From assembly GCF_003014535.1 (NCBI RefSeq), contig NZ_PYGD01000007.1, positions 124,001 through 188,000 on the forward strand: a DNA stretch of 64,000 bases. Reading direction: 5' to 3'. The notes below the pieces were generated by a model that had not been told where the DNA came from, ran no database searches, and saw only the letters and a program-made list of their open reading frames with translations. The position numbers and the translations under genes are program-made. The DNA is from Taibaiella chishuiensis. GTDB taxonomy: Bacteria > Bacteroidota > Bacteroidia > Chitinophagales > Chitinophagaceae. Positions 1-64,000 of the stretch are shown here, in pieces (positions within the stretch are counted from its first letter, which is position 1; the number at the start of each line of letters is the position of its first letter).

Positions 1-1
1 T

Positions 2-205
2 GTAGGCCCGGCCTACGAGGATAAAAGAAAAGAGCATTATCTCAGGGCAGGTTTCCTGATGAATAACTCGGTCAATTTCACCCTGTCGCGCAAAGTAAGC
101 CTGGGCCTGGACCTGCACCTGGGCGTGGGACAAAACGGCGACCCGGACCAGGACGATACCATGCCCATGCTACTGGCCCTGTTCCGTGCGGGTTACCGTT
201 TTTAA
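2..205 (+). CDS. C-terminal end of an outer-membrane beta-barrel protein (partial)
   Basis: An open frame runs in from the left edge of the window and stops at TAA 203-205. About 67 residues are visible. They show alternating hydrophobic and polar strands (for example AGFLMNNSVNFTLSRKVSLG and LDLHLGVGQNG) and end in GYRF, with a C-terminal aromatic residue as is usual for barrels recognised by the BAM machinery. There is no start in the window, so the size and family cannot be given. Barrel character is inferred from strand pattern and terminus only. Transcribed in the same direction as valS but separated by 80 bp that carry a promoter-like element. Confidence 0.6.
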   Translation, partial: VGPAYEDKRKEHYLRAGFLMNNSVNFTLSRKVSLGLDLHLGVGQNGDPDQDDTMPMLLALFRAGYRF

Positions 206-259
206 AACATGCATGTACGGGTTACAACAGCGCCGCTTCCGGCTTTGACCACAAATCAT

Positions 260-267
260 TACATTTG
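260..267 (+). promoter_or_regulatory. -7 promoter element upstream of valS
   Basis: TACATTTG matches the Bacteroidota -7 consensus TAnnTTTG exactly. A TTTG lies at 244-247, only 12 bp upstream, shorter than the usual gap of about 19-21 bp, so the -33 half is uncertain. The element sits 18 bp before the valS ATG, implying a short leader. Confidence 0.5.
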
Positions 268-285
268 CATCCTTATTTTTTAGCA

Positions 286-2907
286 ATGGAACTGAGCAAA
301 AATTACGTACCCCAGGCTACCGAGCAAAAGTGGTACGATTACTGGAATACCAAAGGATACTTTCATAGTGTACCCGACGAGCGCCCTGCCTATACAATTG
401 TAATGCCTCCGCCCAATGTAACCGGTGTGCTGCACATGGGTCATGCGCTTAACAATACGGTCCAGGACATCCTGCTGCGCCGCGCCCGTATGCAGGGCTA
501 TAATACCTGCTGGGTGCCGGGTACCGACCATGCCTCTATTGCTACCGAAGCCAAAGTCGTAAATATGCTGCGCGAAATGGGCATTGATAAAAATAAGCTC
601 AGCCGCGAGGAGTTCCTGAAATATGCCTGGGAGTGGAAAGAGAAATATGGCGGCATCATCCTGCAGCAGCTCAAGAAACTGGGCTGTTCGCTCGACTGGG
701 AACGCACGCACTTTACCATGGATGAAGGATACTACAAAGCCGTAATCAACGTGTTTGTAGACCTGTACCGCAAAGGCAATATTTACCGGGGTGTAAAAAT
801 GATCAACTGGGATCCGCAGGCGCTTACCGCCCTCAGCGATGAAGAGGTGATCCATAAAGAAACCAATTCCAAACTGACTTATGTACGCTATCGCATCGAC
901 AGCGATACGGAAGAATATATAACCATTGCCACCGTACGCCCCGAAACGATCCTGGGCGATACCGCGGTATGCGTTCACCCCGACGATGAACGTTATGCCC
1001 ACCTTAAAGGCAAATACTGCTTCGTGCCCCTGATCAACCGCCGCATCCCGATCATCTTCGACGATTATATCGACAAGGAATTCGGCACCGGCGCGCTGAA
1101 AGTAACACCGGCGCACGATATCAACGACTACAACCTGGGCCAGAAGCATAACCTGGAGGTAATCGATACGCTGAATGCCAACGGCACCCTCAGCGAAGCG
1201 GCACAGCTCTATATCGGCGAAGACCGTTTTGCCGTACGTAAAAAGATCGTGGAAGACCTGAAAACCTCCGGCAATTTTGTAAAACAGGAAGACTATACCA
1301 ACCAGGTAGGCGTTTCGGAAAGGACCAACGCGGTAATCGAACCGCGCCTGTCGATGCAATGGTGGTGCAATATGGACCGTATGGCCCAGCCCGCGCTGGA
1401 AGCGGTAATGAACGACGATATCCGGTTCTACCCCTCCAAGTTCAAAAACTTGTACCGCCACTGGATGAGCAATATCAAAGACTGGTGTATCAGCCGCCAG
1501 CTCTGGTGGGGACAGCGCATACCGGCCTGGTACGACAAACAGGGCAATATTTATGTAGCGCCCACCGAAGCCGAAGCGAAGGCAGCTTATAAAGCCGCCT
1601 TCCCCGATGGCGCCGACGAGCTGCGCCAGGAAGAAGATGTATTCGATACCTGGTTTTCGGCATGGCTGTGGCCGATGGAAGTATTCGACTGGGATAAAGA
1701 TCATAACAATAAAGAACTGGCTTATTATTACCCGACCAGCACACTGGTTACGGCTCCCGACATCATCTTCTTCTGGGTAGCCAGGATGATCATGTCCGGT
1801 TACGAATACCAGGGCAAACTGCCTTTCGAACAAGTATACTTTACCGGCCTGATCCGCGATAAACAAGGCCGGAAGATGAGTAAGCAATTGGGCAACTCGC
1901 CCGATTTGCTGCAGCTGATCGAAGACTACGGCGCCGATATCGTACGTTTCAGCGTATTGATCTCATCGCCTGCCGGTAACGATATCCTGTATGATGAATC
2001 GTTCCTGGAACAGGGCCGCAACTTCTCCAACAAGATCTGGAACGCCCTGAAACTGGTTAAGATGTGGGAAGAGAAAACAACGCAGGAAGGCCTGAGCAAC
2101 AGCCAGGACGGCGCCTTTGCCACCAGCTGGATGCATAACCGCATCCTCGAAGCCAGGACCCAGATCGACCATATGTTCCGCGACTTTAAACTGAGCGAAG
2201 CCTTAAAAACGATTTACTCCCTCATCTGGGACGACTTCTGCTCCTGGTACCTCGAATGGGTAAAACCCGCACAGGACCAGGCGATGAGCCGCGAAGTATA
2301 CGAAAAGACCCTGTCGCTTTTCGAAGACCTGTTGCAACTGTTGCACCCATACATGCCTTTCCTCACCGAAGAGGTATTCCACCTGTTGCGCGAGCAGCAG
2401 GAAGACCTGATCAACCGCCAGTTGCCCGCAGCGAGCGCTGCAGACGACCAGGTATTGCGCCAGGGCGCCTTGTTGCAGCAACTGATCTCTGCCATCAGGG
2501 ACACCCGTAACAAAAACCAGCTGAAGCCAAAAGAAACCGTTTCGGTGGCTATAGATACCGCCAATACCGGGTTCTACACGGCCGCAGGTCATATCCTGCA
2601 GCGCCAGGTAAACGCCGATAGCCTGGAAATGGCTACCGAAGCGCCCGCCGGCTGGATTGCACTTGTAGTACAGACCGAAAAAGTTTATCTTGACTGCAAA
2701 ATCGAGGTAGACCCCGAAGCACAACGCGGCAAAATGCAGGAAGAGCTGGAATACCTGAAAGGTTTCCTGTTGAGCGTTGATAAAAAACTCAGTAACGAAA
2801 GATTTGTGCAGAACGCCAAACCCGAGATTATCGAGAACGAAAGAAAAAAACAATCCGATGCGGTAGCTAAGATCAAAACCCTGGAGGAAAGTTTGAGCCT
2901 GTTGTAA
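286..2907 (+). CDS. valS: Valyl-tRNA synthetase
   Basis: Class I aminoacyl-tRNA synthetase that charges tRNA-Val with valine in the cytoplasm, with editing of misactivated threonine. The protein is 873 aa, normal for a bacterial ValRS. It carries the HIGH-type motif in PNVTGVLHMGHAL near residue 50, the KMSKS-type loop as KMSKQLGNSPD near residue 530, a CP1 editing insertion between them (GDTAVCVHPDD), an anticodon-binding domain, and a C-terminal coiled-coil arm rich in Lys and Glu. The ATG at 286 is chosen over an in-frame TTG at 265 because the promoter element at 260-267 overlaps the TTG and the protein then begins MELSKNYVPQATEQKWYDYW, as in relatives. The next gene follows after 8 bp and may be co-transcribed. 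Confidence 0.97.
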   Translation: MELSKNYVPQATEQKWYDYWNTKGYFHSVPDERPAYTIVMPPPNVTGVLHMGHALNNTVQDILLRRARMQGYNTCWVPGTDHASIATEAKVVNMLREMGIDKNKLSREEFLKYAWEWKEKYGGIILQQLKKLGCSLDWERTHFTMDEGYYKAVINVFVDLYRKGNIYRGVKMINWDPQALTALSDEEVIHKETNSKLTYVRYRIDSDTEEYITIATVRPETILGDTAVCVHPDDERYAHLKGKYCFVPLINRRIPIIFDDYIDKEFGTGALKVTPAHDINDYNLGQKHNLEVIDTLNANGTLSEAAQLYIGEDRFAVRKKIVEDLKTSGNFVKQEDYTNQVGVSERTNAVIEPRLSMQWWCNMDRMAQPALEAVMNDDIRFYPSKFKNLYRHWMSNIKDWCISRQLWWGQRIPAWYDKQGNIYVAPTEAEAKAAYKAAFPDGADELRQEEDVFDTWFSAWLWPMEVFDWDKDHNNKELAYYYPTSTLVTAPDIIFFWVARMIMSGYEYQGKLPFEQVYFTGLIRDKQGRKMSKQLGNSPDLLQLIEDYGADIVRFSVLISSPAGNDILYDESFLEQGRNFSNKIWNALKLVKMWEEKTTQEGLSNSQDGAFATSWMHNRILEARTQIDHMFRDFKLSEALKTIYSLIWDDFCSWYLEWVKPAQDQAMSREVYEKTLSLFEDLLQLLHPYMPFLTEEVFHLLREQQEDLINRQLPAASAADDQVLRQGALLQQLISAIRDTRNKNQLKPKETVSVAIDTANTGFYTAAGHILQRQVNADSLEMATEAPAGWIALVVQTEKVYLDCKIEVDPEAQRGKMQEELEYLKGFLLSVDKKLSNERFVQNAKPEIIENERKKQSDAVAKIKTLEESLSLL

Positions 2908-2915
2908 ATAAAATT

Positions 2916-3422
2916 ATGTCGAAGATGAAAAAATATGTGTTCCCGGTAATCATTGCAGCAATGGCAGGCGCTTTCAGCCTGGCACAGGCGCAGCAACGCA
3001 AGGCGCAGCCAACGTTGCAAAAGGCCGAGCCGAAAAAAAAGATCATACATAAAGGCAAAGCCTTTCTTTCCGATGGCAAAACCGGTTCCGGTAAGATCAG
3101 CAAGAAAGCCTTCGACTCCCTGATCGCCTACCCGCTGATCGCTAAGGACAGCCTGGGCAGGGAACACAAAGTAATCGGGTACACCTTCAGTTATTCGGAA
3201 CGCGGCCTGTATGAAGACAGTATGGGTACCCCCAGGATCATGGCCGATTTCTATTCTACAGAAAGCGAAGGCGGCCAGTTACCCGCCTTCTGGTTGCAGA
3301 ATATCCGGGAGCGCTCCAAAGGCGGCGATACCGCGTATTTCGACCAGGTGATCTCGAAATATACCGATACCGGCAAAAGCTTCTTTTATGCCGAGCCGAT
3401 CAAACTGATTATTACGGAATAA
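2916..3422 (+). CDS. Secreted protein of unknown function
   Basis: A 168-aa protein with a basic N-terminus and a hydrophobic segment ending in LAQAQQ, a convincing Sec signal peptide. The mature part starts with a Lys-rich stretch and then a compact region with DSLIAYPLIAKDSLGREHKV and a C-terminal EPIKLIITE. I do not recognise the family. It starts 8 bp after the valS stop, so it is probably in the same transcript, and it is closed by a strong hairpin at 3446-3475. A second in-frame ATG at 2925 is an equally good start and gives the cleaner MKKYVFPV signal sequence. Confidence 0.75.
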   Translation: MSKMKKYVFPVIIAAMAGAFSLAQAQQRKAQPTLQKAEPKKKIIHKGKAFLSDGKTGSGKISKKAFDSLIAYPLIAKDSLGREHKVIGYTFSYSERGLYEDSMGTPRIMADFYSTESEGGQLPAFWLQNIRERSKGGDTAYFDQVISKYTDTGKSFFYAEPIKLIITE

Positions 3423-3445
3423 AACACAACAGTAACCTGATAAGC

Positions 3446-3475
3446 AAAGAGCGATACCCTGGGGTATCGCTCTTT
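3446..3475. terminator. Rho-independent terminator, usable from both sides
   Basis: A 13-bp perfect stem (3446-3458 with 3463-3475) with a 4-nt loop. It has A-rich sequence on the left and T-rich on the right and lies between two convergent genes, so it can end both the valS-side transcript and the minus-strand sulfhydrylase operon. Confidence 0.85.
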
Positions 3476-3500
3476 TATATGTTAGTCAAAGCCCGCTGGT

Positions 3501-4673
3501 TCAGGGTTCCAGGGCCTGCAAAATATCCTGCAGGATATCGTCGCGGTGTTCCAGCCCGGCGGAGATGCGGATCAGGCCGGGGGTAATATTCACGGCCAGC
3601 CGCTCTTCCTCCGTCAGTTTAGCATGGGTAGTACTTGCCGGGTGCGAAGCAATACTGCGGGTATCGCCCAGGTTGGCCGTCAGCGAAAGCATATTCAGTT
3701 TATCGAGAAAACGGCGCCCTGCTTCCAGTCCGCCGGCCAGTTCGAAACATATGATACCGCCGCCGTTCTTCATCTGTTTTACGGCGATGTCGTATTGCGG
3801 ATGCGAGGCCAGGAAAGGATACCGGAGTGTTTTGATTGCCGTATGATGTTCCAGTTGCTGCGCCAGGTATAAGGCATTGGCCGCATGACGCTCCATACGC
3901 ACGTCCAGTGTTTCCAGGCTTTTGCTCAGGATCCAGGCGTTAAAGGGCGAGAGCGAAGGCCCCATACTGCGGCAGAACAAATAAATATCGTGTATCAGGT
4001 CTTTGCGGCCGGCTACAACGCCCGCCAGTACCCGGCCCTGCCCATCTAGCCATTTGGTGCCGGAGTGGATAACCAGGTCGGCGCCGTATTCGACAGGTCT
4101 TTGTGCAATGGGCGTAGCAAAACAGTTATCTACCACGAACAGGAGCCCATGCTTACGGGCCAACTCGCCCAGCCGCTCCAGGTCCAGGATATCGAGCCCG
4201 GGATTGGTAGGCGTTTCCACATAGATCATTTTCGTCTCGGGGCGTATAGCCTGTTCCCAGGTGTCGGGTTGGTCGGCAGCGAAGTAACTGCTGCTGATCC
4301 CGTACTTGGGCAGGTACTTGTTGAGCACCGTATGGGTGCTGCCGAATATAGCATTGCAGCTCAGCAGGTGATCGCCCTGTTTGAGCAGGGCCAGGAACGT
4401 TGAGGAGATCGCGCTCATGCCCGATGCGGTAGCATAGGCGGCCTCGGTACCTTCCAGCGCCGCGATCTTGTCGGTAAATTCGGTAACGTTAGGATTAACA
4501 AAGCGGCTGTAGATATTGGCTTCGCGCTCATCGGCAAAGGTAGCCCGCATTTCTTCGGCGGTATCAAAACAAAAACTGCTGGTTAAATACAAAGGAACGG
4601 AGTGTTCCATCTGGCCGGAACGTTCGGCCTGAATACGGATTGCCTGTGTAATCGGATTCATTTGCTTAGACAT
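3501..4673 (-). CDS. PLP-dependent O-acyl-homoserine sulfhydrylase / cystathionine gamma-synthase family enzyme
   Basis: A 390-aa fold-type I PLP enzyme of the trans-sulfuration family. Visible marks are IYSRFVNPN (cofactor phosphate region), SGMSAI, the substrate-contact segment YVETPTNPGLDI, VVDNCFATP, and the PLP lysine in SGTKWLDGQGR (Lys207). Family members convert O-acetyl- or O-succinylhomoserine to homocysteine (with sulfide) or cystathionine (with cysteine). The sequence alone does not decide which, but SGTKWLDGQGR resembles MetZ-type sulfhydrylases. The divergent metX supports O-acetylhomoserine as substrate. It follows the OsmC gene by 30 bp on the same strand and is closed by the terminator at 3446-3475. 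The role is methionine synthesis in the cytoplasm. Confidence 0.9.
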   Translation of the reverse strand: MSKQMNPITQAIRIQAERSGQMEHSVPLYLTSSFCFDTAEEMRATFADEREANIYSRFVNPNVTEFTDKIAALEGTEAAYATASGMSAISSTFLALLKQGDHLLSCNAIFGSTHTVLNKYLPKYGISSSYFAADQPDTWEQAIRPETKMIYVETPTNPGLDILDLERLGELARKHGLLFVVDNCFATPIAQRPVEYGADLVIHSGTKWLDGQGRVLAGVVAGRKDLIHDIYLFCRSMGPSLSPFNAWILSKSLETLDVRMERHAANALYLAQQLEHHTAIKTLRYPFLASHPQYDIAVKQMKNGGGIICFELAGGLEAGRRFLDKLNMLSLTANLGDTRSIASHPASTTHAKLTEEERLAVNITPGLIRISAGLEHRDDILQDILQALEP

Positions 4674-4703
4674 GGATAAAAAATTTTAAAAGATCAGGAG
4701 CGC

Positions 4704-5138
4704 TTACAGGTTTACCTCGTATGTAATGGTACAGCCCGCGCGGCGCAGGGTTTCGGCCACGGAACAGTATTTGTCGATCGACAAAGCCGCGGCACGTTGG
4801 GCCTTGTCGGCATCCAGCGCGCCCGTAAAACGGAAACGGATATGCGCTTTGGTCCACAGGGCCGGTACTTTGTCCTGCTCCCGCTCCGCATCGATATCCA
4901 TTTCGAAACTATCGAAAACCTGGCGTTGCTTTTCCAGGATACTGACGATATCGATACCGCTGCAGGTACCCAGCGACATAATAACGCCCTGCATAGGCCG
5001 TACACCGGTGCTTACCGCATCCAGCCGGGGCCGCTCTACACCATCGGGTACCGATTGAAAATTGACATCGTTACCATTTTCGTCCGTAGCGGTAAAGGTG
5101 CGTTCGGCGATATGGTATTTTATGTGAATAGAAGGCAT
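4704..5138 (-). CDS. OsmC-family peroxiredoxin-like protein
   Basis: A 144-aa protein with the OsmC/Ohr fold pattern: N-terminal strands, a central helix containing LGTCSGIDIVSIL, and a second cysteine in KYCSVAETLRRAGC. The two conserved cysteines are the peroxidatic and resolving positions of this family, which reduces organic hydroperoxides or handles related thiol chemistry. It resembles the YhfA branch more than Ohr. The ATG at 5138 is preferred to the upstream in-frame start at 5174 because the latter falls inside the divergent promoter region and adds an atypical extension. It is first in a two-gene operon with the sulfhydrylase, linking it to sulfur metabolism by context only. Confidence 0.85.
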   Translation of the reverse strand: MPSIHIKYHIAERTFTATDENGNDVNFQSVPDGVERPRLDAVSTGVRPMQGVIMSLGTCSGIDIVSILEKQRQVFDSFEMDIDAEREQDKVPALWTKAHIRFRFTGALDADKAQRAAALSIDKYCSVAETLRRAGCTITYEVNL

Positions 5139-5175
5139 ACTTTTTATTTTGCTGTAAAAATAAGACACCAACAAT

Positions 5176-5183
5176 TACTTTTG
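5176..5183 (+). promoter_or_regulatory. -7 promoter element for metX
   Basis: TACTTTTG is a perfect TAnnTTTG match 36 bp before the metX ATG in the 81-bp divergent region between OsmC and metX. The nearest TTTG is at 5148-5151, with a 24-bp gap that is somewhat long. Confidence 0.5.
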
Positions 5184-5219
5184 CACAATTAAATTCAATT
5201 ACCCGATACAAGAACAGGC

Positions 5220-6248
5220 ATGCAAAACAGTTACCATTACGACCAGGCTTTTACATTGGAAAACGGCGGCAGCCTGCCGGAACTCCACATCAGCTACCAT
5301 ACCTACGGGCAGCTGGATGCAGACAAGAGCAATGTGGTATGGATCTGCCATGCCCTTACCGCCAGCGGCGATGCTGCGGGCTGGTGGGACGGACTGGTGG
5401 GCGAAGGCAGGACGATTGACCCGGCCCGGCATTTTATCGTATGTGCCAATATTATCGGCAGCTGTTATGGCAGTACGGGGCCGCTCAGTATCGACAAAAC
5501 AACCGGGGCGCCCTTTCACAACAGTTTTCCCTTACTGACGATACGCGATATGGTACAGGCGCATATATTGCTGCGCCGGCACCTGGGCATCGAAGAGATA
5601 CACCTGCTGGCCGGTGGCAGTATGGGCGGCTACCAGGCCATGGAGTGGGCCCTGGCCGAACCGCAGCGTATCCGCAACCTGTTCCTGCTGGTAACCTCGG
5701 CGGCCGAAAGTGCCTGGGGCATTGCCATTCATACGGCGCAACGACTGGCCATAAGCGCCGACCAAAGTTTTGGCACAGCAGCCGATAATGCCGGCGCAGC
5801 AGGCCTGAAAGCCGCCAGGGCCATAGGTATGCTGACCTACCGCAACCCGGCGCTGATGAACAAACAACAAACCGATACCGATACCAGTAAAACAGATGAT
5901 TTTAAAGCCAGCACCTATATTCAATACCAGGGCGACAAACTGGTAAGCCGCTTTAATGCCTACAGCTACTGGACCCTGACAAAAGCAATGGATAGCCATA
6001 ACCTGGCCAGGGGCCGTGCAGCCTCTGCAGAAGCGGTGTTACAACAGATTGCGCAACCGGTATTGCTCGTGGGTATCAGCAGCGATATTCTTTGCCCGCC
6101 CCACGAACAGCGGTTCCTGGCACAGCATTTACCCCTGTGCCGTTATGAAGAAATTGATTCGGAATATGGTCATGACGGGTTCCTGGTAGAATCGGAACAG
6201 GTAGGCCAACGCCTGCAAAACTGGCTGGAAGGCTTAACCGGCGCTTAA
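5220..6248 (+). CDS. metX: Homoserine O-acetyltransferase
   Basis: A 342-aa alpha/beta-hydrolase-fold acyltransferase that activates homoserine with acetyl-CoA, the first committed step of methionine synthesis. It shows the MetX signature NVVWICHALTASGDA, NIIGSCYGSTGP, the nucleophile elbow LLAGGSMGGYQAMEWA (Ser134) and the acid/base part of the triad in ISSDILCPP and SEYGHDGFLVE. Length is normal. It is divergent from the OsmC-sulfhydrylase pair, so all methionine genes here share one 81-bp control region. The last 3 bases of its stop region overlap the stop of the convergent membrane-protein gene. Confidence 0.93.
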   Translation: MQNSYHYDQAFTLENGGSLPELHISYHTYGQLDADKSNVVWICHALTASGDAAGWWDGLVGEGRTIDPARHFIVCANIIGSCYGSTGPLSIDKTTGAPFHNSFPLLTIRDMVQAHILLRRHLGIEEIHLLAGGSMGGYQAMEWALAEPQRIRNLFLLVTSAAESAWGIAIHTAQRLAISADQSFGTAADNAGAAGLKAARAIGMLTYRNPALMNKQQTDTDTSKTDDFKASTYIQYQGDKLVSRFNAYSYWTLTKAMDSHNLARGRAASAEAVLQQIAQPVLLVGISSDILCPPHEQRFLAQHLPLCRYEEIDSEYGHDGFLVESEQVGQRLQNWLEGLTGA

Positions 6249-6643
6249 TCGAGTCGTTCGGACAGGATGCCGAACACAAAACCCGCCAGGAAAAAAGCAG
6301 CGGCGTTTTTTACATGATACCAGTTATAATTATCGAGGTAGTCGAGACTGCCGGTGCCGAGTAGTACGACCAGCAGGGCAAGGATGCCCGAAAGTAAAGC
6401 CAGCACCAGGCCGTTCATACGGCGGAAAGGCAATTTGACCAGTAACAGGTAACCCAGGCAGGACAAAGCCAGGTAGCAGGCCGTAACCGGCAGCCACTGG
6501 GCATAGTCGAGTTTGAGAATGAGCTCGTGCTGGTAGGTATCCGGCACCAGCAGGTCGTTACCCAGGATAATGAGCATCGTGCACAGAACCGTGGCCGTGA
6601 TAAAAGAAAGACTATAAATAAATCCGGCACGCAGGGGTTTCAT
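6245..6643 (-). CDS. Four-helix membrane protein of unknown function
   Basis: A 132-aa protein made almost entirely of hydrophobic segments: roughly residues 9-28, 49-68, 76-96 and 112-128. Short charged loops separate them (PFRRMN; DNYNWYHVK). No family is recognised. Its stop codon overlaps the metX stop tail-to-tail by 4 nt. There is no clear partner gene and no visible terminator between the two. Confidence 0.7.
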   Translation of the reverse strand: MKPLRAGFIYSLSFITATVLCTMLIILGNDLLVPDTYQHELILKLDYAQWLPVTACYLALSCLGYLLLVKLPFRRMNGLVLALLSGILALLVVLLGTGSLDYLDNYNWYHVKNAAAFFLAGFVFGILSERLD

Positions 6644-6805
6644 ACAGACCTGTTATTGAATCGGGCACAAGATAGACAATATATTAATTACTCCCATATA
6701 AAACAAACCAGGCCAGTGTCATGCTTTTGTAAATTTTATAAAGGGCAATGATCGTATTAAGACTGCCGAACCGGCGCCTACCCCTATCCTTGTTCATTTA
6801 ATTTT

Positions 6806-6813
6806 TACTTTTG
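6806..6813 (+). promoter_or_regulatory. -7 promoter element for the sigma-54 regulator gene
   Basis: TACTTTTG is a perfect TAnnTTTG match 24 bp before the TTG start of the regulator. No convincing -33 TTTG is seen at the expected distance. Confidence 0.5.
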
Positions 6814-6837
6814 ATCCTCCAATAATACACGCACAAT

Positions 6838-8181
6838 TTGAAAACCGTTCTGATAATAGACGACGAAGAAAAGCTCCGGGGCCTGCTGTCGCGCATCGTA
6901 AAGGGTGAAGGCTTCCATGTGGTGGAAGCAGCCGATATAAAATCGGGCATCCGCAAGGCCGAACAACACGATATCGATGTGGTGCTCTGCGATGTAAAAC
7001 TGCCCGATGGCAACGGGTTGGACCTGGTCGAAAAACTAAAGACCCGGTTTCCCCTGCTGGAGATTATCCTGCTTACCGCCTACGGCAATATTCCCGATGG
7101 CGTACAAGCCATGAAGAACGGGGCTTTCGACTATATCGTCAAGGGCGACGACAATGATAAGATTATTCCCCTGCTGAACCGCGCCATGGAAAAAGTAAGC
7201 CTGCTTAAGAGGGTTAAGGAACTGGAGCAAAGGGTCGGTAAGAAGTACTCCTTTCAAAGCATCATAGGCCAGTCCAAACCGCTGCAGGATGCCATATCGC
7301 TGGCCAAAAAGGTGGCCCCCACCGATGCCGCCGTACTGCTTACCGGCGAAACCGGTACGGGTAAAGAAGTATTTGCCCAGGCCATACACCAGGGCAGCAG
7401 CCGCTGCGGCAAAAACTTTGTAGCCCTTAACTGCAGCGCCCTGGGTAAGGACATCCTGGAAAGCGAACTGTTTGGGTATAAACAAGGCGCCTTTACCGGC
7501 GCAGCCAAAGATAAAAAGGGCCTGATCGAAGAGGCCAACGGCGGCACCCTCTTTCTCGACGAGATCGGCGAGATGCCGCTCGACCTGCAGGCCAAACTGT
7601 TGCGGGTACTCGAAACCAGCGAATTCATCAAGCTGGGCGATACCCGGCCGCAAAAGTCCGACTTCCGCCTGATTGCGGCTACGAATAAAGACCTTAAAGC
7701 CGAAAGCGAGGCCCATCTCTTCCGCTCCGACCTTTACTTCCGTCTTAATGTATTCCAGATCCAGCTGCCGCCCCTGCGCGAACGCGTAAAAGACATTGAA
7801 GCGCTCGCTGTTTTTTACACCCGCCAGTTTGCGGCCAAAACCGATGGCCAGGAAAAACATTTCGCCCCGGGTTTTATAGCCAGGCTGGAAGCCTATGCCT
7901 GGCCCGGCAATATCCGCGAACTGAAAAACGTGATCGAGCGGGCCGTGATCCTGAGCGAACGCAATGAGCTGGGCCCTGCTTCCCTGCCCTTCGAAATACA
8001 GGAGGCAAGCCCCACCAGCGGGAAGACGCACCTGTCGGCCTTTTCGCTAATGAGCGCCGAAAAGCTGCATATTCAGAAAGTACTGAACCATACCCGCGGC
8101 AATAAAGCCGAGGCTGCACGCCTGCTGGAGATCGGCATTGCCACCCTCTACCGCAAACTCGAAGAATACAAAATACAGTAG
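6838..8181 (+). CDS. Sigma-54-dependent response regulator, probable Kdp activator
   Basis: A 447-aa NtrC-family protein. It has a receiver domain at residues 1-120 with the acidic pair IIDDEE and phospho-acceptor Asp52 in LCDVKLPDG. An AAA+ domain follows with Walker A GETGTGKE, the sigma-54 contact loop GAFTGA, Walker B GTLFLDEIGEM and the arginine-finger region. A Fis-type helix-turn-helix (GNKAEAARLLEIGIATLYRKL) ends the protein. The start must be TTG at 6838: an in-frame stop lies at 6823 and no ATG lies between, and the protein begins correctly as KTVLIIDDEE. It lies directly before the kdp genes and a -24/-12 promoter, so it probably replaces the OmpR-type KdpE. Its likely partner kinase is at 16070-17776; this is context, not proof. 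Confidence 0.93.
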   Translation: MKTVLIIDDEEKLRGLLSRIVKGEGFHVVEAADIKSGIRKAEQHDIDVVLCDVKLPDGNGLDLVEKLKTRFPLLEIILLTAYGNIPDGVQAMKNGAFDYIVKGDDNDKIIPLLNRAMEKVSLLKRVKELEQRVGKKYSFQSIIGQSKPLQDAISLAKKVAPTDAAVLLTGETGTGKEVFAQAIHQGSSRCGKNFVALNCSALGKDILESELFGYKQGAFTGAAKDKKGLIEEANGGTLFLDEIGEMPLDLQAKLLRVLETSEFIKLGDTRPQKSDFRLIAATNKDLKAESEAHLFRSDLYFRLNVFQIQLPPLRERVKDIEALAVFYTRQFAAKTDGQEKHFAPGFIARLEAYAWPGNIRELKNVIERAVILSERNELGPASLPFEIQEASPTSGKTHLSAFSLMSAEKLHIQKVLNHTRGNKAEAARLLEIGIATLYRKLEEYKIQ

Positions 8182-8204
8182 CACACGCTACCTATCATTT
8201 TGAG

Positions 8205-8233
8205 AAAAAGCCTATCATTTTGATAGGCTTTTT
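8205..8233 (+). terminator. Rho-independent terminator after the sigma-54 regulator
   Basis: A 13-bp stem (8205-8217 with 8221-8233), 3-nt loop, and a T-run. The left arm CCTATCATTTTGA is preceded by a second direct copy of itself at about 8191-8203, giving a possible alternative pairing. The stop is at 8179-8181. It separates regulator transcription from the kdp operon. Confidence 0.85.
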
Positions 8234-8303
8234 TTATGCCCTTAAAGACCGCTATAAAATTAAAATACTGACTATAAACGCTTTAAACCACACCTCCCGG
8301 ATC

Positions 8304-8319
8304 TGGCCCGGATTTGGCA
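8304..8319 (+). promoter_or_regulatory. Candidate sigma-54 (-24/-12) promoter of the kdp operon
   Basis: TGGCCCGGATTTGGCA fits the consensus TGGCAC-N5-TTGCW with one mismatch in each half and exactly 10 bp between the invariant GG (8305-8306) and GC (8317-8318). It lies 29 bp before the first kdp-locus ATG and just after the gene for a sigma-54 activator. A start of transcription near 8330 is predicted. Confidence 0.75.
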
Positions 8320-8348
8320 TATAAGAGGACAAACAGATATCCAATTAT

Positions 8349-8708
8349 ATGAACCCATACGAGATACCGGCCATGCTGGAAGACGAACTGCCCGCGATAG
8401 TGCCTAGCTTAAAAGAGCATGCCCCCGATGGCAATGCCACACAGATCATTAAAGTACTGACCCATTATACCCGCAGCCTGCTGTCGCTGCACGACCTGCC
8501 TGCCGTTGTTAAATGCATGCAGGTGGCCGACAAGATCTATGAGAAAGGCAACCAGGTGGTACGCAACGCCGTGGAGAATGTATTCGTATACTCCTTCTCG
8601 GGGCTGCAATGCGCCTGCAACCGCCTCGAATGGAAACAGATCCAGTCCAAGATACCCGTAACTCTTTACTCGGCTTATGTACGCCAGATCTACCGCTCGG
8701 GCCTCTGA
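8349..8708 (+). CDS. Conserved-looking protein of unknown function, first gene of the kdp operon
   Basis: A 119-aa soluble protein, mostly helical by its residue pattern, with no signal peptide or membrane segment. Parts that look structured are IIKVLTHYTRSLLSLHDLPA, VKCMQVADKIYEKGN and VVRNAVENVFVYSFSGLQ. I cannot assign a function. It is the first ORF after the sigma-54-type promoter and precedes kdpF-kdpA. A role tied to Kdp, such as regulation or assembly, is only an inference from position. Confidence 0.7.
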   Translation: MNPYEIPAMLEDELPAIVPSLKEHAPDGNATQIIKVLTHYTRSLLSLHDLPAVVKCMQVADKIYEKGNQVVRNAVENVFVYSFSGLQCACNRLEWKQIQSKIPVTLYSAYVRQIYRSGL

Positions 8709-8742
8709 TCCGTTTCTTTCACTTCTAAAATAGTATGCAACG

Positions 8743-8826
8743 ATGAACACCTTATTGCTTGTACTCGGCGGAGTAATCTGTTTTATACTCCTGTACCGTT
8801 CCATTCATTTCTTCGAAAAAATCTAA
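8743..8826 (+). CDS. 27-aa single-helix membrane peptide in the kdp operon
   Basis: A short ORF beginning MNTLLLVLGGVICFILLYRS and ending in HFFEKI. One hydrophobic helix is followed by a basic/aromatic tail, so it is a likely inner-membrane peptide with the C-terminus in the cytoplasm. It lies between the 119-aa gene and kdpF, 5 bp before kdpF, in the same orientation. It resembles KdpF in size and architecture but lacks the RPE-F ending. It may be a second KdpF-like subunit or a distinct small protein. Confidence 0.55.
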   Translation: MNTLLLVLGGVICFILLYRSIHFFEKI

Positions 8827-8831
8827 AACCC

Positions 8832-8909
8832 ATGACCGCTTTATTCATTGTATCGCTACTGGCCTTTATCTATATGTGTTACGTACTGCTGCGACCCGAA
8901 AAATTCTAG
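8832..8909 (+). CDS. kdpF: Potassium-transporting ATPase small subunit KdpF
   Basis: A 25-aa peptide starting MTALFIVSLLAFIYMC and ending YVLLRPEKF. One transmembrane helix followed by the LLRPE(K/R)F tail is the hallmark of KdpF, which stabilises the KdpABC complex in the inner membrane. It is positioned 49 bp before kdpA as in other kdp operons. Confidence 0.85.
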   Translation: MTALFIVSLLAFIYMCYVLLRPEKF

Positions 8910-8958
8910 CCCGTAGCCGTCCATACCCTCTTAACTACAAGATTCAACCTTTTATAAA

Positions 8959-10647
8959 ATGAGCAAGGAACTACCCGGAATTATACTCATGTTTGTGCTG
9001 ACCCTGGCGCTGGCTGTACCCCTGGGCAAATACATAGCCCGCATGTACAGCGGCGAACGGTCCTGGACAGACAAGATCTTTAATCCCGTAGAACGTCTAT
9101 TTTTCCGGCTTTCCGGCATCGATCCCCATAAGGAGATGAACTGGAAAGAGCATATGAAACATATGCTGATCATCAACCTGGTCTGGTTCCTGTCGGGCAT
9201 GCTGGTATTGATGACCCAACAGTACCTGCCGCTGAATCCGGATGGCAACCCCAATATGAGCGCCGACCTGGCTTTCAACACCAGTATATCCTTTGTGGTC
9301 AACTGCAACCTGCAGCACTACTCCGGCGAAACCGGCCTGAGCTACCTGTCGCAGCTCTTCCTGATGTTCCTCCAGTTTGTAAGCGCCGGTACCGGCATGG
9401 CAGCTGCTGCCTTACTGTTCAATGCCTTAAAAACCAGGACCACCGAAAAGTTGGGCAATTTCTATGATTATTTCCTGAAATCCTGTACCCGCATCCTGTT
9501 GCCCTTATCCGTGATCGTAGCCCTGGTACTGTTGTTTAACGGTACGCCTATGACCTTCGCAGGCAAAGACACCATTACCAACCTGCAGGGCGATACCGTA
9601 CAGGTATCGACAGGTCCCGCTGCGGCCTTTATCGCCATCAAACATATCGGCACCAATGGCGGGGGCTTCTTCGGCGCCAATGCCGCCCACCCTTTCGAGA
9701 ATCCGAATTACCTGACCAATATGGTATTGATGATGGCGCAGATGATCGTTCCATTCGCCATGATCTTCGCACTGGGTTACTACCTGAAACGCAAAAAATT
9801 TGCCTGGGTCGTGTTCAGCGTGATGACCATCGGGTTCCTGATGCTGGTAATACCTAATATACTTATGGAAACCAGGGGCAACCCGCTGAGCGCCCACATG
9901 GGTATCGATATGAGCAAGGGAGCCATGGAAGGCAAGGAAACCCGCTTCGGCGCCGCTGCTACCGGCTTCTGGAGTATCGTAACCACGGTTATCTCCACAG
10001 GCTCCGTTAACGGGATGCACGACAGCACCATGCCGCTCTCCGGCATGAACGAGCTCATCGCGATGATGGTGAATTGCTTCTATGGCGGTTGCGGTGTAGG
10101 TATCCTCAACTTCTTCATCTTTATTATCCTGGCCGTATTCATCAGCGGGCTTATGGTAGGCCGTACCCCCGAGTTTATGGGTAAGAAAATAGAAGCCCGC
10201 GAAATGAAGATCGCAATGATCGTAGCCCTGCTACATCCCTTGCTGATCCTGGCCGGCACCGCGCTGGCCATGGCCCTGCCGCAGTATACGGCATCGACGC
10301 TCAGCAACCCCGGCTTTCATGGCTTCAGCCAGGCCCTGTACGAGTATACCTCCTCGGCAGCCAATAACGGCAGCGGCTTTGAAGGGCTGGGCGACAATAC
10401 GCCCTGGTGGAATATCAGTACGGGTATCGTATTGCTGCTCTCGCGCTTCCTGCCGATCATAGGCCCCGTGGCCATAGCCGGATCGCTGGCCGCTAAAAAG
10501 TATACGCCCGAAAGTGCCGGTACTTTAAAAACCGACTCGGGCACCTTTGGCCTGATGCTCTTCGCCGTGATCGCCATCGTAGCCGCTCTTTCCTTCTTCC
10601 CGGCACTGACCCTCGGACCTATTGCGGAATTTTTTTCCCTGAAATAA
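8959..10647 (+). CDS. kdpA: Potassium-transporting ATPase subunit A
   Basis: A 562-aa polytopic membrane protein, the K+-binding channel-like subunit of KdpFABC. Selectivity-filter-like repeats are visible, most clearly IGTNGGGFFGANAAHPFENP and SFVVNCNLQHYSGETG, plus about ten hydrophobic segments. Length is normal for KdpA. It is followed by kdpB after 9 bp. Expression is probably driven from the sigma-54-type promoter at 8304. Confidence 0.97.
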   Translation: MSKELPGIILMFVLTLALAVPLGKYIARMYSGERSWTDKIFNPVERLFFRLSGIDPHKEMNWKEHMKHMLIINLVWFLSGMLVLMTQQYLPLNPDGNPNMSADLAFNTSISFVVNCNLQHYSGETGLSYLSQLFLMFLQFVSAGTGMAAAALLFNALKTRTTEKLGNFYDYFLKSCTRILLPLSVIVALVLLFNGTPMTFAGKDTITNLQGDTVQVSTGPAAAFIAIKHIGTNGGGFFGANAAHPFENPNYLTNMVLMMAQMIVPFAMIFALGYYLKRKKFAWVVFSVMTIGFLMLVIPNILMETRGNPLSAHMGIDMSKGAMEGKETRFGAAATGFWSIVTTVISTGSVNGMHDSTMPLSGMNELIAMMVNCFYGGCGVGILNFFIFIILAVFISGLMVGRTPEFMGKKIEAREMKIAMIVALLHPLLILAGTALAMALPQYTASTLSNPGFHGFSQALYEYTSSAANNGSGFEGLGDNTPWWNISTGIVLLLSRFLPIIGPVAIAGSLAAKKYTPESAGTLKTDSGTFGLMLFAVIAIVAALSFFPALTLGPIAEFFSLK

Positions 10648-10656
10648 TTTAAAATC

Positions 10657-12744
10657 ATGACCAGAGAACACAGAAACGAACTATTAAGATCAAAAGGCAT
10701 CAGCAACGGCGAACGCAATGCATCGCTGTTCAGCGGCGCCCTGGTCGCTACTGCGCTCAAGCAGTCTTTTATCAAGCTCAACCCGAAGAGCATGTTCCGC
10801 AACCCGGTCATGTTTACCGTTGAGATTGGTACCTTAATCATGCTGCTCGTTTGCATCTATATCGCCACCGGCGCCAAAGACCAGGGCAGCTTCAGTTATA
10901 ACCTGGTCGTATTCCTCATCCTGCTGCTCACCCTGCTCTTCGCCAACTTTGCCGAAGCCATCGCAGAAGCAAGAGGCAAGGCCCAGGCCAACAGCCTGCG
11001 CAAGACCCGGGAAGAAACACCGGCAAAAAAAGTAGAGCTGGTGGGCGAGATCTTTATGAACGAGGTACATATCGTGCCTTCCTCCAGCCTGCGCAAAGGC
11101 GATCTTTTTATCTGCGAGGCGGGCGATATTATCCCTATCGATGGCGAGATTATCGAAGGCCTGGCCTCGATCGACGAGAGCGCCATTACCGGCGAAAGCG
11201 CACCGGTGATCCGCGAAGCAGGCGGCGATAAGAGTTCCGTTACCGGCGGCACCAAAGTATTGTCCGATAAGATAAAGGTAAAAGTAACCACCGAACCCGG
11301 CGAGAGTTTCCTCGACAAGATGATTGCCCTCGTAGAAGGCGCCAGCCGCCAGAAAACACCCAACGAGATCGCGCTGACTATCCTGCTGGCTGGGTTTACC
11401 TTGGTCTTCATTATCGTATGCACCACGCTCAAACCCTTTGCCGACTACGCCAATACCCCGATCACCATCGCGGCCTTTATCTCGCTGTTCGTATGCCTGA
11501 TCCCGACTACCATAGGTGGCCTGCTTTCGGCCATAGGCATAGCCGGTATGGACCGCGCCTTAAGAGCCAATGTCATTACCAAAAGCGGTAAGGCCGTAGA
11601 AACGGCCGGCGATATCGATGTATTGCTGCTGGATAAAACCGGGACCATAACCATCGGTAACCGCAAAGCCACACACTTCTATCCTTCCAAAGGCATCGAC
11701 GAACAACACTTTCTGAAATGCACGGTACTCAGCTCTATGGCCGACGAGACACCGGAAGGCAAATCCATCATCGAGCTGGCCGCTATCGACCCGGCCACGT
11801 ACCAGGTAGCGGATCCGCACTTCATCAAGTTTACCGCAGAGACCAAAAGCTCGGGCATTAATATCGGCACCGACCGCATCCGCAAAGGCGCTTACGATGC
11901 GATCCGGGATATGGTGCAAAAAGCCGGCAATACCTTCCCCGAAGATACCCTGGAGCAGATCAAAACCATATCCTCCAAAGGCGGCACCCCGCTTGTGGTT
12001 GCGGAAAACGATAAAGTACTGGGTGTGATCGAGCTGCAGGATATTATCAAAGCCGGTATACGCGAACGGTTTGACCGGCTGCGGAAGATGGGGGTGAAAA
12101 CCGTGATGGTAACCGGCGACAACCCGCTCACCGCCAAATTCATTGCCGAAAAAGCAGGTGTGGACGATTATATTGCCGAGGCCCGCCCGGAAGACAAGAT
12201 GAATTATATCCGCAAAGAACAGGAGTCAGGTAAGCTGGTAGCCATGATGGGCGACGGCACCAATGATGCACCGGCACTGGCCCAGGCCGATGTGGGCGTA
12301 GCCATGAACAGCGGTACACAAGCCGCCAAAGAGGCCGGCAATATGGTGGACCTGGATAACGACCCGACCAAACTGATCGAGATCGTGGAGATCGGCAAAC
12401 AGCTACTGATGACCCGGGGTACGCTTACCACCTTCTCTATTGCCAACGACGTGGCCAAATATTTCGCCATCGTACCGGCACTCTTCATCACGTTTATACC
12501 GGCGTTGCAGGGGCTCAATATCATGCGCCTGCACAGCCCGGAAAGCGCGATCCTCTCGGCCGTGATCTTTAACGCCGTCATCATACCATTGCTGATACCC
12601 CTGGCCCTGAAAGGTGTGGCCTACAAACCGGTAGGCGCCAGCGCCCTGTTACGCAGGAACCTGCTGATCTATGGCCTGGGCGGCGTGATCATACCTTTTA
12701 TCGGCATCAAACTGATCGACCTGGTCGTATCCCTGTTCCTCTAA
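10657..12744 (+). CDS. kdpB: Potassium-transporting P-type ATPase subunit B
   Basis: A 695-aa P-type ATPase, the energy-coupling subunit of the high-affinity K+ pump. It has the phosphorylated aspartate in [13 protein letters not shown] (Asp326), the TGES loop as ITGESAPVI, the hinge [14 protein letters not shown], and [20 protein letters not shown]. Hydrophobic segments frame the cytoplasmic domains. Length is typical. It sits between kdpA (9 bp) and kdpC (26 bp). Confidence 0.98.
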
Positions 12745-12770
12745 ATATTCCAGATTTAAAATTCCTTTTT

Positions 12771-13331
12771 ATGATATCCAGTATTTTCCGGGCTTTAAGG
12801 CTTACCATCATCAGCCTGGTATTTTTCTCAGGCGTCTATACCCTTGTCATTTATGGCGCTGCTCAACTCGCGCCCGGCAAGGGCAAGGGCGATACCATCG
12901 TAAGCAACGGTCATCGTTATTATACGAATATCGGCCAGGCTTTTACCAGCGACGGCTATTTCAACTCAAGACCTTCGGCCGTAGGCTACAATGCAGCAGG
13001 TTCGGGCGGCAGCAACAAAGGCCCAACCAATGCCGCTTACCTGGCAGAAGTACAGGCCCGTATCGACACCTTCCTCGTGCACAACCCCGGCGTAGGAAAA
13101 GCAGACATACCCGTGGAACTGGTAACCGCCAGCGGCAGCGGGCTCGATCCCGACCTTACGGTAAAAGCCGCTACCATACAGGTAAAACGGATCGCTATGC
13201 AACGCCATATTTCAGAAGCTGCATTAAACCAACTGATCCGTCGATATACCGCCAAACCCATGCTGGGTCCCGATCGCGTAAACGTATTGCAGCTAAACCT
13301 GGCGCTCGACCGCTTACAACCCAAATTATAA
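12771..13331 (+). CDS. kdpC: Potassium-transporting ATPase subunit C
   Basis: A 186-aa protein with one N-terminal transmembrane helix (about residues 10-30) and a periplasmic domain containing YFNSRPSAVGYNAAGSGGSN and DLVTASGSGLDP-like sequence (here ELVTASGSGLDPDLT), the KdpC family signature. It assists ATP binding and K+ transport in the KdpFABC complex. It is followed by the porin gene. Confidence 0.96.
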   Translation: MISSIFRALRLTIISLVFFSGVYTLVIYGAAQLAPGKGKGDTIVSNGHRYYTNIGQAFTSDGYFNSRPSAVGYNAAGSGGSNKGPTNAAYLAEVQARIDTFLVHNPGVGKADIPVELVTASGSGLDPDLTVKAATIQVKRIAMQRHISEAALNQLIRRYTAKPMLGPDRVNVLQLNLALDRLQPKL

Positions 13332-13372
13332 CCGATAAAATGCAAACTACCCCAAAATACAATTTCAACACA

Positions 13373-14773
13373 ATGAACAAAGTTCTAAGTACCCTGGCCC
13401 TTACCGCAACCACTGCCTTTTGCCTGCCTGCCGCTCCCCTGTTCGCACAGGAAGAAGACACCGTAACGACCGTAGATGCTCATGCTCCAAAAATTCCCTT
13501 CGACGGTTATGATATGACCTGGCAAAATGGTAATGACCGCAGGAAGAGCGCTGTACTGCAAAGCAAATACGTAACCGGTATCGTCATGCTCGACGCCAAC
13601 TATACCCACTCTTTCAATAACCCCAACGACAATACCGTCGTGGGTTCTACAGCGCTCGCCCGCAACAATGAAGTTACCCTCTCGGGTATTTACCTGGGCG
13701 GCGAGTTTAACTATAAAAATGCCCATGCCCGTATCCTTACCCAGTTTGGCACACGCGCTACGGTAGTACCCCGCAACGACTTCAGCCCTTACCGCGGGCA
13801 GTACGACCTGGCCAATGTATACCGCTACCTGAGCGAGGCCTATGCAGGTTATCATATCGACAAATGGTATGGTATCAATATCGATGCGGGTATGTTTATG
13901 TCCTATGTAGGGTTAAACTCCTATTACCAGGTAGAGAACTGGGAATACCAGGCCTCTTTTACTTCCGACAATACGCCCTGGTTCTTTAACGGCTTGCGTA
14001 TCCAGGTATTTCCGACCAAAAAACTAAAGATCGAAGGCTGGCTCATCAATGGCTGGCAGAGTTATGGCAAGTTCAACAGCATGCCGGGCTTTGGCGGTAA
14101 TATTACCTGGTGCCCCAATGAAGCGGTAAAACTATTGACCAATGACTATTACGGCGCCGATGCGGCCAATATACCCGACCGTAAAAGGTTTCACTCCGAC
14201 AACAGCCTGCAGGTACGGTATTACAACAAGCCGGAGTCCAAAGGCATCAGTCGTATGGCCTTCTCGCTTACCGGCGACCTGGGCTTTGAAAAAGGTGGCG
14301 GGGTAAACGGCTTTTCGAATGCCGATACGGCCAAAGGACCGGCCCAGTACTTTGCCAGCGCTATGTTCTATAACCGGGTATGGTTTTACAAAAACAAATT
14401 TGCCTGGACCATCGGCGGTGGCCTGATGACCAATCCCGGCCGCTACCTGGTGCTCTACCCTACCGGCCAGGCAAGTCCTTTGCCCAATCCCAACAACCCG
14501 ACCCAGACAGCAGGCCTGTACCCCTTCAGCGCCAATCCCGGCGATCCCTTTAAAGGCTGGGATTGCTCTACCAATTTCGATTGGATGCCCAACCAGAGTA
14601 TAACATTCCGGGTGGAGTATGTACACCGTCATGCCAATGTGCCCTATTTCGCAGGTAAGGGTGGCGTAACCTCGCCTACCGGTTATACCACAACGCCGCT
14701 GCCCGCAGACTGGCGTCCCGATCTCGTAAAATCAGAGGACAGGATCATCTTTGCGATGCTGTTCCGTTTATAA
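13373..14773 (+). CDS. Outer-membrane porin-like beta-barrel protein linked to kdp
   Basis: A 466-aa protein with a signal peptide (MNKVLSTLALTATTAFCLPA, cleavage near LFAQE) and a mature part of alternating strands and aromatic girdle residues typical of the BBP2/OmpL-like putative porin families of Bacteroidota. It ends DRIIFAMLFRL. An alternative in-frame ATG at 13340 would place 11 extra polar residues before the signal peptide, so 13373 is preferred. Its place directly after kdpC suggests that it gives K+ or osmolytes a path through the outer membrane, which is inference. A hairpin at 14808-14835 follows. Confidence 0.8.
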   Translation: MNKVLSTLALTATTAFCLPAAPLFAQEEDTVTTVDAHAPKIPFDGYDMTWQNGNDRRKSAVLQSKYVTGIVMLDANYTHSFNNPNDNTVVGSTALARNNEVTLSGIYLGGEFNYKNAHARILTQFGTRATVVPRNDFSPYRGQYDLANVYRYLSEAYAGYHIDKWYGINIDAGMFMSYVGLNSYYQVENWEYQASFTSDNTPWFFNGLRIQVFPTKKLKIEGWLINGWQSYGKFNSMPGFGGNITWCPNEAVKLLTNDYYGADAANIPDRKRFHSDNSLQVRYYNKPESKGISRMAFSLTGDLGFEKGGGVNGFSNADTAKGPAQYFASAMFYNRVWFYKNKFAWTIGGGLMTNPGRYLVLYPTGQASPLPNPNNPTQTAGLYPFSANPGDPFKGWDCSTNFDWMPNQSITFRVEYVHRHANVPYFAGKGGVTSPTGYTTTPLPADWRPDLVKSEDRIIFAMLFRL

Positions 14774-14807
14774 TAAACCAGAGGACCAACCAAAACCAGT
14801 GTAACAG

Positions 14808-14835
14808 CCCTGCGGACGAAAGTCTGCAGGGTTTT
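14808..14835 (+). terminator. Hairpin with short T-run between porin and kdpD-like gene
   Basis: A 10-bp stem (14808-14817 with 14822-14831, one G-T pair), GAAA tetraloop, then TTTT. It probably ends or attenuates kdpFABC-porin transcription, so the sensor genes would be made at a lower level or from their own start. Confidence 0.7.
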
Positions 14836-14939
14836 GGGCCATCCGGGAAAAATCCGTTACCGGGTGAACCTTGCAGGCCACCCGGCGGTTATCCTGCAAC
14901 CGGGCGTACCATAATGCAGACCTTTTTAATGTATCCTAT

Positions 14940-16070
14940 ATGGCAACGGAAAACTCCAAAGAACATATCACCCACTTTCTCGACCTGATCCGTAATGCCC
15001 GCAAGGGAAAGTTCAAGATCTATATCGGGATGATCGCCGGTGTGGGCAAGACCTACCGTATGTTGCAGGAAGCGCAGACCCTGCTGCGCAACGGCATCGA
15101 TGTAAAGATCGGTTACGTGGAAACACACAACAGGAAAGAGACCGAAGCCATGCTGGAGGGCCTGCCCGTAATCCCGCGGCGGAGGCTGTTCTATAAAGGT
15201 AAAGAGCTGGAAGAACTGGATGTGGGCGCAATCCTGACGCTGAGACCGGAGATTGTGATCATCGACGAACTGGCGCATACCAATATAGAAAGCAGCAAGA
15301 ATGAAAAACGCTGGCAGGATGTGGTCGAGATACTGGAAGCCGGCATCAATGTAATCAGCGCGGTCAATATCCAGCATATAGAAAGCCTCAATAAAGAGAT
15401 CCGCGAGATTACCGGCGTAGAGGTAAAAGAGCGCATACCCGACAGCATCCTGAAGATGGCAGATGAAGTGGTCAATATCGACCTTACTGCCGACGAACTG
15501 ATCACGCGCCTGCGCGAAGGCAAAATCTACGCAACCGAAAAGATAAAAACCGCGCTGGACAACTTTTTTAAAGCCGAACAGATCCTGCAGCTGCGGGAAT
15601 TAGCCTTAAAGGAAGTAGCTTCGCAGGTAAAACGGAAGGTAGAAGCCGAAGTGCCGCGCAACGCCGTATTCCGCCACGAGAAGTTTATGGCCTGTATCAG
15701 CAGCAATGAAAGAACGGCCAGGCTCGTGATCCGGAAAACAGCACGGCTGGCCAGTTATTACAGCAGCAAATGGTTTGTGCTGTATGTGCAGACCCCGCGG
15801 GAAAGCAACGACCGCATAGCCCTGGATAAACAACGCCACCTGATCAATAACTTTAAACTGGCAACCGAGCTCGGTGCGGAGATCATACGGGTAGAAAGCG
15901 ATAACGTATCGGCAGCCATAGCCGATACCGCAGCGCAAAAAGAAATAACGACCCTCTGCATCGGCAAACCGCACCTGAACCTGGCCAAGGTTATCCTGTC
16001 GACCGGTAACTTTAACAGCCTGCTGAAGAAAATGGCAGACTCCAATATAGACATCATAATCCTGTCGTGA
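14940..16070 (+). CDS. KdpD N-terminal sensor half (KdpD domain plus Usp domain) without kinase
   Basis: A 376-aa soluble protein equal to the cytoplasmic N-terminal part of KdpD. The KdpD domain at about 20-230 has the P-loop IGMIAGVGKTYRML, ETHNRKETEAMLEGLPVIPR and Walker B EIVIIDELAHTN. A universal-stress-protein-like domain follows from about 250 (FMACISSNERTARLVIRKTA ... ITTLCIGKP). The DUF4118 membrane region and the histidine kinase of classical KdpD are absent. The next gene supplies a separate kinase, overlapping by one base (TGATG). Start at 14940 is chosen over 14871 because MATENSKEHITHFLDLIRNA leads straight into the domain. Confidence 0.92.
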   Translation: MATENSKEHITHFLDLIRNARKGKFKIYIGMIAGVGKTYRMLQEAQTLLRNGIDVKIGYVETHNRKETEAMLEGLPVIPRRRLFYKGKELEELDVGAILTLRPEIVIIDELAHTNIESSKNEKRWQDVVEILEAGINVISAVNIQHIESLNKEIREITGVEVKERIPDSILKMADEVVNIDLTADELITRLREGKIYATEKIKTALDNFFKAEQILQLRELALKEVASQVKRKVEAEVPRNAVFRHEKFMACISSNERTARLVIRKTARLASYYSSKWFVLYVQTPRESNDRIALDKQRHLINNFKLATELGAEIIRVESDNVSAAIADTAAQKEITTLCIGKPHLNLAKVILSTGNFNSLLKKMADSNIDIIILS

Positions 16071-17776
16071 TGAAGATTAAAACAAAACTGACCTTAGGCG
16101 TAGGCATGCTCTTCGCCATGATCATCCTGCTGGCCCTGCTTGGTACGGTATATATCAATGCGCTGAAAAAAGACACCGAAAACATCCTGGTCGACAACTA
16201 CAATACGCTCGAGTACTCGCGGAACATGCTGCTGGCGCTGGATGAATCGCAACATAACCCCGCGGCCTTACAACTATTCCGGGATAACCTGGCGGGGCAG
16301 TTACTGAACATTACAGAACCGGGCGAACGGGAAGCCACGACATCGCTGGACCGCCATTTCAAAGCATTACAGCAAAACCTTACCGACAGCAGCCTGCGGC
16401 CGCAGATCCGCCGCGATATCTCGCAGGTCATGCAGCTCAACATGTCGGCCATTAAACGGAAAAGCGTAGTAGCGGGCAATACGGCCGCATCGGCCACGCT
16501 ATGGATCGTAAGCGTGGGTACCTTATGTTTTTTATTCGCCTTTGTACTGCTGGTCAACCTGCCGGGTAATATCGCCGAACCGCTGCGGGAGCTTACCGAA
16601 CGTATACGCTCGATAGCCGCACAGAATTATTCGCAACGGGTTACCTTCGGCAGCAATAACGAGTTCCGCGAACTGGCCAGCTCTTTCAATACCATGGCCG
16701 AAAAATTACAGGAGTACCATAGCAGTAACCTGTCCAGCCTGCTGATGGAGAAAAAAAGGATCGAGACCCTGATCAATAACATGAAAGATCCCGTGATCGG
16801 CCTGGACGAAAACCAGCAGGTATTGTTTGCCAACCAGGAAGCCCTTAGTATCCTCTCCTTAAAAAGCAATGACCTGGTCGGTAAAAATGCTACGGAGATC
16901 GCAGAACGCAACGACCTGATCCGGTCGCTGATACAGCCGCAGGGCACGGCCGGCAAGGAACCGGTGAAGATCTATGCCGATCAGAAAGAAAGCTATTTCC
17001 AGAAAGAGATTATCCCCATTGGCATTACGCCTACCGGCGAACAAACCCGCCTGCAGATCGGCAATGTGATCATTCTTAAAAACATTACGCCCTTTAAAGA
17101 GCTCGACTTTGCCAAGACCAATTTTATCGCCACGGTATCGCACGAACTGAAAACACCGATTGCCTCGGTAAAGATGAGCCTGCAACTGCTGAAGAACAAG
17201 AATACCGGGCCGGTAAACGACGAACAGCGCCAGCTGATTGAAAGCATTGAAGAAGACAGCAACCGCCTGTTAAAGATAACCGGCGAGCTGCTGAATATGA
17301 CCCAGGTGGAAACCGGTAATATCCAGATGAACATCCAGGAAAGCCGTCCAGCCGATATCGTACACTATGCCATGGACGCCGTAGCCTTCCACGCCGAGCA
17401 AAAGAACATCCGGCTGGAATTGTATACCGGCGAGGATTTGCCGCTGGTTAAGGCAGATCCCGAAAAAACATCCTGGGTTATGATCAATTTCCTGACCAAT
17501 GCCATACGCTATTCCCGCGAACACGGCCAGGTTACCGTTACCGTACGGCAGGAAGATACGGGCAAAGTACTCTTCTCCGTACAGGACAACGGCAAGGGCA
17601 TAGACCCGCGGTATACCGGCAGGATTTTTGACCGTTACTTCCAGGTGCCGGGCAGCAGCCGTTCGGGCACGGGCCTGGGCCTGGCTATCAGCAAGGAGTT
17701 TATCGAAGCGCAGGGCGGCAGCGTAGGTGTCGAGAGCGAGATCGGCAGGGGCAGCCGCTTTTATTTCCGTTTATAG
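16070..17776 (+). CDS. Membrane sensor histidine kinase partnered with the KdpD-like protein
   Basis: A 568-aa kinase. TM1 is at about 8-30, followed by a periplasmic loop of roughly 110 residues, TM2 at about 140-163, a HAMP linker (NIAEPLRELTERIRSIAAQN), a PAS domain at about 225-340, a HisKA domain with phospho-acceptor His358 in IATVSHELKTPIASVK, and a HATPase domain with N box NFLTNAIRYS, G1 VQDNGKGID and G2 GTGLGLAIS. Its ATG overlaps the stop of the KdpD-like gene, so the two are translationally coupled. It most likely phosphorylates the sigma-54 response regulator at 6838. This pairing is inferred from context. Confidence 0.93.
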   Translation: MKIKTKLTLGVGMLFAMIILLALLGTVYINALKKDTENILVDNYNTLEYSRNMLLALDESQHNPAALQLFRDNLAGQLLNITEPGEREATTSLDRHFKALQQNLTDSSLRPQIRRDISQVMQLNMSAIKRKSVVAGNTAASATLWIVSVGTLCFLFAFVLLVNLPGNIAEPLRELTERIRSIAAQNYSQRVTFGSNNEFRELASSFNTMAEKLQEYHSSNLSSLLMEKKRIETLINNMKDPVIGLDENQQVLFANQEALSILSLKSNDLVGKNATEIAERNDLIRSLIQPQGTAGKEPVKIYADQKESYFQKEIIPIGITPTGEQTRLQIGNVIILKNITPFKELDFAKTNFIATVSHELKTPIASVKMSLQLLKNKNTGPVNDEQRQLIESIEEDSNRLLKITGELLNMTQVETGNIQMNIQESRPADIVHYAMDAVAFHAEQKNIRLELYTGEDLPLVKADPEKTSWVMINFLTNAIRYSREHGQVTVTVRQEDTGKVLFSVQDNGKGIDPRYTGRIFDRYFQVPGSSRSGTGLGLAISKEFIEAQGGSVGVESEIGRGSRFYFRL

Positions 17777-17798
17777 ATCAATTAAGGCACGGACTGTT

Positions 17799-18344
17799 TT
17801 ATACCGCCACAGCCACTTCTTGTACCAGTTGTATATTGGCGGTAAACTGCACATCTTCACCCAGCAGGAATTTACCCGACTCGGTCAGGATCCCGTAGTT
17901 GAGCCCGAACTCCCAGCGGCTTATCGAACCCGTTACTTCAAAGCCTATACGCAGCCGGCCTTCCGCATCCCGGGCTGCGCCGCCATATTCAGCTACCAGC
18001 TCTACGGGTTGCGTAATACCTTTAAGCGTCAGCAAACCCGAAAGGTTATACCGGTCGCCTTTTACCTTATGAAAATAATTGGACTGGAAAGTAATGGTAG
18101 GAAAAACACCCGCATCGAAAAAGTCGGCCGAACGCAAATGGGCGTCCCTGGCCTCTACATTGGTATCGATACTGCTTACATCAACGGAGAAATGAATTTC
18201 CGCATCTTCGAAATTTTCGGCATCCGAACTGGCGCCGCCATTAAAATTACGGAAAGAGCCGGTTACGGATGAAATAACCAGGTGTTTGATCTTGAACTGT
18301 ACATTGGAGTGAGCCGGATCAACGGCCCATTGGGTCTTACGCAT
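17799..18344 (-). CDS. YceI-family lipocalin-like protein (copy 1)
   Basis: A 181-aa protein with the YceI fold marks: start MRKTQWAVDPAHSNVQFKIK, HLVISSVTGSFRNFNG, the segment RDAHLRSADFFDAGVFPTI and GLLTLKGITQPVELVAEYGG. Family members bind polyisoprenoids or other hydrophobic ligands. There is no signal peptide here, so a cytoplasmic location is suggested. It is clearly paralogous to the neighbour at 18529-19062 and convergent with the kinase gene, 22 bp away. Confidence 0.9.
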   Translation of the reverse strand: MRKTQWAVDPAHSNVQFKIKHLVISSVTGSFRNFNGGASSDAENFEDAEIHFSVDVSSIDTNVEARDAHLRSADFFDAGVFPTITFQSNYFHKVKGDRYNLSGLLTLKGITQPVELVAEYGGAARDAEGRLRIGFEVTGSISRWEFGLNYGILTESGKFLLGEDVQFTANIQLVQEVAVAV

Positions 18345-18474
18345 AACACTATTTTTAAAATGACTAAGAATAAGGACATTGTAAAATAGCTATCGCAATA
18401 GGCGGTACGTTTAGAAGGAGAATAAATAGCTTATAATAAATCCGTGGTGAAGATTTGCTACCGGAAATTTACGC

Positions 18475-18515
18475 AAAAAAAGTGGGAACCTGTTTCTCGA
18501 TGGTCCCCACTTTTT
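18475..18515 (-). terminator. Terminator after the second YceI gene
   Basis: Stem 18477-18490 with 18502-18515 (one wobble pair) and an 11-nt loop. On the minus strand the right arm is followed by a T-run (complement of the A-run at 18474-18481). It lies just past the stop of the 18529-19062 gene. Confidence 0.75.
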
Positions 18516-18528
18516 GCTTATAGCGCTA

Positions 18529-19062
18529 TTACGCTTCTTTAGCCAACTGGATATTGGCGATCAGTTTAATGTTTTCGCCCAATGCCAGGCCACCGGTTTC
18601 GGTAAGGGCATTATAGGTAAGACCGTATTCTTTGCGGTTAATGGTGCCGGTTACTTCAAAACCCACTTTGGTATTGCCATAGGCATCTTTTTCCATACCA
18701 CCGTATTCGGCATCCAGTTCTACAGGTTGGGTAACACCTTTCATCGTCAGGTTGCCCGCCAGTTTGTACTGGTCGCCTTTGGTTTTGGTAAAGGACGTAG
18801 ATTCGAATTTGATCAGCGGGAAAGCTTCCGTATCGAAGAAATCGGGACCTTTCAGGTGCTCGTCGCGCATGTTCTGGTTCGTATCCACGCTGTTGGCTTC
18901 GATCTGGAAGTTTACATTCGCTTGTTCGAACGAATCGTTCTCAGCTACGGCCGTACCGGAAAAGTTATTGAAAGCGCCGGTAACAGTAGAGATTACCAGG
19001 TGTTTTACTTTAAAATGCACTTCAGAGTGCATGTTGTCAACGGTCCATTTTGTTGTTGCCAT
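18529..19062 (-). CDS. YceI-family lipocalin-like protein (copy 2)
   Basis: A 177-aa paralogue of the downstream YceI protein: MATTKWTVDNMHSEVHFKVK, HLVISTVTGAFNNFSG, MRDEHLKGPDFFDTEAFPLI and GNLTMKGVTQPVELDAEYGG align position by position. No signal peptide. The two genes are in tandem with a terminator between them, so they are probably separate transcripts after an old duplication. The Crp/Fnr-type gene lies upstream in the same orientation. Confidence 0.9.
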   Translation of the reverse strand: MATTKWTVDNMHSEVHFKVKHLVISTVTGAFNNFSGTAVAENDSFEQANVNFQIEANSVDTNQNMRDEHLKGPDFFDTEAFPLIKFESTSFTKTKGDQYKLAGNLTMKGVTQPVELDAEYGGMEKDAYGNTKVGFEVTGTINRKEYGLTYNALTETGGLALGENIKLIANIQLAKEA

Positions 19063-19137
19063 TTTTATCGGTGTTTTATTTTGTTATAAATAGTATTGCA
19101 GCAGCACGATAACCGGTTCTTTGCGCTTTTGCTGATG

Positions 19138-19145
19138 CAAAGCTA
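19138..19145 (-). promoter_or_regulatory. -7 promoter element for the second YceI gene
   Basis: On the minus strand TAGCTTTG matches TAnnTTTG, 76 bp before the ATG at 19062. No clear -33 half is visible. Confidence 0.35.
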
Positions 19146-19290
19146 GGAAGCTATCCGGCAGGCCATCTTGACATAGGGTAAGAAATAAGATATACCGTTC
19201 TGTGCAAGCATTTGCTTTATTGCTGCTGTAAAATTATAACACGCACCAATGGGTGTTCTTGATGTAGGATAAGAAAAGGAGCACCGGCCC

Positions 19291-19887
19291 TCAGCCGGCA
19301 TTGAGGGTCTTTTTACGGGTCAGTTCCTTGCGGACCCGGCTGAGCGATTCTGCAGTCATACCCAGGTGCGTCGCCACCATCCACAACGGCACGCGCGACA
19401 TTACATTGGGGAAGAGTTCCATAAATTCGAGATAACGCTCTTCGGCCGTAGCGGCCAGCAGCATATTGATGCGGCGCTGCATCAGGCTGAGCCGTGTAAG
19501 CAGGGCCGATACCATAAAGGCATTATACCCCGGCGCGATCTTACCCGCCGTTTCGTAAAAGTCTTTATCCATCAGCACGATCACCGAATCTTCGACTGCT
19601 TCGATAAATACTGCAGAGGGTTTATTGAGTTTAAAACTGTTCTGGTCGCCGATCCAGTACTGTTCGGGCGCAAAGTCGACCACATGTTGCTTATCCTTGC
19701 CATCTACCGTATAGGACCGTAACAGGCCTTTGGTTACGAAGATCATTTTACTGAAGGTATCGCCCTGCCGGATAATGATGGTATTCTTTTTAAGCTCGCG
19801 CATGGCCAGGAAAGGACGCAGCTTGTCAAACTGTTCGTCGGAAAGCTGTGTTTTTTCTTTCAGGTACTGCTTAAATATTTCGATCAT
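19291..19887 (-). CDS. Crp/Fnr-family transcriptional regulator
   Basis: A 198-aa protein with an N-terminal cyclic-nucleotide-binding-like jelly roll (about 20-120; IIIRQGDTFSKMIFVTKGLL) and a C-terminal winged helix (about 145-195) with recognition segment THLGMTAESLSRVRKEL. No Fe-S cysteines are visible. This matches the common Bacteroidota Crp-like group whose members often control the genes beside them. The downstream YceI genes in the same orientation are possible targets. Confidence 0.88.
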   Translation of the reverse strand: MIEIFKQYLKEKTQLSDEQFDKLRPFLAMRELKKNTIIIRQGDTFSKMIFVTKGLLRSYTVDGKDKQHVVDFAPEQYWIGDQNSFKLNKPSAVFIEAVEDSVIVLMDKDFYETAGKIAPGYNAFMVSALLTRLSLMQRRINMLLAATAEERYLEFMELFPNVMSRVPLWMVATHLGMTAESLSRVRKELTRKKTLNAG

Positions 19888-20023
19888 AATACCGGTAGGT
19901 TGCTGGGCAAAAATACTAAAAAAAACAGGATGCCGGGCGCCGCCAAAGCCGCCGGGAACGGGCCTACGGTTCTTTTTCCGGAAGCGCAGCAGTACTACGC
20001 CGTATTTTGGCGTACCCCGCGTT

Positions 20024-20031
20024 TACCTTTG
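20024..20031 (+). promoter_or_regulatory. -7 promoter element for the GHKL ATPase gene
   Basis: TACCTTTG is a perfect TAnnTTTG match, 32 bp before the ATG at 20064. A TTTG at 20006-20009 is 14 bp upstream. This placement rules out the in-frame TTG at 20007 as the start. Confidence 0.5.
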
Positions 20032-20063
20032 CTGCCTGGAACCCCAAAAACGGCATTTCCCTT

Positions 20064-21374
20064 ATGAAGCATAAAACCAATATCAGCGATACCAGTATCG
20101 ATTCGGCCGGCATACCCACCGACTACCGGCAGGCCGTGGCAGAGCTTATCTGGAACGGCTTTGACGCCAAAGCCACCGAAGTGCATATCCGTTTTGAAAC
20201 CAATGCGATCGACAGCATCAGCCAGCTGGTGATCAGCGACAACGGCGAAGGCATCGATTACGAAAGCCTGCAGGAGACCTTTGGCGCCTTCCTCGACTCC
20301 CGCAAACGGCAGGTACGGCAACGGTCTTCGTATACCCGCGGCCGCAAAGGGAAGGGCCGTTTTGCTTTTTCGGCCTTCGCCCACAGCGCACAGTGGCATA
20401 CTGTTTACAAAAGAGAAGGCAAATACCTGGGTTACGATATATTTATCAAAAGCAATAATAAAGATGAATACGAAGAGGATAACCGGCACCTGTCCCGCAA
20501 AAGGGCCACAGGCACCGACCTCGTGCTGACGGAGCTCTATGGCGTAAGCGCCTATTCCTTCTCGGGTGCCGAATTCCTCGATTTCCTGGCCAAGGAATTC
20601 GGCTGGTTCCTGTTGCTGAACCGCAAACACCGGTTCTCGATCAGGATCAACGGCATACCGCTTAGCTACGATTACCTGATCGCAGACAGCGACAGCCGGG
20701 ATTTCCGGGTGCAGTACCGCGAACAGGAAGCCGGTTTTACGCTGCATTATGTACGCTGGAAGGAAAACATCGGCGACAAATACTATTACTATTTCCTGAA
20801 CGAAGACCGGAAGGAATGCGCCAAGCAACTCTCCTCCCACAACAACAACGCTGTCGCATTCCACCACAGCCTTTTTATCGAATCGCCCTATTTCGATAAT
20901 TTCCAGTTGCACGAAGGCGACCAGAACACGACGCTGTTCGGCAAGAACCAGCATGACCCCCTGTTCAAAAAGCTGATGAAGGAGTTGTCCACCTACCTCG
21001 AGACCCGTCATAAAAATTTTATCCGGGAAACCTCGGCCGCCAGCCTCTTATCCCGGTTTGAGCAGGAGGGCTTATTCCCGCCGGTGGATGGCCGCAGGCA
21101 AGCCGCAGAGCAGCCCGCGCTGGCCGGCCTGGTCAAAGAGCTCTATTGCCTGCAACCCCGCATCTTTAAAGGCCTGAAGCCAGAGCAGGCGCGTATGATG
21201 CTGGGCATGATGGATGTCTTGCTGCGTTCAGGTATGGCTCCCCGTATCGCAGAACTGGTATCGGGTATCCTGCCCCTGGAACCGGAAGAACAACAGGCTT
21301 TGCGGGAGCTGCTGGAGGGTAACAATACGGGTACCAGGGCAACAGTAGTACCTATGCTGGATATCGACCGGTAA
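20064..21374 (+). CDS. Short GHKL-type ATPase (MORC/Hsp90-like ATP-binding protein), possibly truncated
   Basis: A 436-aa protein with a Bergerat-fold ATP site: N box YRQAVAELIWNGFDAKA, G1 VISDNGEGIDYESL and the lid/G2 loop SSYTRGRKGKGRFAFSAFAH. A transducer-like middle part continues to about residue 330. The C-terminal 100 residues are helical (LKPEQARMMLGMMDVLLRSG ... LEPEEQQALRELLEG) and then stop after a short tail. Larger relatives that I know of carry a further C-terminal region after this helical linker, so this copy may be a naturally short form or a truncation. The stop lies about 90 bp before a dispersed repeat. Function is unknown; such ATPases occur in DNA-related and defence contexts, but nothing else here supports that. 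Confidence 0.8.
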   Translation: MKHKTNISDTSIDSAGIPTDYRQAVAELIWNGFDAKATEVHIRFETNAIDSISQLVISDNGEGIDYESLQETFGAFLDSRKRQVRQRSSYTRGRKGKGRFAFSAFAHSAQWHTVYKREGKYLGYDIFIKSNNKDEYEEDNRHLSRKRATGTDLVLTELYGVSAYSFSGAEFLDFLAKEFGWFLLLNRKHRFSIRINGIPLSYDYLIADSDSRDFRVQYREQEAGFTLHYVRWKENIGDKYYYYFLNEDRKECAKQLSSHNNNAVAFHHSLFIESPYFDNFQLHEGDQNTTLFGKNQHDPLFKKLMKELSTYLETRHKNFIRETSAASLLSRFEQEGLFPPVDGRRQAAEQPALAGLVKELYCLQPRIFKGLKPEQARMMLGMMDVLLRSGMAPRIAELVSGILPLEPEEQQALRELLEGNNTGTRATVVPMLDIDR

Positions 21375-21463
21375 ACGGATTAAGCAGAATTCCTGTGTGG
21401 TTAATAAAAAGCGTTGTTCTTAAAACGAATCATCATTTTACAAAACCTTTATTTATTTGCTTC

Positions 21464-21568
21464 TATTCGTAGTGCCTCGTTACGAATTTATCTGGTCTGG
21501 CAGCTGCTACTAATTACAGCAGTAGAAGACGAGTTTTTTTCTCGCAGCGATACGGCGACGCAGCGAAC
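21464..21568 (-). repeat. Dispersed intergenic repeat, copy A
   Basis: Read on the minus strand this begins TTCGCTGCGTCGCCGTATCG, continues through CGCTGCGAGAAAAAA and TCTACTGCTGTAATTAGTAG, and ends with CGAGGCACTACGAATAG. It is closely matched by 55996-56104 and, over its first two-thirds, by the three units at 43081-43760. It is non-coding. Confidence 0.8.
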
Positions 21569-21963
21569 GGGGCCATATTGGTCGTAACATCTTGCCGCCA
21601 ACCGAGTAGGCATGCTCTGTTCGACGCCCATTACATGCATTGCCAGACGTCGAGCCAGGAAAAAACCAAACATACCGACCTTTAGAAAAAGGGCGTTAAT
21701 AAAATGCTGCAGGACGCCGTATAAAAAGAAATACAGTTCCCTCGGCCTGGCCCTGTACTTTAGTTAGTTCGTCATTCCTTAGTCCATTTTTTTACTACTG
21801 TCCGGACTTATTTCTTTTAGGCGTACAAGGCATTTTTAGCACTTTTTCTACAGTCTTGATTTTTGCTTCTTTGTATTAAGACAAAGAAGAATAAAAAACA
21901 GGGTAAGTATACCTGAGGCTTCCCAGATATCCTGCTTGATCTCGGTAAACCCGCAACGACAAA

Positions 21964-21993
21964 GGCGCAATACGGCAGGTTCCGTATTGCGCC
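21964..21993 (-). terminator. Terminator of the lipoprotein operon
   Basis: Perfect 12-bp stem (21964-21975 with 21982-21993) and 6-nt loop, 22 bp past the minus-strand stop at 22016. Only a short T-run follows (TTTG). Confidence 0.7.
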
Positions 21994-22015
21994 TGGTCAG
22001 GAATAGCACCGGCAC

Positions 22016-22927
22016 TTAATTGCCCATCACGAAGGACCCGCGGCTTATCTTCAGGGTACTGCCATCGCCCGCTTTCAGCGTGCCCTCGAAGCTGACCTGC
22101 AGGAATTCGCGGTAGTTAAACCTTGTGATCACCGCACTGGCTTGTTCTGCATGATACTCTTTCCCGTTCTTTTGGTTACGCAGCAGGATCTTCAGGTTAT
22201 CGCCGGCCCCGTAATTACCCGGCCCTTTATAGGTATCGAACATTACGGACAGGTTCAGCGAGTCGCCGATATTCATAATGGCCCGGGGTATAGGGGCTGT
22301 GGGTGTGCCCGTCTCGAGCCCCGAAATATTGGGTATGGCATTCACGGTACGCCCGTCAATGTCCATAACAGCATGATTATACAGGATATCAAAATTGCCC
22401 TGGCTGAATGTATACTGCGTCGTATCGGTACGCGAGCGCAGCATCAGCTCAAAACTGCCTTTGATCTTATGATTCTGGGTATCGATCACCGCCACCTTAA
22501 TAGTACCGCCCGCATCCTCGGTGGCGCGGCTGGTATACCCTTTCTGCTCCGATTTATCTTTAGCCGAAAGGTAATAGACCGCGGTATAGGCCGACACCGC
22601 CCGGCCCAGGGTATAGGTACCCGGCGTATCGGCCAGCAGCCTTATATCCAGGAAACTGCCCGAAGCCACATTGTAGAAAGACATTTTGATCGAATCGTCC
22701 GGCGCCGCGGCACGGCCCAGGGCCAAAAAACTATCGCCATTCAGCAGGGCCGTAACCGCAATAGCCGTGTCTTTACCGGTGGCGGGCGGCTGTCGCTCTT
22801 TCTCCTTGAATACGAATAAAGACTCCTCTTTACGGCAGGACGCAAGCAACACCACCAACAGCACCAGGTACAGCAGGCCTTTATAGACATGGGGTATGCC
22901 AGGTCCGGGAACAAACATTTGTTTCAT
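22016..22927 (-). CDS. Lipoprotein of unknown function
   Basis: A 303-aa protein with a lipoprotein signal: hydrophobic run LLYLVLLVVLLASC with the lipidated Cys followed by RKEES. The mature part is rich in beta-type sequence (ITVKVAVIDTQNHKIKGSFE-like segments) and resembles the broad group of DUF6252-like Bacteroidota surface lipoproteins, without a firm match. It lies 50 bp downstream of the T9SS PhoX-like gene in the same orientation, so the pair is probably an operon, and it ends at the hairpin 21964-21993. Confidence 0.75.
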   Translation of the reverse strand: MKQMFVPGPGIPHVYKGLLYLVLLVVLLASCRKEESLFVFKEKERQPPATGKDTAIAVTALLNGDSFLALGRAAAPDDSIKMSFYNVASGSFLDIRLLADTPGTYTLGRAVSAYTAVYYLSAKDKSEQKGYTSRATEDAGGTIKVAVIDTQNHKIKGSFELMLRSRTDTTQYTFSQGNFDILYNHAVMDIDGRTVNAIPNISGLETGTPTAPIPRAIMNIGDSLNLSVMFDTYKGPGNYGAGDNLKILLRNQKNGKEYHAEQASAVITRFNYREFLQVSFEGTLKAGDGSTLKISRGSFVMGN

Positions 22928-22977
22928 GTAACGTTATTTTGAACCAGGGCTAAGCCATTAGGGATAGCCCTTAATTT

Positions 22978-24966
22978 TTATTTCTGGATCACCACCTTTT
23001 TAGCCTGCTGGCGGTCGTTACGCAGGAAGTAGATACCCGGCGCCAGGTCGAAGATATCCATCGAGCGTGTTTTTTCCTGTTGCTTCAACAGCCTGCCGTT
23101 AAGATCGTAGAGCCGGATCAACTTTTGTTCCGTAGCAAAATGTAAGGTGCGCGTGGCGGGGTTAGGCCATACATTAAAGCTGTTAGAGCCCGGTGTTACC
23201 TCGTCGATGCCGGTTGGCGGCGGTCCGGAAGTAGTATCGCAACCGGGCTGTGGCGCAGTCCAGGTACAGCCTTGCGGGTTAGAAAAATAGTCTTCGAAGT
23301 TATTGATGGCTATAAGCATGGATTTATTGTAAGGCGCCGTATTGGCCGTATTGGGATAACGGATACTCATAAACAGCGGACTCATCCCTTCTACAGAAAA
23401 TGCACTTTGTATCTCTGCGCCTTTAGGGCCTATGGCAAAGGGCCGCAGATCGTTCAGGCCGGGATTTTGCTTTTCAAGATTCAGGAAGTAAGTTTCATTC
23501 ATCAGGTCCTGCGGGTTATGCGCGGAGGCCGGGTTCTTACGATATGCCGCACTGGATACCTCTTCCATGATCATCAGGTAACTCCTGGCCTTAAACTCAT
23601 CGGCCAGGGTATAGAAATCGAAGTTCAGCACCTGCAGGTGTTTGGGATTGGAAAAAGCGCTGCGGCCATCGGCGAACACACAACCTTCGAGATAAGGCTT
23701 ACAACTCTCGCCGGTTATATCGGAAGCCAGTTTCAGGATACGGCCATGCGGATCTTTTACATTCCCATTTGTGGTTTTGAGCGGTTGCAGGTGATAAGCC
23801 AACTTGCCCGCATACGCTTTCGCAGGATTGACAAAGGCATCTCCGCTGCTGTCGGCGCCGGTTTCGGCGACCAGGTAATAAGAAGAGAAGTCGACCGGAT
23901 CATTAACCCGTACGATGTCGCCCAGGCGGTTAAACATCGTAGCGCCTTTTTGCAGGGCCACTTTCCGGATATCGGCAAGTTCGTTAAACGTAAAAGGAAA
24001 CAGCGATCCGTCCACATCGGCTTCGTTCAGTACGATCCAGGAACCGTTATAGCTGGCGCTATCCTGTTTGAAGGCGCTGATCTGGTTACCCAGCATGGCA
24101 TCATATTTCAGGATCACCGCTGGCTGGGTTTGCGTCGTAAAAATAATGCTGTTCAGTTCAGAAGTATCCGGCGCGGTATATTTGGTAGAGGTAACCACCA
24201 TACCACCAAAGTCGGCGCGGCCGGCGTAATACAGCTTACGCAAAGGTTTACCGTTGGCTTTATTTACCTCAATGGCCCAACCCATATTTTTATACCGGGC
24301 TATAGCGGTACCGGCGCCGGGCGCACCGGCCGGCAATACATAGTCGGTGAGGGTGTTCATGCCGGGTTGCAGGTCGGTATTGCTGTTGGCCCAGGCATCA
24401 TACATAAAGATATTCCCCTTGTCCTCGATCGAAGATAAATTGGAATAACCCAGCTGCAGGCCATTGTTGTGCCAGCTGCCGCCCTGTGCATTGAGATCGA
24501 AAAAGCGATAGCTCCAGGTATTGCCGGCTTCTGTTTGCGGCACTACCTGCCAGGTTCCACCGGCCTGTTCCTTTACCCGCATTTTTACCAATCCGCCGCC
24601 ATCGCCGAGCGTACTTTGTTTATTATCCTGCAGGCTCATATAAAGCCAGCCTTCTTTGTTCTTATTGATCCTGATATTATGGACCGTATCCTCGGCCTGC
24701 AGGGCGCGGTCATAGTATACCGCGCCAAATCCGCCTTTGAGCGGGGCATTGAGGCCTTGCTCTATATTATGGGCAATATCGCCCTCTTTTAGCAAAATGC
24801 TGTATTTCAAAGCGCCGTGGGGCACCACCAGGCTATCGCCCGCCCAGGCCGTGTCTACGGGGCAAAAGAGATCATCGTAAATAACGCTGCCGGGCGCCTG
24901 TGCATGGCTATGCATATACAGACCGCCCGTCAAAGCAAAAAGTAAGGCTACTTTTTTCATGAACAT
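22978..24966 (-). CDS. T9SS-exported protein, PhoX/DUF839-like
   Basis: A 662-aa secreted protein. The signal peptide is MFMKKVALLFALTGGLYMHS, cleaved near HAQ. A large beta-propeller-like body follows, with segments such as NMGWAIEVNKANGKPLRKL, ADFGGMVVTSTKYTAPD and VKDPHGRILKLAS that recall PhoX-type phosphatases. At the C-terminus is a type IX secretion sorting domain (FNVWPNPATRTLHFAT ... LYDLNGRLLKQQ ... LAPGIYFLRN ... KKVVIQK). PhoX members are calcium-dependent alkaline phosphatases; metal ligands cannot be confirmed by eye, so the enzyme call is tentative while the T9SS tail is firm. ATG at 24960 is an alternative start. It is downstream of another T9SS protein and a TonB receptor. 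Confidence 0.7.
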   Translation of the reverse strand: MFMKKVALLFALTGGLYMHSHAQAPGSVIYDDLFCPVDTAWAGDSLVVPHGALKYSILLKEGDIAHNIEQGLNAPLKGGFGAVYYDRALQAEDTVHNIRINKNKEGWLYMSLQDNKQSTLGDGGGLVKMRVKEQAGGTWQVVPQTEAGNTWSYRFFDLNAQGGSWHNNGLQLGYSNLSSIEDKGNIFMYDAWANSNTDLQPGMNTLTDYVLPAGAPGAGTAIARYKNMGWAIEVNKANGKPLRKLYYAGRADFGGMVVTSTKYTAPDTSELNSIIFTTQTQPAVILKYDAMLGNQISAFKQDSASYNGSWIVLNEADVDGSLFPFTFNELADIRKVALQKGATMFNRLGDIVRVNDPVDFSSYYLVAETGADSSGDAFVNPAKAYAGKLAYHLQPLKTTNGNVKDPHGRILKLASDITGESCKPYLEGCVFADGRSAFSNPKHLQVLNFDFYTLADEFKARSYLMIMEEVSSAAYRKNPASAHNPQDLMNETYFLNLEKQNPGLNDLRPFAIGPKGAEIQSAFSVEGMSPLFMSIRYPNTANTAPYNKSMLIAINNFEDYFSNPQGCTWTAPQPGCDTTSGPPPTGIDEVTPGSNSFNVWPNPATRTLHFATEQKLIRLYDLNGRLLKQQEKTRSMDIFDLAPGIYFLRNDRQQAKKVVIQK

Positions 24967-25070
24967 GGAATTAAAATATTGGGTGAATTATTGCCTCTAT
25001 GACGTAAGCATACCGCCGTTTGCCTCCCTGTAAGTTGTTATGTAATTATTAACTCTGCACCCAATAAAAA

Positions 25071-25096
25071 CAGGAGCTTCCTTGTGGAAGCTCCTG
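25071..25096 (-). terminator. Terminator after the beta-helix T9SS gene
   Basis: Perfect 11-bp stem (25071-25081 with 25086-25096), 4-nt loop, and a T5 run on the minus strand (complement of AAAAA at 25066-25070), 35 bp past the stop at 25131. Confidence 0.85.
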
Positions 25097-25130
25097 CTGT
25101 ATCCCGGTGGATTTATATAAGCGGCTACAC

Positions 25131-26777
25131 TTAGTTAACGCTCAGTTGACCGGCAGTAACGGTACCATCAGCCATTTCAACGCGTACAAAATACACACCT
25201 ACTGACAGACCTGCTGCATTGAAAGCAACACGCTGTTCGCCGGCCTGTACATCGGCAGTAACACTGCGCAGGATCATACCGGTAACTTTATCGGTGATTA
25301 CCAGGCGTACTTTACCGGCTTTAGCAGCTTCAAATACGGCATAGGTAGTTCCGTTGGTCGGATTCGGAACCAGCTGTAAAGCAGGAGCGGCAGCTTTGGC
25401 AGCAGCAGCGCCCAGGTTGCAGTAAGAAGTAGCGTTAGGGCACCAGTTGGTCCAGTTCAGGGTCCAGTCGGTAGTACCGAAAGCACCGCGGAAGTTGCCG
25501 GTTTTCACGAAGAAAGCATCAGCCAGGTCGCTAACACCGGTATAGGTAGGAGCGCCCAGGTTATTGGTCGTTAAAGTGAAAGAAGGTTTAGCAGGACATA
25601 CCGCAGAAGTAAGTGTACCACTGTAACCCGGAGCGCTGGCCAGCAGGCTGTTACCGCTTTCCAGGCAGGAAGTGCCGGTAGCGCCTACATTCAGCCATAC
25701 CGCTGCAGAAGTAGCAGCAGCGCAGCTTCCCGACCATGCAGTAGAACCGATGGTACCGCCGGCATTGTTGTAATAAGTGTTATAAGAACTGTTCAACAGG
25801 TTGGTACCGGTATTGGCGATGGTTGTAGCACCGTCAACATACAGGCCTTCGAGCGGCCAGCCAACGATTACGCTGTTGTATACATTCTGCTCTGAGTTCC
25901 TGCGGATGTGCATACCCCTGCGGAATTCGGCGTGAGCGGTAGCATTGGCGTACAAAGGTCCCAGCAGGGTTACGTTGCTGAAGATAGGATGGGTCTTAGG
26001 ACCATTGGCCGAACCGGTAGCATCGTTATCAGACTCGATACCGTTAGAACCGGAAATATCGTGCTGGTTAGGATCCCTGCGGTAAGCAAAAGCGAACTGC
26101 ACTTTACCATGATAACCGAAGTCGGTATCGAAATCGTCATCTTTGGTATTGTAAGCGATCAGGTTTTTACAGTTAACTGCACCGCCGAACCACTCGTAAG
26201 CGTCATCGTTGGCATAAGTTACCTGGATGTTTTCGATAACGGTACCGTTACCTACAGCAGCCATAGTCAGGCTGTTCAGCTCATTATCAGGCAGTGTAGG
26301 ATGTGGAATACCTGCATAGTGCAGCTGTACAAAACGCATTACACCAGAGTTATCGGCATCATTGGTACCACCGGCATAGATAGGTTCGCAGGGACCTTCA
26401 ATTTTGAAGGTATCGCCAGGTTGGTTATTGGTTGCATAACCGGCAATAACGATACCACCCCAATCACCGGGAGCACGGCTGCCGGCAGGTTGGTTAGAGG
26501 TAAATACGATCGGGTTGCTGGCAATACCATTAGCTGCGATCTTAGCGCCGCGTTTGATGATCAGCGTACCGCGGGTTGCTTTTTCACCCAGGATTTTAGT
26601 ACCGGCAGGGATCGTAAGCGTAGCGCCGCTTTCAACCTGTACACAACCTCTCAGCAGGTAGCAGGTATTCGCGTTCAGCGATGTGTTTGCAGTGATACTG
26701 CCTTCCAGCACGGTCTGGGCCGTAGCGCCATAGCAGGCGATCGCTGTCAGAGCCAGGGTAACAATTCCTTTTTTCAT
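25131..26777 (-). CDS. T9SS-exported parallel beta-helix protein
   Basis: A 548-aa protein. The signal peptide is MKKGIVTLALTAIACYGATA. A right-handed beta-helix type body follows, with GATLTIPAGTKILGEKATRG, GTLIIKRGAKIAANG, PIVFTSNQPAGSRAPGDWGG and Asn/Asp-rich turns. A T9SS sorting domain closes it (LQLVPNPTNGTTYAVFEAA ... VGVYFVRVEMADG ... QLSVN). The lead GxLxIxxGAxIxAxGxxxxPIVFTS pattern is common in secreted Bacteroidota proteins of unknown ligand; it is not a recognised polysaccharide lyase. It lies downstream of the TonB receptor gene in the same orientation but behind a terminator, so it has its own transcript. Confidence 0.82.
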   Translation of the reverse strand: MKKGIVTLALTAIACYGATAQTVLEGSITANTSLNANTCYLLRGCVQVESGATLTIPAGTKILGEKATRGTLIIKRGAKIAANGIASNPIVFTSNQPAGSRAPGDWGGIVIAGYATNNQPGDTFKIEGPCEPIYAGGTNDADNSGVMRFVQLHYAGIPHPTLPDNELNSLTMAAVGNGTVIENIQVTYANDDAYEWFGGAVNCKNLIAYNTKDDDFDTDFGYHGKVQFAFAYRRDPNQHDISGSNGIESDNDATGSANGPKTHPIFSNVTLLGPLYANATAHAEFRRGMHIRRNSEQNVYNSVIVGWPLEGLYVDGATTIANTGTNLLNSSYNTYYNNAGGTIGSTAWSGSCAAATSAAVWLNVGATGTSCLESGNSLLASAPGYSGTLTSAVCPAKPSFTLTTNNLGAPTYTGVSDLADAFFVKTGNFRGAFGTTDWTLNWTNWCPNATSYCNLGAAAAKAAAPALQLVPNPTNGTTYAVFEAAKAGKVRLVITDKVTGMILRSVTADVQAGEQRVAFNAAGLSVGVYFVRVEMADGTVTAGQLSVN

Positions 26778-26958
26778 TGTGGTTGTTTTTTGTTTTGAGT
26801 GTAAGTTTTTACTATGAGGTTTGTCCTTGCAAGGTGTTCATCAATATGACGGGACATTGCTTTTTTTTACCCCAGTTTTTGTGTTACCAAATCATTAGGA
26901 AACAAAAAGTACGCCCATGGACATTTACAGCCGATGTACCATAACAACTACATCAAAA

Positions 26959-26996
26959 AAAGAAAGACGCACCGTTAAAACGATGCGTCTTTCTTT
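26959..26996 (-). terminator. Terminator after the TonB receptor gene
   Basis: Perfect 13-bp stem (26959-26971 with 26984-26996), 12-nt loop, and a T-run on the minus strand from the A-run at 26955-26961, 19 bp past the receptor stop at 27015. Confidence 0.85.
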
Positions 26997-27014
26997 AACA
27001 GTTAATAGAACTAA

Positions 27015-30000
27015 CTAGAGTTTCAAACCTATGCCCAGTGTATAATAGGTACCTTCATAACGGCTCTGGTAGCGGTTATCGAACCGGAAGCCATCGATCG
27101 TTTCATGATTACGGCTGAACCTGCCATCTCCATTGATATCCTGCACCTGCAGGAATCGTGCGTTCAGTATATTTTGTATACCGCCTTTAAGTTCCAGCAT
27201 CCTGCCTATCCTTTGGGAAAAAGTAAAATCGAGCGAATGCCGCGGCAGTTCATAAATACTCGGGTTATCGATATTACCCACACCGATAATCCGGCGGCCG
27301 ATAATATTATAAGAGAGATTGAGTTTAAGCCCGATACTGTCGTCGGTATAATTAAAGGCGGCATTGACCAGGTATGGCGACTGGCCGTAAAGCGGCCGTT
27401 TCGTGTCCTGTAACAAAGTACGGTCGAGCCGTACCTCGCTAAAAATATACGCCGCATTAACCATTAAGGAAACCCTGCGTAATAAACTGCTGAGTACGTT
27501 GCTGCCACCGGCATAGCGGGCCAGGCCCATCATCATTTCCACTTCGGCGCCGTAACTCACGGCAGACAAGGCATTGCCCCATTGAAAGTTATTACGGCCC
27601 GTAGTGCCATTGTAGTAATAATACTCGATCGGGTTGGTAAAATGTTTGTAAAACACACTCGCCGAAAACATTTCGCCGGGGCCGGGATAGTGTTCGAAAC
27701 GGAGATCCAGGTTATCGATATCGGTCTGTATTTTCAGATCGGGGTTACCATAAGCCAGCCGGAAGTCGTAAAAGTCGAGGAAAAAGAAAGGCGCGATCTC
27801 CCGGAACTCGGGGCGGTTGAGGGTACGGGCATAGGCCGCACGCAACAGGTTCTTTTCCGAAATATTATAGGTAAGGTTTGCCGAAGGCAACCAGGACAAG
27901 TGCTTGCGATCGAGGCTGATCTCGCCGGCATTGGGGCCTACGGTTTGCCAGCCATAGCTTTTCAACTGCTGGCTGTTGTCCTCGATACGCAATCCGCCGT
28001 ACAACTTAAACCGGCGGCCCAGCGGTATTTCTGCTGCCAGGTATCCTGCATTGAGGTGGTTACGGGCCGTATAACTATTACTCTTGCCATAACTCTCGTC
28101 TATCACGCTGCTGCTGTCTACATCGGAGAACATCGCAAACTGCCTGAATTCAAAGGTCCTGTCCTTGTCTTCAACAAAAACACCGGCCCGTAACACCGGG
28201 GTAAAATTACCGATATGCAGGGTCTGCTCTATATCCAGGCCCAGGGTACGGGCCTCTTCGGGCAACATAAAATAGCGGCGGCCCCAACGGATACCGCTTA
28301 CCGGTTCGCCTACCCTGTTAAACCGTTCCCCGAGCTGCGTGCCGGGATAAAACTCGGCAGCGGGCGCCGTCCAGGTACGGGTACGCTGATCGGGATCGTT
28401 GTAATTACTACGTGTATACCCCAGTACCCAATTTACTTTGGTATACTCCCATAACTCGTGCGTACCGATCAGCTGACCGGAGTAAATGCCCCGGAAAGCA
28501 TTACTGAGCACGGTTTGTCGTATATACTGGCCCTCACCCAGGCCCGAACCGTCTGATGCAGCCGGTCCCGACTGCCCGTTACGGTTAATATAGGAAGCGC
28601 TACCCGTATGGGTGTACATATTCTTAAAGTCGATATGGTGCCGGCCTTTGATATCGAGTGCAATATTGACCAGGCCGTTGAACCGGACATCATGATCCTG
28701 TACTTCGTCAGCAAAGTTATAGGCGTAGGTATAGTCGCCATTCATAATACCGCCCGGGTTACGCGACACCACGGTATACCGGTAGGCATTGGTATAACTC
28801 AATCCACCGGATACGCCCAGGCTTACATCCTGCGACAGGTCCAGCTTACGGCCGAAATCGATATTAAACCGGTGATCAATAGGCGCTGTTTTACGGTAGG
28901 CTTCCCAGTTGTTGTTGAACTTTGCGGTAAGCGCCTTACGTTCTTCCAGCGGCAAGAGGTCGATACGTTTGAGCTCGGACGGCAGCGGCAGGGAATACGT
29001 ACCGTCATCATAGCCCAGCCAGAACCTGCTGCCCTCGCGCTGTTCGTAAAAATCGCGGAAGGTAGTATTGGGCCGTACCGAGGCCTGGTAACCGATGTTC
29101 AAAAAGTTTTTGGCGGCAAAACCCGTCGTATACACTTTCACTACACCACCGGCAAAATCGCCGGGCAATTCGGGCACGGCGGTCTTGTAGATCAGGATAC
29201 GATCGATCATACCACTGGGCAGGATATCGAAGGAGAAAGCACGCGAATCGGATTCAAAACTGGGTGCGGTAACGTTATTCAGCATCACGGTATTGTACCT
29301 CTGCGGCAAGCCCCGGATAACTATAAAACGGTTCTGGATCACGCTGACGCCAGGTATACGGCGTACAACCTCAGATGCGTCGCGGTCCTGGCTGCGCCCG
29401 ATCTGTTCGGCCGATATGCCGCTTACCACGGCACGGGCCTCGCGGATCTGCTGGATCAGCGAAATATTGGTGCCCGTAACGCGGCGTTCGGTAACCACCA
29501 CTTCACCGAGTGTATTTTCATCTTCGCTCAGGGGAATATCCAGTTGGGTTTCTTTACCCGCCTTTACGGTTATGGCTTCAATCCGGAGCGGTGTATACCC
29601 TACGTAACTGATCGCAACGGCATAGGTACCCACGGGCATATCGATTGCGAAACGCCCGTCGGCATCGGTCTGGCTAACCTGTCCGCCAATCCGCAACATA
29701 GCGCCGATAATAGGTTCGCCGTTCTTTTTATCTTTGATGAAACCGGTAATACGGCCCGATACCTCGCGCTCCGGTTGCAGCTGCCGGCTGATCACAACAT
29801 TCCTATTGATCTGCTTGAAGGCCAGGTGGTGCCTGCTGAGCAATAACTCCAGCACTTTGGTCGCCGGCATATCTTTATAGTCGCCACTCACAGTCTTTAC
29901 CGGCCGTATATCGTCCTCCATAAACACGAACTGGAAGGTGGTAGCCGCCTCTATTTTCTTTAAGGCATCGCGCAGGCTGATGCGGTCGAAGCTCAGGGTA

Positions 30001-30119
30001 ATCCTTTCCTGTTGCAGGTTCTGGCCGGATACGGCCAGGGGCATGGCTTGCAGGAACAGGATAAACAGCAATACGGCAATGCCGTTGCTCAGGTAGTAAG
30101 GGGTATATTTTCGTTGCAT
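27015..30119 (-). CDS. STN-domain TonB-dependent outer-membrane receptor
   Basis: A 1034-aa receptor. Signal sequence is at about 1-33. A secretin/TonB short N-terminal (STN) domain at about 40-110 (RISLRDALKKIEAATTFQFV) contacts the FecR anti-sigma factor. A CarboxypepD_reg-like domain at about 120-205 (GRITGFIKDKKNGEPIIGAM) precedes a plug at about 215-330 (SEVVRRIPGVSVIQNRFIVI) and a 22-strand-type barrel to the end. It imports a bulky ligand across the outer membrane with TonB energy. The STN domain plus upstream FecR and ECF sigma genes indicate cell-surface signalling: ligand binding induces its own operon. The ligand is unknown; the downstream PhoX-like T9SS protein might hint at a phosphorus compound, weakly. 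Confidence 0.93.
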   Translation of the reverse strand: MQRKYTPYYLSNGIAVLLFILFLQAMPLAVSGQNLQQERITLSFDRISLRDALKKIEAATTFQFVFMEDDIRPVKTVSGDYKDMPATKVLELLLSRHHLAFKQINRNVVISRQLQPEREVSGRITGFIKDKKNGEPIIGAMLRIGGQVSQTDADGRFAIDMPVGTYAVAISYVGYTPLRIEAITVKAGKETQLDIPLSEDENTLGEVVVTERRVTGTNISLIQQIREARAVVSGISAEQIGRSQDRDASEVVRRIPGVSVIQNRFIVIRGLPQRYNTVMLNNVTAPSFESDSRAFSFDILPSGMIDRILIYKTAVPELPGDFAGGVVKVYTTGFAAKNFLNIGYQASVRPNTTFRDFYEQREGSRFWLGYDDGTYSLPLPSELKRIDLLPLEERKALTAKFNNNWEAYRKTAPIDHRFNIDFGRKLDLSQDVSLGVSGGLSYTNAYRYTVVSRNPGGIMNGDYTYAYNFADEVQDHDVRFNGLVNIALDIKGRHHIDFKNMYTHTGSASYINRNGQSGPAASDGSGLGEGQYIRQTVLSNAFRGIYSGQLIGTHELWEYTKVNWVLGYTRSNYNDPDQRTRTWTAPAAEFYPGTQLGERFNRVGEPVSGIRWGRRYFMLPEEARTLGLDIEQTLHIGNFTPVLRAGVFVEDKDRTFEFRQFAMFSDVDSSSVIDESYGKSNSYTARNHLNAGYLAAEIPLGRRFKLYGGLRIEDNSQQLKSYGWQTVGPNAGEISLDRKHLSWLPSANLTYNISEKNLLRAAYARTLNRPEFREIAPFFFLDFYDFRLAYGNPDLKIQTDIDNLDLRFEHYPGPGEMFSASVFYKHFTNPIEYYYYNGTTGRNNFQWGNALSAVSYGAEVEMMMGLARYAGGSNVLSSLLRRVSLMVNAAYIFSEVRLDRTLLQDTKRPLYGQSPYLVNAAFNYTDDSIGLKLNLSYNIIGRRIIGVGNIDNPSIYELPRHSLDFTFSQRIGRMLELKGGIQNILNARFLQVQDINGDGRFSRNHETIDGFRFDNRYQSRYEGTYYTLGIGLKL

Positions 30120-30156
30120 AGTTATAACTTGCGACAGGCAACGCCTGTCCCTATAT

Positions 30157-31185
30157 TTACTGGCCTATATACAGGTTATTGTTATCGTGATGTACTTTAA
30201 GCTGAGCAACCTCGCCGAGAATGTCGGACAGGTCCTGCATAGAAATATTGGGATCGAAAGTAGCCGTGATGCGTCTTGCAGCCACCTGCTCGTTGGCCAG
30301 GTGTACGCTGATACCATATTGTACCCGCAGCCGTTCGGCCACTTCGGCCAGGCTGCTGTTATCGAACACCAGTTTGCCATCCCTTACAGCCGTAGCCTGC
30401 GCCGCTGAAACAGCGGATACCTTAACGGAATCATCCGGCAGGTTTAAAACGATCTTTTCTTCGGGACTCAGGCTGGCCAGCAATAGCGGCTCCTGCCCTT
30501 TACGGTTGCGGCTTACCGCCACCTTGCCCGTCACTACGGTTACCGATGTGCGGGTCTCGCCCGGATAAGCTATAACCTGGAAGCTGGTGCCCAGTACGCG
30601 GGTAGTTAATTCGGGAGCCTGTACCAGGAAAGGTTGCTCAGGGTTCTTCCTGATCTCGAAAAATGCCGAGCCTACCAGTTGCACCAAACGTTGCGTATCG
30701 TTAAAGGCTTCGGGATAACGCAGGCTGCTACCCGGCGCCAGCCGTACCTGCGAGCCATCGGGCAGGGTCAGCATTACCTGCTTGCCCGTAGCCGCCCTGA
30801 TCTCTTTCCAGGCCAGTGTTACCGGTCCCTGCCCGTATTGCCGGGCCACCCAGTCGCGGTTCAGGAAAAGAAAAAGGCCGCCGCAAATAAGGATAGCAGC
30901 AATAGCCGCTGCAGCGCGAAGCGCCAGGGGACGGAAGACACGGCTGCGGGGCTCGGGATCGAGGACAATACCATAACGGGAAATAAAACGGTTGAAGACC
31001 TGGTCAGGCAATTTTTTTTTCCGGTTCTTCTGTCCGTAAAGTCTTGCGATATCATCCAGTATCTGCTGGTGCCGATCCGGCGCAACAGCTATCCAGGCTA
31101 GCAGTTCGGCCCGTTCATCTTCATCAAGTCTGTTCTGCGCGGCATGGATCAGGAGTTTCCAGTTAATTTTAGTGTTGACGCTCAA
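30157..31185 (-). CDS. FecR-family anti-sigma factor
   Basis: A 342-aa inner-membrane protein. The N-terminal cytoplasmic part (about 1-85) binds the sigma factor. One transmembrane helix is at about 88-108 (ALRAAAAIAAILICGGLFLF). The FecR domain is at about 135-235 (ATGKQVMLTLPDGSQVRLAP; FEIRKNPEQPFLVQAP), and a C-terminal DUF4974-type domain at about 270-342 senses the receptor STN domain. The only start that keeps the N-terminus is TTG at 31185; no ATG lies in frame nearby. It is placed between the ECF sigma gene (181 bp upstream) and the receptor (37 bp downstream). Confidence 0.92.
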   Translation of the reverse strand: MSVNTKINWKLLIHAAQNRLDEDERAELLAWIAVAPDRHQQILDDIARLYGQKNRKKKLPDQVFNRFISRYGIVLDPEPRSRVFRPLALRAAAAIAAILICGGLFLFLNRDWVARQYGQGPVTLAWKEIRAATGKQVMLTLPDGSQVRLAPGSSLRYPEAFNDTQRLVQLVGSAFFEIRKNPEQPFLVQAPELTTRVLGTSFQVIAYPGETRTSVTVVTGKVAVSRNRKGQEPLLLASLSPEEKIVLNLPDDSVKVSAVSAAQATAVRDGKLVFDNSSLAEVAERLRVQYGISVHLANEQVAARRITATFDPNISMQDLSDILGEVAQLKVHHDNNNLYIGQ

Positions 31186-31366
31186 ACTGTATATTTTTAA
31201 ATTAGGGGAAAGTATTCAAGGCTCATGACGTACGATCTCCTGTTTTTGCCCCCTCTCCAAGGTTACCAAATTATTAATCCTTCAACAGGTGCGGATCTAA
31301 AAAGCGGAAAACCCCGCCGGTAGCGGGGTATAGACGGGATACCGGTACAGGCACATACCGGTATAA

Positions 31367-31960
31367 CTAGTAAACGAGCAGCAATAATACCAACGGGCTT
31401 ACCTTACCATAGTTTATTGCGGAGGCTTTAAGCTGACGCACCGCACGTTCTATATTGTTGCGTACGGTCTTCTCCGACAGGCGCAGCATTTCGGCGATCT
31501 CTTTATGTTTCATACCATCTTTATACAGGATAAAGATCTTACGACGCTTGGGGGGTAAAACGATCAGCAGGGCTTCCAGCTCCTGCCTGAAATCCAGGGT
31601 GTAATCGCGGCTGTCGAAATCGCCCAGGCTGCCTTCAGCGCCTGCTGCATCCATTACATCCTCTATATTTTCGTAGGTCACATTGCGGGTCTGTGCCCGC
31701 AAATAATCGATGCTGTGGTTACGCGTAGCGGTATAGAGATAAGAGCGTAAACTGGAAACGATATTGATCTTGTGTTTTTTTTCCCAGAGGGCCAGCAATA
31801 CATCCGAAACGATCTCCTCGGCGATATCCCTGCGTTTTACATAGGTGCAGCAGTGCTTCAGCAATGCATCACAGTATTTATCCACCAGGATACGGAACGC
31901 GTAAGGATCTTCTTCTTTTATAGAAAGGAAAAGCAGTTCATCAGTAGTGTGTACGAGCAT
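31367..31960 (-). CDS. ECF sigma factor of the FecI type
   Basis: A 197-aa sigma-70 family protein. Region 2 is at about 20-90 (RDIAEEIVSDVLLALWEKKH, LRSYLYTATRNHSIDYLR) and region 4 at about 125-180 (LPPKRRKIFILYKDGMKHKE, MLRLSEKTVRNNIERAVRQL). Regions 1 and 3 are absent, as in all ECF factors. It heads the sigma/FecR/TonB receptor unit and should direct transcription of the receptor once released by FecR. Confidence 0.95.
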   Translation of the reverse strand: MLVHTTDELLFLSIKEEDPYAFRILVDKYCDALLKHCCTYVKRRDIAEEIVSDVLLALWEKKHKINIVSSLRSYLYTATRNHSIDYLRAQTRNVTYENIEDVMDAAGAEGSLGDFDSRDYTLDFRQELEALLIVLPPKRRKIFILYKDGMKHKEIAEMLRLSEKTVRNNIERAVRQLKASAINYGKVSPLVLLLLVY

Positions 31961-32205
31961 AACGGGGCATTAATGATATCAGTTCCCGGCGGCAGATACC
32001 TGTCCCTTAGCGGGAGCAGCGGCCTTTCAGGGGAACTACATATTAAGAGAAAGCAAAGATATTCACTTCAATACCGCGTCTATATTATCAATCGGTTAAA
32101 CCGTTAACACCATGAGTACCAGGCTAAAAACCTTTACCAACGGCACTTCCAGGCGGTGGTCACGCAGCCAGTTCCAGGTAAAAACCTGTAGTTTTATTGA
32201 TAGAA

Positions 32206-32231
32206 AAAGTGCCCGCAAACGCGGGCACTTT
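32206..32231 (-). terminator. Terminator after aceA
   Basis: Perfect 11-bp stem (32206-32216 with 32221-32231), AAAC loop, and a T-run on the minus strand, 24 bp past the aceA stop. The rest of 31961-32254 holds no gene that I can support. Confidence 0.85.
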
Positions 32232-32254
32232 CCAGCCAAGGCTATAAAAAGTCT

Positions 32255-33532
32255 TTATACAAACTGTGCCGATTCGGTGCTGTCTTTCATGGCCACCGTA
32301 GAAGCATTACCCTGCTGCACGGTATTCTGTATAAAATCGAAATAACCGGTTCCTACAAAGCTCTGGTGTTTTACCGCCCGGAACCCCTGTTCCTGTAAAC
32401 CGAACTCGCGCTCCTGCAATTCGGAGAAGCCCGCCATACCCCGCTTGCGATAAGCCGTAGCCAGCTCGAACATAGACGTATTGAGCGCATGGAAGCCTGC
32501 AAGGGTAATGAACTGGAAGCGGTATCCCATAGCAGCCAACGCCTCGCGGAAGTTTTCCATCTCTTCGATACTGAGGTGTTTCTTCCAGTTAAAGGAAGGC
32601 GAACAGTTGTAGGCAAGCAGCTTGCCGGGAAAGCGGGCATGAATGCTTTCGGCAAAGGTACGCGCCACTTCCAGGTCGGGCTTGGAGGTTTCCATCCACA
32701 ACATATCGGCATAAGGCGCATAGGCAAGTCCCCGGGCAATACATTGTTCCACACCGTTGCGCACCTCGTAAAAGCCTTCTGCAGTGCGCTCGCCGGTAAT
32801 AAAAGGACGGTCGCGCTCATCGATATCCGAAGTGATGAGGTTGGCTGCTTCGGCATCGGTACGGGCCACAAGCACCGTGGGTACACCAAGTACATCGGCC
32901 GCTAGCCTTGCTGCTACCAGCTTATCCACGGCCTCGCGAGTAGGCACCAAAACCTTACCGCCAAGATGACCGCATTTTTTTGCTGAAGAAAGCTGGTCTT
33001 CGAAATGCACACCGGCGGCACCGGCTTCGATCATGGCTTTCATCAGTTCAAAGGCATTCAGGTTACCTCCAAAGCCGGCTTCGGCATCGGCCACGATAGG
33101 CGCCATCCAGTCCTTACTGTTATCACCGCTCACCGAATCTACCTGTTCGCAACGCAGCAGGGCATTGTTGATCCGCTTTACCACCTCGGGAACGGAATTG
33201 GCCGGGTATAAGGATTGATCGGGATACATATGCCCGGCGCCATTGGCATCGGCAGCTACCTGCCAGCCGCTCAGGTAAATGGCCTGCAGGCCCGCAGCTA
33301 CTTCCTGTACTGCCTGGTTACCGGTAAGCGCCCCTAAGGCGGTCACGTTATCCTGGTGCTGCAGCATATGCCAGAGCTTTTCGGCGCCCTGGGTTGCCAG
33401 CGAATAACTGATTTTTACTTTACCACGCAGCTTAAGTACCTCTGCCGCGGTATAAGGCCGGGTAATGCCCTGCCATCTTGTATCCTGTGCCCAGGCCTGT
33501 TGCAGGCCGGCGCTATCATTTGCATGTTGCAT
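32255..33532 (-). CDS. aceA: Isocitrate lyase
   Basis: A 425-aa glyoxylate-shunt enzyme that splits isocitrate into glyoxylate and succinate in the cytoplasm. It has the catalytic loop [17 protein letters not shown] with the active-site Cys of [45 protein letters not shown] (metal and substrate region) and [16 protein letters not shown] near the end. Length is typical of the bacterial short form. It follows aceB by 86 bp on the same strand, forming an operon for growth on acetate or fatty acids. Confidence 0.97.
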
Positions 33533-33618
33533 AGAATGCTGTTTTAAAAAAGTAAAAGATATAGGAAGCCTGTACGGGCCCGGCCGGAACCCGTTCCAGT
33601 ATTTTTATAAGCTTGGGA

Positions 33619-35214
33619 TCAGCGTTCCAATTCCGTATATGCCCGTGTGGTAAAAAATTCTTCGTAGTCCTGCTGCACCACCAGGCGGTTAAAGATCTGT
33701 ATGGCGTGTGCAAACCGGCCTTCATGATAAGCTTGGGTACCTACGTCCTCGCGGATATGTGCGATCTCTTCGTCGCGGATCGTTTCATACAGGTCCTGGT
33801 TTACCTTTCGCCCGTCGTCGAGCCTGGCGCCGGCATGCAGCCATTGCCATACCTGTGTACGGCAGATCTCAGCGGTAGCTGCATCTTCCATCAGGTTATA
33901 AATTGCCGCGGCGCCATTGCCCCGCAACCAGCTTTCGATATAGCGTATACCAACGTTGATATTCAACCTCAAGCCTTTTTCCGTAACCGAACCTTCGGGC
34001 AGCGTGATCAGGTGAATGCCCGTAGTGGCAAAGTCGTGCCGTTTATTGTCGACCTGGTTGGGCTGTGGCATATACCGGTCGAATACTTCGCGGGCAACGG
34101 GCACCAGCGCCGGGTGCGCCACCCAGGTGCCGTCATGGCCATCGTTTACCTCGCGCATTTTATCGGCCCTTACCTGTTCCAGCGCTTTATGATTGGCTTC
34201 CTCATTATTCTTTACAGGTATCTGTGCCGCCATACCGCCTATGGCCAGGGCATTGCGCCGGTGGCAGGTCTGGACCACGAGCTGGGTATAGGCCCGCATA
34301 AAGGGAACGGTCATCGTAATCTGCGAGCGGTCGGGAAATACATAACCCGGTACGTTGCGGAATTTTTTGATAAAGGAAAAGATGTAGTCCCAACGGCCGC
34401 AATTAAGACCGGCAGCATGGTTCCGCAATTCATACAGGATCTCGTGCAGTTGGAACGAAGCGGTGATGGTCTCGATCAGCACCGTAGCCTTGATCACGCC
34501 TTTGGGCAGGTCCAGGCTGGCTTCCGCATAGTCGAACACTTCATTCCAGAGCCGGGCTTCTTTATAACTTTCTGTTTTGGGCAGGTAAAAATAAGGTCCG
34601 CTGCCTTTTGCGATCAGCGGTATCGCGTTATGGAAGAAATACAGGCCAAAGTCGAAAAGTCCTGCGCTCATAGGCTTACCATCGATAAGCAGGTGCCGCT
34701 CTTCCATATGCCAGCCGCGCGGGCGCACCAGCAGTACCGCAGGATGTTGAACGAGTGTATACGACTTGCCTGCAGTCTCGAGGCTGATCGTGCCCCTTAT
34801 CGCATCCTGCAGGTTCAGCTGGCCCTGCACCAGGTTATCCCAGGTGGGGGTATTGCTGTCTTCGAAGTCGGCCATGAAAGTGCGGGCGCCGGAGTTCAGT
34901 GCATTAATGATCATTTTGCGATCTACCGGTCCCGTAATCTCTACACGCCGGTCCTGCAGGTCCTGTGGCAAAGGAGCCACTACCCAGCCGCCATTGCGGA
35001 CATGTTCTGTTTCGGGCAGGAAGCCGGGCAGGATACCCGAGTCGATTTTCTTTTGCTCCTGTTGCCGTTCGCTGAGCACGGCCTGCCTGCGGTGTTCGAA
35101 ATGGCGGTGCAGGCCTTCGAGGAAAGCAAGCGCTTCTTCAGAGAACAAAGCCATACCGGCCGCCGCTTCCGGTAGTGTCACCGGGTTGTTTTTAACGGGT
35201 GTACCTGTTTCCAT
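33619..35214 (-). CDS. aceB: Malate synthase A
   Basis: A 531-aa malate synthase of the A form, condensing glyoxylate with acetyl-CoA to malate. Visible family segments are RTFMADFEDSNTPTWDNLV, LRPRGWHMEERH-like sequence (VRPRGWHMEERHLLIDG), FYLPKTESYKEARLW, KATVLIETITASFQLHEIL, CGRWDYIFSFIKKF and DGTWVAHPALVPVA. The ATG at 35214 is used; the frame can be extended only to a TTG at 35244 inside the promoter region. It is the first gene of aceB-aceA and divergent from a RamB/ScfR-like regulator. Confidence 0.97.
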   Translation of the reverse strand: METGTPVKNNPVTLPEAAAGMALFSEEALAFLEGLHRHFEHRRQAVLSERQQEQKKIDSGILPGFLPETEHVRNGGWVVAPLPQDLQDRRVEITGPVDRKMIINALNSGARTFMADFEDSNTPTWDNLVQGQLNLQDAIRGTISLETAGKSYTLVQHPAVLLVRPRGWHMEERHLLIDGKPMSAGLFDFGLYFFHNAIPLIAKGSGPYFYLPKTESYKEARLWNEVFDYAEASLDLPKGVIKATVLIETITASFQLHEILYELRNHAAGLNCGRWDYIFSFIKKFRNVPGYVFPDRSQITMTVPFMRAYTQLVVQTCHRRNALAIGGMAAQIPVKNNEEANHKALEQVRADKMREVNDGHDGTWVAHPALVPVAREVFDRYMPQPNQVDNKRHDFATTGIHLITLPEGSVTEKGLRLNINVGIRYIESWLRGNGAAAIYNLMEDAATAEICRTQVWQWLHAGARLDDGRKVNQDLYETIRDEEIAHIREDVGTQAYHEGRFAHAIQIFNRLVVQQDYEEFFTTRAYTELER

Positions 35215-35255
35215 AATCCTATAATTTTCGTCAAAAGTATACAATTTTCTTATTT

Positions 35256-35305
35256 AGCGAAATTTTCTCTAAAATATTTTTTTAAGCTGATTAAGAAATT
35301 TTGCT
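35256..35305. promoter_or_regulatory. Inverted-repeat operator candidate between aceB and its regulator
   Basis: AGCGAAATTTTCT at 35256-35268 on plus and AGCAAAATTTCTT on minus (35293-35305) form an imperfect inverted pair (10 of 13 identical) in the 103-bp divergent region. RamB-type regulators bind A/T-rich sites with a TTTGC core in Corynebacterium; here TTTTGC is in the right arm. Assigning it as the regulator site is inference. Confidence 0.4.
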
Positions 35306-35317
35306 ACCTTGCAGCAT

Positions 35318-36802
35318 ATGATTACTGAGAACGAAAGCGTTAAGCTCATCTTTGGGCTTAAAATACGCAGCCTGCGCCAGCAGAAAAGTTTATCATACCA
35401 GCAACTATCGGAGCAGACACGCCTCGCCGTATCTTACCTGCATGATATAGAAAATGGAAAAAAATACCCGAAGGCAGACAAGATACTGATCCTGGCCAAA
35501 GCGCTTGGCGTAGACTATGATTACCTGGTATCGCTTACCGGCGATAAAAAGCTGCAACCGCTTATCGACCTGATCAGTACCGATTTTATCAATGTGATTC
35601 CCTGGGAGCACTTTGGCCTGCAGCCCGCGGGCATGCTGGAACTGTTTACCAATACGCCCGATAAGATCACTACCTTTATCAGTACCCTGGTCAAGATATC
35701 GCGCGCCTACCACCTGAGCCGCGACAATTTCTATACCACGGCCCTGCGCTCTTACCAGGATCTTTACAACAACTACTTCGAAGACCTGGAAGCCAGCTCC
35801 CGCTCCTTCCGCGAAAGCCTGAAAACCCGCAGCCAGGGCGCATTCACGGCTGCGCAGCTGGAAGTGCTGCTGGAAGAGCGTTTCGACATACGTACCGACC
35901 GGCGCAAAATGGGCGCCATTGGTAGTCTCGCTACCCTGCGGTCCTATTTTTCCTTATCCAAACGGACGCTGTTCCTCAACAAGCAATTGTCGCCCGCGCA
36001 GGAAGCCTTCCTGCTGGCCCGCGAACTGGGCTTCCAGGCGCTGGATATCAGCCTGCGCCCTTACGAAACCATGCTGCGCCATGCCTCGTCCTTCGACCTG
36101 CTGCTCAATAATTTCAGGGCTTCTTACTTTGCCGCTTCGCTGCTGGTACCCGAGGCCCAACTGGCCGAGCATATCAAACATATATCAGGCAGCCTGAAAT
36201 GGGACGGCAAAGCCTGGTTGTCGCTGCTGGATACGTATAACATTACTCCCGAGATGCTGATGCAACGGCTTACTAATGTATTGCCGCATCACTTCGGGAT
36301 CGACCAGTTATTTTTCTTGCGGATGAGCAGCCAGGATGGCGGCCATTACGAGATCACCAAGGAGTTGCACCTGTCGCAGCTGCATAACCCGCATGCCAAC
36401 CTCGCCAATGAACACTACTGCAGGCGTTGGATGGCGATAAGCCTGATGGAGCAAGGCCCCGAAACCGGTAAACCCAGGAAGACGAAAGGCCCGCTGATCG
36501 GTGCACAAATATCGCATTACTGGCAAACGCAGAACCGCTATCTCTGTATTACCATTGCCAAACCGCAATCGAAGCAGGGCAATGACATGGTAAGCGTAAC
36601 GCTGGGCCTGATGCTGGACAAGCCCATGCTGCAGCTGATGCGTTTCGTCAACGATCCCGCTATCGCAACGCGTACCGTAAACACCACTTGCGAACGTTGC
36701 CCGATAAGCGATTGCAAGGAACGCGCCGCACCGCCGCTGCATATTATACAGGCACAACGGGAAGCCGAGACCACAGCGGGGCTTGACCAGCTGGAGCAAT
36801 AA
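35318..36802 (+). CDS. RamB/ScfR-type XRE regulator (HTH, ImmA/IrrE-like middle, DUF2083-like end)
   Basis: A 494-aa transcription factor. The N-terminal XRE helix-turn-helix is at about 10-65 (IRSLRQQKSLSYQQLSEQTR, VSYLHDIENGKKYPKADKIL). The central region at about 150-330 contains the degenerate ImmA/IrrE-like part (LSPAQEAFLLARELGFQALD). The C-terminal region has a Cys cluster CERCPISDCKERAAPP. This architecture is that of RamB/ScfR short-chain fatty acyl regulators, which in actinobacteria control aceA and aceB. Here it is divergent from aceB, so control of the glyoxylate shunt is the natural prediction. ATG at 35318 is preferred over TTG at 35309. Confidence 0.88.
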   Translation: MITENESVKLIFGLKIRSLRQQKSLSYQQLSEQTRLAVSYLHDIENGKKYPKADKILILAKALGVDYDYLVSLTGDKKLQPLIDLISTDFINVIPWEHFGLQPAGMLELFTNTPDKITTFISTLVKISRAYHLSRDNFYTTALRSYQDLYNNYFEDLEASSRSFRESLKTRSQGAFTAAQLEVLLEERFDIRTDRRKMGAIGSLATLRSYFSLSKRTLFLNKQLSPAQEAFLLARELGFQALDISLRPYETMLRHASSFDLLLNNFRASYFAASLLVPEAQLAEHIKHISGSLKWDGKAWLSLLDTYNITPEMLMQRLTNVLPHHFGIDQLFFLRMSSQDGGHYEITKELHLSQLHNPHANLANEHYCRRWMAISLMEQGPETGKPRKTKGPLIGAQISHYWQTQNRYLCITIAKPQSKQGNDMVSVTLGLMLDKPMLQLMRFVNDPAIATRTVNTTCERCPISDCKERAAPPLHIIQAQREAETTAGLDQLEQ

Positions 36803-36845
36803 AAAGACTTCTTTATTTGCAACAACAGTTACCTGCAAAAAAATA

Positions 36846-36863
36846 CCCGGCCATAAGGCCGGG
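36846..36863 (+). terminator. Hairpin after the RamB/ScfR-like gene
   Basis: Perfect 7-bp GC stem (36846-36852 with 36857-36863), ATAA loop, preceded by an A-run on plus (usable as a T-run from the other side). Weak T-tract downstream (CACTTTC). Confidence 0.55.
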
Positions 36864-37019
36864 CACTTTCAATTTTCTGAAGAATTTCTTCTTCAATTTT
36901 CACACTGCGGCGAAGATAAAGTAAGAACAATAAAAAGCAACAGAATTAACCATTCTTATAGAAAGCATCATCTCTTTAATGTAAGCATGATGCAGATGTT
37001 TGCCCGCAGCAGCTACGGC

Positions 37020-37400
37020 TTAGTCTATTGTCAGCTGCACATCCGATGCGCCATTGGTCTCCCAGGTAACCCTATACATATTACCATTATTACAGGGCGG
37101 GTAGTCGTTGACAGAGGAACTGTATACAAGCACGTTCTGATTGGCAGGTGCTGGCGGATTGGTACCCACATTGATCTGGTAAGCAGGAATGTTATCCCGC
37201 AGTACTTTAGCAGCGAAGAAATTGCCGGTGGCAAAGAAAACCACAGATCCCATAGTACCTGCAGGCGTAACCCAAAAACTGCCACCCTGTGTGCTGATAT
37301 AATAGGAACAAGGCGTGTTATTACGAACCCGCATCGAATTGGCAAAGCTACCCGCCGCTACTGTAATAGCGATCAAAAGAAGAAGCATACTTTTTTTCAT
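37020..37400 (-). CDS. Small secreted protein of the NxTxC...CNxGN family (member 1)
   Basis: A 126-aa protein with signal peptide MKKSMLLLLIAITVAAGSFA. The mature part opens MRVRNNTPCSYYISTQGG and ends PPCNNGNMYRVTWETNGASD then VQLTID. It shares with the genes at 37485, 38068, 50787, 51529, 52269 and 52815 the layout: signal peptide, a strand with N-x-T-x-C, a variable middle, then C-N-x-G-N-x-Y/V-T-x-x-W and a hydrophobic last strand. It is the most diverged member. I do not recognise the family. The start at 37400 is chosen over 37424 because the promoter-like element 37422-37454 overlaps the longer form. Confidence 0.75.
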   Translation of the reverse strand: MKKSMLLLLIAITVAAGSFANSMRVRNNTPCSYYISTQGGSFWVTPAGTMGSVVFFATGNFFAAKVLRDNIPAYQINVGTNPPAPANQNVLVYSSSVNDYPPCNNGNMYRVTWETNGASDVQLTID

Positions 37401-37421
37401 AAACAGGAAATTTTGTTTGTT

Positions 37422-37454
37422 CAAAATTAATAAGGCCCGGCGGCTAAAAATGCC
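37422..37454 (-). promoter_or_regulatory. Shared 33-bp upstream element (copy 1)
   Basis: On minus: GGCATTTTTAGCC, then TAATTTTG placed 14 bp after the TTAG half. It lies 21 bp before the ATG at 37400. The same bases form part of a 13-bp hairpin (37432-37444 with 37452-37464) that could also end the upstream minus-strand gene. Confidence 0.55.
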
Positions 37455-37484
37455 ACCGGGCCTTATGCCTGCAATGAAGGCCTA

Positions 37485-37919
37485 TTACATGATCAGCACA
37501 ATGATATTACCGGCTGCATTCTGTTGCCAGGTTGCCGTAACCGCAGCATTGCCATTACAGGGAATAGCGGTAGCCGTAGTGGTCATAGAAGGCGAAACGG
37601 GGGAACTGGCGTCGCCGCAGGCCAGGCCGATGCCGGGCAAGGGAACCAGTACGCCGCCTTGGATATGGGTAAAATAGGCCGTTGCGGGCAACCCCGCCAG
37701 GCCGGGCAATACGGACGGCGATGCATAAATAGTCGTAGCATTAGCCGGTATGGTAATGTCCTGCGATTCGAAGTACATACTGGGTCCTGACGGAATGCCG
37801 TATCCGCGGAAGCTGAATGCACAGCTACAGCCGGTAAGGTTGACCAGGGTAATCGAGTTGGCCTGCGCGGCCAGTAATGCGCCTACGGAACACATCAGGG
37901 TAAGCAGTGCTTTTTTCAT
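37485..37919 (-). CDS. Small secreted protein of the NxTxC...CNxGN family (member 2)
   Basis: A 144-aa protein with signal peptide MKKALLTLMCSVGALLAAQA and mature start NSITLVNLTGCSCAFSFRGY. The end is IPCNGNAAVTATWQQNAAGN then IIVLIM. It is very close to the neighbour at 38068-38499 in both the signal peptide and the NLTGCSCAFSFRGYG motif, so the two are recent duplicates. A degenerate copy of the shared upstream element (TAAAGATC on plus at 37948-37955) lies 29 bp before the start. Export by Sec is clear; fate after the inner membrane (periplasm, surface, medium) is not visible. Confidence 0.82.
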   Translation of the reverse strand: MKKALLTLMCSVGALLAAQANSITLVNLTGCSCAFSFRGYGIPSGPSMYFESQDITIPANATTIYASPSVLPGLAGLPATAYFTHIQGGVLVPLPGIGLACGDASSPVSPSMTTTATAIPCNGNAAVTATWQQNAAGNIIVLIM

Positions 37920-38067
37920 AAAACGGTTTTGTGGTTTGTTGAAAATTTAAAGATCATAGTACTGGCGACATACATACTCCTGAATACAGTGACCGGAACA
38001 CAGGCCTGATGCCCGGTGTACAATACGAGACTATATACCACCGGGATCTGTTACGCATTAAAACAGG

Positions 38068-38499
38068 TTACATAATCAGTACCACCACATTGCCTGCAGC
38101 ATTCTGTTGCCAGCTTGCAGTAACCGAAGAGTTGTTGTTACAGGGAATAGAAGTGGCTGTAGTGGTCATGGAGGTACCCACGCCGGATGCCACGCTACCA
38201 CAGGCCAGGCCTACGCCCGGTACCGTAGTCAGCACACCGCCTTTGATATAGGTAAATACTGCGGTAGCAGGCAGGGAACCCATACCCGGTATTGCAGAGG
38301 GTGCAGCATAAAAGGTATTGCCCGGTGGTACGGTGGTGTTTGGCGATTCGTAATAAGTACCGGGCAGCGCAGGGTCGCCGTAGCCGCGGAAGCTGAATGC
38401 ACAGCTACAGCCGGTAAGGTTAACAACAGTGAGGGTATTGGCCTGGGCGGCAAGGATCGTTCCAACGGAACACAGGAGGGTAAGCAGCGTTTTTTTCAT
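38068..38499 (-). CDS. Small secreted protein of the NxTxC...CNxGN family (member 3)
   Basis: A 143-aa paralogue of the 37485 gene: signal peptide MKKTLLTLLCSVGTILAAQA, mature start NTLTVVNLTGCSCAFSFRGY, end IPCNNNSSVTASWQQNAAGN then VVVLIM. Four cysteines in the mature part (CSC, AC, PC) could form disulfides. The ATG at 38499 is chosen because the longer frame (to 38577) runs through the shared upstream element. Function unknown. Confidence 0.82.
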   Translation of the reverse strand: MKKTLLTLLCSVGTILAAQANTLTVVNLTGCSCAFSFRGYGDPALPGTYYESPNTTVPPGNTFYAAPSAIPGMGSLPATAVFTYIKGGVLTTVPGVGLACGSVASGVGTSMTTTATSIPCNNNSSVTASWQQNAAGNVVVLIM

Positions 38500-38527
38500 A
38501 AAAACGGTTTTGTGATTTGGTGAAAGC

Positions 38528-38560
38528 CAAAGATCTATAGCACCGGTGGCAAAAAATGCC
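38528..38560 (-). promoter_or_regulatory. Shared 33-bp upstream element (copy 2)
   Basis: On minus: GGCATTTTTTGCC, 14 bp between TTTG and GATCTTTG, ending 28 bp before the ATG at 38499. It matches the elements at 51381 and 52126 almost base for base in its first 13 bp. Confidence 0.6.
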
Positions 38561-38678
38561 CCTGGAAAAATTTGCATATGATCGCTTAATTTTTAAAACA
38601 GAGAGCCGGGCAGCATTTGAAAATACTAACTTGCAGGCCGGGTAACGAACGATCTATAAACACCCCATTTCTGAATAT

Positions 38679-38885
38679 ATGAACAAACAACTAACCGTAG
38701 AGCAGCTCAAAACTGCACAGCAAAAGATGCAGGAAGACATCCGCACCGCCATTAACGAGTTTATCGGTTATACCGGCGCCGTACCTAAGATCGCGATCGA
38801 TATATCGGCCATCAGGACGGTAGAAAGCAGCAAACCGGTAGGCCATACCATCGATGTAAAAACCAAAGTGATCGTAAAAGGATAA
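38679..38885 (+). CDS. 68-aa protein of unknown function
   Basis: A small soluble protein starting MNKQLTVEQLKTAQQKMQED, with one amphipathic helix then strands (GAVPKIAIDISAIRTVESS, GHTIDVKTKVIVKG). No signal peptide or membrane segment. An imperfect -7 element (TAACTTGC) lies about 45 bp upstream. It is followed by a strong bidirectional terminator. Codon use and clean ends support a real gene, but the family is not recognised. Confidence 0.6.
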   Translation: MNKQLTVEQLKTAQQKMQEDIRTAINEFIGYTGAVPKIAIDISAIRTVESSKPVGHTIDVKTKVIVKG

Positions 38886-38908
38886 GCAGCATCAGCGATT
38901 CCCAAAAG

Positions 38909-38945
38909 AGACAGGGCCCGGCGTGTTATACTCCGGGCCCTGTCT
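38909..38945. terminator. Strong terminator between convergent small genes
   Basis: Perfect 13-bp stem (38909-38921 with 38933-38945) and 11-nt loop, between the stop at 38885 (plus) and the stop at 38951 (minus). Confidence 0.8.
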
Positions 38946-38950
38946 TCCTG

Positions 38951-39172
38951 CTACAGGTAGTAGCTGCTTCTTCTCGGGCTGCGCTCCCGGAATACCGGCG
39001 TTTTCTTCTTTTCTACTGAGCTGGCCAGAAAGGTCAGCTTCTTCTGCTCCAGCGTTTCCGCAACAATAGTGCTGCATCCTACTTCCCGGTCTTTGATTTC
39101 TTCCACTACCCAGGTAATGGTATAGTTGGACTTGTGAAAAACCAGGTCGCCTACCTTGAGTTGTTCTTCCAT
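38951..39172 (-). CDS. 73-aa protein, YodC/DUF2158-like
   Basis: Starts MEEQLKVGDLVFHKSNYTIT and continues WVVEEIKDREVGCSTIVAET. The opening L-K-x-G-D-x-V-x-x-x-S-x-x-x-x-x-x-V pattern is that of small YodC/DUF2158-like proteins. The C-terminal tail is basic (EKKKTPVFRERSPRRSS). Start at 39172 is preferred to the in-frame ATG at 39193 because the protein then begins at the conserved part. Function unknown. Confidence 0.65.
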   Translation of the reverse strand: MEEQLKVGDLVFHKSNYTITWVVEEIKDREVGCSTIVAETLEQKKLTFLASSVEKKKTPVFRERSPRRSSYYL

Positions 39173-39415
39173 AGCATCAGATTTATAATGCAAAGGTAGC
39201 GGCGTACTACGCCATTACACGGCCTACCGCGCTGCTCCGAAAGAAATTTTCCGTAAATAATAAATACATATTTTATTTAATTCAAAACATAAAGAACGCT
39301 AAAAATAACATACTTTAATTTTTTTGAATAATTTAAAACAATCTATATTTACAACAGTATTTCAAATTAAAATACGATACATTTTTTCACCAAACCAACC
39401 AAATCCAACAAAAAA

Positions 39416-39841
39416 ATGAAAAAGGTAAAACTGATGTTTGCCCTGCTGGCACTGGGCTTCGGGCAACAGGCGATGGCCCAGACCTGTAACTGTACCGCCA
39501 ACAATCTCTACGCCGTGGAGTATCCCAGTACGGGCAATACTCAAACCGGGAGCGCGAACTACAATTTCAGCCTCCCGGTATCGGCCATCACCAGCGGCAA
39601 CAATATCCATCTCTGGTTTCCCAAGTCGGCTTGTTATCCTACTGCTGCCAATCCCTGCTATGGCCCTTATAAAGCAACGATCGGCGCCAATACGATCAAC
39701 TCGGTGGGCGGTACGACTGTAAACCAGCATATCCAGATACCGGCATCGTATCTGAAACCCGGGGTAAATACCATCGTGGTAAAAGGTTATTGCGGTAACA
39801 CCGTATGTAACCTGAGTTCAACGATAATTACCGTGCAATAA
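39416..39841 (+). CDS. Small secreted Cys-containing protein of unknown function
   Basis: A 141-aa protein with signal peptide MKKVKLMFALLALGFGQQAM (cleavage near AQTC). The mature part is Asn/Thr-rich and beta-type, opening TCNCTANNLYAVEYPSTGN. Later parts are GNNIHLWFPKSACYP and LKPGVNTIVVKGYCGNTVC. Eight cysteines suggest disulfides outside the cytoplasm. It does not share the NxTxC...CNxGN layout. It is preceded by about 180 bp of very AT-rich DNA and closed by the hairpin at 39875-39899. Confidence 0.75.
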   Translation: MKKVKLMFALLALGFGQQAMAQTCNCTANNLYAVEYPSTGNTQTGSANYNFSLPVSAITSGNNIHLWFPKSACYPTAANPCYGPYKATIGANTINSVGGTTVNQHIQIPASYLKPGVNTIVVKGYCGNTVCNLSSTIITVQ

Positions 39842-39874
39842 ACAAGATCTAAAAAAACCGTATGGCAATACCGG

Positions 39875-39899
39875 CAACACTCCCCCCGAGGGAGTGTTG
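39875..39899 (+). terminator. Terminator after the 39416 gene
   Basis: Perfect 10-bp stem (39875-39884 with 39890-39899), 5-nt loop, followed by TTGTTT. Confidence 0.75.
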
Positions 39900-40048
39900 T
39901 TGTTTGAGACCATGCTCATTCGTCATAAAAACGGGAAAGCGCATTATAAGCACGTTTATGAACCTGGGCTTCACGACCATGAACTGGCACTAACGGGATT
40001 ACAAAAGGGTGCCTAAATTGCTGCAGCATCCTTCTAAAAACGCAGGCA

Positions 40049-40276
40049 ATGAAAAAGAAACAAAGAACACTACCCCGGCTCAGGCTGAAGAAAGCAATCA
40101 TCAGCGACCTTAACCTGGTAACCGGCGGCAATCCCGGCGACAATAACTTACAGATGGGTACGGGTGTGGGGCCCTGCCTGCCTATAAGTACCCAGAAAAG
40201 CGAATGCATGTCTTTAATCCTGATCTGTTATTCTGCTTTCTGCGGTCCGAAGCCAACATTTACCCATTGCTATTAA
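40049..40276 (+). CDS. GG-leader peptide precursor with Cys-rich core (precursor 1)
   Basis: A 75-aa ORF. The N-terminal 27 residues are a Bacteroidota natural-product leader: basic start MKKKQRTLPRLRLKKAIISD, then LNLVTGG. The core after Gly-Gly is about 48 residues with 5 Cys and many Ser/Thr (opens NPGDNNLQMGTGVGPC, ends FCGPKPTFTHCY). The K-L-x-L-K-K-x-x-I-x-x-L-n pattern is that of the class I lanthipeptide / GG-Bacteroidales precursors that I know. No LanB, LanC, radical SAM or peptidase-ABC gene is in the window, so modification is unproven; disulfides are an alternative. It is followed by its own terminator. Confidence 0.8.
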   Translation: MKKKQRTLPRLRLKKAIISDLNLVTGGNPGDNNLQMGTGVGPCLPISTQKSECMSLILICYSAFCGPKPTFTHCY

Positions 40277-40302
40277 CCTGTTTTTATGTGTGCGGTGAAT
40301 GG

Positions 40303-40325
40303 AGCCACCCTGTAATGGGGTGGCT
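40303..40325 (+). terminator. Terminator after precursor 1
   Basis: 8-bp stem (40303-40310 with 40318-40325), 7-nt loop, then a T-run TTTTTC. Confidence 0.8.
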
Positions 40326-40383
40326 TTTTCTATTGCGCTGCCTGCTACCCGGGCAATAGGCCATAAGGCGGGGCTTACGCCGG

Positions 40384-40536
40384 TTATGGTTTATAAGGCG
40401 GGGGGCATAGATACGTTTCCCTCGGATCCAGAAGGTCGGCAGGAATATCGATGGGTCCTATAGCGTTTAGTTCCGGCGCCAGGCAAAGGATCGCGATCTT
40501 GGTAATTTTTAATTTACCGGGATTGTGCTTCTTCAT
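40384..40536 (-). CDS. 50-aa leader-like peptide on the minus strand
   Basis: A short frame read on minus from ATG 40534-40536 to TAA 40384-40386. It opens MKKHNPGKLKITKIAILCLA, close in style to the K-L-x-L-K-K-x-x-I leaders of the neighbouring precursors, but it has no Gly-Gly. It continues PELNAIGPIDIPADLLDP and ends RETYLCPPPYKP, with two Cys. It may be another natural-product precursor type with a different cleavage site. There is no terminator or promoter that I can assign with confidence. The call rests on leader similarity and context. Confidence 0.5.
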   Translation of the reverse strand: MKKHNPGKLKITKIAILCLAPELNAIGPIDIPADLLDPRETYLCPPPYKP

Positions 40537-40984
40537 AAAGAATAGTTTTTATCAGTATCAGGTAAAACAAAAAGGACATCAGTTGGGAATAACCCTTTAC
40601 CGGCATCAGGCCGGGTAAGCGATGACGCGGACAACCTGTCCGCCGCAGGTTACGGTTCATTCAAGCCGACCGGGGAACACGTTGTTTTTATGGGGCACAA
40701 ACAAATGGAACCCTGCTTTGCAATAAAATTAAATAATCGATATACAACCACCAAAAAAGACTTATTAAAAAATAAAAGCTACGCATCTATTTTTCAGCAA
40801 AATAATTACGCATACTATTTTCTGCGCACAGGAGCATACTTCGGGCTTACATACATACCGGCTGTAAGCCTGCTTTAAAGCCAAGCGAAATAACAGCAAT
40901 AAAAACCATATATCTAATTAACAGTTAAATAATTAAATATTATTTTTATCAACTTAAATTTATCATGAAACAAAATAGTTTATC
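40537..40984. other. 448-bp AT-rich region without a supported gene
   Basis: GC drops sharply from about 40720 to 40980. The plus frame 40690-40878 is open but reads as low-complexity Asn/Tyr/Lys-rich sequence without a ribosome site and is not called. Two copies of TTTATCATGAAA lie at the right end (around 40959 and 40979), the second at the start of a 24-aa ORF. Confidence 0.5.
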
Positions 40985-41059
40985 ATGAAAAGGAAGATCA
41001 TAAAGTTTCAAAAAACTAAGCTTGCCCAGGCAACGATCCCCGGCATGGTAAACAAATAA
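40985..41059 (+). CDS. 24-aa leader-like ORF without a core
   Basis: The frame starts MKRKIIKFQKTKLAQATIPG and stops four residues later. The basic, K-x-K-L-x-x-A-x-I pattern resembles the leaders at 40049, 41868 and 42787 but it ends where Gly-Gly would stand. A hairpin with a T-run follows at 41083-41111. It may be a decayed precursor or chance; a frameshift that would restore a longer core is not obvious. Confidence 0.35.
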   Translation: MKRKIIKFQKTKLAQATIPGMVNK

Positions 41060-41082
41060 AGTCCCTACCCCTATCCCAGTAC

Positions 41083-41110
41083 AAAGCCATACACTACCAT
41101 GTGTGGCTTT
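41083..41110 (+). terminator. Hairpin after the 24-aa leader-like ORF
   Basis: AAAGCC...ACAC pairs with GTGT...GGCTTT with a 2-nt bulge, followed by TTTTGTG. Confidence 0.5.
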
Positions 41111-41181
41111 TGTGTGTTTATAAAGGCGCTTAGCCGCTCTCCTGTAACGAGCAATATGAAGTCCGGTCTGTCGCAAAAAAA

Positions 41182-41209
41182 GGAGCTGATATCGTTTGAT
41201 ATCAGCTCC
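41182..41209 (-). terminator. Terminator after the 41237 gene
   Basis: Perfect 12-bp stem (41182-41193 with 41198-41209), GTTT loop, and a T-run on the minus strand, 28 bp past the stop. Confidence 0.85.
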
Positions 41210-41236
41210 CGTCGGTATAAGATGGTAATAAATGGT

Positions 41237-41671
41237 TTAATGAGCGATAACCGCATTACCAATAATTACGCCCAGGCCGAGATCGGTGGACAAATCCCAT
41301 TGGGTACCCGGGCCACCACCGCCCATATGTCCGGGCCAGCCGGTAGGCCCGCCCCAGCAGAAAAGCGGCACGCCCACGGTAGCACCGAGATAATCGATGC
41401 CGATGATCCGGTAGTCGGTAACGTTTAACGGGATAAGCGGCATACCAGGACCGCCGAGCATACCCACAGGTGTGATGCCGGGGCCCAGGGTTACCGGGAA
41501 CATTACAGTAGGCCCGCCACAGGGTATGGGCTCCATGATAAAGGTGAGGGTAACCGGTGAAGGGGGCCCGGGAGGATAACCGTTCCTGTTGTCTACATTA
41601 ACCATAACGGCTTGCGCATAGGAAATACAGCTTCCGATCAGCAGCAGCAGGAATAACATGCTTCTTTTCAT
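41237..41671 (-). CDS. Small secreted Gly/Pro-rich protein of unknown function
   Basis: A 144-aa protein with signal peptide MKRSMLFLLLLIGSCISYAQ. The mature part begins AVMVNVDNRNGYPPGPPSPV and is rich in Gly and Pro (GPGITPVGMLGGPGMPLIP; WGGPTGWPGHMGGGGPG), with two Cys. It shares only its size and secretion with the NxTxC family. A perfect -7 element (TATATTTG on minus, 41709-41716) and an inverted repeat sit 38-63 bp before its start. Function unknown. Confidence 0.72.
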   Translation of the reverse strand: MKRSMLFLLLLIGSCISYAQAVMVNVDNRNGYPPGPPSPVTLTFIMEPIPCGGPTVMFPVTLGPGITPVGMLGGPGMPLIPLNVTDYRIIGIDYLGATVGVPLFCWGGPTGWPGHMGGGGPGTQWDLSTDLGLGVIIGNAVIAH

Positions 41672-41704
41672 AGGATCAATTTTTAAGTGAGTAAATGGTT
41701 TGAT

Positions 41705-41734
41705 GTTTCAAATATATAAATATTTATTTGAAAC
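41705..41734 (-). promoter_or_regulatory. Promoter overlapped by a perfect inverted repeat
   Basis: GTTTCAAATA (41705-41714) and TATTTGAAAC (41725-41734) are perfect 10-bp arms with a 10-bp spacer. The minus-strand -7 element TATATTTG (41709-41716) overlaps the arm nearer the gene at 41237-41671. The arrangement fits a repressor operator; the regulator is unknown. Confidence 0.5.
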
Positions 41735-41811
41735 AAATTCAACAAATAGCATCAAAATATAAAAAATAAATTGCTACATAATAATAGGAATTACGACTAA
41801 TAATTTCCGAT

Positions 41812-41844
41812 GGCATTTTATGCCCCCCGATACCGCGACATTTA
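41812..41844 (+). promoter_or_regulatory. Shared 33-bp upstream element (copy 3), before precursor 2
   Basis: GGCATTTTATGCC, 14 bp between TATG and GACATTTA, ending 23 bp before the ATG at 41868. Same length and layout as the elements before the secreted-protein genes, with single-base changes in each half. Confidence 0.55.
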
Positions 41845-41867
41845 CAGTTCATTTAAAAGACATTTTT

Positions 41868-42047
41868 ATGAAAAGGAAAAAACTTGCCCGAAAATTGTCT
41901 TTACAGAAAAAGACGCTGGCAGAACTTGTTGTAAGGGAACAAAACGCGATCCGCGGCGGGATGACGGCCGGAACCACTTGCTGTGGCTCTACCCCCGAAA
42001 TCAAAAACTGTCATACCCTGGCTTCCTGCTGGCCGGAGATCTGCTAA
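41868..42047 (+). CDS. GG-leader peptide precursor with Cys-rich core (precursor 2)
   Basis: A 59-aa ORF. The leader at 1-31 is basic then amphipathic (MKRKKLARKLSLQKKTLAEL) and ends AIRGG. The 28-residue core opens MTAGTTCCGSTPEIKNC and ends LASCWPEIC: 5 Cys, 5 Thr and 2 Ser, well suited to lanthionine or disulfide rings. ATG at 41868 is chosen over 41820 because the longer frame starts inside the shared upstream element. It is the only precursor that carries that element. No maturation enzyme is nearby. Confidence 0.82.
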   Translation: MKRKKLARKLSLQKKTLAELVVREQNAIRGGMTAGTTCCGSTPEIKNCHTLASCWPEIC

Positions 42048-42173
42048 TCCCGATAAGGGCCATAAGTAAACAAGATGGCCCTTATCCCCTTCCTCCTCTT
42101 GTGCCGTAAACAAGACGATCCAAATCCCACCAACAACAAACCACTATTTCTAATTTACAAACAACAAAAAAAC

Positions 42174-42581
42174 ATGAAAAAAATCGCAAGTATCGCTGCT
42201 ATCACAGCAGGCCTTTTCTTCAGCCAGGCCAGTGCATTCGGCCAACAGCTGTTTTATCCCAGCCTGGCCCTAACCTGTACTTCCTCGCCGGTGTTCCAGG
42301 TAGATGTGTATGGCAATTATAACAAGAGCACCACACCAGGCTTTTCCAGCGGCATCGCCCTGCATTATTATAGCCCTGCCAGTACAATATTTTCCCCGCT
42401 TTCCGGTCCTGCCGGGGAAACCTACCAGCTCGTGGAACTGACTATTGGCATAGGAGGCAGCTCTGATGCGACTTTCAGCGGTACCGAACTTTTTGGCACC
42501 GCAAAACCATTAGGTACTTCAGGCCGTACGGCATATGTATACCTGGCCAACCCGGGTAAGTACGAGTTCTATATCTATTAA
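42174..42581 (+). CDS. Small secreted protein of unknown function
   Basis: A 135-aa protein with signal peptide MKKIASIAAITAGLFFSQAS (cleavage near AFGQQ). The mature part is Ser/Gly/Tyr-rich and beta-type (LTCTSSPVFQVDVYGNYNKS, GETYQLVELTIGIGGSSDA, GRTAYVYLANPGKYEFYIY). One Cys. It lies between precursor genes 2 and 3. The longer open frame to 42075 would add a non-signal extension and is not used. Closed by the hairpin 42606-42637. Confidence 0.72.
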   Translation: MKKIASIAAITAGLFFSQASAFGQQLFYPSLALTCTSSPVFQVDVYGNYNKSTTPGFSSGIALHYYSPASTIFSPLSGPAGETYQLVELTIGIGGSSDATFSGTELFGTAKPLGTSGRTAYVYLANPGKYEFYIY

Positions 42582-42605
42582 CACGCATAACAAGGCCTGA
42601 ACCTG

Positions 42606-42637
42606 CAAAGCCACCGGTAAAAGTACCGATGGCTTTG
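42606..42637 (+). terminator. Terminator after the 42174 gene
   Basis: 14-bp stem with one mismatch (42606-42619 with 42624-42637) and 4-nt loop; weak T-tract. Confidence 0.7.
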
Positions 42638-42786
42638 TGTTGCCGGGCACGATCCATCTTGCCCCGGCAAGACTACTTAAAAAATACACCCGCTTTTATG
42701 CGTAAAAAATGCGCCTTCCTAAAAAAACCGTCCATAACCGGTCCGTCATTGCTTTATTTTGTCGCTCACATATCAAACATATAATT

Positions 42787-42978
42787 ATGAAAAAGAAAAC
42801 TTCAGCGAGAAAATTATCATTAAAGAAATTAACGATCAGCGAGCTTAATGCTACCCAGGGAGGACGCCTTTTAGAAACCGGGACGATAAAAATATCCAAC
42901 TACCCGACACAATGCCCTGCTGACAGCTTCTGCGCCAGCTACCTGGTACAATGCTTCCCTTCCAAGGAGTGCAACTAG
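42787..42978 (+). CDS. GG-leader peptide precursor with Cys-rich core (precursor 3)
   Basis: A 63-aa ORF. The leader at 1-26 is MKKKTSARKLSLKKLTISEL then NATQGG, the best match in the window to the K-L-x-L-K-K-x-T-I-x-x-L-N...GG pattern. The 37-residue core opens RLLETGTIKISNYPTQC and ends QCFPSKECN, with 4 Cys and several Ser/Thr. Start at 42787 rather than 42709 because the leader begins there. It is followed by a long terminator. As for the others, no cognate modification or export genes are seen. Confidence 0.83.
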   Translation: MKKKTSARKLSLKKLTISELNATQGGRLLETGTIKISNYPTQCPADSFCASYLVQCFPSKECN

Positions 42979-43011
42979 ACCGGCACAGGTGTCCGCATCA
43001 ATTCCTTATTA

Positions 43012-43051
43012 AAAAAGCTAAAGCCATCCTTCGCGATGGCTTTAGCTTTTT
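43012..43051 (+). terminator. Long terminator after precursor 3
   Basis: Perfect 17-bp stem (43012-43028 with 43035-43051), 6-nt loop, ending in a T-run. Confidence 0.9.
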
Positions 43052-43080
43052 ACAGGGTATGAGCGAACTGCAGGAGCTGG

Positions 43081-43760
43081 AAGGTCATAGCGGGATGCTA
43101 TGACCAGTATGTTTTTTTATAGTCTCGCGGAGATCTCGCGGAGACGCGGCGTTTACGGCGAGCAAACAGAAGGTGGTAGCGAGACGCGACGACCAGACTA
43201 GGGCTGTATAGTTCCCAGCATGATGTCAATCTATTCGCTGCGTCGCCGTGTCGCTACGAGAAAAAACATGTGTATTCTACTGTTGCAAATAGTAGTAGCT
43301 ACCGGGCCAGGTAAATGAACAGAAGGTCGTAGCGGATGCTATGACCAGTATGTTTTTGGGGGTCTCGCGGAGACGCTGCGTTTACGGCGAGTAAACAGAA
43401 GGTGGTAGCGAGACGCGACGACCAGACTAGGGTTGTATAGTTCCCAGCATGATGTCAATCTATTCGCTGCGTCGCCGTGTCGCTGCGAGAAAAACACGCA
43501 TTGCGCTGTGGCAATAACAGTAGCTACCGGGCCAGGTAAACGAGCAGAAGGTCGTAGCGGGATGCTATGACCAGTATGTTTTTGGGGTCTCGCGGAGACA
43601 CGGCGTTAGCGGCGAGCAAACAGAAGGTCGTAGCGAGACGCGACGACCAGACTAGGGTTGTATAGTTCCCAGTATGATGTCAATCTATTCGCTGCGCCGC
43701 CGTGTCGCTGCGAGAAAAAACACACGTTATGCCGTGGCAATAACAGGAGCTATTTGAAAC
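43081..43760 (+). repeat. Three tandem units of a 225-242-bp non-coding repeat
   Basis: Units begin at 43081, 43323 and 43548 with AAGGTC(A/G)TAGCGG. Each holds a hairpin GGTC(A/G)TAGC...GCTATGACC, a GC-rich TCTCGCGGAGA stretch, a second hairpin-like GTAGCGAGACGCGACGACC, the sentence-like constant TATAGTTCCCAG, and the dispersed-repeat core (TTCGCTGCGTCGCCGTGTCG...). No coding frame is supported. The array occupies most of the 863-bp gap between precursor 3 and tRNA-His. Confidence 0.85.
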
Positions 43761-43841
43761 GATTTCTGAAACGTTTTTCAGATCACGGCGAAAAATATGG
43801 GCAAGAAAAAAGCGGAAACTGTTGAAAAACAATTTCCGCTT

Positions 43842-43919
<78 letters not shown>

Positions 43920-43991
43920 GTGTTTGTTGGGAGTGCAAAGGTAATAATAAGTGACCGAATAAACCAAACATTTTTTAGGTTTCTTTCTCCT

Positions 43992-43999
43992 TATTTTTG
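43992..43999 (+). promoter_or_regulatory. -7 promoter element for the metallophosphoesterase gene
   Basis: TATTTTTG matches TAnnTTTG, 34 bp before the ATG at 44034. Confidence 0.45.
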
Positions 44000-44033
44000 A
44001 ATCACTAAAATCACCCTCCAATTTAATTGATTA

Positions 44034-45299
44034 ATGCGAAGTCCGACCGGTATTGTTATTTCCCTGATCGTTTTTGCCATCCTCGAGTTTTATTGTCTTG
44101 TGGCCATGAGCGTTGCCATGCGCAACGCCAACAATGTATTCCGCTATAGCGCATTTGGCGTATATGCCTTACTCACCATCGTGGTATGGTACTGCCTGTT
44201 TACCTTCCGCAGTTGGCATATGCATGCCATGAACCCTACCCTGCGCATCCTGCTGATCTCTTTCGTGATCGGCTTCCTGGCAGCCAAGGTACTTGTAGCA
44301 ACCTTTATGCTGCTCGACGATCTGCGCAGGCTCATTACCTGGGCTATCCGGCACCTGGCCCGTTTCCTGCCGCAGGCGCCCAAAGACCCCGTAGAGCTAC
44401 CGGCACAGGGCATATCCCGCTCCACCTTCGTGGCCCGCGCCGCCATCCTGGCCGGCGGCCTGCTGCTCGGCGGTTTTATGTACGGTCCGCGCAACCGCTA
44501 CCGTTACCAGATCAAACGCAGTCAGCTCCGCTTCCCGCACCTGCCGGATGCCTTTAAAGGATTGAAGATCGTGCAGATCTCCGACATCCATTCGGGCAGC
44601 TTCGACAACCACGAAGCCGTAGCGCATGGCGTAGACCTGATCCTGAAAGAGAAACCCGATCTGATCCTGTTTACCGGTGACCTGGTTAACAATATCGCTT
44701 CGGAAATAGAGCCTTACAAAGATATTTTCAGCAGGCTGAAAGCACCGCTGGGCGTATACTCTACCTTAGGCAACCACGACTACGGCGACTATGTGGACTG
44801 GCCCGACCTGGCTGCCAAAGCCGCCAACCTGGAAAAGCTGAAGCAACACCATGCCGATATGGGCTGGCGCCTGATGATGAACGAGCATGTCGTGTTTGAA
44901 AAAGAAGGACAGAAACTGGCACTGCTGGGCGTGGAGAACTGGAGCAACCTGGCACGCTTCCCCAAACACGGCGACCTGGCTAAAGCTTATGCGGGCCTTA
45001 AAGAGCAGGATGTACCGGTTAAGATCCTGATGAGCCACGATCCGACGCATTGGGATGCGCAGATCCGTAAAGACTATAAAGACATAGACCTTACGCTGAG
45101 CGGGCATACACATGGCATGCAATTCGGCATTAAACTATCGTGGATGAAATGGAGCCCCGTGCAATATATCTATAAACAGTGGGCTGGCCTGTACCAGGAG
45201 GGCGACCAGTACATCAATGTAAACGTAGGTTACGGATTCCTGGGTTACCCCGGGCGGCTGGGTATACTGCCCGAAATATCGGTTATAGAACTGGTATAA
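44034..45299 (+). CDS. Membrane-anchored metallophosphoesterase (YkuE/calcineurin-like)
   Basis: A 421-aa protein. N-terminal hydrophobic segments lie at about 7-28, 38-56 and 66-90, with a further one near 138-155 (ARAAILAGGLLLGGFMYG). The calcineurin-like phosphoesterase domain spans about 175-421. All metal-binding motifs are visible: ISDIHSGS, FTGDLVNN, LGNHDYGDY, LMSHDPTHWD and LSGHTHGMQFG. The domain probably faces the periplasm. YkuE-type relatives act on phosphorylated lipids or nucleotides; the substrate cannot be read from the sequence. Confidence 0.92.
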   Translation: MRSPTGIVISLIVFAILEFYCLVAMSVAMRNANNVFRYSAFGVYALLTIVVWYCLFTFRSWHMHAMNPTLRILLISFVIGFLAAKVLVATFMLLDDLRRLITWAIRHLARFLPQAPKDPVELPAQGISRSTFVARAAILAGGLLLGGFMYGPRNRYRYQIKRSQLRFPHLPDAFKGLKIVQISDIHSGSFDNHEAVAHGVDLILKEKPDLILFTGDLVNNIASEIEPYKDIFSRLKAPLGVYSTLGNHDYGDYVDWPDLAAKAANLEKLKQHHADMGWRLMMNEHVVFEKEGQKLALLGVENWSNLARFPKHGDLAKAYAGLKEQDVPVKILMSHDPTHWDAQIRKDYKDIDLTLSGHTHGMQFGIKLSWMKWSPVQYIYKQWAGLYQEGDQYINVNVGYGFLGYPGRLGILPEISVIELV

Positions 45300-45427
45300 C
45301 CCCGCGGCACTAACCTTTACTTAACCCGGTCATAATACAAGGGTTATCCCCTAAAGTTTGTTAAAAATAGCCGTGATTTGACAAATCTGAAGTATTTTTC
45401 GCCTTTCAAACCAAAGCGCTTTAATTT

Positions 45428-46060
45428 ATGAAAATTCTTAAACCCACCATTGCAGCGGCGATGCTGTTGTGCACCTCGCTCTTCACCCATAAAACACAGG
45501 CCCAGGGCCTTATCCTTGGCATTAAAGTCGGCGCGACATTTGATAAAACACAGGGACAGAATCTCGACGGCAAATTCAGCGGCTATTTCCTAGGCGGCGC
45601 TTATGCCGGTATCCGGTTTACCGCGATCAAAGTACAGGCCGAGCTGCTGTTTTCCCAAAGCAAAGTAACTACCGGCGATAACTTTAAAAATGCTTTCGGC
45701 AATTACGTAAGCGGCACTGCCTCCAGCATTAAAGACGGTACCTTTAAAATGAACGAACTCTCTATCCCGGTATTGGTTGGTTTTAACCTGCTGCCTAAAC
45801 TGCTCTGGATACAGGCAGGTCCGCAGTACACCGGCGTAGTATCGATCAATGATGTAAACGGTTTTGTAAAAGAAACAAAAGATGTATTTAAAAGCGGCTA
45901 CCTCTCCGGTGTAGTTGGTGCTGAACTCCAGTTGCCATTCAGCCTGAATGTGGGCGCGCGGTACATCTTCGGCATCTCCGACCGTAACAATACCAATGTA
46001 AACGAATCATGGCGCACCAGCCACTTCCAGTTACATGTGGGCTACAGCTTCATGAAATAA
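45428..46060 (+). CDS. Small outer-membrane beta-barrel protein (PorT-like family)
   Basis: A 210-aa protein with a signal peptide (MKILKPTIAAAMLLCTSLFT, cleavage near TQAQG) and eight-stranded barrel character: LILGIKVGATFDKTQGQNLD, GYFLGGAYAGIRFTAIKVQA, ELLFSQSKVTTGDN, GAELQLPFSLNVGARYIFG, ending HFQLHVGYSFMK. This is the Bacteroidota OMP_b-brl_2 / PorT-like group. TTTG and TATTTTTC lie at 45377-45400 upstream as a possible promoter. Closed by the hairpin 46081-46109. Confidence 0.82.
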   Translation: MKILKPTIAAAMLLCTSLFTHKTQAQGLILGIKVGATFDKTQGQNLDGKFSGYFLGGAYAGIRFTAIKVQAELLFSQSKVTTGDNFKNAFGNYVSGTASSIKDGTFKMNELSIPVLVGFNLLPKLLWIQAGPQYTGVVSINDVNGFVKETKDVFKSGYLSGVVGAELQLPFSLNVGARYIFGISDRNNTNVNESWRTSHFQLHVGYSFMK

Positions 46061-46080
46061 ATACCCCCTTATAGAAAATT

Positions 46081-46109
46081 AAACGGGACCGATCATTTCG
46101 GTCCCGTTT
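46081..46109. terminator. Terminator between convergent genes
   Basis: Perfect 12-bp stem (46081-46092 with 46098-46109), 5-nt loop, then GTTTTT on plus. Confidence 0.85.
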
Positions 46110-46136
46110 GTTTTTATCTTATCGTTCGTTCTGGTA

Positions 46137-47264
46137 TCAGATCGATTCTTTTACTTTTTCGATCACGGCATCTACTTCTGCACGGGTATTGTGCCGGCTG
46201 AAGGAAAAGCGCACCGGTACCACGTTAGGATCGCTGTTGATCGCATTGATCACGTGACTGCCGGCATTGGCCCCGCTGCTGCAGGCGCTGCCACCCGATA
46301 CGCAGATGCCTGCCATATCGAGGTTGAACAGGATCATTTCGGATTTTTCTGATTTCGGGAACGCTACATTCAGTACGGTGTACAGGCTGCGCCCTTTATA
46401 ATCGCCATTGAACCGTACGCCCGGCACCTGCTGTTGCAGTTGCTGTGCCATATACTGTTTCAGCTCTTCTATGTATTGACTGTCTTCTGCATAACGTTCC
46501 ATAGCCAGTTCCAGCGCACGGGCAAAACCTACGATACCGTACAGGTTCTCGGTACCGGCACGCATATTACGTTCCTGGCCACCGCCGTTAAGCAGGGGCT
46601 TAATGGTTACGTTTTCGTTTACATACAAAATGCCCACGCCTTTAGGGCCATGAAACTTATGACCGGCGCCGGTAATAAAATGCACCGGGGTATCGCGCAG
46701 GCTTATGGGATAATGACCTACGGTCTGCACGGTATCGCAATGGAAAATAGCGTCGAATTCTTTACACAGGTTGCCCACGGCGTCGATCGGCAACAGGTTA
46801 CCGATTTCGTTATTGGCATGCATCAGGCTTACCAGGCAACGCTCTTCCGATGTTTCCAGCAGGCGGCGCAGGTCTTCGAGGTCTACATGTCCTTTTTCGT
46901 CCAGCTTTACAAAGCTCAGTTTAATACCGTGCCTGTGGTTCCAGAGCTCCACGGTATGCAGGGTGGCATGGTGTTCGATACGCGAACTGATAATATGCTT
47001 ACAGCCCAGGTCGTATACTGCGGCGGTAATAGCGGTATTGCTGCTTTCTGTACCACCGGAGGTAAAGAAAATTTCACCGGGATTGGCATTCAACAGTTTC
47101 GCCACAGACTTTCGCGCCTGTTCGATCGCCATCTTCGATTCCCGCCCATAAGAGTAGATCGATGAAGGGTTGCCGAACTTATCGGTAAAATAAGGCATCA
47201 TAGCCTCGAGGACTATAGGATCCATGGCAGTAGTCGCTGCGTTGTCGAAATAAATGCGTTCCAT
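46137..47264 (-). CDS. Cysteine desulfurase (NifS/IscS family)
   Basis: A 375-aa PLP enzyme that removes sulfur from cysteine for Fe-S clusters and thiolation. It shows MERIYFDNAATTAMDPIVLE, FTSGGTESSNTAI, the PLP lysine in ITGAGHKFHGPKGVG, and the catalytic loop SGGSACSSGANAGSHV with the persulfide Cys. The ATG at 47264 is the family-typical start; the frame extends to 47294. No iscU or suf genes are beside it. A TAACTTTG element lies 75 bp upstream. Confidence 0.95.
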   Translation of the reverse strand: MERIYFDNAATTAMDPIVLEAMMPYFTDKFGNPSSIYSYGRESKMAIEQARKSVAKLLNANPGEIFFTSGGTESSNTAITAAVYDLGCKHIISSRIEHHATLHTVELWNHRHGIKLSFVKLDEKGHVDLEDLRRLLETSEERCLVSLMHANNEIGNLLPIDAVGNLCKEFDAIFHCDTVQTVGHYPISLRDTPVHFITGAGHKFHGPKGVGILYVNENVTIKPLLNGGGQERNMRAGTENLYGIVGFARALELAMERYAEDSQYIEELKQYMAQQLQQQVPGVRFNGDYKGRSLYTVLNVAFPKSEKSEMILFNLDMAGICVSGGSACSSGANAGSHVINAINSDPNVVPVRFSFSRHNTRAEVDAVIEKVKESI

Positions 47265-47338
47265 AAACCGGGAGTATGACTGCAGTTCATACATCTTTTA
47301 CTGCAGCAATGGCTGTTATTTTATTAAAAAATCAGGCG

Positions 47339-47346
47339 CAAAGTTA
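47339..47346 (-). promoter_or_regulatory. -7 promoter element for the cysteine desulfurase gene
   Basis: On minus TAACTTTG matches TAnnTTTG exactly, between the desulfurase and the pseudouridine synthase genes. Confidence 0.45.
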
Positions 47347-47389
47347 TAAAAATTTACAAGTAATCATAGGGTATGCATACAGATAAAAC

Positions 47390-47998
47390 CTATTGCCAGT
47401 TATCGATGTGCAGCAGGCGGAAAAAATCGGTTTCTTCCAGTTCCCTGACAGCGCCCGGGGCCAAGCCACCCAGTTCGATATCTTCGATCGCCACGCGGAT
47501 CAGTCGCTTGCAGCGGTGTCCTACCGTAGTCACCATTTTGCGCACCTGGTGAAACTTACCTTCGGTAAGGGTGATCTGCAGCCAGGTCTCGGGTACCTTC
47601 CAGGTATGCGAAGGGTCGAGCGGCGGGAGGTTAGGCGGCGGTGCAACGATCTCCACATCGCAGGGCAAGGTGGTATAGTCGTCGTGTCCTTTGCCCGGCA
47701 GGGTAATACCGGTACGCAGCAGGTGCAATGCCGGCGCTTCTACCAGGCCTTTGACCAGTACCAGGTAAATACGTTTATGCGGCACCTGGCCCTGGAACAG
47801 GAGCCGGGTTACCTTTTTATTGGTGGTGAGTAATAACAGGCCTTCCGAATGGTTATCGAGCCGGCCTATAGCATGCGTTCCCTCGGGAAAGTCGAATTTA
47901 AGGTGCCCCAGAAGACGCACCTTATCCGGGCTTACGAACTGGGAGACCATGCGGTAGGGTTTGTTTATGGCGAAATAACGATGGCTGGTTGCGGACAT
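47390..47998 (-). CDS. Ribosomal pseudouridine synthase (RluE-like)
   Basis: A 202-aa RsuA/RluE-type enzyme that isomerises uridine in rRNA. It has FAINKPYRMVSQFV at the start, the catalytic motif HAIGRLDNHSEGLLLLT with the essential Asp, and LTEGKFHQVRKMVTTVGH near the end. There is no S4 domain, as in RluE. It is 34 bp from the ATG to a terminator hairpin of the upstream gene, so it is probably transcribed alone. Confidence 0.93.
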   Translation of the reverse strand: MSATSHRYFAINKPYRMVSQFVSPDKVRLLGHLKFDFPEGTHAIGRLDNHSEGLLLLTTNKKVTRLLFQGQVPHKRIYLVLVKGLVEAPALHLLRTGITLPGKGHDDYTTLPCDVEIVAPPPNLPPLDPSHTWKVPETWLQITLTEGKFHQVRKMVTTVGHRCKRLIRVAIEDIELGGLAPGAVRELEETDFFRLLHIDNWQ

Positions 47999-48018
47999 AA
48001 GCGGGCATGAATAGAAAA

Positions 48019-48048
48019 CATCCCCGGCATGATCGTATGCCGGGGATG
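48019..48048 (-). terminator. Terminator after the L,D-transpeptidase gene
   Basis: Perfect 12-bp stem (48019-48030 with 48037-48048), 6-nt loop, and TTTTCT on the minus strand, 33 bp past the stop at 48081. Confidence 0.85.
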
Positions 48049-48080
48049 CAAATGTAGCAGAATCTTATATAACAAGGGAC

Positions 48081-49742
48081 TTAGAACCCGTAAACAGGAC
48101 GCATGGCAATATCACGGCCATAAACGTCGTCGAGGTAACGAAGCCCGGTACCCGTACTGTCCGGCGCTACGGTAAGGTAAACGATATACACGGGCAGCGG
48201 CCGTTTTATCGGCTCCAGTTTGGTCTTGCGGGTTTCTATAACCGAGTCGATACGCCCCCGGCCGTAGCCGCGGTCGGACAACAGGACTTCCGCAAAATCT
48301 TTAGGGTTCTGTACGCGTACACAACCCGAGCTCAGCGCCCGCGAACGCAGGCCAAAGTCGCCCCGGTGCGGTGTATCGTGCAGGTAGATATCCCATTTGT
48401 TAGGCAGGTTAAATTTGATCTCGCCCAGGGAGTTATGGGCTCCGGGAGGTTGCCGGTAAGAAAAACGTTTATAATTTTCGCCGTTGACCATTTCCGTTAC
48501 ATCACGTCCTTTGGCATCGAAGGCGCGCAGGCCTTTGCGGGCCAGGTAACCGGCGCCGGCACGGCTTACACCCGGACCAACATCGTTTTTAAGAATGGTA
48601 GGCGGTACGCCCCAGGGCGGGTTGAACACCACGTTGGCCATAGGCGCCCAGAGCGTAGGGGTTTGTCTTGCTTTTTTACCGACCACTACACGGCTATGCC
48701 ATTTCAGGTCGTTGTCTCGGTAATAGTCTACTTCCATCAGGGGTATGGTTACCCATACGTGCTCTGCGCCTATTTCGCGGGGCAGTGCCCTGAGGCGGTC
48801 CATATTCATTTGCAGCGACTGAACATAGGCATCCGGATCGGTTCTCAGCTTTTTATAGGTCGCACTATCGTTCTTGCCGGTTATGCGCAACTGATGGTAA
48901 TACTGGTAAGTGGCAATCGCATTGGCGGTAGCGCCGCTATCGCCTGTAGCCATCATGATACCAGGCAGTTCTTTACCGATTACCGCCTGCAGGCTACTGT
49001 CCTGCACGCCAAGCCTTACGCCGGCTTTGAGCCGCAGGTAGAGGCTGTCCTGCTTCAGTTGCTGCCATTGTTCCATAGCGGCAATCATCTGGTTATAGCT
49101 TTTGAGCAGGGGCCTGAAGGTATCGAGCGCCGGCAGCTGCTGTTTGTTTTTACTGGCCTCTACCAGGTAGCGTGCCCCATTGAAGGCCGTATCGTTGGCG
49201 GCAAACCATTGATCGTCTGCTTTACGGATATCCTCTTTGCCCATCAGCAGATCGCGGGCTGCAGTCAGGTAAGCGGCCGTAAGGGCCTTATCCCATCGTA
49301 CAACGCTATCCACGGGCAGTGCTCCCTTTTGATCCCGGCCGGCTTCGGCCAGTATCCTGCGGATATCCGCAAGGTGGTACCGCGTGGTATCGAGCCCTTC
49401 GCGGCTTAAGGCGGCAAGCGCCTGGACAAGGCCAGCCGTGCTGCTCTTGATACCTTTGCTTTCAAACCAGATCGGCTCATTGCCCGACAGCCGGTAAGCG
49501 TACTTTACATTAAGATCAACATCGCGTAAAAGTTGTTTCCTGAACAGGGAATCGGAGGGATCGATCTGCGCCGTAACGGGCGCCATTGCAGTTTTAAAGT
49601 CTTCGATAGAAACGGGATCATCTTCGAAGAAAGTGGCCAGTCCGCCTTTTTTACCGGTCCCGGAGGAGCAGGACAACAGACAAAGGGACAGGCCCATGGT
49701 GACCACCAGGAGGTGGACATGCGGTTTTCGTCGGGGTTTCAT
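48081..49742 (-). CDS. L,D-transpeptidase lipoprotein (YcbB-like)
   Basis: A 553-aa envelope enzyme. A lipoprotein signal (LLVVTMGLSLCLLSCSS) is followed by a scaffold region and then the YkuD catalytic domain at about 330-500. The signature runs HDTPHRGDFGLRSRALSSG followed by CVRVQNP, with nucleophile Cys474 and the preceding His. The large N-terminal scaffold and length match YcbB/LdtD-type enzymes that form 3-3 cross-links in peptidoglycan. A C-terminal tail of about 50 residues follows the domain. Confidence 0.92.
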   Translation of the reverse strand: MKPRRKPHVHLLVVTMGLSLCLLSCSSGTGKKGGLATFFEDDPVSIEDFKTAMAPVTAQIDPSDSLFRKQLLRDVDLNVKYAYRLSGNEPIWFESKGIKSSTAGLVQALAALSREGLDTTRYHLADIRRILAEAGRDQKGALPVDSVVRWDKALTAAYLTAARDLLMGKEDIRKADDQWFAANDTAFNGARYLVEASKNKQQLPALDTFRPLLKSYNQMIAAMEQWQQLKQDSLYLRLKAGVRLGVQDSSLQAVIGKELPGIMMATGDSGATANAIATYQYYHQLRITGKNDSATYKKLRTDPDAYVQSLQMNMDRLRALPREIGAEHVWVTIPLMEVDYYRDNDLKWHSRVVVGKKARQTPTLWAPMANVVFNPPWGVPPTILKNDVGPGVSRAGAGYLARKGLRAFDAKGRDVTEMVNGENYKRFSYRQPPGAHNSLGEIKFNLPNKWDIYLHDTPHRGDFGLRSRALSSGCVRVQNPKDFAEVLLSDRGYGRGRIDSVIETRKTKLEPIKRPLPVYIVYLTVAPDSTGTGLRYLDDVYGRDIAMRPVYGF

Positions 49743-49876
49743 AACTTGTTTTACAGGGTTACTGGGTTAGGTAGTGCAAATATCAAGCCATTTTTAATCA
49801 TAACCCGTTTTAAATTGCCAAAAAAAAGAAAATGCCTGAAATCAGGGAGCGCAACACAAACGAAGCAGAATCCGCT

Positions 49877-49884
49877 TAGCTTTG
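49877..49884 (+). promoter_or_regulatory. -7 promoter element for the DUF3347 lipoprotein gene
   Basis: TAGCTTTG matches TAnnTTTG, 11 bp before the first ATG (49896), implying a very short leader and perhaps favouring the second ATG at 49899. Confidence 0.45.
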
Positions 49885-49895
49885 CACAAAACCGT

Positions 49896-50495
49896 ATGAT
49901 GAGCAGCAGCAAGCGCCTGATAACCGCCTTACTTTATACCTTTCCCGTTTGGGCTATGGTAGCCTGCCGCAATACGGCTGATGCACCGGCACGTAACAGG
50001 CAAGGGTCGAAGGCGGCAATAAGCCTGCTGGATACTACGGCAACAGCCGGCATGCAGCAATTGCTCTATCATTACTACGACCTTAAAGATGCGCTTGCAG
50101 CAACCCGTAGCACAGCTGCCCGAGGCGCGGCGGAGGCCATGCAACACCAGGTCAGCGCCCTGCGTGTACAACTGGAAGCCGCAGACAGCAATGCCGCTTA
50201 CCTGCACGCATTACAAAGCCACCTGGACACTATAAGTGGCAACCTGGATCACATACTGACCCTGAAGGATGAAAGCTGCGAGCAGCAACGCGTTTATTTC
50301 AAACCTATCTCCGAAGCGCTATATGATGCGCTTAAACTGATCAGGATACAGCACCTTACCGTCTACCATACCTTTTGCCCGATGGCCTTTCGCGAAAAAG
50401 GCGCCTTCTGGCTAAGCGAATTCCCGGAAATACGCAACCCCTATTTCGGCGCCAAGATGATCGAATGCGGCGAAGTGATCGATACCCTCCGGTAA
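49896..50495 (+). CDS. DUF3347-type lipoprotein
   Basis: A 199-aa protein with a lipoprotein signal (LLYTFPVWAMVACRNTADA). The mature domain opens LLYHYYDLKDALAATRSTAA and ends with HTFCPMAFREKGAFWLSEFP, EIRNPYFGAKMIECGEV, the DUF3347 signature. This domain is often found with copper or heavy-metal efflux proteins in Bacteroidota, and the conserved Cys/Met pair (CPM...KMIECG) may bind metal. No efflux genes are adjacent. Confidence 0.85.
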   Translation: MMSSSKRLITALLYTFPVWAMVACRNTADAPARNRQGSKAAISLLDTTATAGMQQLLYHYYDLKDALAATRSTAARGAAEAMQHQVSALRVQLEAADSNAAYLHALQSHLDTISGNLDHILTLKDESCEQQRVYFKPISEALYDALKLIRIQHLTVYHTFCPMAFREKGAFWLSEFPEIRNPYFGAKMIECGEVIDTLR

Positions 50496-50694
50496 GGCAT
50501 AACACCAACACACAAGCTTAGCTGCCCCACCTGTTTACCGGGGCACGCTGCAGGCATAAATTGCCCTGTTTCCATACACTGACCACCGGCGCTTCCCGGA
50601 TCAGCAGGCGCTTCATGCCCGCTTTTGCAGGCTGCCCAGGCATGCCCGCAAAAAACAATCTTTTTCCGGAATATTTTACAGAAAGGCCGCCGGG

Positions 50695-50727
50695 GGACTT
50701 TTTTGCACTTATCACTTGCGAACTTTG
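50695..50727 (+). promoter_or_regulatory. Shared 33-bp upstream element (copy 4)
   Basis: GGACTTTTTTGCA (one imperfect arm), 14 bp between TTTG (50702-50705) and GAACTTTG (50720-50727), 59 bp before the ATG at 50787. Confidence 0.55.
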
Positions 50728-50786
50728 TACCCGGTAAAACAACGAACCAAATCCATCCATTTCTTTTATCCATTCAAACATTGCTT

Positions 50787-51233
50787 ATGAAAAAAACCAG
50801 CATCTTCCTGGCCCTCTTCCTGTTGGCCGGTCTTGGTAAATCCTTTGCGGGTTACCTCAAAATCATCAATATGACGCCTTGTAGCTTCCAATTCTATAGT
50901 GGCTACGGTACCATTACCGATCCTTCTACCACACCGCCTACCGTTTATGGCTTCTCCTTCGGCCCGATGACGGTGGGTAGTATGGCAACCGTTAATTATG
51001 CCAACCCGACGCTGATACCCGGCTTTAGCGGCCCCTCTACCCCGCTTGCTACCACCGGTTGCGCCGAAGTGGTTAAAGTAAACGGTCCCGGCACAGGCTT
51101 CCCGATCGGCAAAACGCCGCCCATCAACAGCTATAGCAGTACCAACAACCCGTCCTGCAATGGCGGCAACAACTATACCATGGGCTGGAACCCCAGCAGC
51201 AGTGGCTGTGACGCCGTGATCCTGATTTTCTGA
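50787..51233 (+). CDS. Small secreted protein of the NxTxC...CNxGN family (member 4)
   Basis: A 148-aa protein with signal peptide MKKTSIFLALFLLAGLGKSF (cleavage near AGYLK). The mature part opens KIINMTPCSFQFYSGYG and has GFPIGKTPPINSYSSTNNPS then CNGGNNYTMGWNPSS, ending CDAVILIF. Four mature Cys. First of four tandem paralogues on the plus strand. The start at 50787 removes 54 residues of non-signal open frame. Function unknown; secretion by Sec is clear. Confidence 0.85.
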   Translation: MKKTSIFLALFLLAGLGKSFAGYLKIINMTPCSFQFYSGYGTITDPSTTPPTVYGFSFGPMTVGSMATVNYANPTLIPGFSGPSTPLATTGCAEVVKVNGPGTGFPIGKTPPINSYSSTNNPSCNGGNNYTMGWNPSSSGCDAVILIF

Positions 51234-51256
51234 TCCGGTACCTGATATTATCTCAA

Positions 51257-51291
51257 CCGGCAGGCGGCTCCAATATGGGGCCGCCTGCCGG
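51257..51291 (+). terminator. Terminator after member 4
   Basis: Perfect 12-bp GC-rich stem (51257-51268 with 51280-51291) then CTTTTC. Confidence 0.8.
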
Positions 51292-51380
51292 CTTTTCAGG
51301 GCACTGCAGCTATGGCCGCGACCAGGCCAGCCCATACACATAGCCATCTCCCATCCGGGAAAGAGCGATAAGGCACGGGG

Positions 51381-51413
51381 GCATTTTTTGCCCCCGACTA
51401 TTAGGATATTTGC
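51381..51413 (+). promoter_or_regulatory. Shared 33-bp upstream element (copy 5)
   Basis: GGCATTTTTTGCC, 14 bp between TTTG (51388-51391) and GATATTTG (51406-51413), 115 bp before the ATG at 51529. The flanking G and C runs extend the inverted repeat to a hairpin-capable stem. Confidence 0.6.
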
Positions 51414-51528
51414 TTTTTTATCAGCCGTATATACATACACAGGTTCAATATTAAACCGCGGCGCCTGTAGGTGTTTATCCAGCTGTATAAATGATCATTT
51501 ATTCACCCATACACAAAACAAAACTGTT

Positions 51529-51981
51529 ATGAAAAAGACCAGTTTATGCCTTGCCCTGTTCCTGCTGGCGGCCTGCAGCAGCACATTTGCCGGGTTCCTC
51601 AACATCGTTAACTTAACACCGTGCACCTTCGAGTTTTACAGTGGCTACGGCAGTATCCCCAACCCTGCATCGCCGGGCACACCTTATACCTTCGGGTTCA
51701 ACGGCATAATTGTACCGCAGGGTACTTCCTACTATGCAGATCCCAGCTACCTGCCGCAGCTTTCAACCGACGCGCCCCAGAACCTATGGTCCACCGGCTG
51801 CGTAGTGTCGTCCAAGGTGCTCGGTCCGGGCCCCGGGTACAATGCTTTCTTTATCAGCAAGAATGCCCCCAACACCTTTTTCGTAAGCACCAATACCCCA
51901 ACCTGTAATGGTGGTAACAACTTCACGATGAACTGGAACCAATCGGGCAATAACTGTGACGCCGTAATCCTAATTTTCTGA
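51529..51981 (+). CDS. Small secreted protein of the NxTxC...CNxGN family (member 5)
   Basis: A 150-aa protein with signal peptide MKKTSLCLALFLLAACSSTF. LLAACS could also be read as a lipobox, unlike in the sisters, so this member may be a lipoprotein. The mature part has LNIVNLTPCTFEFYSGYGS, a variable middle (YFADPSYLPQLSTD-like), and TPTCNGGNNFTMNWNQSGNN, ending CDAVILIF. It follows member 4 by 295 bp with its own promoter element, and it shares a duplicated upstream region with member 6. Confidence 0.85.
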   Translation: MKKTSLCLALFLLAACSSTFAGFLNIVNLTPCTFEFYSGYGSIPNPASPGTPYTFGFNGIIVPQGTSYYADPSYLPQLSTDAPQNLWSTGCVVSSKVLGPGPGYNAFFISKNAPNTFFVSTNTPTCNGGNNFTMNWNQSGNNCDAVILIF

Positions 51982-52004
51982 TCTGGCATTTGATATTATC
52001 TCAA

Positions 52005-52038
52005 CCGACAGGCGGCTCCGGGTGGAGCCGCCTGTCGG
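52005..52038 (+). terminator. Terminator after member 5
   Basis: Perfect 15-bp stem (52005-52019 with 52024-52038) with GGGT loop; related in sequence to the terminator after member 4. Confidence 0.8.
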
Positions 52039-52125
52039 CTTTCCGAGCGCTGCAGCTAAGGCCGCAGTCAGGCCAGCCCATATATATCCCCATCTCCCAT
52101 CCAGGAAGCGGCGATAAGATACAAG

Positions 52126-52158
52126 GGCATTTTTTGCCCCCGGCTATCAGGATATTTG
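52126..52158 (+). promoter_or_regulatory. Shared 33-bp upstream element (copy 6)
   Basis: GGCATTTTTTGCC, 14 bp between TTTG (52133-52136) and GATATTTG (52151-52158), 110 bp before the ATG at 52269. Nearly identical to copy 5 over the whole leader. Confidence 0.6.
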
Positions 52159-52268
52159 CTTTTTTATCAGCCGCATATGCATGCACAGGTTCAATATTAA
52201 ACCGCGGCGCCTGCGGGTACTTATCGTGCTGTATAAAAGACATTCATTCACCCATACACAAACCAATT

Positions 52269-52724
52269 ATGAAAAAGACCAGTTTATTCCTTGCGTTATT
52301 TGCCTCGGCTGTTTTTGGCAAAACCTATGCCGGTTCTTTCAAAGTGATCAACATGACGCCCTGCGATTTCGAACTCTACAGTGGTATCGGTTCGCAGCTC
52401 GATCCCAGCGGCGCCAGCTACCAGTTTACCTTCGGGCCGATCAATGTAACGGCGAACGGCCAGGTTACTTACAATGATTTAAGCACGATGCCGAACTTCA
52501 ATACCTATGCACCCAACGGCGTACTACAGGGTTCCGTACTTTGCGCCGAACTCACTAAGGTAAACGGTCCAGGCCCGGGTTACGCCGCATTCCCGATCGG
52601 CAAAATGACGCCCTACACGAGTTATACCAGCACTAACAATCCTACCTGTAACAATGGTAACAATTACAACATGTTCTGGAACATCGGCAGTAATAACTGC
52701 GATGCGGTAATCCTTATTTTCTAA
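52269..52724 (+). CDS. Small secreted protein of the NxTxC...CNxGN family (member 6)
   Basis: A 151-aa protein with signal peptide MKKTSLFLALFASAVFGKTY (cleavage near AGSFK). The mature part has FKVINMTPCDFELYSGIGSQ, FPIGKMTPYTSYTSTNNPTC and NNGNNYNMFWNIGSNN, ending CDAVILIF. It is closest to members 4 and 7 in the C-terminal third. No hairpin lies between it and member 7 (90 bp), so the two may share a transcript. Confidence 0.85.
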   Translation: MKKTSLFLALFASAVFGKTYAGSFKVINMTPCDFELYSGIGSQLDPSGASYQFTFGPINVTANGQVTYNDLSTMPNFNTYAPNGVLQGSVLCAELTKVNGPGPGYAAFPIGKMTPYTSYTSTNNPTCNNGNNYNMFWNIGSNNCDAVILIF

Positions 52725-52814
52725 AATATAACCGGGTGCTTTTATAACCCGTACCTATCAACGCCGTAAGGCTTTTTTAAAAACGCTTTTATTCATTTTA
52801 ATCCAACCAATTCT

Positions 52815-53252
52815 ATGAAAAAAATCAGCCTGTTTTTCGCCCTGTTCCTCGTACTGGGCCTGGGTAAATCCTTTGCCGGTTACCTGAACGTCATCAACAT
52901 GACCAATTGCCCGTTCCAGTTCTATAGCGGCATCGGTTCGATCGTAAGCGGTTCTACCACCTACCAGTTTACTTTCGGTACGGTCAACATCAACCCCGGC
53001 TCCAATTTCTTTGCCAACCCTACACTGCTGACCGGCTTTGCCACCAATGCGCCGGCAAGCGCCCAGGCCAGCGGCTGTGTAGAGATCACCAAGGTAAACG
53101 GTCCGGGTGGCGCAGCGTTCCCGATCGGCAAAATGGCGCCCTATACTACTTATGCAAGCACCAACAACCCTACTTGTAATGCAGGCAATAACTACACCAT
53201 GACCTGGAATACCGGCAGCAACAACTGCGACGCCGTTATCCTGATCTTCTAA
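52815..53252 (+). CDS. Small secreted protein of the NxTxC...CNxGN family (member 7)
   Basis: A 145-aa protein with signal peptide MKKISLFFALFLVLGLGKSF (cleavage near AGYLN). The mature part opens NVINMTNCPFQFYSGIGS and ends NPTCNAGNNYTMTWNTGSNN then CDAVILIF. It lacks the shared 33-bp element and is probably read from the member 6 promoter. A strong terminator follows at 53273-53306. Function unknown. Confidence 0.85.
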   Translation: MKKISLFFALFLVLGLGKSFAGYLNVINMTNCPFQFYSGIGSIVSGSTTYQFTFGTVNINPGSNFFANPTLLTGFATNAPASAQASGCVEITKVNGPGGAAFPIGKMAPYTTYASTNNPTCNAGNNYTMTWNTGSNNCDAVILIF

Positions 53253-53272
53253 GGCTTGCCCTTATTCTTCGG

Positions 53273-53306
53273 GCAACAGCCGTCTTCCTTCCGGGAGACG
53301 GCTGTT
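53273..53306. terminator. Terminator between the secreted-protein array and the AraC gene
   Basis: Perfect 12-bp stem (53273-53284 with 53295-53306), 10-nt loop, between convergent stops. Confidence 0.8.
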
Positions 53307-53325
53307 GTGTTAGCGGCAGTATCAT

Positions 53326-54321
53326 CTATACCTTACCAGCCGCTTCTTTGTTGTATTTGTTTTTATAATCCAGCGGCGACAAACCGGTTATTTTCCTAAA
53401 GACCTCGCGAAAGGCTTTTACGTCGGCATAACCAACCTCGTACATTACTTCCTGGATGGTTTTACGTGTCGTTTCCAGGGCCTTCTTGGCCGACTCTATT
53501 TTTACCCGTTGCAGGTATTCGAGCGGGGTATTACCGGTTGCCTTTACAAAGCGCCGGTCGAAGTTCCTGCGCCCGGCCGAAAACCTTTTGGAGAGCGCGG
53601 CTACCGATACCTTATCCCTGAAATTAGCCTCCAGGTATAGTTGTGCTTCTTTAACCAATTCGTCGCCATGTGTTTTCTGCCCGGTAAATATCGTGAAGGA
53701 AGATTGTACCTGCCGGTCTATATCGATCTGAAATATCTTGGAGCAATAGATCGCCGTTTCGCGGTCATAGTATTTTTCCACAAGGTACAGCAGGAGGTTT
53801 AAAAAGGAGTATCCGCCGCCGTTGGTATAGATGCCCTGCTCGTCGGTGATGACCTGTTCTGTTTTTAAATGCACCTCGGGGTACAGGCTGCGGAAGTGAT
53901 CGGCGGCATTCCAATGGATCGAACAATTGCGTTTGGCCAGTAAGCCCGTGGCTGCCACCATAAAAGCACCGGTACACATACTGGCTATTTCGGCGCCATT
54001 TTTATATTGCCGCGTCAGCCAGTCTACCAGTTGTATATTACCTTTCACAGCCTGTTCAAAGGCAGGGTTCAGCGAGGGCACCAGGACCAGGTCGGTCTTA
54101 TCCAGCGATGCCAGGTCCACCTGCGGCCTGATGGTGAGCAAACCGTTGATAAAGGCGGCTTCCGGCGCCACACCGGCCGTTTCGATTTTAAACAAGGGCC
54201 TTTTCCCCTGCCGTACCCGGTAATCGTTGGCCCCGGTAAACACCTGGTAAGCGCCAACAATACAGGCAATGGTACTGTTAGCCGTTTGTACATCGGGTAC
54301 GAGAATGGTCAAGTGTTTCAT
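53326..54321 (-). CDS. GlxA-type AraC-family transcriptional regulator
   Basis: A 331-aa protein with an N-terminal DJ-1/PfpI-like domain (about 1-190; VDLASLDKTDLVLVPSLNP, ASMCTGAFMVAATGLLAKRN with the nucleophile-elbow Cys) and a C-terminal AraC helix-turn-helix pair (about 230-325; LEANFRDKVSVAALSKRFSA, IQEVMYEVGYADVKAFREVF, KITGLSPLDYK). Family members sense small molecules through the N-terminal domain. It is divergent from the AHSA1 gene by 218 bp, which it may control; this is inference. Confidence 0.93.
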   Translation of the reverse strand: MKHLTILVPDVQTANSTIACIVGAYQVFTGANDYRVRQGKRPLFKIETAGVAPEAAFINGLLTIRPQVDLASLDKTDLVLVPSLNPAFEQAVKGNIQLVDWLTRQYKNGAEIASMCTGAFMVAATGLLAKRNCSIHWNAADHFRSLYPEVHLKTEQVITDEQGIYTNGGGYSFLNLLLYLVEKYYDRETAIYCSKIFQIDIDRQVQSSFTIFTGQKTHGDELVKEAQLYLEANFRDKVSVAALSKRFSAGRRNFDRRFVKATGNTPLEYLQRVKIESAKKALETTRKTIQEVMYEVGYADVKAFREVFRKITGLSPLDYKNKYNKEAAGKV

Positions 54322-54539
54322 AGGTCTAGCTTATTAGATGGACAATGACGTACAACCCTATACAGGTCCTGTATTTGCTGTACCTGCCGTCCTGTAAAAT
54401 TAAGCAATAGAACTGTCCGGATCAACCCGTCATAAAGTCTAAGTAGCCCCCCTTCAAAGTGTATTCCGGTCCCTAATTTTGTTGTGGCATACAATGCCGT
54501 TAATACACCTGTATTTCATAAACTTAAAATTACAACACT

Positions 54540-55454
54540 ATGGATAACCCCAGTTTTAGCACGATATTGATCGTAGACGCCCCTCCCCACGAGGTTTTCA
54601 GCGCCATCAACCAGGTACGCCGCTGGTGGTCTGAAAATATTGAAGGAGATACCGACCGTGCCGGTAGCGAATTCCGGTACCACTACCAGGATGTACACCG
54701 GGCCAGGATAAAAATCGCAACGATGGAGCCCGACCGGAAAGTGGTATGGCATATCCTCGACAACTATTTTAAATTCAACGAGGACCAGCAGGAATGGACC
54801 GGTACAGATGTGGTGTTTGCGCTACAGGAAGAAGCGGGCAAGACCCGATTGACGTTTACGCACGAAGGCCTCGTACCCGAATATGCCTGTTACGATTTAT
54901 GCCGCGAGGCCTGGACCCATTACATCCAGGACAGTCTTAAAGCACTTATTACGACCGGGCAGGGCAAGCCTACACCCAAAGACGATACCGTGTATGAAGG
55001 CATGGAAGCAGCTGAAGATGTTACTACCGGCAAGAGCATCTGCCACCGGTTGCTGATCAAAGCGCCGGTAGAAAAGGTATACGCGGCACTAAGCAGCCAG
55101 GAAGGCCTGGCCGGCTGGTGGACACCCGATACCGTGGCGCAGCCTGTAACAGGGAGTATCGCCCGTTTTTCGTTCGGGGATTACACCAAAGAAATGCAGA
55201 TCGAGATCCTGCAACCTTACAGCAAGGTAGAATGGCTGTGCTTGAAAGCTGTACCGGAATGGATCGGCACGCGGCTCCGCTTTACCCTCGACCCGCATCA
55301 GAAAGGATGCGTACTCTCGTTCCGTCATGAAGGCTGGAAGGACTATACACCCGAGTTTGCCTCCTGCAGCTTTGACTGGGCGCTGTTTTTCAGGAGCCTC
55401 CGGTTGCTTTGCGAAACGGGCAAAGGACTACCTTATCCTCATTTTGACCAGTAA
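54540..55454 (+). CDS. Double AHSA1/SRPBCC-domain protein
   Basis: A 304-aa soluble protein made of two START-like AHSA1 domains, about residues 5-145 and 160-300. The first has VDAPPHEVFSAINQVRRWWS and TDVVFALQEEAGKTRLTFTH; the second has IKAPVEKVYAALSSQEGLAG, WWTPDTVAQPVTGS and VLSFRHEGWKDYTPEFASC. Such domains bind hydrophobic ligands or act as Hsp90-activator homologues. The last 103 bp, including the stop, are duplicated at 56109-56211 downstream of a repeat array. Confidence 0.88.
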   Translation: MDNPSFSTILIVDAPPHEVFSAINQVRRWWSENIEGDTDRAGSEFRYHYQDVHRARIKIATMEPDRKVVWHILDNYFKFNEDQQEWTGTDVVFALQEEAGKTRLTFTHEGLVPEYACYDLCREAWTHYIQDSLKALITTGQGKPTPKDDTVYEGMEAAEDVTTGKSICHRLLIKAPVEKVYAALSSQEGLAGWWTPDTVAQPVTGSIARFSFGDYTKEMQIEILQPYSKVEWLCLKAVPEWIGTRLRFTLDPHQKGCVLSFRHEGWKDYTPEFASCSFDWALFFRSLRLLCETGKGLPYPHFDQ

Positions 55455-55530
55455 ATGGATCAAGCGGAATTTGGGGTATTAAAGATCGAGCCTGCAGATG
55501 TGTTTCTATGTATTTATTGGAGGGAAATAA

Positions 55531-55970
55531 ACAGGGAACGCTCAAGCGATCCGGGATAGATAAATTTACTACAATACCAGGTCCCGGCGGGCGAAGGTGA
55601 TCCTGCGAGATTCTTTAGATGTCCCCGCGGGGTCTCCTGCAAAGGGACCCTGCGGAAAACAGTGGCGCTTAAGCTATCCCGGATAGATAAATATCCCCCC
55701 TACCAGGTCCCGGCGGGCGAAGGTGATCCTGCGAGACTCTATAGATGTCCCCGCGGGGTCTCCTTCAAAGGGACCCTGCGAAAAACAGGAACGCTCAAGC
55801 GATCCGGGATAGATAAATTTACTACAATACCAGGTCCCGGCGGGCGAAGGTGATCCTGCGAGATTCTTTAGATGTCCCCGCGGGGTCTCCTGCAAAGGGA
55901 CCCTGCGGAAAACAGCGGCGCTTAAGCTATCCCGGATAGATAAATTACTACAATACCAGGTCCGGCGGGT
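55531..55970 (+). repeat. Tandem array of a 126-127-bp non-coding repeat (three full units and a partial)
   Basis: Matching points CTCAAGCGAT / CTTAAGCTAT occur at 55541, 55668, 55794 and 55921. Units share GATAGATAAAT, ACCAGGTCCCGGCGGGCGAA, GGTGATCCTGCGAGA, TAGATGTCCCCGCGGGGTCT and AAAGGGACCCTGCG. Units 1 and 3 are nearly identical, as are units 2 and 4, so the array also has a higher-order period of about 253 bp. Open frames across it are by-products of the repeat. Confidence 0.88.
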
Positions 55971-55995
55971 GAAAGTGGTCACAGTGAATTTTATT

Positions 55996-56104
55996 TTTTC
56001 TCGCAGCGAGCGCGGCGGCGCGACGAGAAAAAACCCGTATTCCACTGCTGTAAATAGTAGTAGCTGCCAAGCTATGTAAATTCGTAGTGAGGCACTACGA
56101 ATAG
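55996..56104 (+). repeat. Dispersed intergenic repeat, copy C
   Basis: It runs from TTTTTCTCGCAGCGAGCGCG through GCGCGACGAGAAAAAAC, TCCACTGCTGTAAATAGTAG and TAGCTGCC to CGTAGTGAGGCACTACGAAT. It matches copy A (21464-21568, opposite strand) along most of its length and the 43-kb units over the middle part. Its end carries a small hairpin, TTCGTAGTG...CACTACGAA. Confidence 0.8.
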
Positions 56105-56108
56105 CTAA

Positions 56109-56211
56109 GTTCGCCTCCTGCAGCTTTGACTGGGCGCTGTTTTTCAGGAGCCTCCGGTTGCTTTGCGAAACGGGCAAAGGACTGCTTTATCCTCATTTTG
56201 ACCAGTAAATG
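56109..56211 (+). pseudogene. Duplicated 3' end of the AHSA1 gene
   Basis: This 103-bp segment equals 55355-55457 with a constant offset of 754 bp, no gaps and three mismatches. It covers the last 33 codons and stop of the AHSA1 gene plus 3 bp. It has no start and is not expressed as a protein on its own. The 651 bp between the two copies hold the tandem array and dispersed repeat C. The following 56212-56435 show no recognisable feature. Confidence 0.85.
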
Positions 56212-56435
56212 CAGGACACAGAAAAACCTGCCCGTGTAACACACAGGACATGAGGGATTATACAAAGGGTACCAGGGGAGCACAGGCGCCGGTAAGAAAC
56301 CGGTCTGTGGAGGGAAGCGATTCTTAAGAGCAAACCTTTATAGGCGGAGGCTGTTCGGCATAAAGAATAGCGGGTAATAACGCAGTTGTACTGCGCGGGT
56401 GTACTTCAGTGAACGCTTACAGGACGGGAAGGAGG

Positions 56436-56549
56436 CTAGCGCTTGCTGCCGAATTCCCGTTTAAAGTCCATAAACTTCTTTACCGTGTAAGTCACCATGC
56501 AAAGCACGATCAGCAGACATACGCCTCCGAAAATGTAACTATTAATCAT
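56436..56549 (-). CDS. 37-aa single-helix membrane peptide
   Basis: Read on minus from ATG 56547-56549 to TAG 56436-56438. It opens MINSYIFGGVCLLIVLCMVT, one transmembrane helix, followed by the basic tail YTVKKFMDFKREFGSKR, so the C-terminus should be cytoplasmic. A near-consensus -7 element (TACCTTCG) lies about 20 bp upstream on minus. Too short for family assignment; the hydrophobic/basic layout and clean codons support it. Confidence 0.55.
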   Translation of the reverse strand: MINSYIFGGVCLLIVLCMVTYTVKKFMDFKREFGSKR

Positions 56550-56753
56550 AACAGGAAAAATTTAATTCGAAGGTACAAATTAAATATGTTCTAATTCGTT
56601 AATTTAAACGAACCTCCAGGTTTTACATTTTTTCTGAAAAGGAACTAAAAAACCAAGACATGCGATATCACTGCATTCCAGGCGCTAAACATCATCGTCC
56701 GAAGTACTTTAGCGAACCGAACACATGAAACATTTAACATTTTATTACAATAT

Positions 56754-59093
56754 TTAAAACTTGAAATTGTAGGTGATACTGGGCAGTATCGGGAAAATGG
56801 AGATCTGTTTTACCTTAACGGATGCGCCGGACCGCAGGGTGCCTTCGGTATCGACGTAGATGATATAAGGATTCTGCCGGCTGTAGACGTTGTAAATAGA
56901 AAAAGCCCAGCTGCCTTTCAGCCTTTTATTGGTATTGCCCTTGGGCGTATAGATAACCGACAGGTCGAGCCGATGATAGGGGAAGATCCGGTACTGGTTG
57001 ATCTTGCTGTACTCCTGAATCAGGTTCTGCTCTATAAAGTAATAACCCGTAGGCAGTGTAATAGCATTACCGGTGCCGAATATGAATACGCCTGAGAAGG
57101 TTATTTTTTTATTGAGCTCGTAGCTGCCCACCAGCGATATGTCGTGCCGGCGATCGTATTTGGCGGGGAAGCGTTCCCCAAAATTCAGCTCCTTAAACTG
57201 CCGCCAGGTCCAGGACAAGGTATAACCGATCCAGCCGGTAAAGCGGCCCTTGGTCTTGTTGATAAAGAACTCTGCGCCATAGGCCTCGCCGGTACCCGAT
57301 ACCAGGTCCAGCTCCGGATCGCGCAGGGAAGTAGGCGTATACCCCGCACGGTATTCCCTCTGATTACGCATGTCCTTGTAATACACCTCCACCGAGGTTT
57401 CCACCGCATTATCGAAGAAATTTTTAAAGAAGCCCAGGGAGTACTGCCAAGCCTTTTGCGGTTGTACCAGCAGGGTGCTGGGCATCCAGATATCGGTAGG
57501 TAAGGTAGAACCGTTGTTGGACACCAGGTGTATGTATTGATAGGTCTTGCTTACACTGGCCTTAAGCGACGAATTGGCCCCCAGCGCGAAACGCAGGTTG
57601 AGCCTGGGTTCCCAGCCCCCGTAACTTTTTACCAGTTGGCCGGGAGCATAAAGCGTGCTGTCGGTACGGTTGCCGTTGCCATCCGACCGGTAGTCGGCGT
57701 AGGGCCCCACCTGCCCGAACCAGGAATAACGGATACCGGCATTCACTTTCAGGAAAGAGCCGATATCAAATTCGTCGGACAGGTAAATGCCCGCTTCGTG
57801 TGCATATTTTTTCAGCGCATTATTGGGCTGCAATTCGGTAGTACCGCTTTTGCCCGATACCTGGTTGGGTGTAAAAGTATGGTAGGTATAATTGGCGCCG
57901 AACTTGATATGATGGTTGAACGTGGTATAGTAATCGAAGTCGGTTTTAGCATTCCAATCCCGGATACCCGAAGCAAGCGTGATATCAAAATCGTTTTGCG
58001 AGCCGCTGAACTGGAAGTTATAATCGTTGTATACCGCCGTGGTATTGACAAACAGCTTGTCGTTGAACTGGTGATTCCAGCGCAGCGTACCTGTAGTATT
58101 GCCCCAGGGCACATGCGCTTTAAAGTTGCTGCTGTTAAACGAGAATACGTCGCGGCCGAAGTAACCGCTCAGGTATATGCGGTCGCGCGCACCCAGGCGG
58201 TAATTGGCTTTCAGGTTGGCATCGTAGAAGTAATAACCCGATCCTTTGGCATCGCCTTTGAGGAAAGGTTTGGTGATGATATCCACATAAGTACGCCGGC
58301 CGGAGAGCATAAACGAACCTTTCTCTTTTACGATAGGACCTTCGAGCGTAAGCCGAGAGGCGATAAGTCCGATACCGCCTTCGCCATGATACTCGCGGTT
58401 ATTACCCTCCTTCATCGATACATCCACCACCGAAGATAAGCGGCCGCCGTACTGGGCCGGCATACCACCTTTGATCAGCGTTACATTTTTGATGGCATCC
58501 GAATTGAATACCGAGAAGAACCCGAACAGGTGGCCGGTATTGTACACCACGGCATCATCCAGCAGCACGAGGTTCTGGTCCGGACCGCCGCCACGCACAT
58601 AAAAACCCGACTGGCCTTCGCCGGCCGATTGTACCCCGGGCAGTAACTGTATGGCTTTAAGAATATCGGATTCCCCGAAGATAACCGGCAGCTTCTTAAT
58701 CTGCTCGGTCGTAAGCGATATCACACCCATTTGCGTGCTTTCCACGTTATGGTCGGCACGCACATCGCTGATCACCACCTCTTCGGCCTGCACCGTATGC
58801 GGCTCCAGCGCTACGTTCAGCTCCCGGCTTTCGATCAGGTTGAGCGTTTGCGTACGCGTATCGTAACCAAGCGAAGAACAGGAAACCGTATAACTGCCCG
58901 GCGGCAGGCTTACCGAGTAAAAACCGTAGACATTAGTACTGACGCCGGTTTGCGCTTCCTGTACATAAATCGCGGAACCGATCAGGCTTTCGCCACTGGC
59001 CGCATCTTTTACATAACCGCTCAGGGTTACCTTCTTCTGGGCGGAAGCAGGTATCCACAGGATCAATAAAAAGGAAGACAATAAAAATCTCAT
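56754..59093 (-). CDS. TonB-dependent receptor with CarboxypepD_reg-like domain
   Basis: A 779-aa outer-membrane receptor. Signal peptide MRFLLSSFLLILWIPASAQ. The CarboxypepD_reg-like domain spans about 22-105 (VTLSGYVKDAASGESLIGSA), the plug about 115-225 (VIFGESDILKAIQLLPGVQS, GFYVRGGGPDQNLVLLDDAV), and the barrel runs to the end (ISIFPILPSITYNFKF). There is no STN domain, so no FecR signalling is expected. The ligand is unknown. ATG at 59093 is used; the frame extends only to a TTG at 59105. It is divergent from the penicillin-acylase-family gene. Confidence 0.93.
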   Translation of the reverse strand: MRFLLSSFLLILWIPASAQKKVTLSGYVKDAASGESLIGSAIYVQEAQTGVSTNVYGFYSVSLPPGSYTVSCSSLGYDTRTQTLNLIESRELNVALEPHTVQAEEVVISDVRADHNVESTQMGVISLTTEQIKKLPVIFGESDILKAIQLLPGVQSAGEGQSGFYVRGGGPDQNLVLLDDAVVYNTGHLFGFFSVFNSDAIKNVTLIKGGMPAQYGGRLSSVVDVSMKEGNNREYHGEGGIGLIASRLTLEGPIVKEKGSFMLSGRRTYVDIITKPFLKGDAKGSGYYFYDANLKANYRLGARDRIYLSGYFGRDVFSFNSSNFKAHVPWGNTTGTLRWNHQFNDKLFVNTTAVYNDYNFQFSGSQNDFDITLASGIRDWNAKTDFDYYTTFNHHIKFGANYTYHTFTPNQVSGKSGTTELQPNNALKKYAHEAGIYLSDEFDIGSFLKVNAGIRYSWFGQVGPYADYRSDGNGNRTDSTLYAPGQLVKSYGGWEPRLNLRFALGANSSLKASVSKTYQYIHLVSNNGSTLPTDIWMPSTLLVQPQKAWQYSLGFFKNFFDNAVETSVEVYYKDMRNQREYRAGYTPTSLRDPELDLVSGTGEAYGAEFFINKTKGRFTGWIGYTLSWTWRQFKELNFGERFPAKYDRRHDISLVGSYELNKKITFSGVFIFGTGNAITLPTGYYFIEQNLIQEYSKINQYRIFPYHRLDLSVIYTPKGNTNKRLKGSWAFSIYNVYSRQNPYIIYVDTEGTLRSGASVKVKQISIFPILPSITYNFKF

Positions 59094-59148
59094 GCGCAGC
59101 AGCAATGGCAGACAAATATAAATATACCACTTTAAAATAAATCGCTGT

Positions 59149-59181
59149 TTTGGAAAGATGCCGGGTTTATTTTTAACTTTA
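59149..59181 (+). promoter_or_regulatory. Promoter of the penicillin-acylase-family gene
   Basis: TTTG at 59149-59152 and TAACTTTA at 59174-59181 with a 21-bp gap, one mismatch from the -33/-7 consensus. The -7 element is only 7 bp from the ATG at 59189, so the message may be nearly leaderless. Confidence 0.5.
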
Positions 59182-59188
59182 CGCAGAT

Positions 59189-61549
59189 ATGCGTCTTATC
59201 CGATTTCTTTTGCCCTTAGTGCTGGCCTGCAGCTGGATCATCCTGCTTAACCGCCCGGCAGGTTCCATACCCGCCCTGGGCCGGCTATTGAACCCGGTAA
59301 ACGGTTACTTTGCCAATGCCGAACCCGCAAGCGAAAGCGGGCAAAGCTTTTTTATACCCCGCGAAAAACTGAAGCAGTCGGTAACCGTGCGCTTCGACGA
59401 TCGCCTGGTACCGCATATTACCGCACAAAACGACGAAGACCTTTATTTTGCCCAGGGTTATGCCCATGCTTATTACCGCCTCTGGCAAATGGACATGCAG
59501 ACCCGTGCCGCAGCCGGCCGGATCAGCGAGGTGGCCGGTCGTAAGGCATTCGACTTCGACCGTAAGCAACGCCGTAAAGGCATGGTGTGGGCCGCCGAAA
59601 ATTCGCTGAAGGCCATGGAAGCCAATCCCGACACCCGTAAGATACTGGATGCCTATACCCGCGGCGTTAATGCCTATATCAACGGGCTGACCTTTAAAAG
59701 CTACCCGCTGGAGTACAAGCTCATGAGCTTTGCCCCCGAGCCCTGGACCAACCTGAAATGCGCCCTGCTGTTGAAATACATGGCCGACGACCTTACCGGC
59801 AGTTCAGACGATATAGCCATGACCTACCTGCGCGACCTGTTACCCGCGGCCGAATTCGACAACCTTTACCCCGATAAAGCCGAAGGCAGTATGCCTGTAA
59901 TCCCTGCCGGTACTGCATTTGCGCCCCCGTCCAAACGGGTGCCCCCCGTACCCGCCGGCGAACTCTTTGCCCACTTCGATACGGCCAAAGCCGCGAAGAC
60001 CGCACAGTACCGCAATACCCCGGCCAGACAGCCCTCCGGCATCGGCTCCAACAACTGGGCCCTGGATGGCAGCCGGACCAGCAGCGGCGCCGCCCTGCTC
60101 TGCAACGATCCGCACCTGGGGCTCAACCTGCCCTCCATCTGGTACGAAGTACAACTGACTGCACCGGGCATCAATTGTTATGGCGTGTCAATACCCGGCG
60201 CCCCGGGCATCGTGATCGGGTTTAACGACAGCATCAGTTGGGGTTTTACCAACAACTACCGCGATGTCAAGGATTTTTACGAGATCCGCAGCGAGGATCC
60301 GCGCCTGTATTTTTTTGACGGCAAAGAGATCCCGTTTAACCTGCGGTATGAAAAAATTATTATCAAAGGCGAAGAGCAGCCTTTTACCGATACCATCCGG
60401 TTCAGCATCCATGGCCCGCTGATGTACGACGAACATTTCCCGGAGCCTTCGGGCAGCGGCAAAACGCTGGCCATGACCTGGATGGCGCACCGCGCAACCA
60501 ACGAGCTGCTGTCGCTGTACCTACTGAACCGGGCTGCCAATTACGACCGGTTCGTGAGCGCGATCCAGCATTTCGAATGCCCGGCACAAAACTTTATTTA
60601 TGCCGACCGGCTGGGCAATATCGCCCTCTGGGGACAAGGCCGTTTTATCAACAAATGGAAAGACCAGGGCAAATTTGTAATGCGCGGCGATATCAGCGCT
60701 ACCCTATGGGGCGACACCCTGCCCATGCAGGAAAACCCGCATGTATTGAACCCGCCGCAGCACTACCTGAGCAGCGCCAACCAGGCCGTAACCGACAATA
60801 CCTACCCTTACTGGTATAACGGCGACTTCAGCGAATTCAGAAGCTGGGCCATCCACCACTTCCTCAACGACAGCCTGCGTAAAAGCGCCGCCGATATGAT
60901 GGCTCTGCAGAACAACAACTGGTCGTACCTGGCAAGCCGCTTATACCCGCTGTTACAGGCCCGGGGCATTATGCCTGCAACCTGGAACAACGACTATGAT
61001 GCGCAAAGCAAGACTGCACTGGCCTTCCAGCTGACCTGGCAAAACCTGTACAACAATATCTGGCAGGACGAATTCGGCAAGGTACCCGACAAGCTCTACC
61101 CTTCGCCCGAAAGAACCCTGCAACTCCTGCTCGAGGACAGCGCCTCGGCCTATTACGACGACCGCAATACGCCGGAACGGGAAGGATTGCAGGAGATCGT
61201 ACAACGCAGTTACCGGCAGGCAACCGACAGTATCGGCAAACTGGAGCGAGCCGGCCAAACCGCCTGGTACCAGGTTAAGAACACCTCGGTAACGCACCTG
61301 GCCAAACTGCCCGCCTTTAGTTACAACGAACTGCCAACCGGCGGATGGGGCAATACCATTAATGCCATGAAACAAAACCACGGGCCCAGCTGGCGGATGA
61401 TCGTCGAGCTCGGTAAAGATAAGATCGAAGCCCATGGCGTATATCCCGGCGGACAGTCGGGCAACCCCGGCAGCAGGTACTATGCCTCCCTGCTCGACTA
61501 TTGGGTAAAAGGCAAATATTATACCCTTAATTTTAATCCCGCAAAATAG
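59189..61549 (+). CDS. Penicillin-acylase-family Ntn hydrolase
   Basis: A 786-aa exported amidase of the penicillin acylase (S45) family. An N-terminal hydrophobic segment (LIRFLLPLVLACSWIILLNR) serves as signal or anchor. The alpha part has DEDLYFAQGYAHAYYRLWQM and GRISEVAGRKAFDFD. Autocleavage is expected before the catalytic Ser287 in SGIGSNNWALDGSRT, followed by ALLCNDPHLGLNLPSIWYEV. Members hydrolyse penicillins, acyl-homoserine lactones or other N-acyl compounds. The substrate cannot be told here. It precedes the SpoIIM-type gene by 38 bp, perhaps in one operon. Confidence 0.93.
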   Translation: MRLIRFLLPLVLACSWIILLNRPAGSIPALGRLLNPVNGYFANAEPASESGQSFFIPREKLKQSVTVRFDDRLVPHITAQNDEDLYFAQGYAHAYYRLWQMDMQTRAAAGRISEVAGRKAFDFDRKQRRKGMVWAAENSLKAMEANPDTRKILDAYTRGVNAYINGLTFKSYPLEYKLMSFAPEPWTNLKCALLLKYMADDLTGSSDDIAMTYLRDLLPAAEFDNLYPDKAEGSMPVIPAGTAFAPPSKRVPPVPAGELFAHFDTAKAAKTAQYRNTPARQPSGIGSNNWALDGSRTSSGAALLCNDPHLGLNLPSIWYEVQLTAPGINCYGVSIPGAPGIVIGFNDSISWGFTNNYRDVKDFYEIRSEDPRLYFFDGKEIPFNLRYEKIIIKGEEQPFTDTIRFSIHGPLMYDEHFPEPSGSGKTLAMTWMAHRATNELLSLYLLNRAANYDRFVSAIQHFECPAQNFIYADRLGNIALWGQGRFINKWKDQGKFVMRGDISATLWGDTLPMQENPHVLNPPQHYLSSANQAVTDNTYPYWYNGDFSEFRSWAIHHFLNDSLRKSAADMMALQNNNWSYLASRLYPLLQARGIMPATWNNDYDAQSKTALAFQLTWQNLYNNIWQDEFGKVPDKLYPSPERTLQLLLEDSASAYYDDRNTPEREGLQEIVQRSYRQATDSIGKLERAGQTAWYQVKNTSVTHLAKLPAFSYNELPTGGWGNTINAMKQNHGPSWRMIVELGKDKIEAHGVYPGGQSGNPGSRYYASLLDYWVKGKYYTLNFNPAK

Positions 61550-61587
61550 GCGCGGATCAGCCGCCCTGTTTTACCGGTCATATTTTT

Positions 61588-62559
61588 ATGCGCGAAGGAC
61601 AATTTATAAAACGGAATAAAGCACGCTGGGACAGTTACCAGCAGGAAACAGAAGACCCCGACGAAATGGCTAAACGTTTTACCTACCTGGTAGACGACCT
61701 GGCCTATGCCAAAACCAATTACCCCTTCAGCAAAATCGTAAAATACATTAACGGGCTCGCTGCGGGTATTTATCTTTCCATCTACCGCAATAAGAAAGAG
61801 AAAAGCAACCGCCTGGTCAGCTTCTTTAAAACCGAACTGCCGCTCATCCTGCACAGCCACAGGCGCGTCCTGTTGTTCGCCTTCCTGTTCTTTATCACCT
61901 TTATGGCCATCGGCATCTTTTCGTCCTGGCAGGATCCCTCGTTTGTACGCGGTGTACTGGGCGACAGTTATGTCAACATGACCGAAGATAATATTGCCAA
62001 AGGCGATCCCTTTGGTGTGTATAAGGACGCCGATGCGCTGCTTATGTTCCTGCAGATCGCCTGGAACAATATCAAGGTATCCTTTCTCTGTTTTACCCTG
62101 GGTATCTCCTGCTCCGTCGGCACCTTATGGATGTTGTTCAATAACGGGTTGATGGTAGGGGTATTCGAACAAATGTTTTTTGCACATGACCTCGGGTCCA
62201 AGTCGATACTCGTGGTCTTTATTCATGGTACGCTGGAGCTGTCTTCCATTGTGATTGCCGGCGGTGCGGGTATGATCATGGGTAATGCCATACTTTTCCC
62301 CAAAACCTATTCCCGTATCGAATCGCTCAAAAGGGCGGCCAAGGACGGGGTCAAGATCATCATAGCCCTGATCCCCATCTTTATCGTCGCTGCTTTTTTT
62401 GAAGGCTATGTAACGCGGTATACCGAAATGCCGTTGCCGCTGAGCATCAGTATCCTGCTGCTGTCCCTTTCTTTTATTGTCTGGTATTTCGTGTTGTACC
62501 CGCGTGCGGTATATCAGCGCATGAACATGCAGGAAGCTGCTTTTCAAGAAAAACAATGA
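61588..62559 (+). CDS. SpoIIM-family membrane protein
   Basis: A 323-aa protein with a cytoplasmic N-terminal part (about 1-90) and six or so transmembrane segments, from VLLFAFLFFITFMAIGIFSS at about 93 to LSFIVWYFVLYPRA near 305. The segment NNIKVSFLCFTLGISCSVGT and FIHGTLELSSIVIAGGAGM are the SpoIIM/DUF95 signature. In non-sporulating bacteria these genes usually sit beside RDD and MoxR-type genes; none is seen here, so its role is unclear. Confidence 0.88.
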   Translation: MREGQFIKRNKARWDSYQQETEDPDEMAKRFTYLVDDLAYAKTNYPFSKIVKYINGLAAGIYLSIYRNKKEKSNRLVSFFKTELPLILHSHRRVLLFAFLFFITFMAIGIFSSWQDPSFVRGVLGDSYVNMTEDNIAKGDPFGVYKDADALLMFLQIAWNNIKVSFLCFTLGISCSVGTLWMLFNNGLMVGVFEQMFFAHDLGSKSILVVFIHGTLELSSIVIAGGAGMIMGNAILFPKTYSRIESLKRAAKDGVKIIIALIPIFIVAAFFEGYVTRYTEMPLPLSISILLLSLSFIVWYFVLYPRAVYQRMNMQEAAFQEKQ

Positions 62560-62578
62560 ACGACTATTCATTTTTAGG

Positions 62579-62586
62579 TAAATTTG
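62579..62586 (+). promoter_or_regulatory. -7 promoter element for the alpha/beta hydrolase gene
   Basis: TAAATTTG matches TAnnTTTG exactly, 47 bp before the ATG at 62634. No clear -33 half. Confidence 0.45.
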
Positions 62587-62633
62587 CCGCTTCAACCGAT
62601 AAACGCGCCCTACAGGCAGTTTAATTTTTTTGC

Positions 62634-63497
62634 ATGACAACTACTTTTTCGTATCCCTACCCAGTACATCATACTTCCGTATTGTACAATGCGCTCGACA
62701 TTGCCTATATGGACGAAGGGCAGGGAACAGACACTATTATATTTGTACATGGCCTGGGCCACTCCGCCCTGGGCTGGGTTAAGAATATCGATTACCTGAA
62801 GCAACACTACCGCTGCATCGCCATAGACCTGCCCGGCAACGGGCTCTCGTCCAAAGGCGAGTATCCCTACAGCATGTTTTTCTTTGCAGAGGCTGTTGCC
62901 GCATTGATCAGCGAATTAAAACTGACCAATGTATACCTGGCAGGCCACTCCATGGGCGGACAGATCGCCATGACCCTGGCACTGCACCACCCCGGGCTGA
63001 TCAAAGGACTGATCCTCTGCGCACCGGCGGGCTTCGAAACCTTTAGCGAATGGGAAAAAAGCCTGTACCGCAATACCATGTATTTTGTAGATATGGTAAG
63101 CAACGAAGAAACCAGCCTGCGTAAAGCCGTGCAGAACAGCTTTTACATTATGCCCGATAATGCCCCGGCCTTTATACAGCAACTGGTAGACCTGATGCAC
63201 CTGCAGGACCGCTCGCACTACCGGTATATGATCGAACGCTGTATCAGCGCGATGCTGGAAGAACCGGTATACGACCGGCTTACCGAGATCAAGCTGCCGG
63301 TACTTACCTTATTCGGGGAACGCGACAACCTGATCCCCAACCGTTTTATCCACCCGGTGTCCACCAGGAAACTGGCTACCGAGGTGGTGGCAAAATTTGA
63401 AAATGCCCGGCTCGAAGTGATTGCCCAATGCGGGCATTTCCTGCAATGGGAAAAAGCGGCACAGGTCAACAGCTTTATCCGCGACTTTATTAACTGA
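62634..63497 (+). CDS. Alpha/beta-fold hydrolase
   Basis: A 287-aa cytoplasmic hydrolase without signal peptide. It shows the oxyanion-hole strand IIFVHGLGHSALGW, the nucleophile elbow LAGHSMGGQIAMTLA (Ser of GHSMGG), the acid in LTLFGERDNLIPNR, and the catalytic His in VIAQCGHFLQWEKAAQVN. A cap domain lies between about 140 and 210. Likely an esterase or related lyase/hydrolase; the substrate is unknown. A lipoprotein gene follows after 27 bp. Confidence 0.9.
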   Translation: MTTTFSYPYPVHHTSVLYNALDIAYMDEGQGTDTIIFVHGLGHSALGWVKNIDYLKQHYRCIAIDLPGNGLSSKGEYPYSMFFFAEAVAALISELKLTNVYLAGHSMGGQIAMTLALHHPGLIKGLILCAPAGFETFSEWEKSLYRNTMYFVDMVSNEETSLRKAVQNSFYIMPDNAPAFIQQLVDLMHLQDRSHYRYMIERCISAMLEEPVYDRLTEIKLPVLTLFGERDNLIPNRFIHPVSTRKLATEVVAKFENARLEVIAQCGHFLQWEKAAQVNSFIRDFIN

Positions 63498-63524
63498 CAA
63501 CCCAATTAAAAAAATATTACATTG

Positions 63525-64000
63525 ATGAGAAAAATACTTCCGCTCCTCCTGGCTACCACGGTAGCCATAGCCTCCTGTTCTTCGCCGGGCGGACAGCATA
63601 CTGCAGTCGCTTCGGATGACGACAGCCTGCAGATCCGCTTTTCGCAGTTTTCAGAACACTTTATCGAATCACTTTGGATCCAGGAGCCGGAATGGGCCAC
63701 ACAGCAAGGTTATCATAAATGGGACAGTATACTGACCGTACCGGATAATGCCAGCCGCAGCAAAACCCTTTTATTTGCCGGTAAAAACCTCGACTCGCTC
63801 AAAGCCTTTAAAGTAGCGCAACTCACCCCATCGCAACAAACCGACTACTACCTGATCCACGACTACCTCGAAGGCCGGAAATGGAACATCGAGCAGCAGC
63901 AGGACTATACCTGGAATCCGTCGGCCTATAATGTTACCGGCCTGCTGGCCTTTATGCTGAGCGAAAACTATGCCCCGCTGAGCCAGCGCCTGCAATATTG
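63525..64000 (+). CDS. DUF885-type lipoprotein (partial, runs off the window)
   Basis: 158 codons are visible from ATG 63525 to the right edge. The lipoprotein signal is MRKILPLLLATTVAIASC, then SSPGGQ. The mature start LQIRFSQFSEHFIESLWIQE and PEWATQQGYHKWDSILTVPD, with QQTDYYLIHDYLEGRKW, is like the N-terminal part of DUF885 proteins, a family of putative secreted metallo-carboxypeptidases. The HEXXH-type motif would lie beyond the window. It is probably co-transcribed with the hydrolase (27 bp). Confidence 0.8.
   Translation, partial: MRKILPLLLATTVAIASCSSPGGQHTAVASDDDSLQIRFSQFSEHFIESLWIQEPEWATQQGYHKWDSILTVPDNASRSKTLLFAGKNLDSLKAFKVAQLTPSQQTDYYLIHDYLEGRKWNIEQQQDYTWNPSAYNVTGLLAFMLSENYAPLSQRLQY

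What the first reader, a model, noticed from the sequence alone, without database searches (positions are those of the whole stretch)
37422..52158. A 33-bp element with fixed 14-bp spacing upstream of six accessory genes, including a peptide precursor
Seen: at 37422, 38528 (minus), 41812, 50695, 51381 and 52126 (plus) the layout is GGCA(T)nTTTnGCC-like inverted repeat, then 14 bp from a TTTG-like half to a GAnnTTTG-like half, with total length 33 bp in all six. Five precede NxTxC-family secreted proteins and one precedes GG-leader precursor 2. The spacing differs from the usual -33/-7 gap of about 19-21 bp. Inference: a dedicated sigma factor or regulator controls a scattered regulon of secreted proteins and a modified peptide. 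Copies 5 and 6 are duplicates and count as one independent case.
Basis: partly seen in the sequence, partly recalled or inferred. Interest (0 to 1): 0.8.

Follow-up and report, generated by a model that had tools for sequence, protein, structure and literature searches.

The report
Shared switch for scattered peptide genes
A short symmetrical DNA signal at a fixed distance from the promoter core stands before 27 genes for modified peptides and small secreted proteins in this bacterium, and two sister species have a different signal in the same position, so the control point seems to have been rewired between species.

Summary
The 27 precede small secreted proteins (18) or class I lanthipeptide precursors (9). 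The element is a 21-bp dyad, CRGGGGCATTTTWTGCCCCCG, whose centre lies 19 bp before a -7 box GAnCTTTG; the 'TTTG half' is one arm of it. Other genes of the same families lack it cleanly and favour TAnnTTTG. A model of it found nothing in 58 other genomes; an exact pattern found only five scattered singletons among 84,980 species genomes. Two congeners carry another dyad, ACTGCA-N7-TGCAGT, at the same 19 bp before many precursors, and in one of them before a LanC gene. One homologous precursor has one dyad here and the other there. The dyad arms do not covary, as expected for a protein operator. Best reading: a dimeric regulator, probably an activator working with the primary sigma factor, whose operator diverged within the genus. 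The regulator is not identified and no transcription data were available.

The parts
38528..38560 (-). Regulon site: dyad plus -7 box GATCTTTG, before the secreted-protein gene 38068-38499
   Evidence: E 5.7e-11; score 59.6
38068..38499 (-). Secreted NxTxC-family protein, 143 aa, controlled gene
41812..41844 (+). Regulon site: dyad plus -7 box GACATTTA, before the lanthipeptide precursor 41868-42047
   Evidence: E 1.6e-8; score 51.0
41868..42047 (+). Class I lanthipeptide precursor, 59 aa, GG leader (NF038153, 36.8 bits, cut-off 22); its homologue in congener G001 has the other dyad
50695..50727 (+). Regulon site (weaker dyad) plus -7 box GAACTTTG, before the secreted-protein gene 50787-51233
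   Evidence: E 9.2e-6; score 35.4
50787..51233 (+). Secreted NxTxC-family protein, 148 aa, controlled gene
51380..51412 (+). Regulon site: dyad plus -7 box GATATTTG, before the secreted-protein gene 51529-51981
   Evidence: E 1.0e-8; score 49.1
51529..51981 (+). Secreted NxTxC-family protein, 150 aa, controlled gene
52126..52158 (+). Regulon site: dyad plus -7 box GATATTTG, near-duplicate of the site at 51380, before the secreted-protein gene 52269-52724
   Evidence: E 2.2e-8; score 49.4
52269..52724 (+). Secreted NxTxC-family protein, 151 aa, controlled gene
37422..37454 (-).
   Evidence: E 0.22; score 12.9

Best explanation
The element is an operator-promoter. A homodimeric DNA-binding protein binds the dyad CRGGGGCATTTTWTGCCCCCG, centred 19 bp before the first base of the -7 box. 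If that box lies at -12 to -5, as reported for Flavobacterium (PMC9723704, passages), the dyad centre is near -31 and covers the place of the -33 element. RNA polymerase, most likely with the primary Bacteroidota sigma factor, starts a few bases after the -7 box near the conserved TTCACC, which gives a short leader. The off-consensus -7 box (GAnCTTTG) and the missing -33 element suggest that the regulator is an activator that switches on a subset of lanthipeptide precursors together with small secreted proteins. In two congeners a counterpart reads ACTGCA-N7-TGCAGT at the same distance. Shown by computation: dyad, fixed distance, gene set, exclusivity, congener dyad. Inferred: a protein dimer, primary sigma, activation rather than repression, common descent of the two operator systems.
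For: 27 sites, all before two kinds of gene; clean presence/absence among 77 precursor and 42 secreted genes; a 21-bp symmetric motif without arm covariation; centre-to-box distance 19 in 27 of 27 own sites (box matching at least 4 of 5 letters) and in 23 of 25 congener sites by the same rule; same distance with a different dyad in two congeners, found without a spacing rule; congener box mostly TAnnTTTG, 19 of 25 beginning with T; a homologous precursor with the two different dyads in two species.
Against: No regulator found; no transcript ends known; G at the first base of the -7 box in 23 of 27 own sites could mean another sigma factor; the position over -33 would also suit a repressor; no counterpart gene links the two operator systems; the LanC gene of G003 that corresponds to the dyad-bearing one of G001 has no dyad, and six LanC-like genes of this genome are not among the R1 sites.
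Confidence: 0.62

Rival explanations
1. A dedicated alternative sigma factor reads the whole element: an upstream part GGCATTTTWTGCCCC and a -7 part GAnCTTTG, with strict spacing.
For: Invariant spacing; in this species the dyad promoters have GAnnTTTG (13 in 25 regions, no TAnnTTTG), while 93 non-dyad regions of the same families have TAnnTTTG (15, against 4.8 in shuffles) and not GAnnTTTG (2 against 2.4).
Against: Upstream elements of sigma factors are not palindromes as far as I know (recalled). In congeners the dyad is wholly different with the same spacing and mostly a TAnnTTTG box.
Confidence: 0.17
2. The dyad is the operator of a repressor that blocks polymerase at -33, so the genes are released on a signal.
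For: The dyad covers the -33 region; congener promoters have a near-consensus -7 box and a T-rich dyad centre that could serve as -33.
Against: Own -7 boxes are off-consensus, which fits a promoter that needs help better than one that needs blocking.
Confidence: 0.15
3. The repeat is a terminator, an RNA hairpin or a recombination (invertible-promoter) site rather than an operator.
For: GC-rich arms with a T-rich centre; copy 1 is a real hairpin; Bacteroides has invertible promoters (PMC8748976, PMC4747536: search listing and abstract openings only).
Against: No arm covariation in 27 sites, whereas an RNA element beside other precursor genes covaries clearly; fixed distance to the -7 box also where the start codon is 47-105 nt past the matched stretch (five sites); sites are spread over 10 contigs. 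A flanking second repeat was not searched for site by site.
Confidence: 0.04
4. The sites are alike only because the genes and their promoters were duplicated together.
For: The secreted genes are paralogues and the sites at 51380 and 52126 are near-duplicates.
Against: The element stands before two unrelated gene families; the eight bases between dyad and -7 box and the flanks carry almost no information; many paralogues lack it cleanly.
Confidence: 0.02

Closest known systems
Primary-sigma promoters of Bacteroidota (-33 TTTG, -7 TAnnTTTG; PMC7366714 and PMC9723704, passages only)
   Same: A -7 box ending in TTTG and a short leader; the congener boxes are of this type.
   Different: Here the -33 element is replaced by a dyad, and in this species the -7 box begins with G in 23 of 27 sites.
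Class I lanthipeptide precursors of Bacteroidetes with LxLxKx5L/GG leaders (PMC7268733, passages; NCBIfam NF038153)
   Same: The nine precursor genes have this leader; 8 of 9 pass the curated cut-off.
   Different: The leader model has 79 matches in this genome, 63 over its cut-off, spread over many contigs, and nine share an operator with a secreted-protein family.
Prochlorosins of picocyanobacteria (PMC10783134, abstract opening only)
   Same: Many precursors served by few modifying enzymes.
   Different: They are modified by a solitary promiscuous ProcM-group enzyme (abstract opening) of class II (the class is recalled); here class I with 6 LanC-like genes. A shared promoter operator is the feature described here; I did not look for one in prochlorosins beyond the search listing.

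Membership tests
Primary-sigma promoter of Bacteroidota | -7 box TAnnTTTG | tested here: not met
   Own sites: first base G 23, C 3, T 1 of 27; congener sites: T 19, G 5, C 1 of 25. The remaining letters fit.
Primary-sigma promoter of Bacteroidota | TTTG near -33 | tested here: not met
   No conserved TTTG; the position is taken by the dyad with a T-rich centre.
Sigma-54 promoter (consensus GG-N10-GC, recalled) | GG-N10-GC spacing | tested here: not met
   GG-N8-GC, read from the alignments.
Promoter of an ECF sigma factor | A cognate sigma factor and its -10/-35 pair | tested here: inconclusive
   No cognate factor searched for genome-wide; an ECF-like gene lies about 3 kb from the C11 sites by eye, which is common in this phylum (recalled). 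The CGT box of the Flavobacterium ECF motif SM6 (PMC9723704, passages) is not part of the consensus.
Dyad operator of a dimeric regulator | Two-fold symmetric site at a fixed place relative to the promoter, without RNA-like covariation | tested here: met
Dyad operator of a dimeric regulator | A protein that binds it | not testable with these tools
   Candidate genes were looked for without success
Class I lanthipeptide precursor (NF038153) | Leader model match over the curated cut-off of 22 bits | tested here: met
   5 of 5 tested; 8 of 9 (the ninth, C1:1627208, 20.2 bits)
Class I lanthipeptide precursor (NF038153) | Modified by LanB/LanC to lanthionine | not testable with these tools
   6 LanC-like genes in the genome; products unknown
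Invertible promoter | Inverted repeats flanking an invertible promoter segment | not tested
   Only the single dyad inside each promoter was studied

The most novel reading that the evidence does not exclude
One regulatory system governs a dispersed lanthipeptide repertoire in this genus, and its operator was rewritten between species (GGGGCA-N5-TGCCCC here, ACTGCA-N7-TGCAGT in two congeners) at dozens of promoters while the distance to the polymerase site stayed at 19 bp: regulator-operator co-evolution across a whole regulon, which in this species also took in an expanded secreted-protein family. A second, RNA-level class with a pseudoknot leader would control other precursors, so that the repertoire is split into separately switched sets.
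Probability: 0.45. Interest if true: 0.85.

Novelty: new variant of a known kind. Interest (0 to 1): 0.7.

Why it matters
Genomes with dozens of scattered lanthipeptide precursors pose the question of when each is made. A shared operator gives a direct handle: it names a co-expressed set (9 precursors and 18 secreted proteins here; in two sister species 45 sites before leader-model genes and 11 before further precursor-like genes), predicts one regulator for it, and supplies the bait to find that regulator. The change of operator between close relatives at a constant promoter distance is a natural case of whole-regulon rewiring that can be tested by swapping operators between reporters.

Tried and rejected
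Sigma-54 promoter: rejected on GG-N8-GC spacing. RNA hairpin or terminator as the general meaning: rejected on lack of arm covariation; accepted only for copy 1. The 10 palindromes without regulon context (of 21 distinct places) were read one by one. Rfam on five loci around the other leader element (four hold members of the 17 cases, one a variant): three matches, all below their gathering scores. Pfam and NCBIfam on ten regulon proteins: 5 of 5 leaders hit NF038153, the five secreted proteins hit nothing useful. Structure of the secreted family: mostly beta, mean pLDDT 78.7, no PDB match at E 0.001 or better. Regulator hunt: open reading frames in 18 stretches around own sites were read by eye, first 62 residues each, and no DNA-binding gene stood out as recurrent; this is not a systematic search. 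A small protein with a sub-threshold HTH_11 match (20.2 bits, cut-off 25) beside the dyad-bearing LanC gene of G001 has relatives in G000 (1), G001 (2) and G003 (2), none in G002, and one each in three other genera, of 22 genomes searched; no site of either type scored over 12 in the G000 loci around its relative. A lead only. Literature: eight searches listed no description of this regulon or motif; they cover only the held open-access library, and of the papers listed only passages of three were read.

Rows dropped and slips: one search used 77 of the 79 leader matches (the two weakest left out) and 42 of the 43 secreted-family matches (one partial row left out). Of 153 congener leader matches, 90 upstreams were read and the 150 listed coordinates were used. 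One search aligned the sites with wrong strands and was redone. In one search the script chose a wrong frame for the site at C11:12778; one search shows the right gene. In one search the script translated a wrong frame for the window peptide, so its printed alignment is void; the peptide comparison rests and on reading the true frame against the G001 peptide printed. An earlier count said five own examples; it is four plus a variant.
Full report
Observation. The six layouts exist where stated, the fifth one base earlier (51380). In the 5.84-Mb genome the plain pattern GGCATTTTTTGCC-N12-GAnnTTTG with up to 3 mismatches gave 21 places against 3 for the reversed control. A sequence-only model from these 19 (R1) gave 41 matches up to E 10. 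The 29 best (to E 0.018) are 27 gene-proximal sites on 10 contigs and two opposite-strand matches to the dyads of such sites. The weakest of the 27 still precedes a member of the secreted family. The other 12 rows I judged from their coordinates and ranges only, apart from three read or 40 (C1:1605361, C2:500300 and copy 1, C7:161421): most are partial or opposite-strand matches. One opposite-strand match (C11:11927, E 6.4e-5) faces a divergent gene with an ordinary TATATTTG box at another distance.

Anatomy. Column counts over the 27 sites give C-R-G-G-G-G-C-A-T-T-T-T-W-T-G-C-C-C-C-C-G, eight bases with little information, then G-A-n-C-T-T-T-G, three free bases, then T-T-C-A-C-Y-A-A-A. In 22 sites ATG follows 7-17 nt after the matched stretch; in five it is 47-105 nt away with the element unchanged, so the element is not tied to translation. 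Arm pairs are about as symmetric as column composition predicts (smallest of 12 permutation P values 0.04): the picture of a DNA operator, not of an RNA stem. The 93 non-dyad upstream regions of the same families favour TAnnTTTG (15, against 4.8 in shuffles) and not GAnnTTTG (2 against 2.4), while the 25 dyad regions have 13 GAnnTTTG and no TAnnTTTG.

Specificity. The genome has 79 matches to the class I lanthipeptide leader model NF038153, 63 over its cut-off, and 43 to a model of the secreted family. Upstream regions of 77 and 42 of these fall into two clean groups: 9 leaders at 31.5-53.7 and 16 secreted genes at 29.9-62.0; the others reach at most 4.5, except copy 1 at 12.9. Two more sites precede secreted proteins outside the family model (C1:1137255 and C1:1114297). 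The window holds five sites: four before secreted proteins and one before the precursor at 41868.

Distribution. R1 found nothing in 58 other genomes, three of the same genus, 32 of the same family and 23 of the order (stricter filters, with which the own genome still gave 25). The exact pattern GGCATTWWWTGCC-N12-GAnCTTTG found 5 isolated places among 84,980 species genomes, near the four or so that I estimate for chance (the window's own genome may be left out of that collection). The secreted family is nearly confined to this species among those searched: 3 weak matches in 2 of 3 congeners, none in 18 other genomes of the family.

Congeners. At E 0.005, two of three congeners have 95 and 58 leader matches, the third none. 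Reading 30 upstream regions showed another dyad. A spacing-free palindrome scan of 90 leader upstreams found 13 ACTG(C/A)A dyads, each with a -7 box 19 bp from the centre. An iterated matrix separated 25 of the 90 (28.1-50.3) from the rest (at most 3.0); none of 119 own regions exceeded 11.5. The congener -7 box starts with T in 19 of 25 and matches at least 4 of 5 letters at distance 19 in 23 of 25. A model of these (R2) over 39 genomes gave 39 matches in G001, 24 in G003, none in G000 or G002, and three weak ones in two other genera. Of the 63 congener matches, 45 lie 6-37 nt before a listed leader gene. Of the other 18, by inspection, 11 precede further precursor-like genes, two of them with PSDSDE-type repeats (one tested: Pfam PF12559, 21.5 bits, cut-off 21); one precedes a secreted protein; one a LanC gene (PF05147, E 1.8e-33); three are unclear; two are opposite-strand matches of listed dyads. 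The corresponding LanC gene of G003 has no such site. Half-sites and their separation differ between the species (N5 here, N7 there), but the distance from dyad centre to -7 box is 19 bp in both. The precursor at 41868 has a full-length match in G001 (51%); the two cores share TTCCG and LASC stretches, and the G001 gene has the ACTGCA dyad while the window gene has the GGGGCA dyad.

How it most likely works. A dimeric regulator sits on the dyad where polymerase would otherwise contact a -33 element and lets it use a -7 box that is off-consensus in this species. Nine precursors and eighteen secreted proteins would then rise together. In the congeners a counterpart controls many precursors and, in G001, one cyclase. 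Whether the regulator activates or represses, and whether the primary sigma factor is used, is inferred from promoter anatomy only. I put an operator of a dimeric regulator at about 0.8 in all (activator with primary sigma 0.62, repressor 0.15), a dedicated sigma factor at 0.17.

Relation to known things. The core promoter resembles the Bacteroidota kind described in passages of PMC7366714 and PMC9723704 (-7 box at -12 to -5), but fails its first -7 base and its -33 element. The leader type is the LxLxKx5L/GG class noted for Bacteroidetes in passages of PMC7268733. Prochlorosins are the nearest parallel that I know for many precursors with few enzymes (abstract opening of PMC10783134). Eight paper searches listed no description of this operator or regulon.

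A second control element. Other leader genes carry, 18-29 nt before the start, an element that folds as an H-type pseudoknot: a 4-bp stem around UGAACAAY, and a second stem, CCCC with GGGG and variants, with AAAGACA before its 3' strand. A crude pattern finds 17 cases in 209 upstream regions (8 own, 5 G001, 4 G003), none among the dyad genes. The structure pairs in 92.4% of cells, with 29 double-change cells against 10.3 in shuffles and 1-4 in slid controls; but the number of pairs with a double change (6, shuffled 4.9) and of pair types (11, shuffled 11.8) is no higher than in shuffles, the alignment is small and the structure was drawn from these sequences. Rfam gave no match over a gathering score on five loci around it.

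Noticed in passing
18-29 nt before leader genes at G000 C1:890817, C1:891237, C1:891653, C1:415184, C1:458565, C4:86491, C16:3000, C16:3370, and in loci L203, L219, L224, L235, L244, L260, L262, L265, L276: A conserved leader element that fits an H-type pseudoknot with compensatory changes in both stems (29 double-change cells, 10.3 in shuffles). It is found before lanthipeptide precursors that lack the dyad (17 of 209 upstreams by a crude pattern); no Rfam match over a gathering score. Possibly an unrecorded RNA regulator.
   Followed up: partly
G000, G001, G003: Very large sets of class I lanthipeptide leader matches: 79 in G000 at E up to 1 (63 over cut-off), 95 in G001 and 58 in G003 at E up to 0.005, none in G002 of the same genus.
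   Followed up: partly
loci L089-L118 and window 37020-37400, 37485-37919, 38068-38499, 50787-53252: A family of about 140-residue exported proteins, 43 matches in this genome and only 3 weak ones in 21 relatives. Five members tested have no Pfam match; one modelled member is mostly beta and has no PDB match at E 0.001 or better.
   Followed up: partly
window 37485-37919 (minus), upstream about 37920-37980: The nearest paralogue (67% to the gene at 38068-38499) keeps GATCTTTA at the place of the -7 box but has no recognisable dyad (score -9.2): perhaps a decayed site.
   Followed up: no
L310 and L326 (G001:C10:268227, G003:C27:521441): Microviridin-like precursors with PSDSDE-type repeats (PF12559 for the one tested) carry the congener dyad, so the set reaches beyond lanthipeptides.
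   Followed up: partly
G001:C19:468607-468903, G003:C32:14547-14843, G000:C1:1022476-1022736: A small protein with a sub-threshold HTH_11 match beside a LanC gene, 96% alike in the two congeners and 43% here, absent from G002. A lead for the regulator, not more.
   Followed up: partly
G001:C18:338229-338293: One dyad region matched on both strands lies between two divergent leader genes: possibly a shared operator.
   Followed up: no
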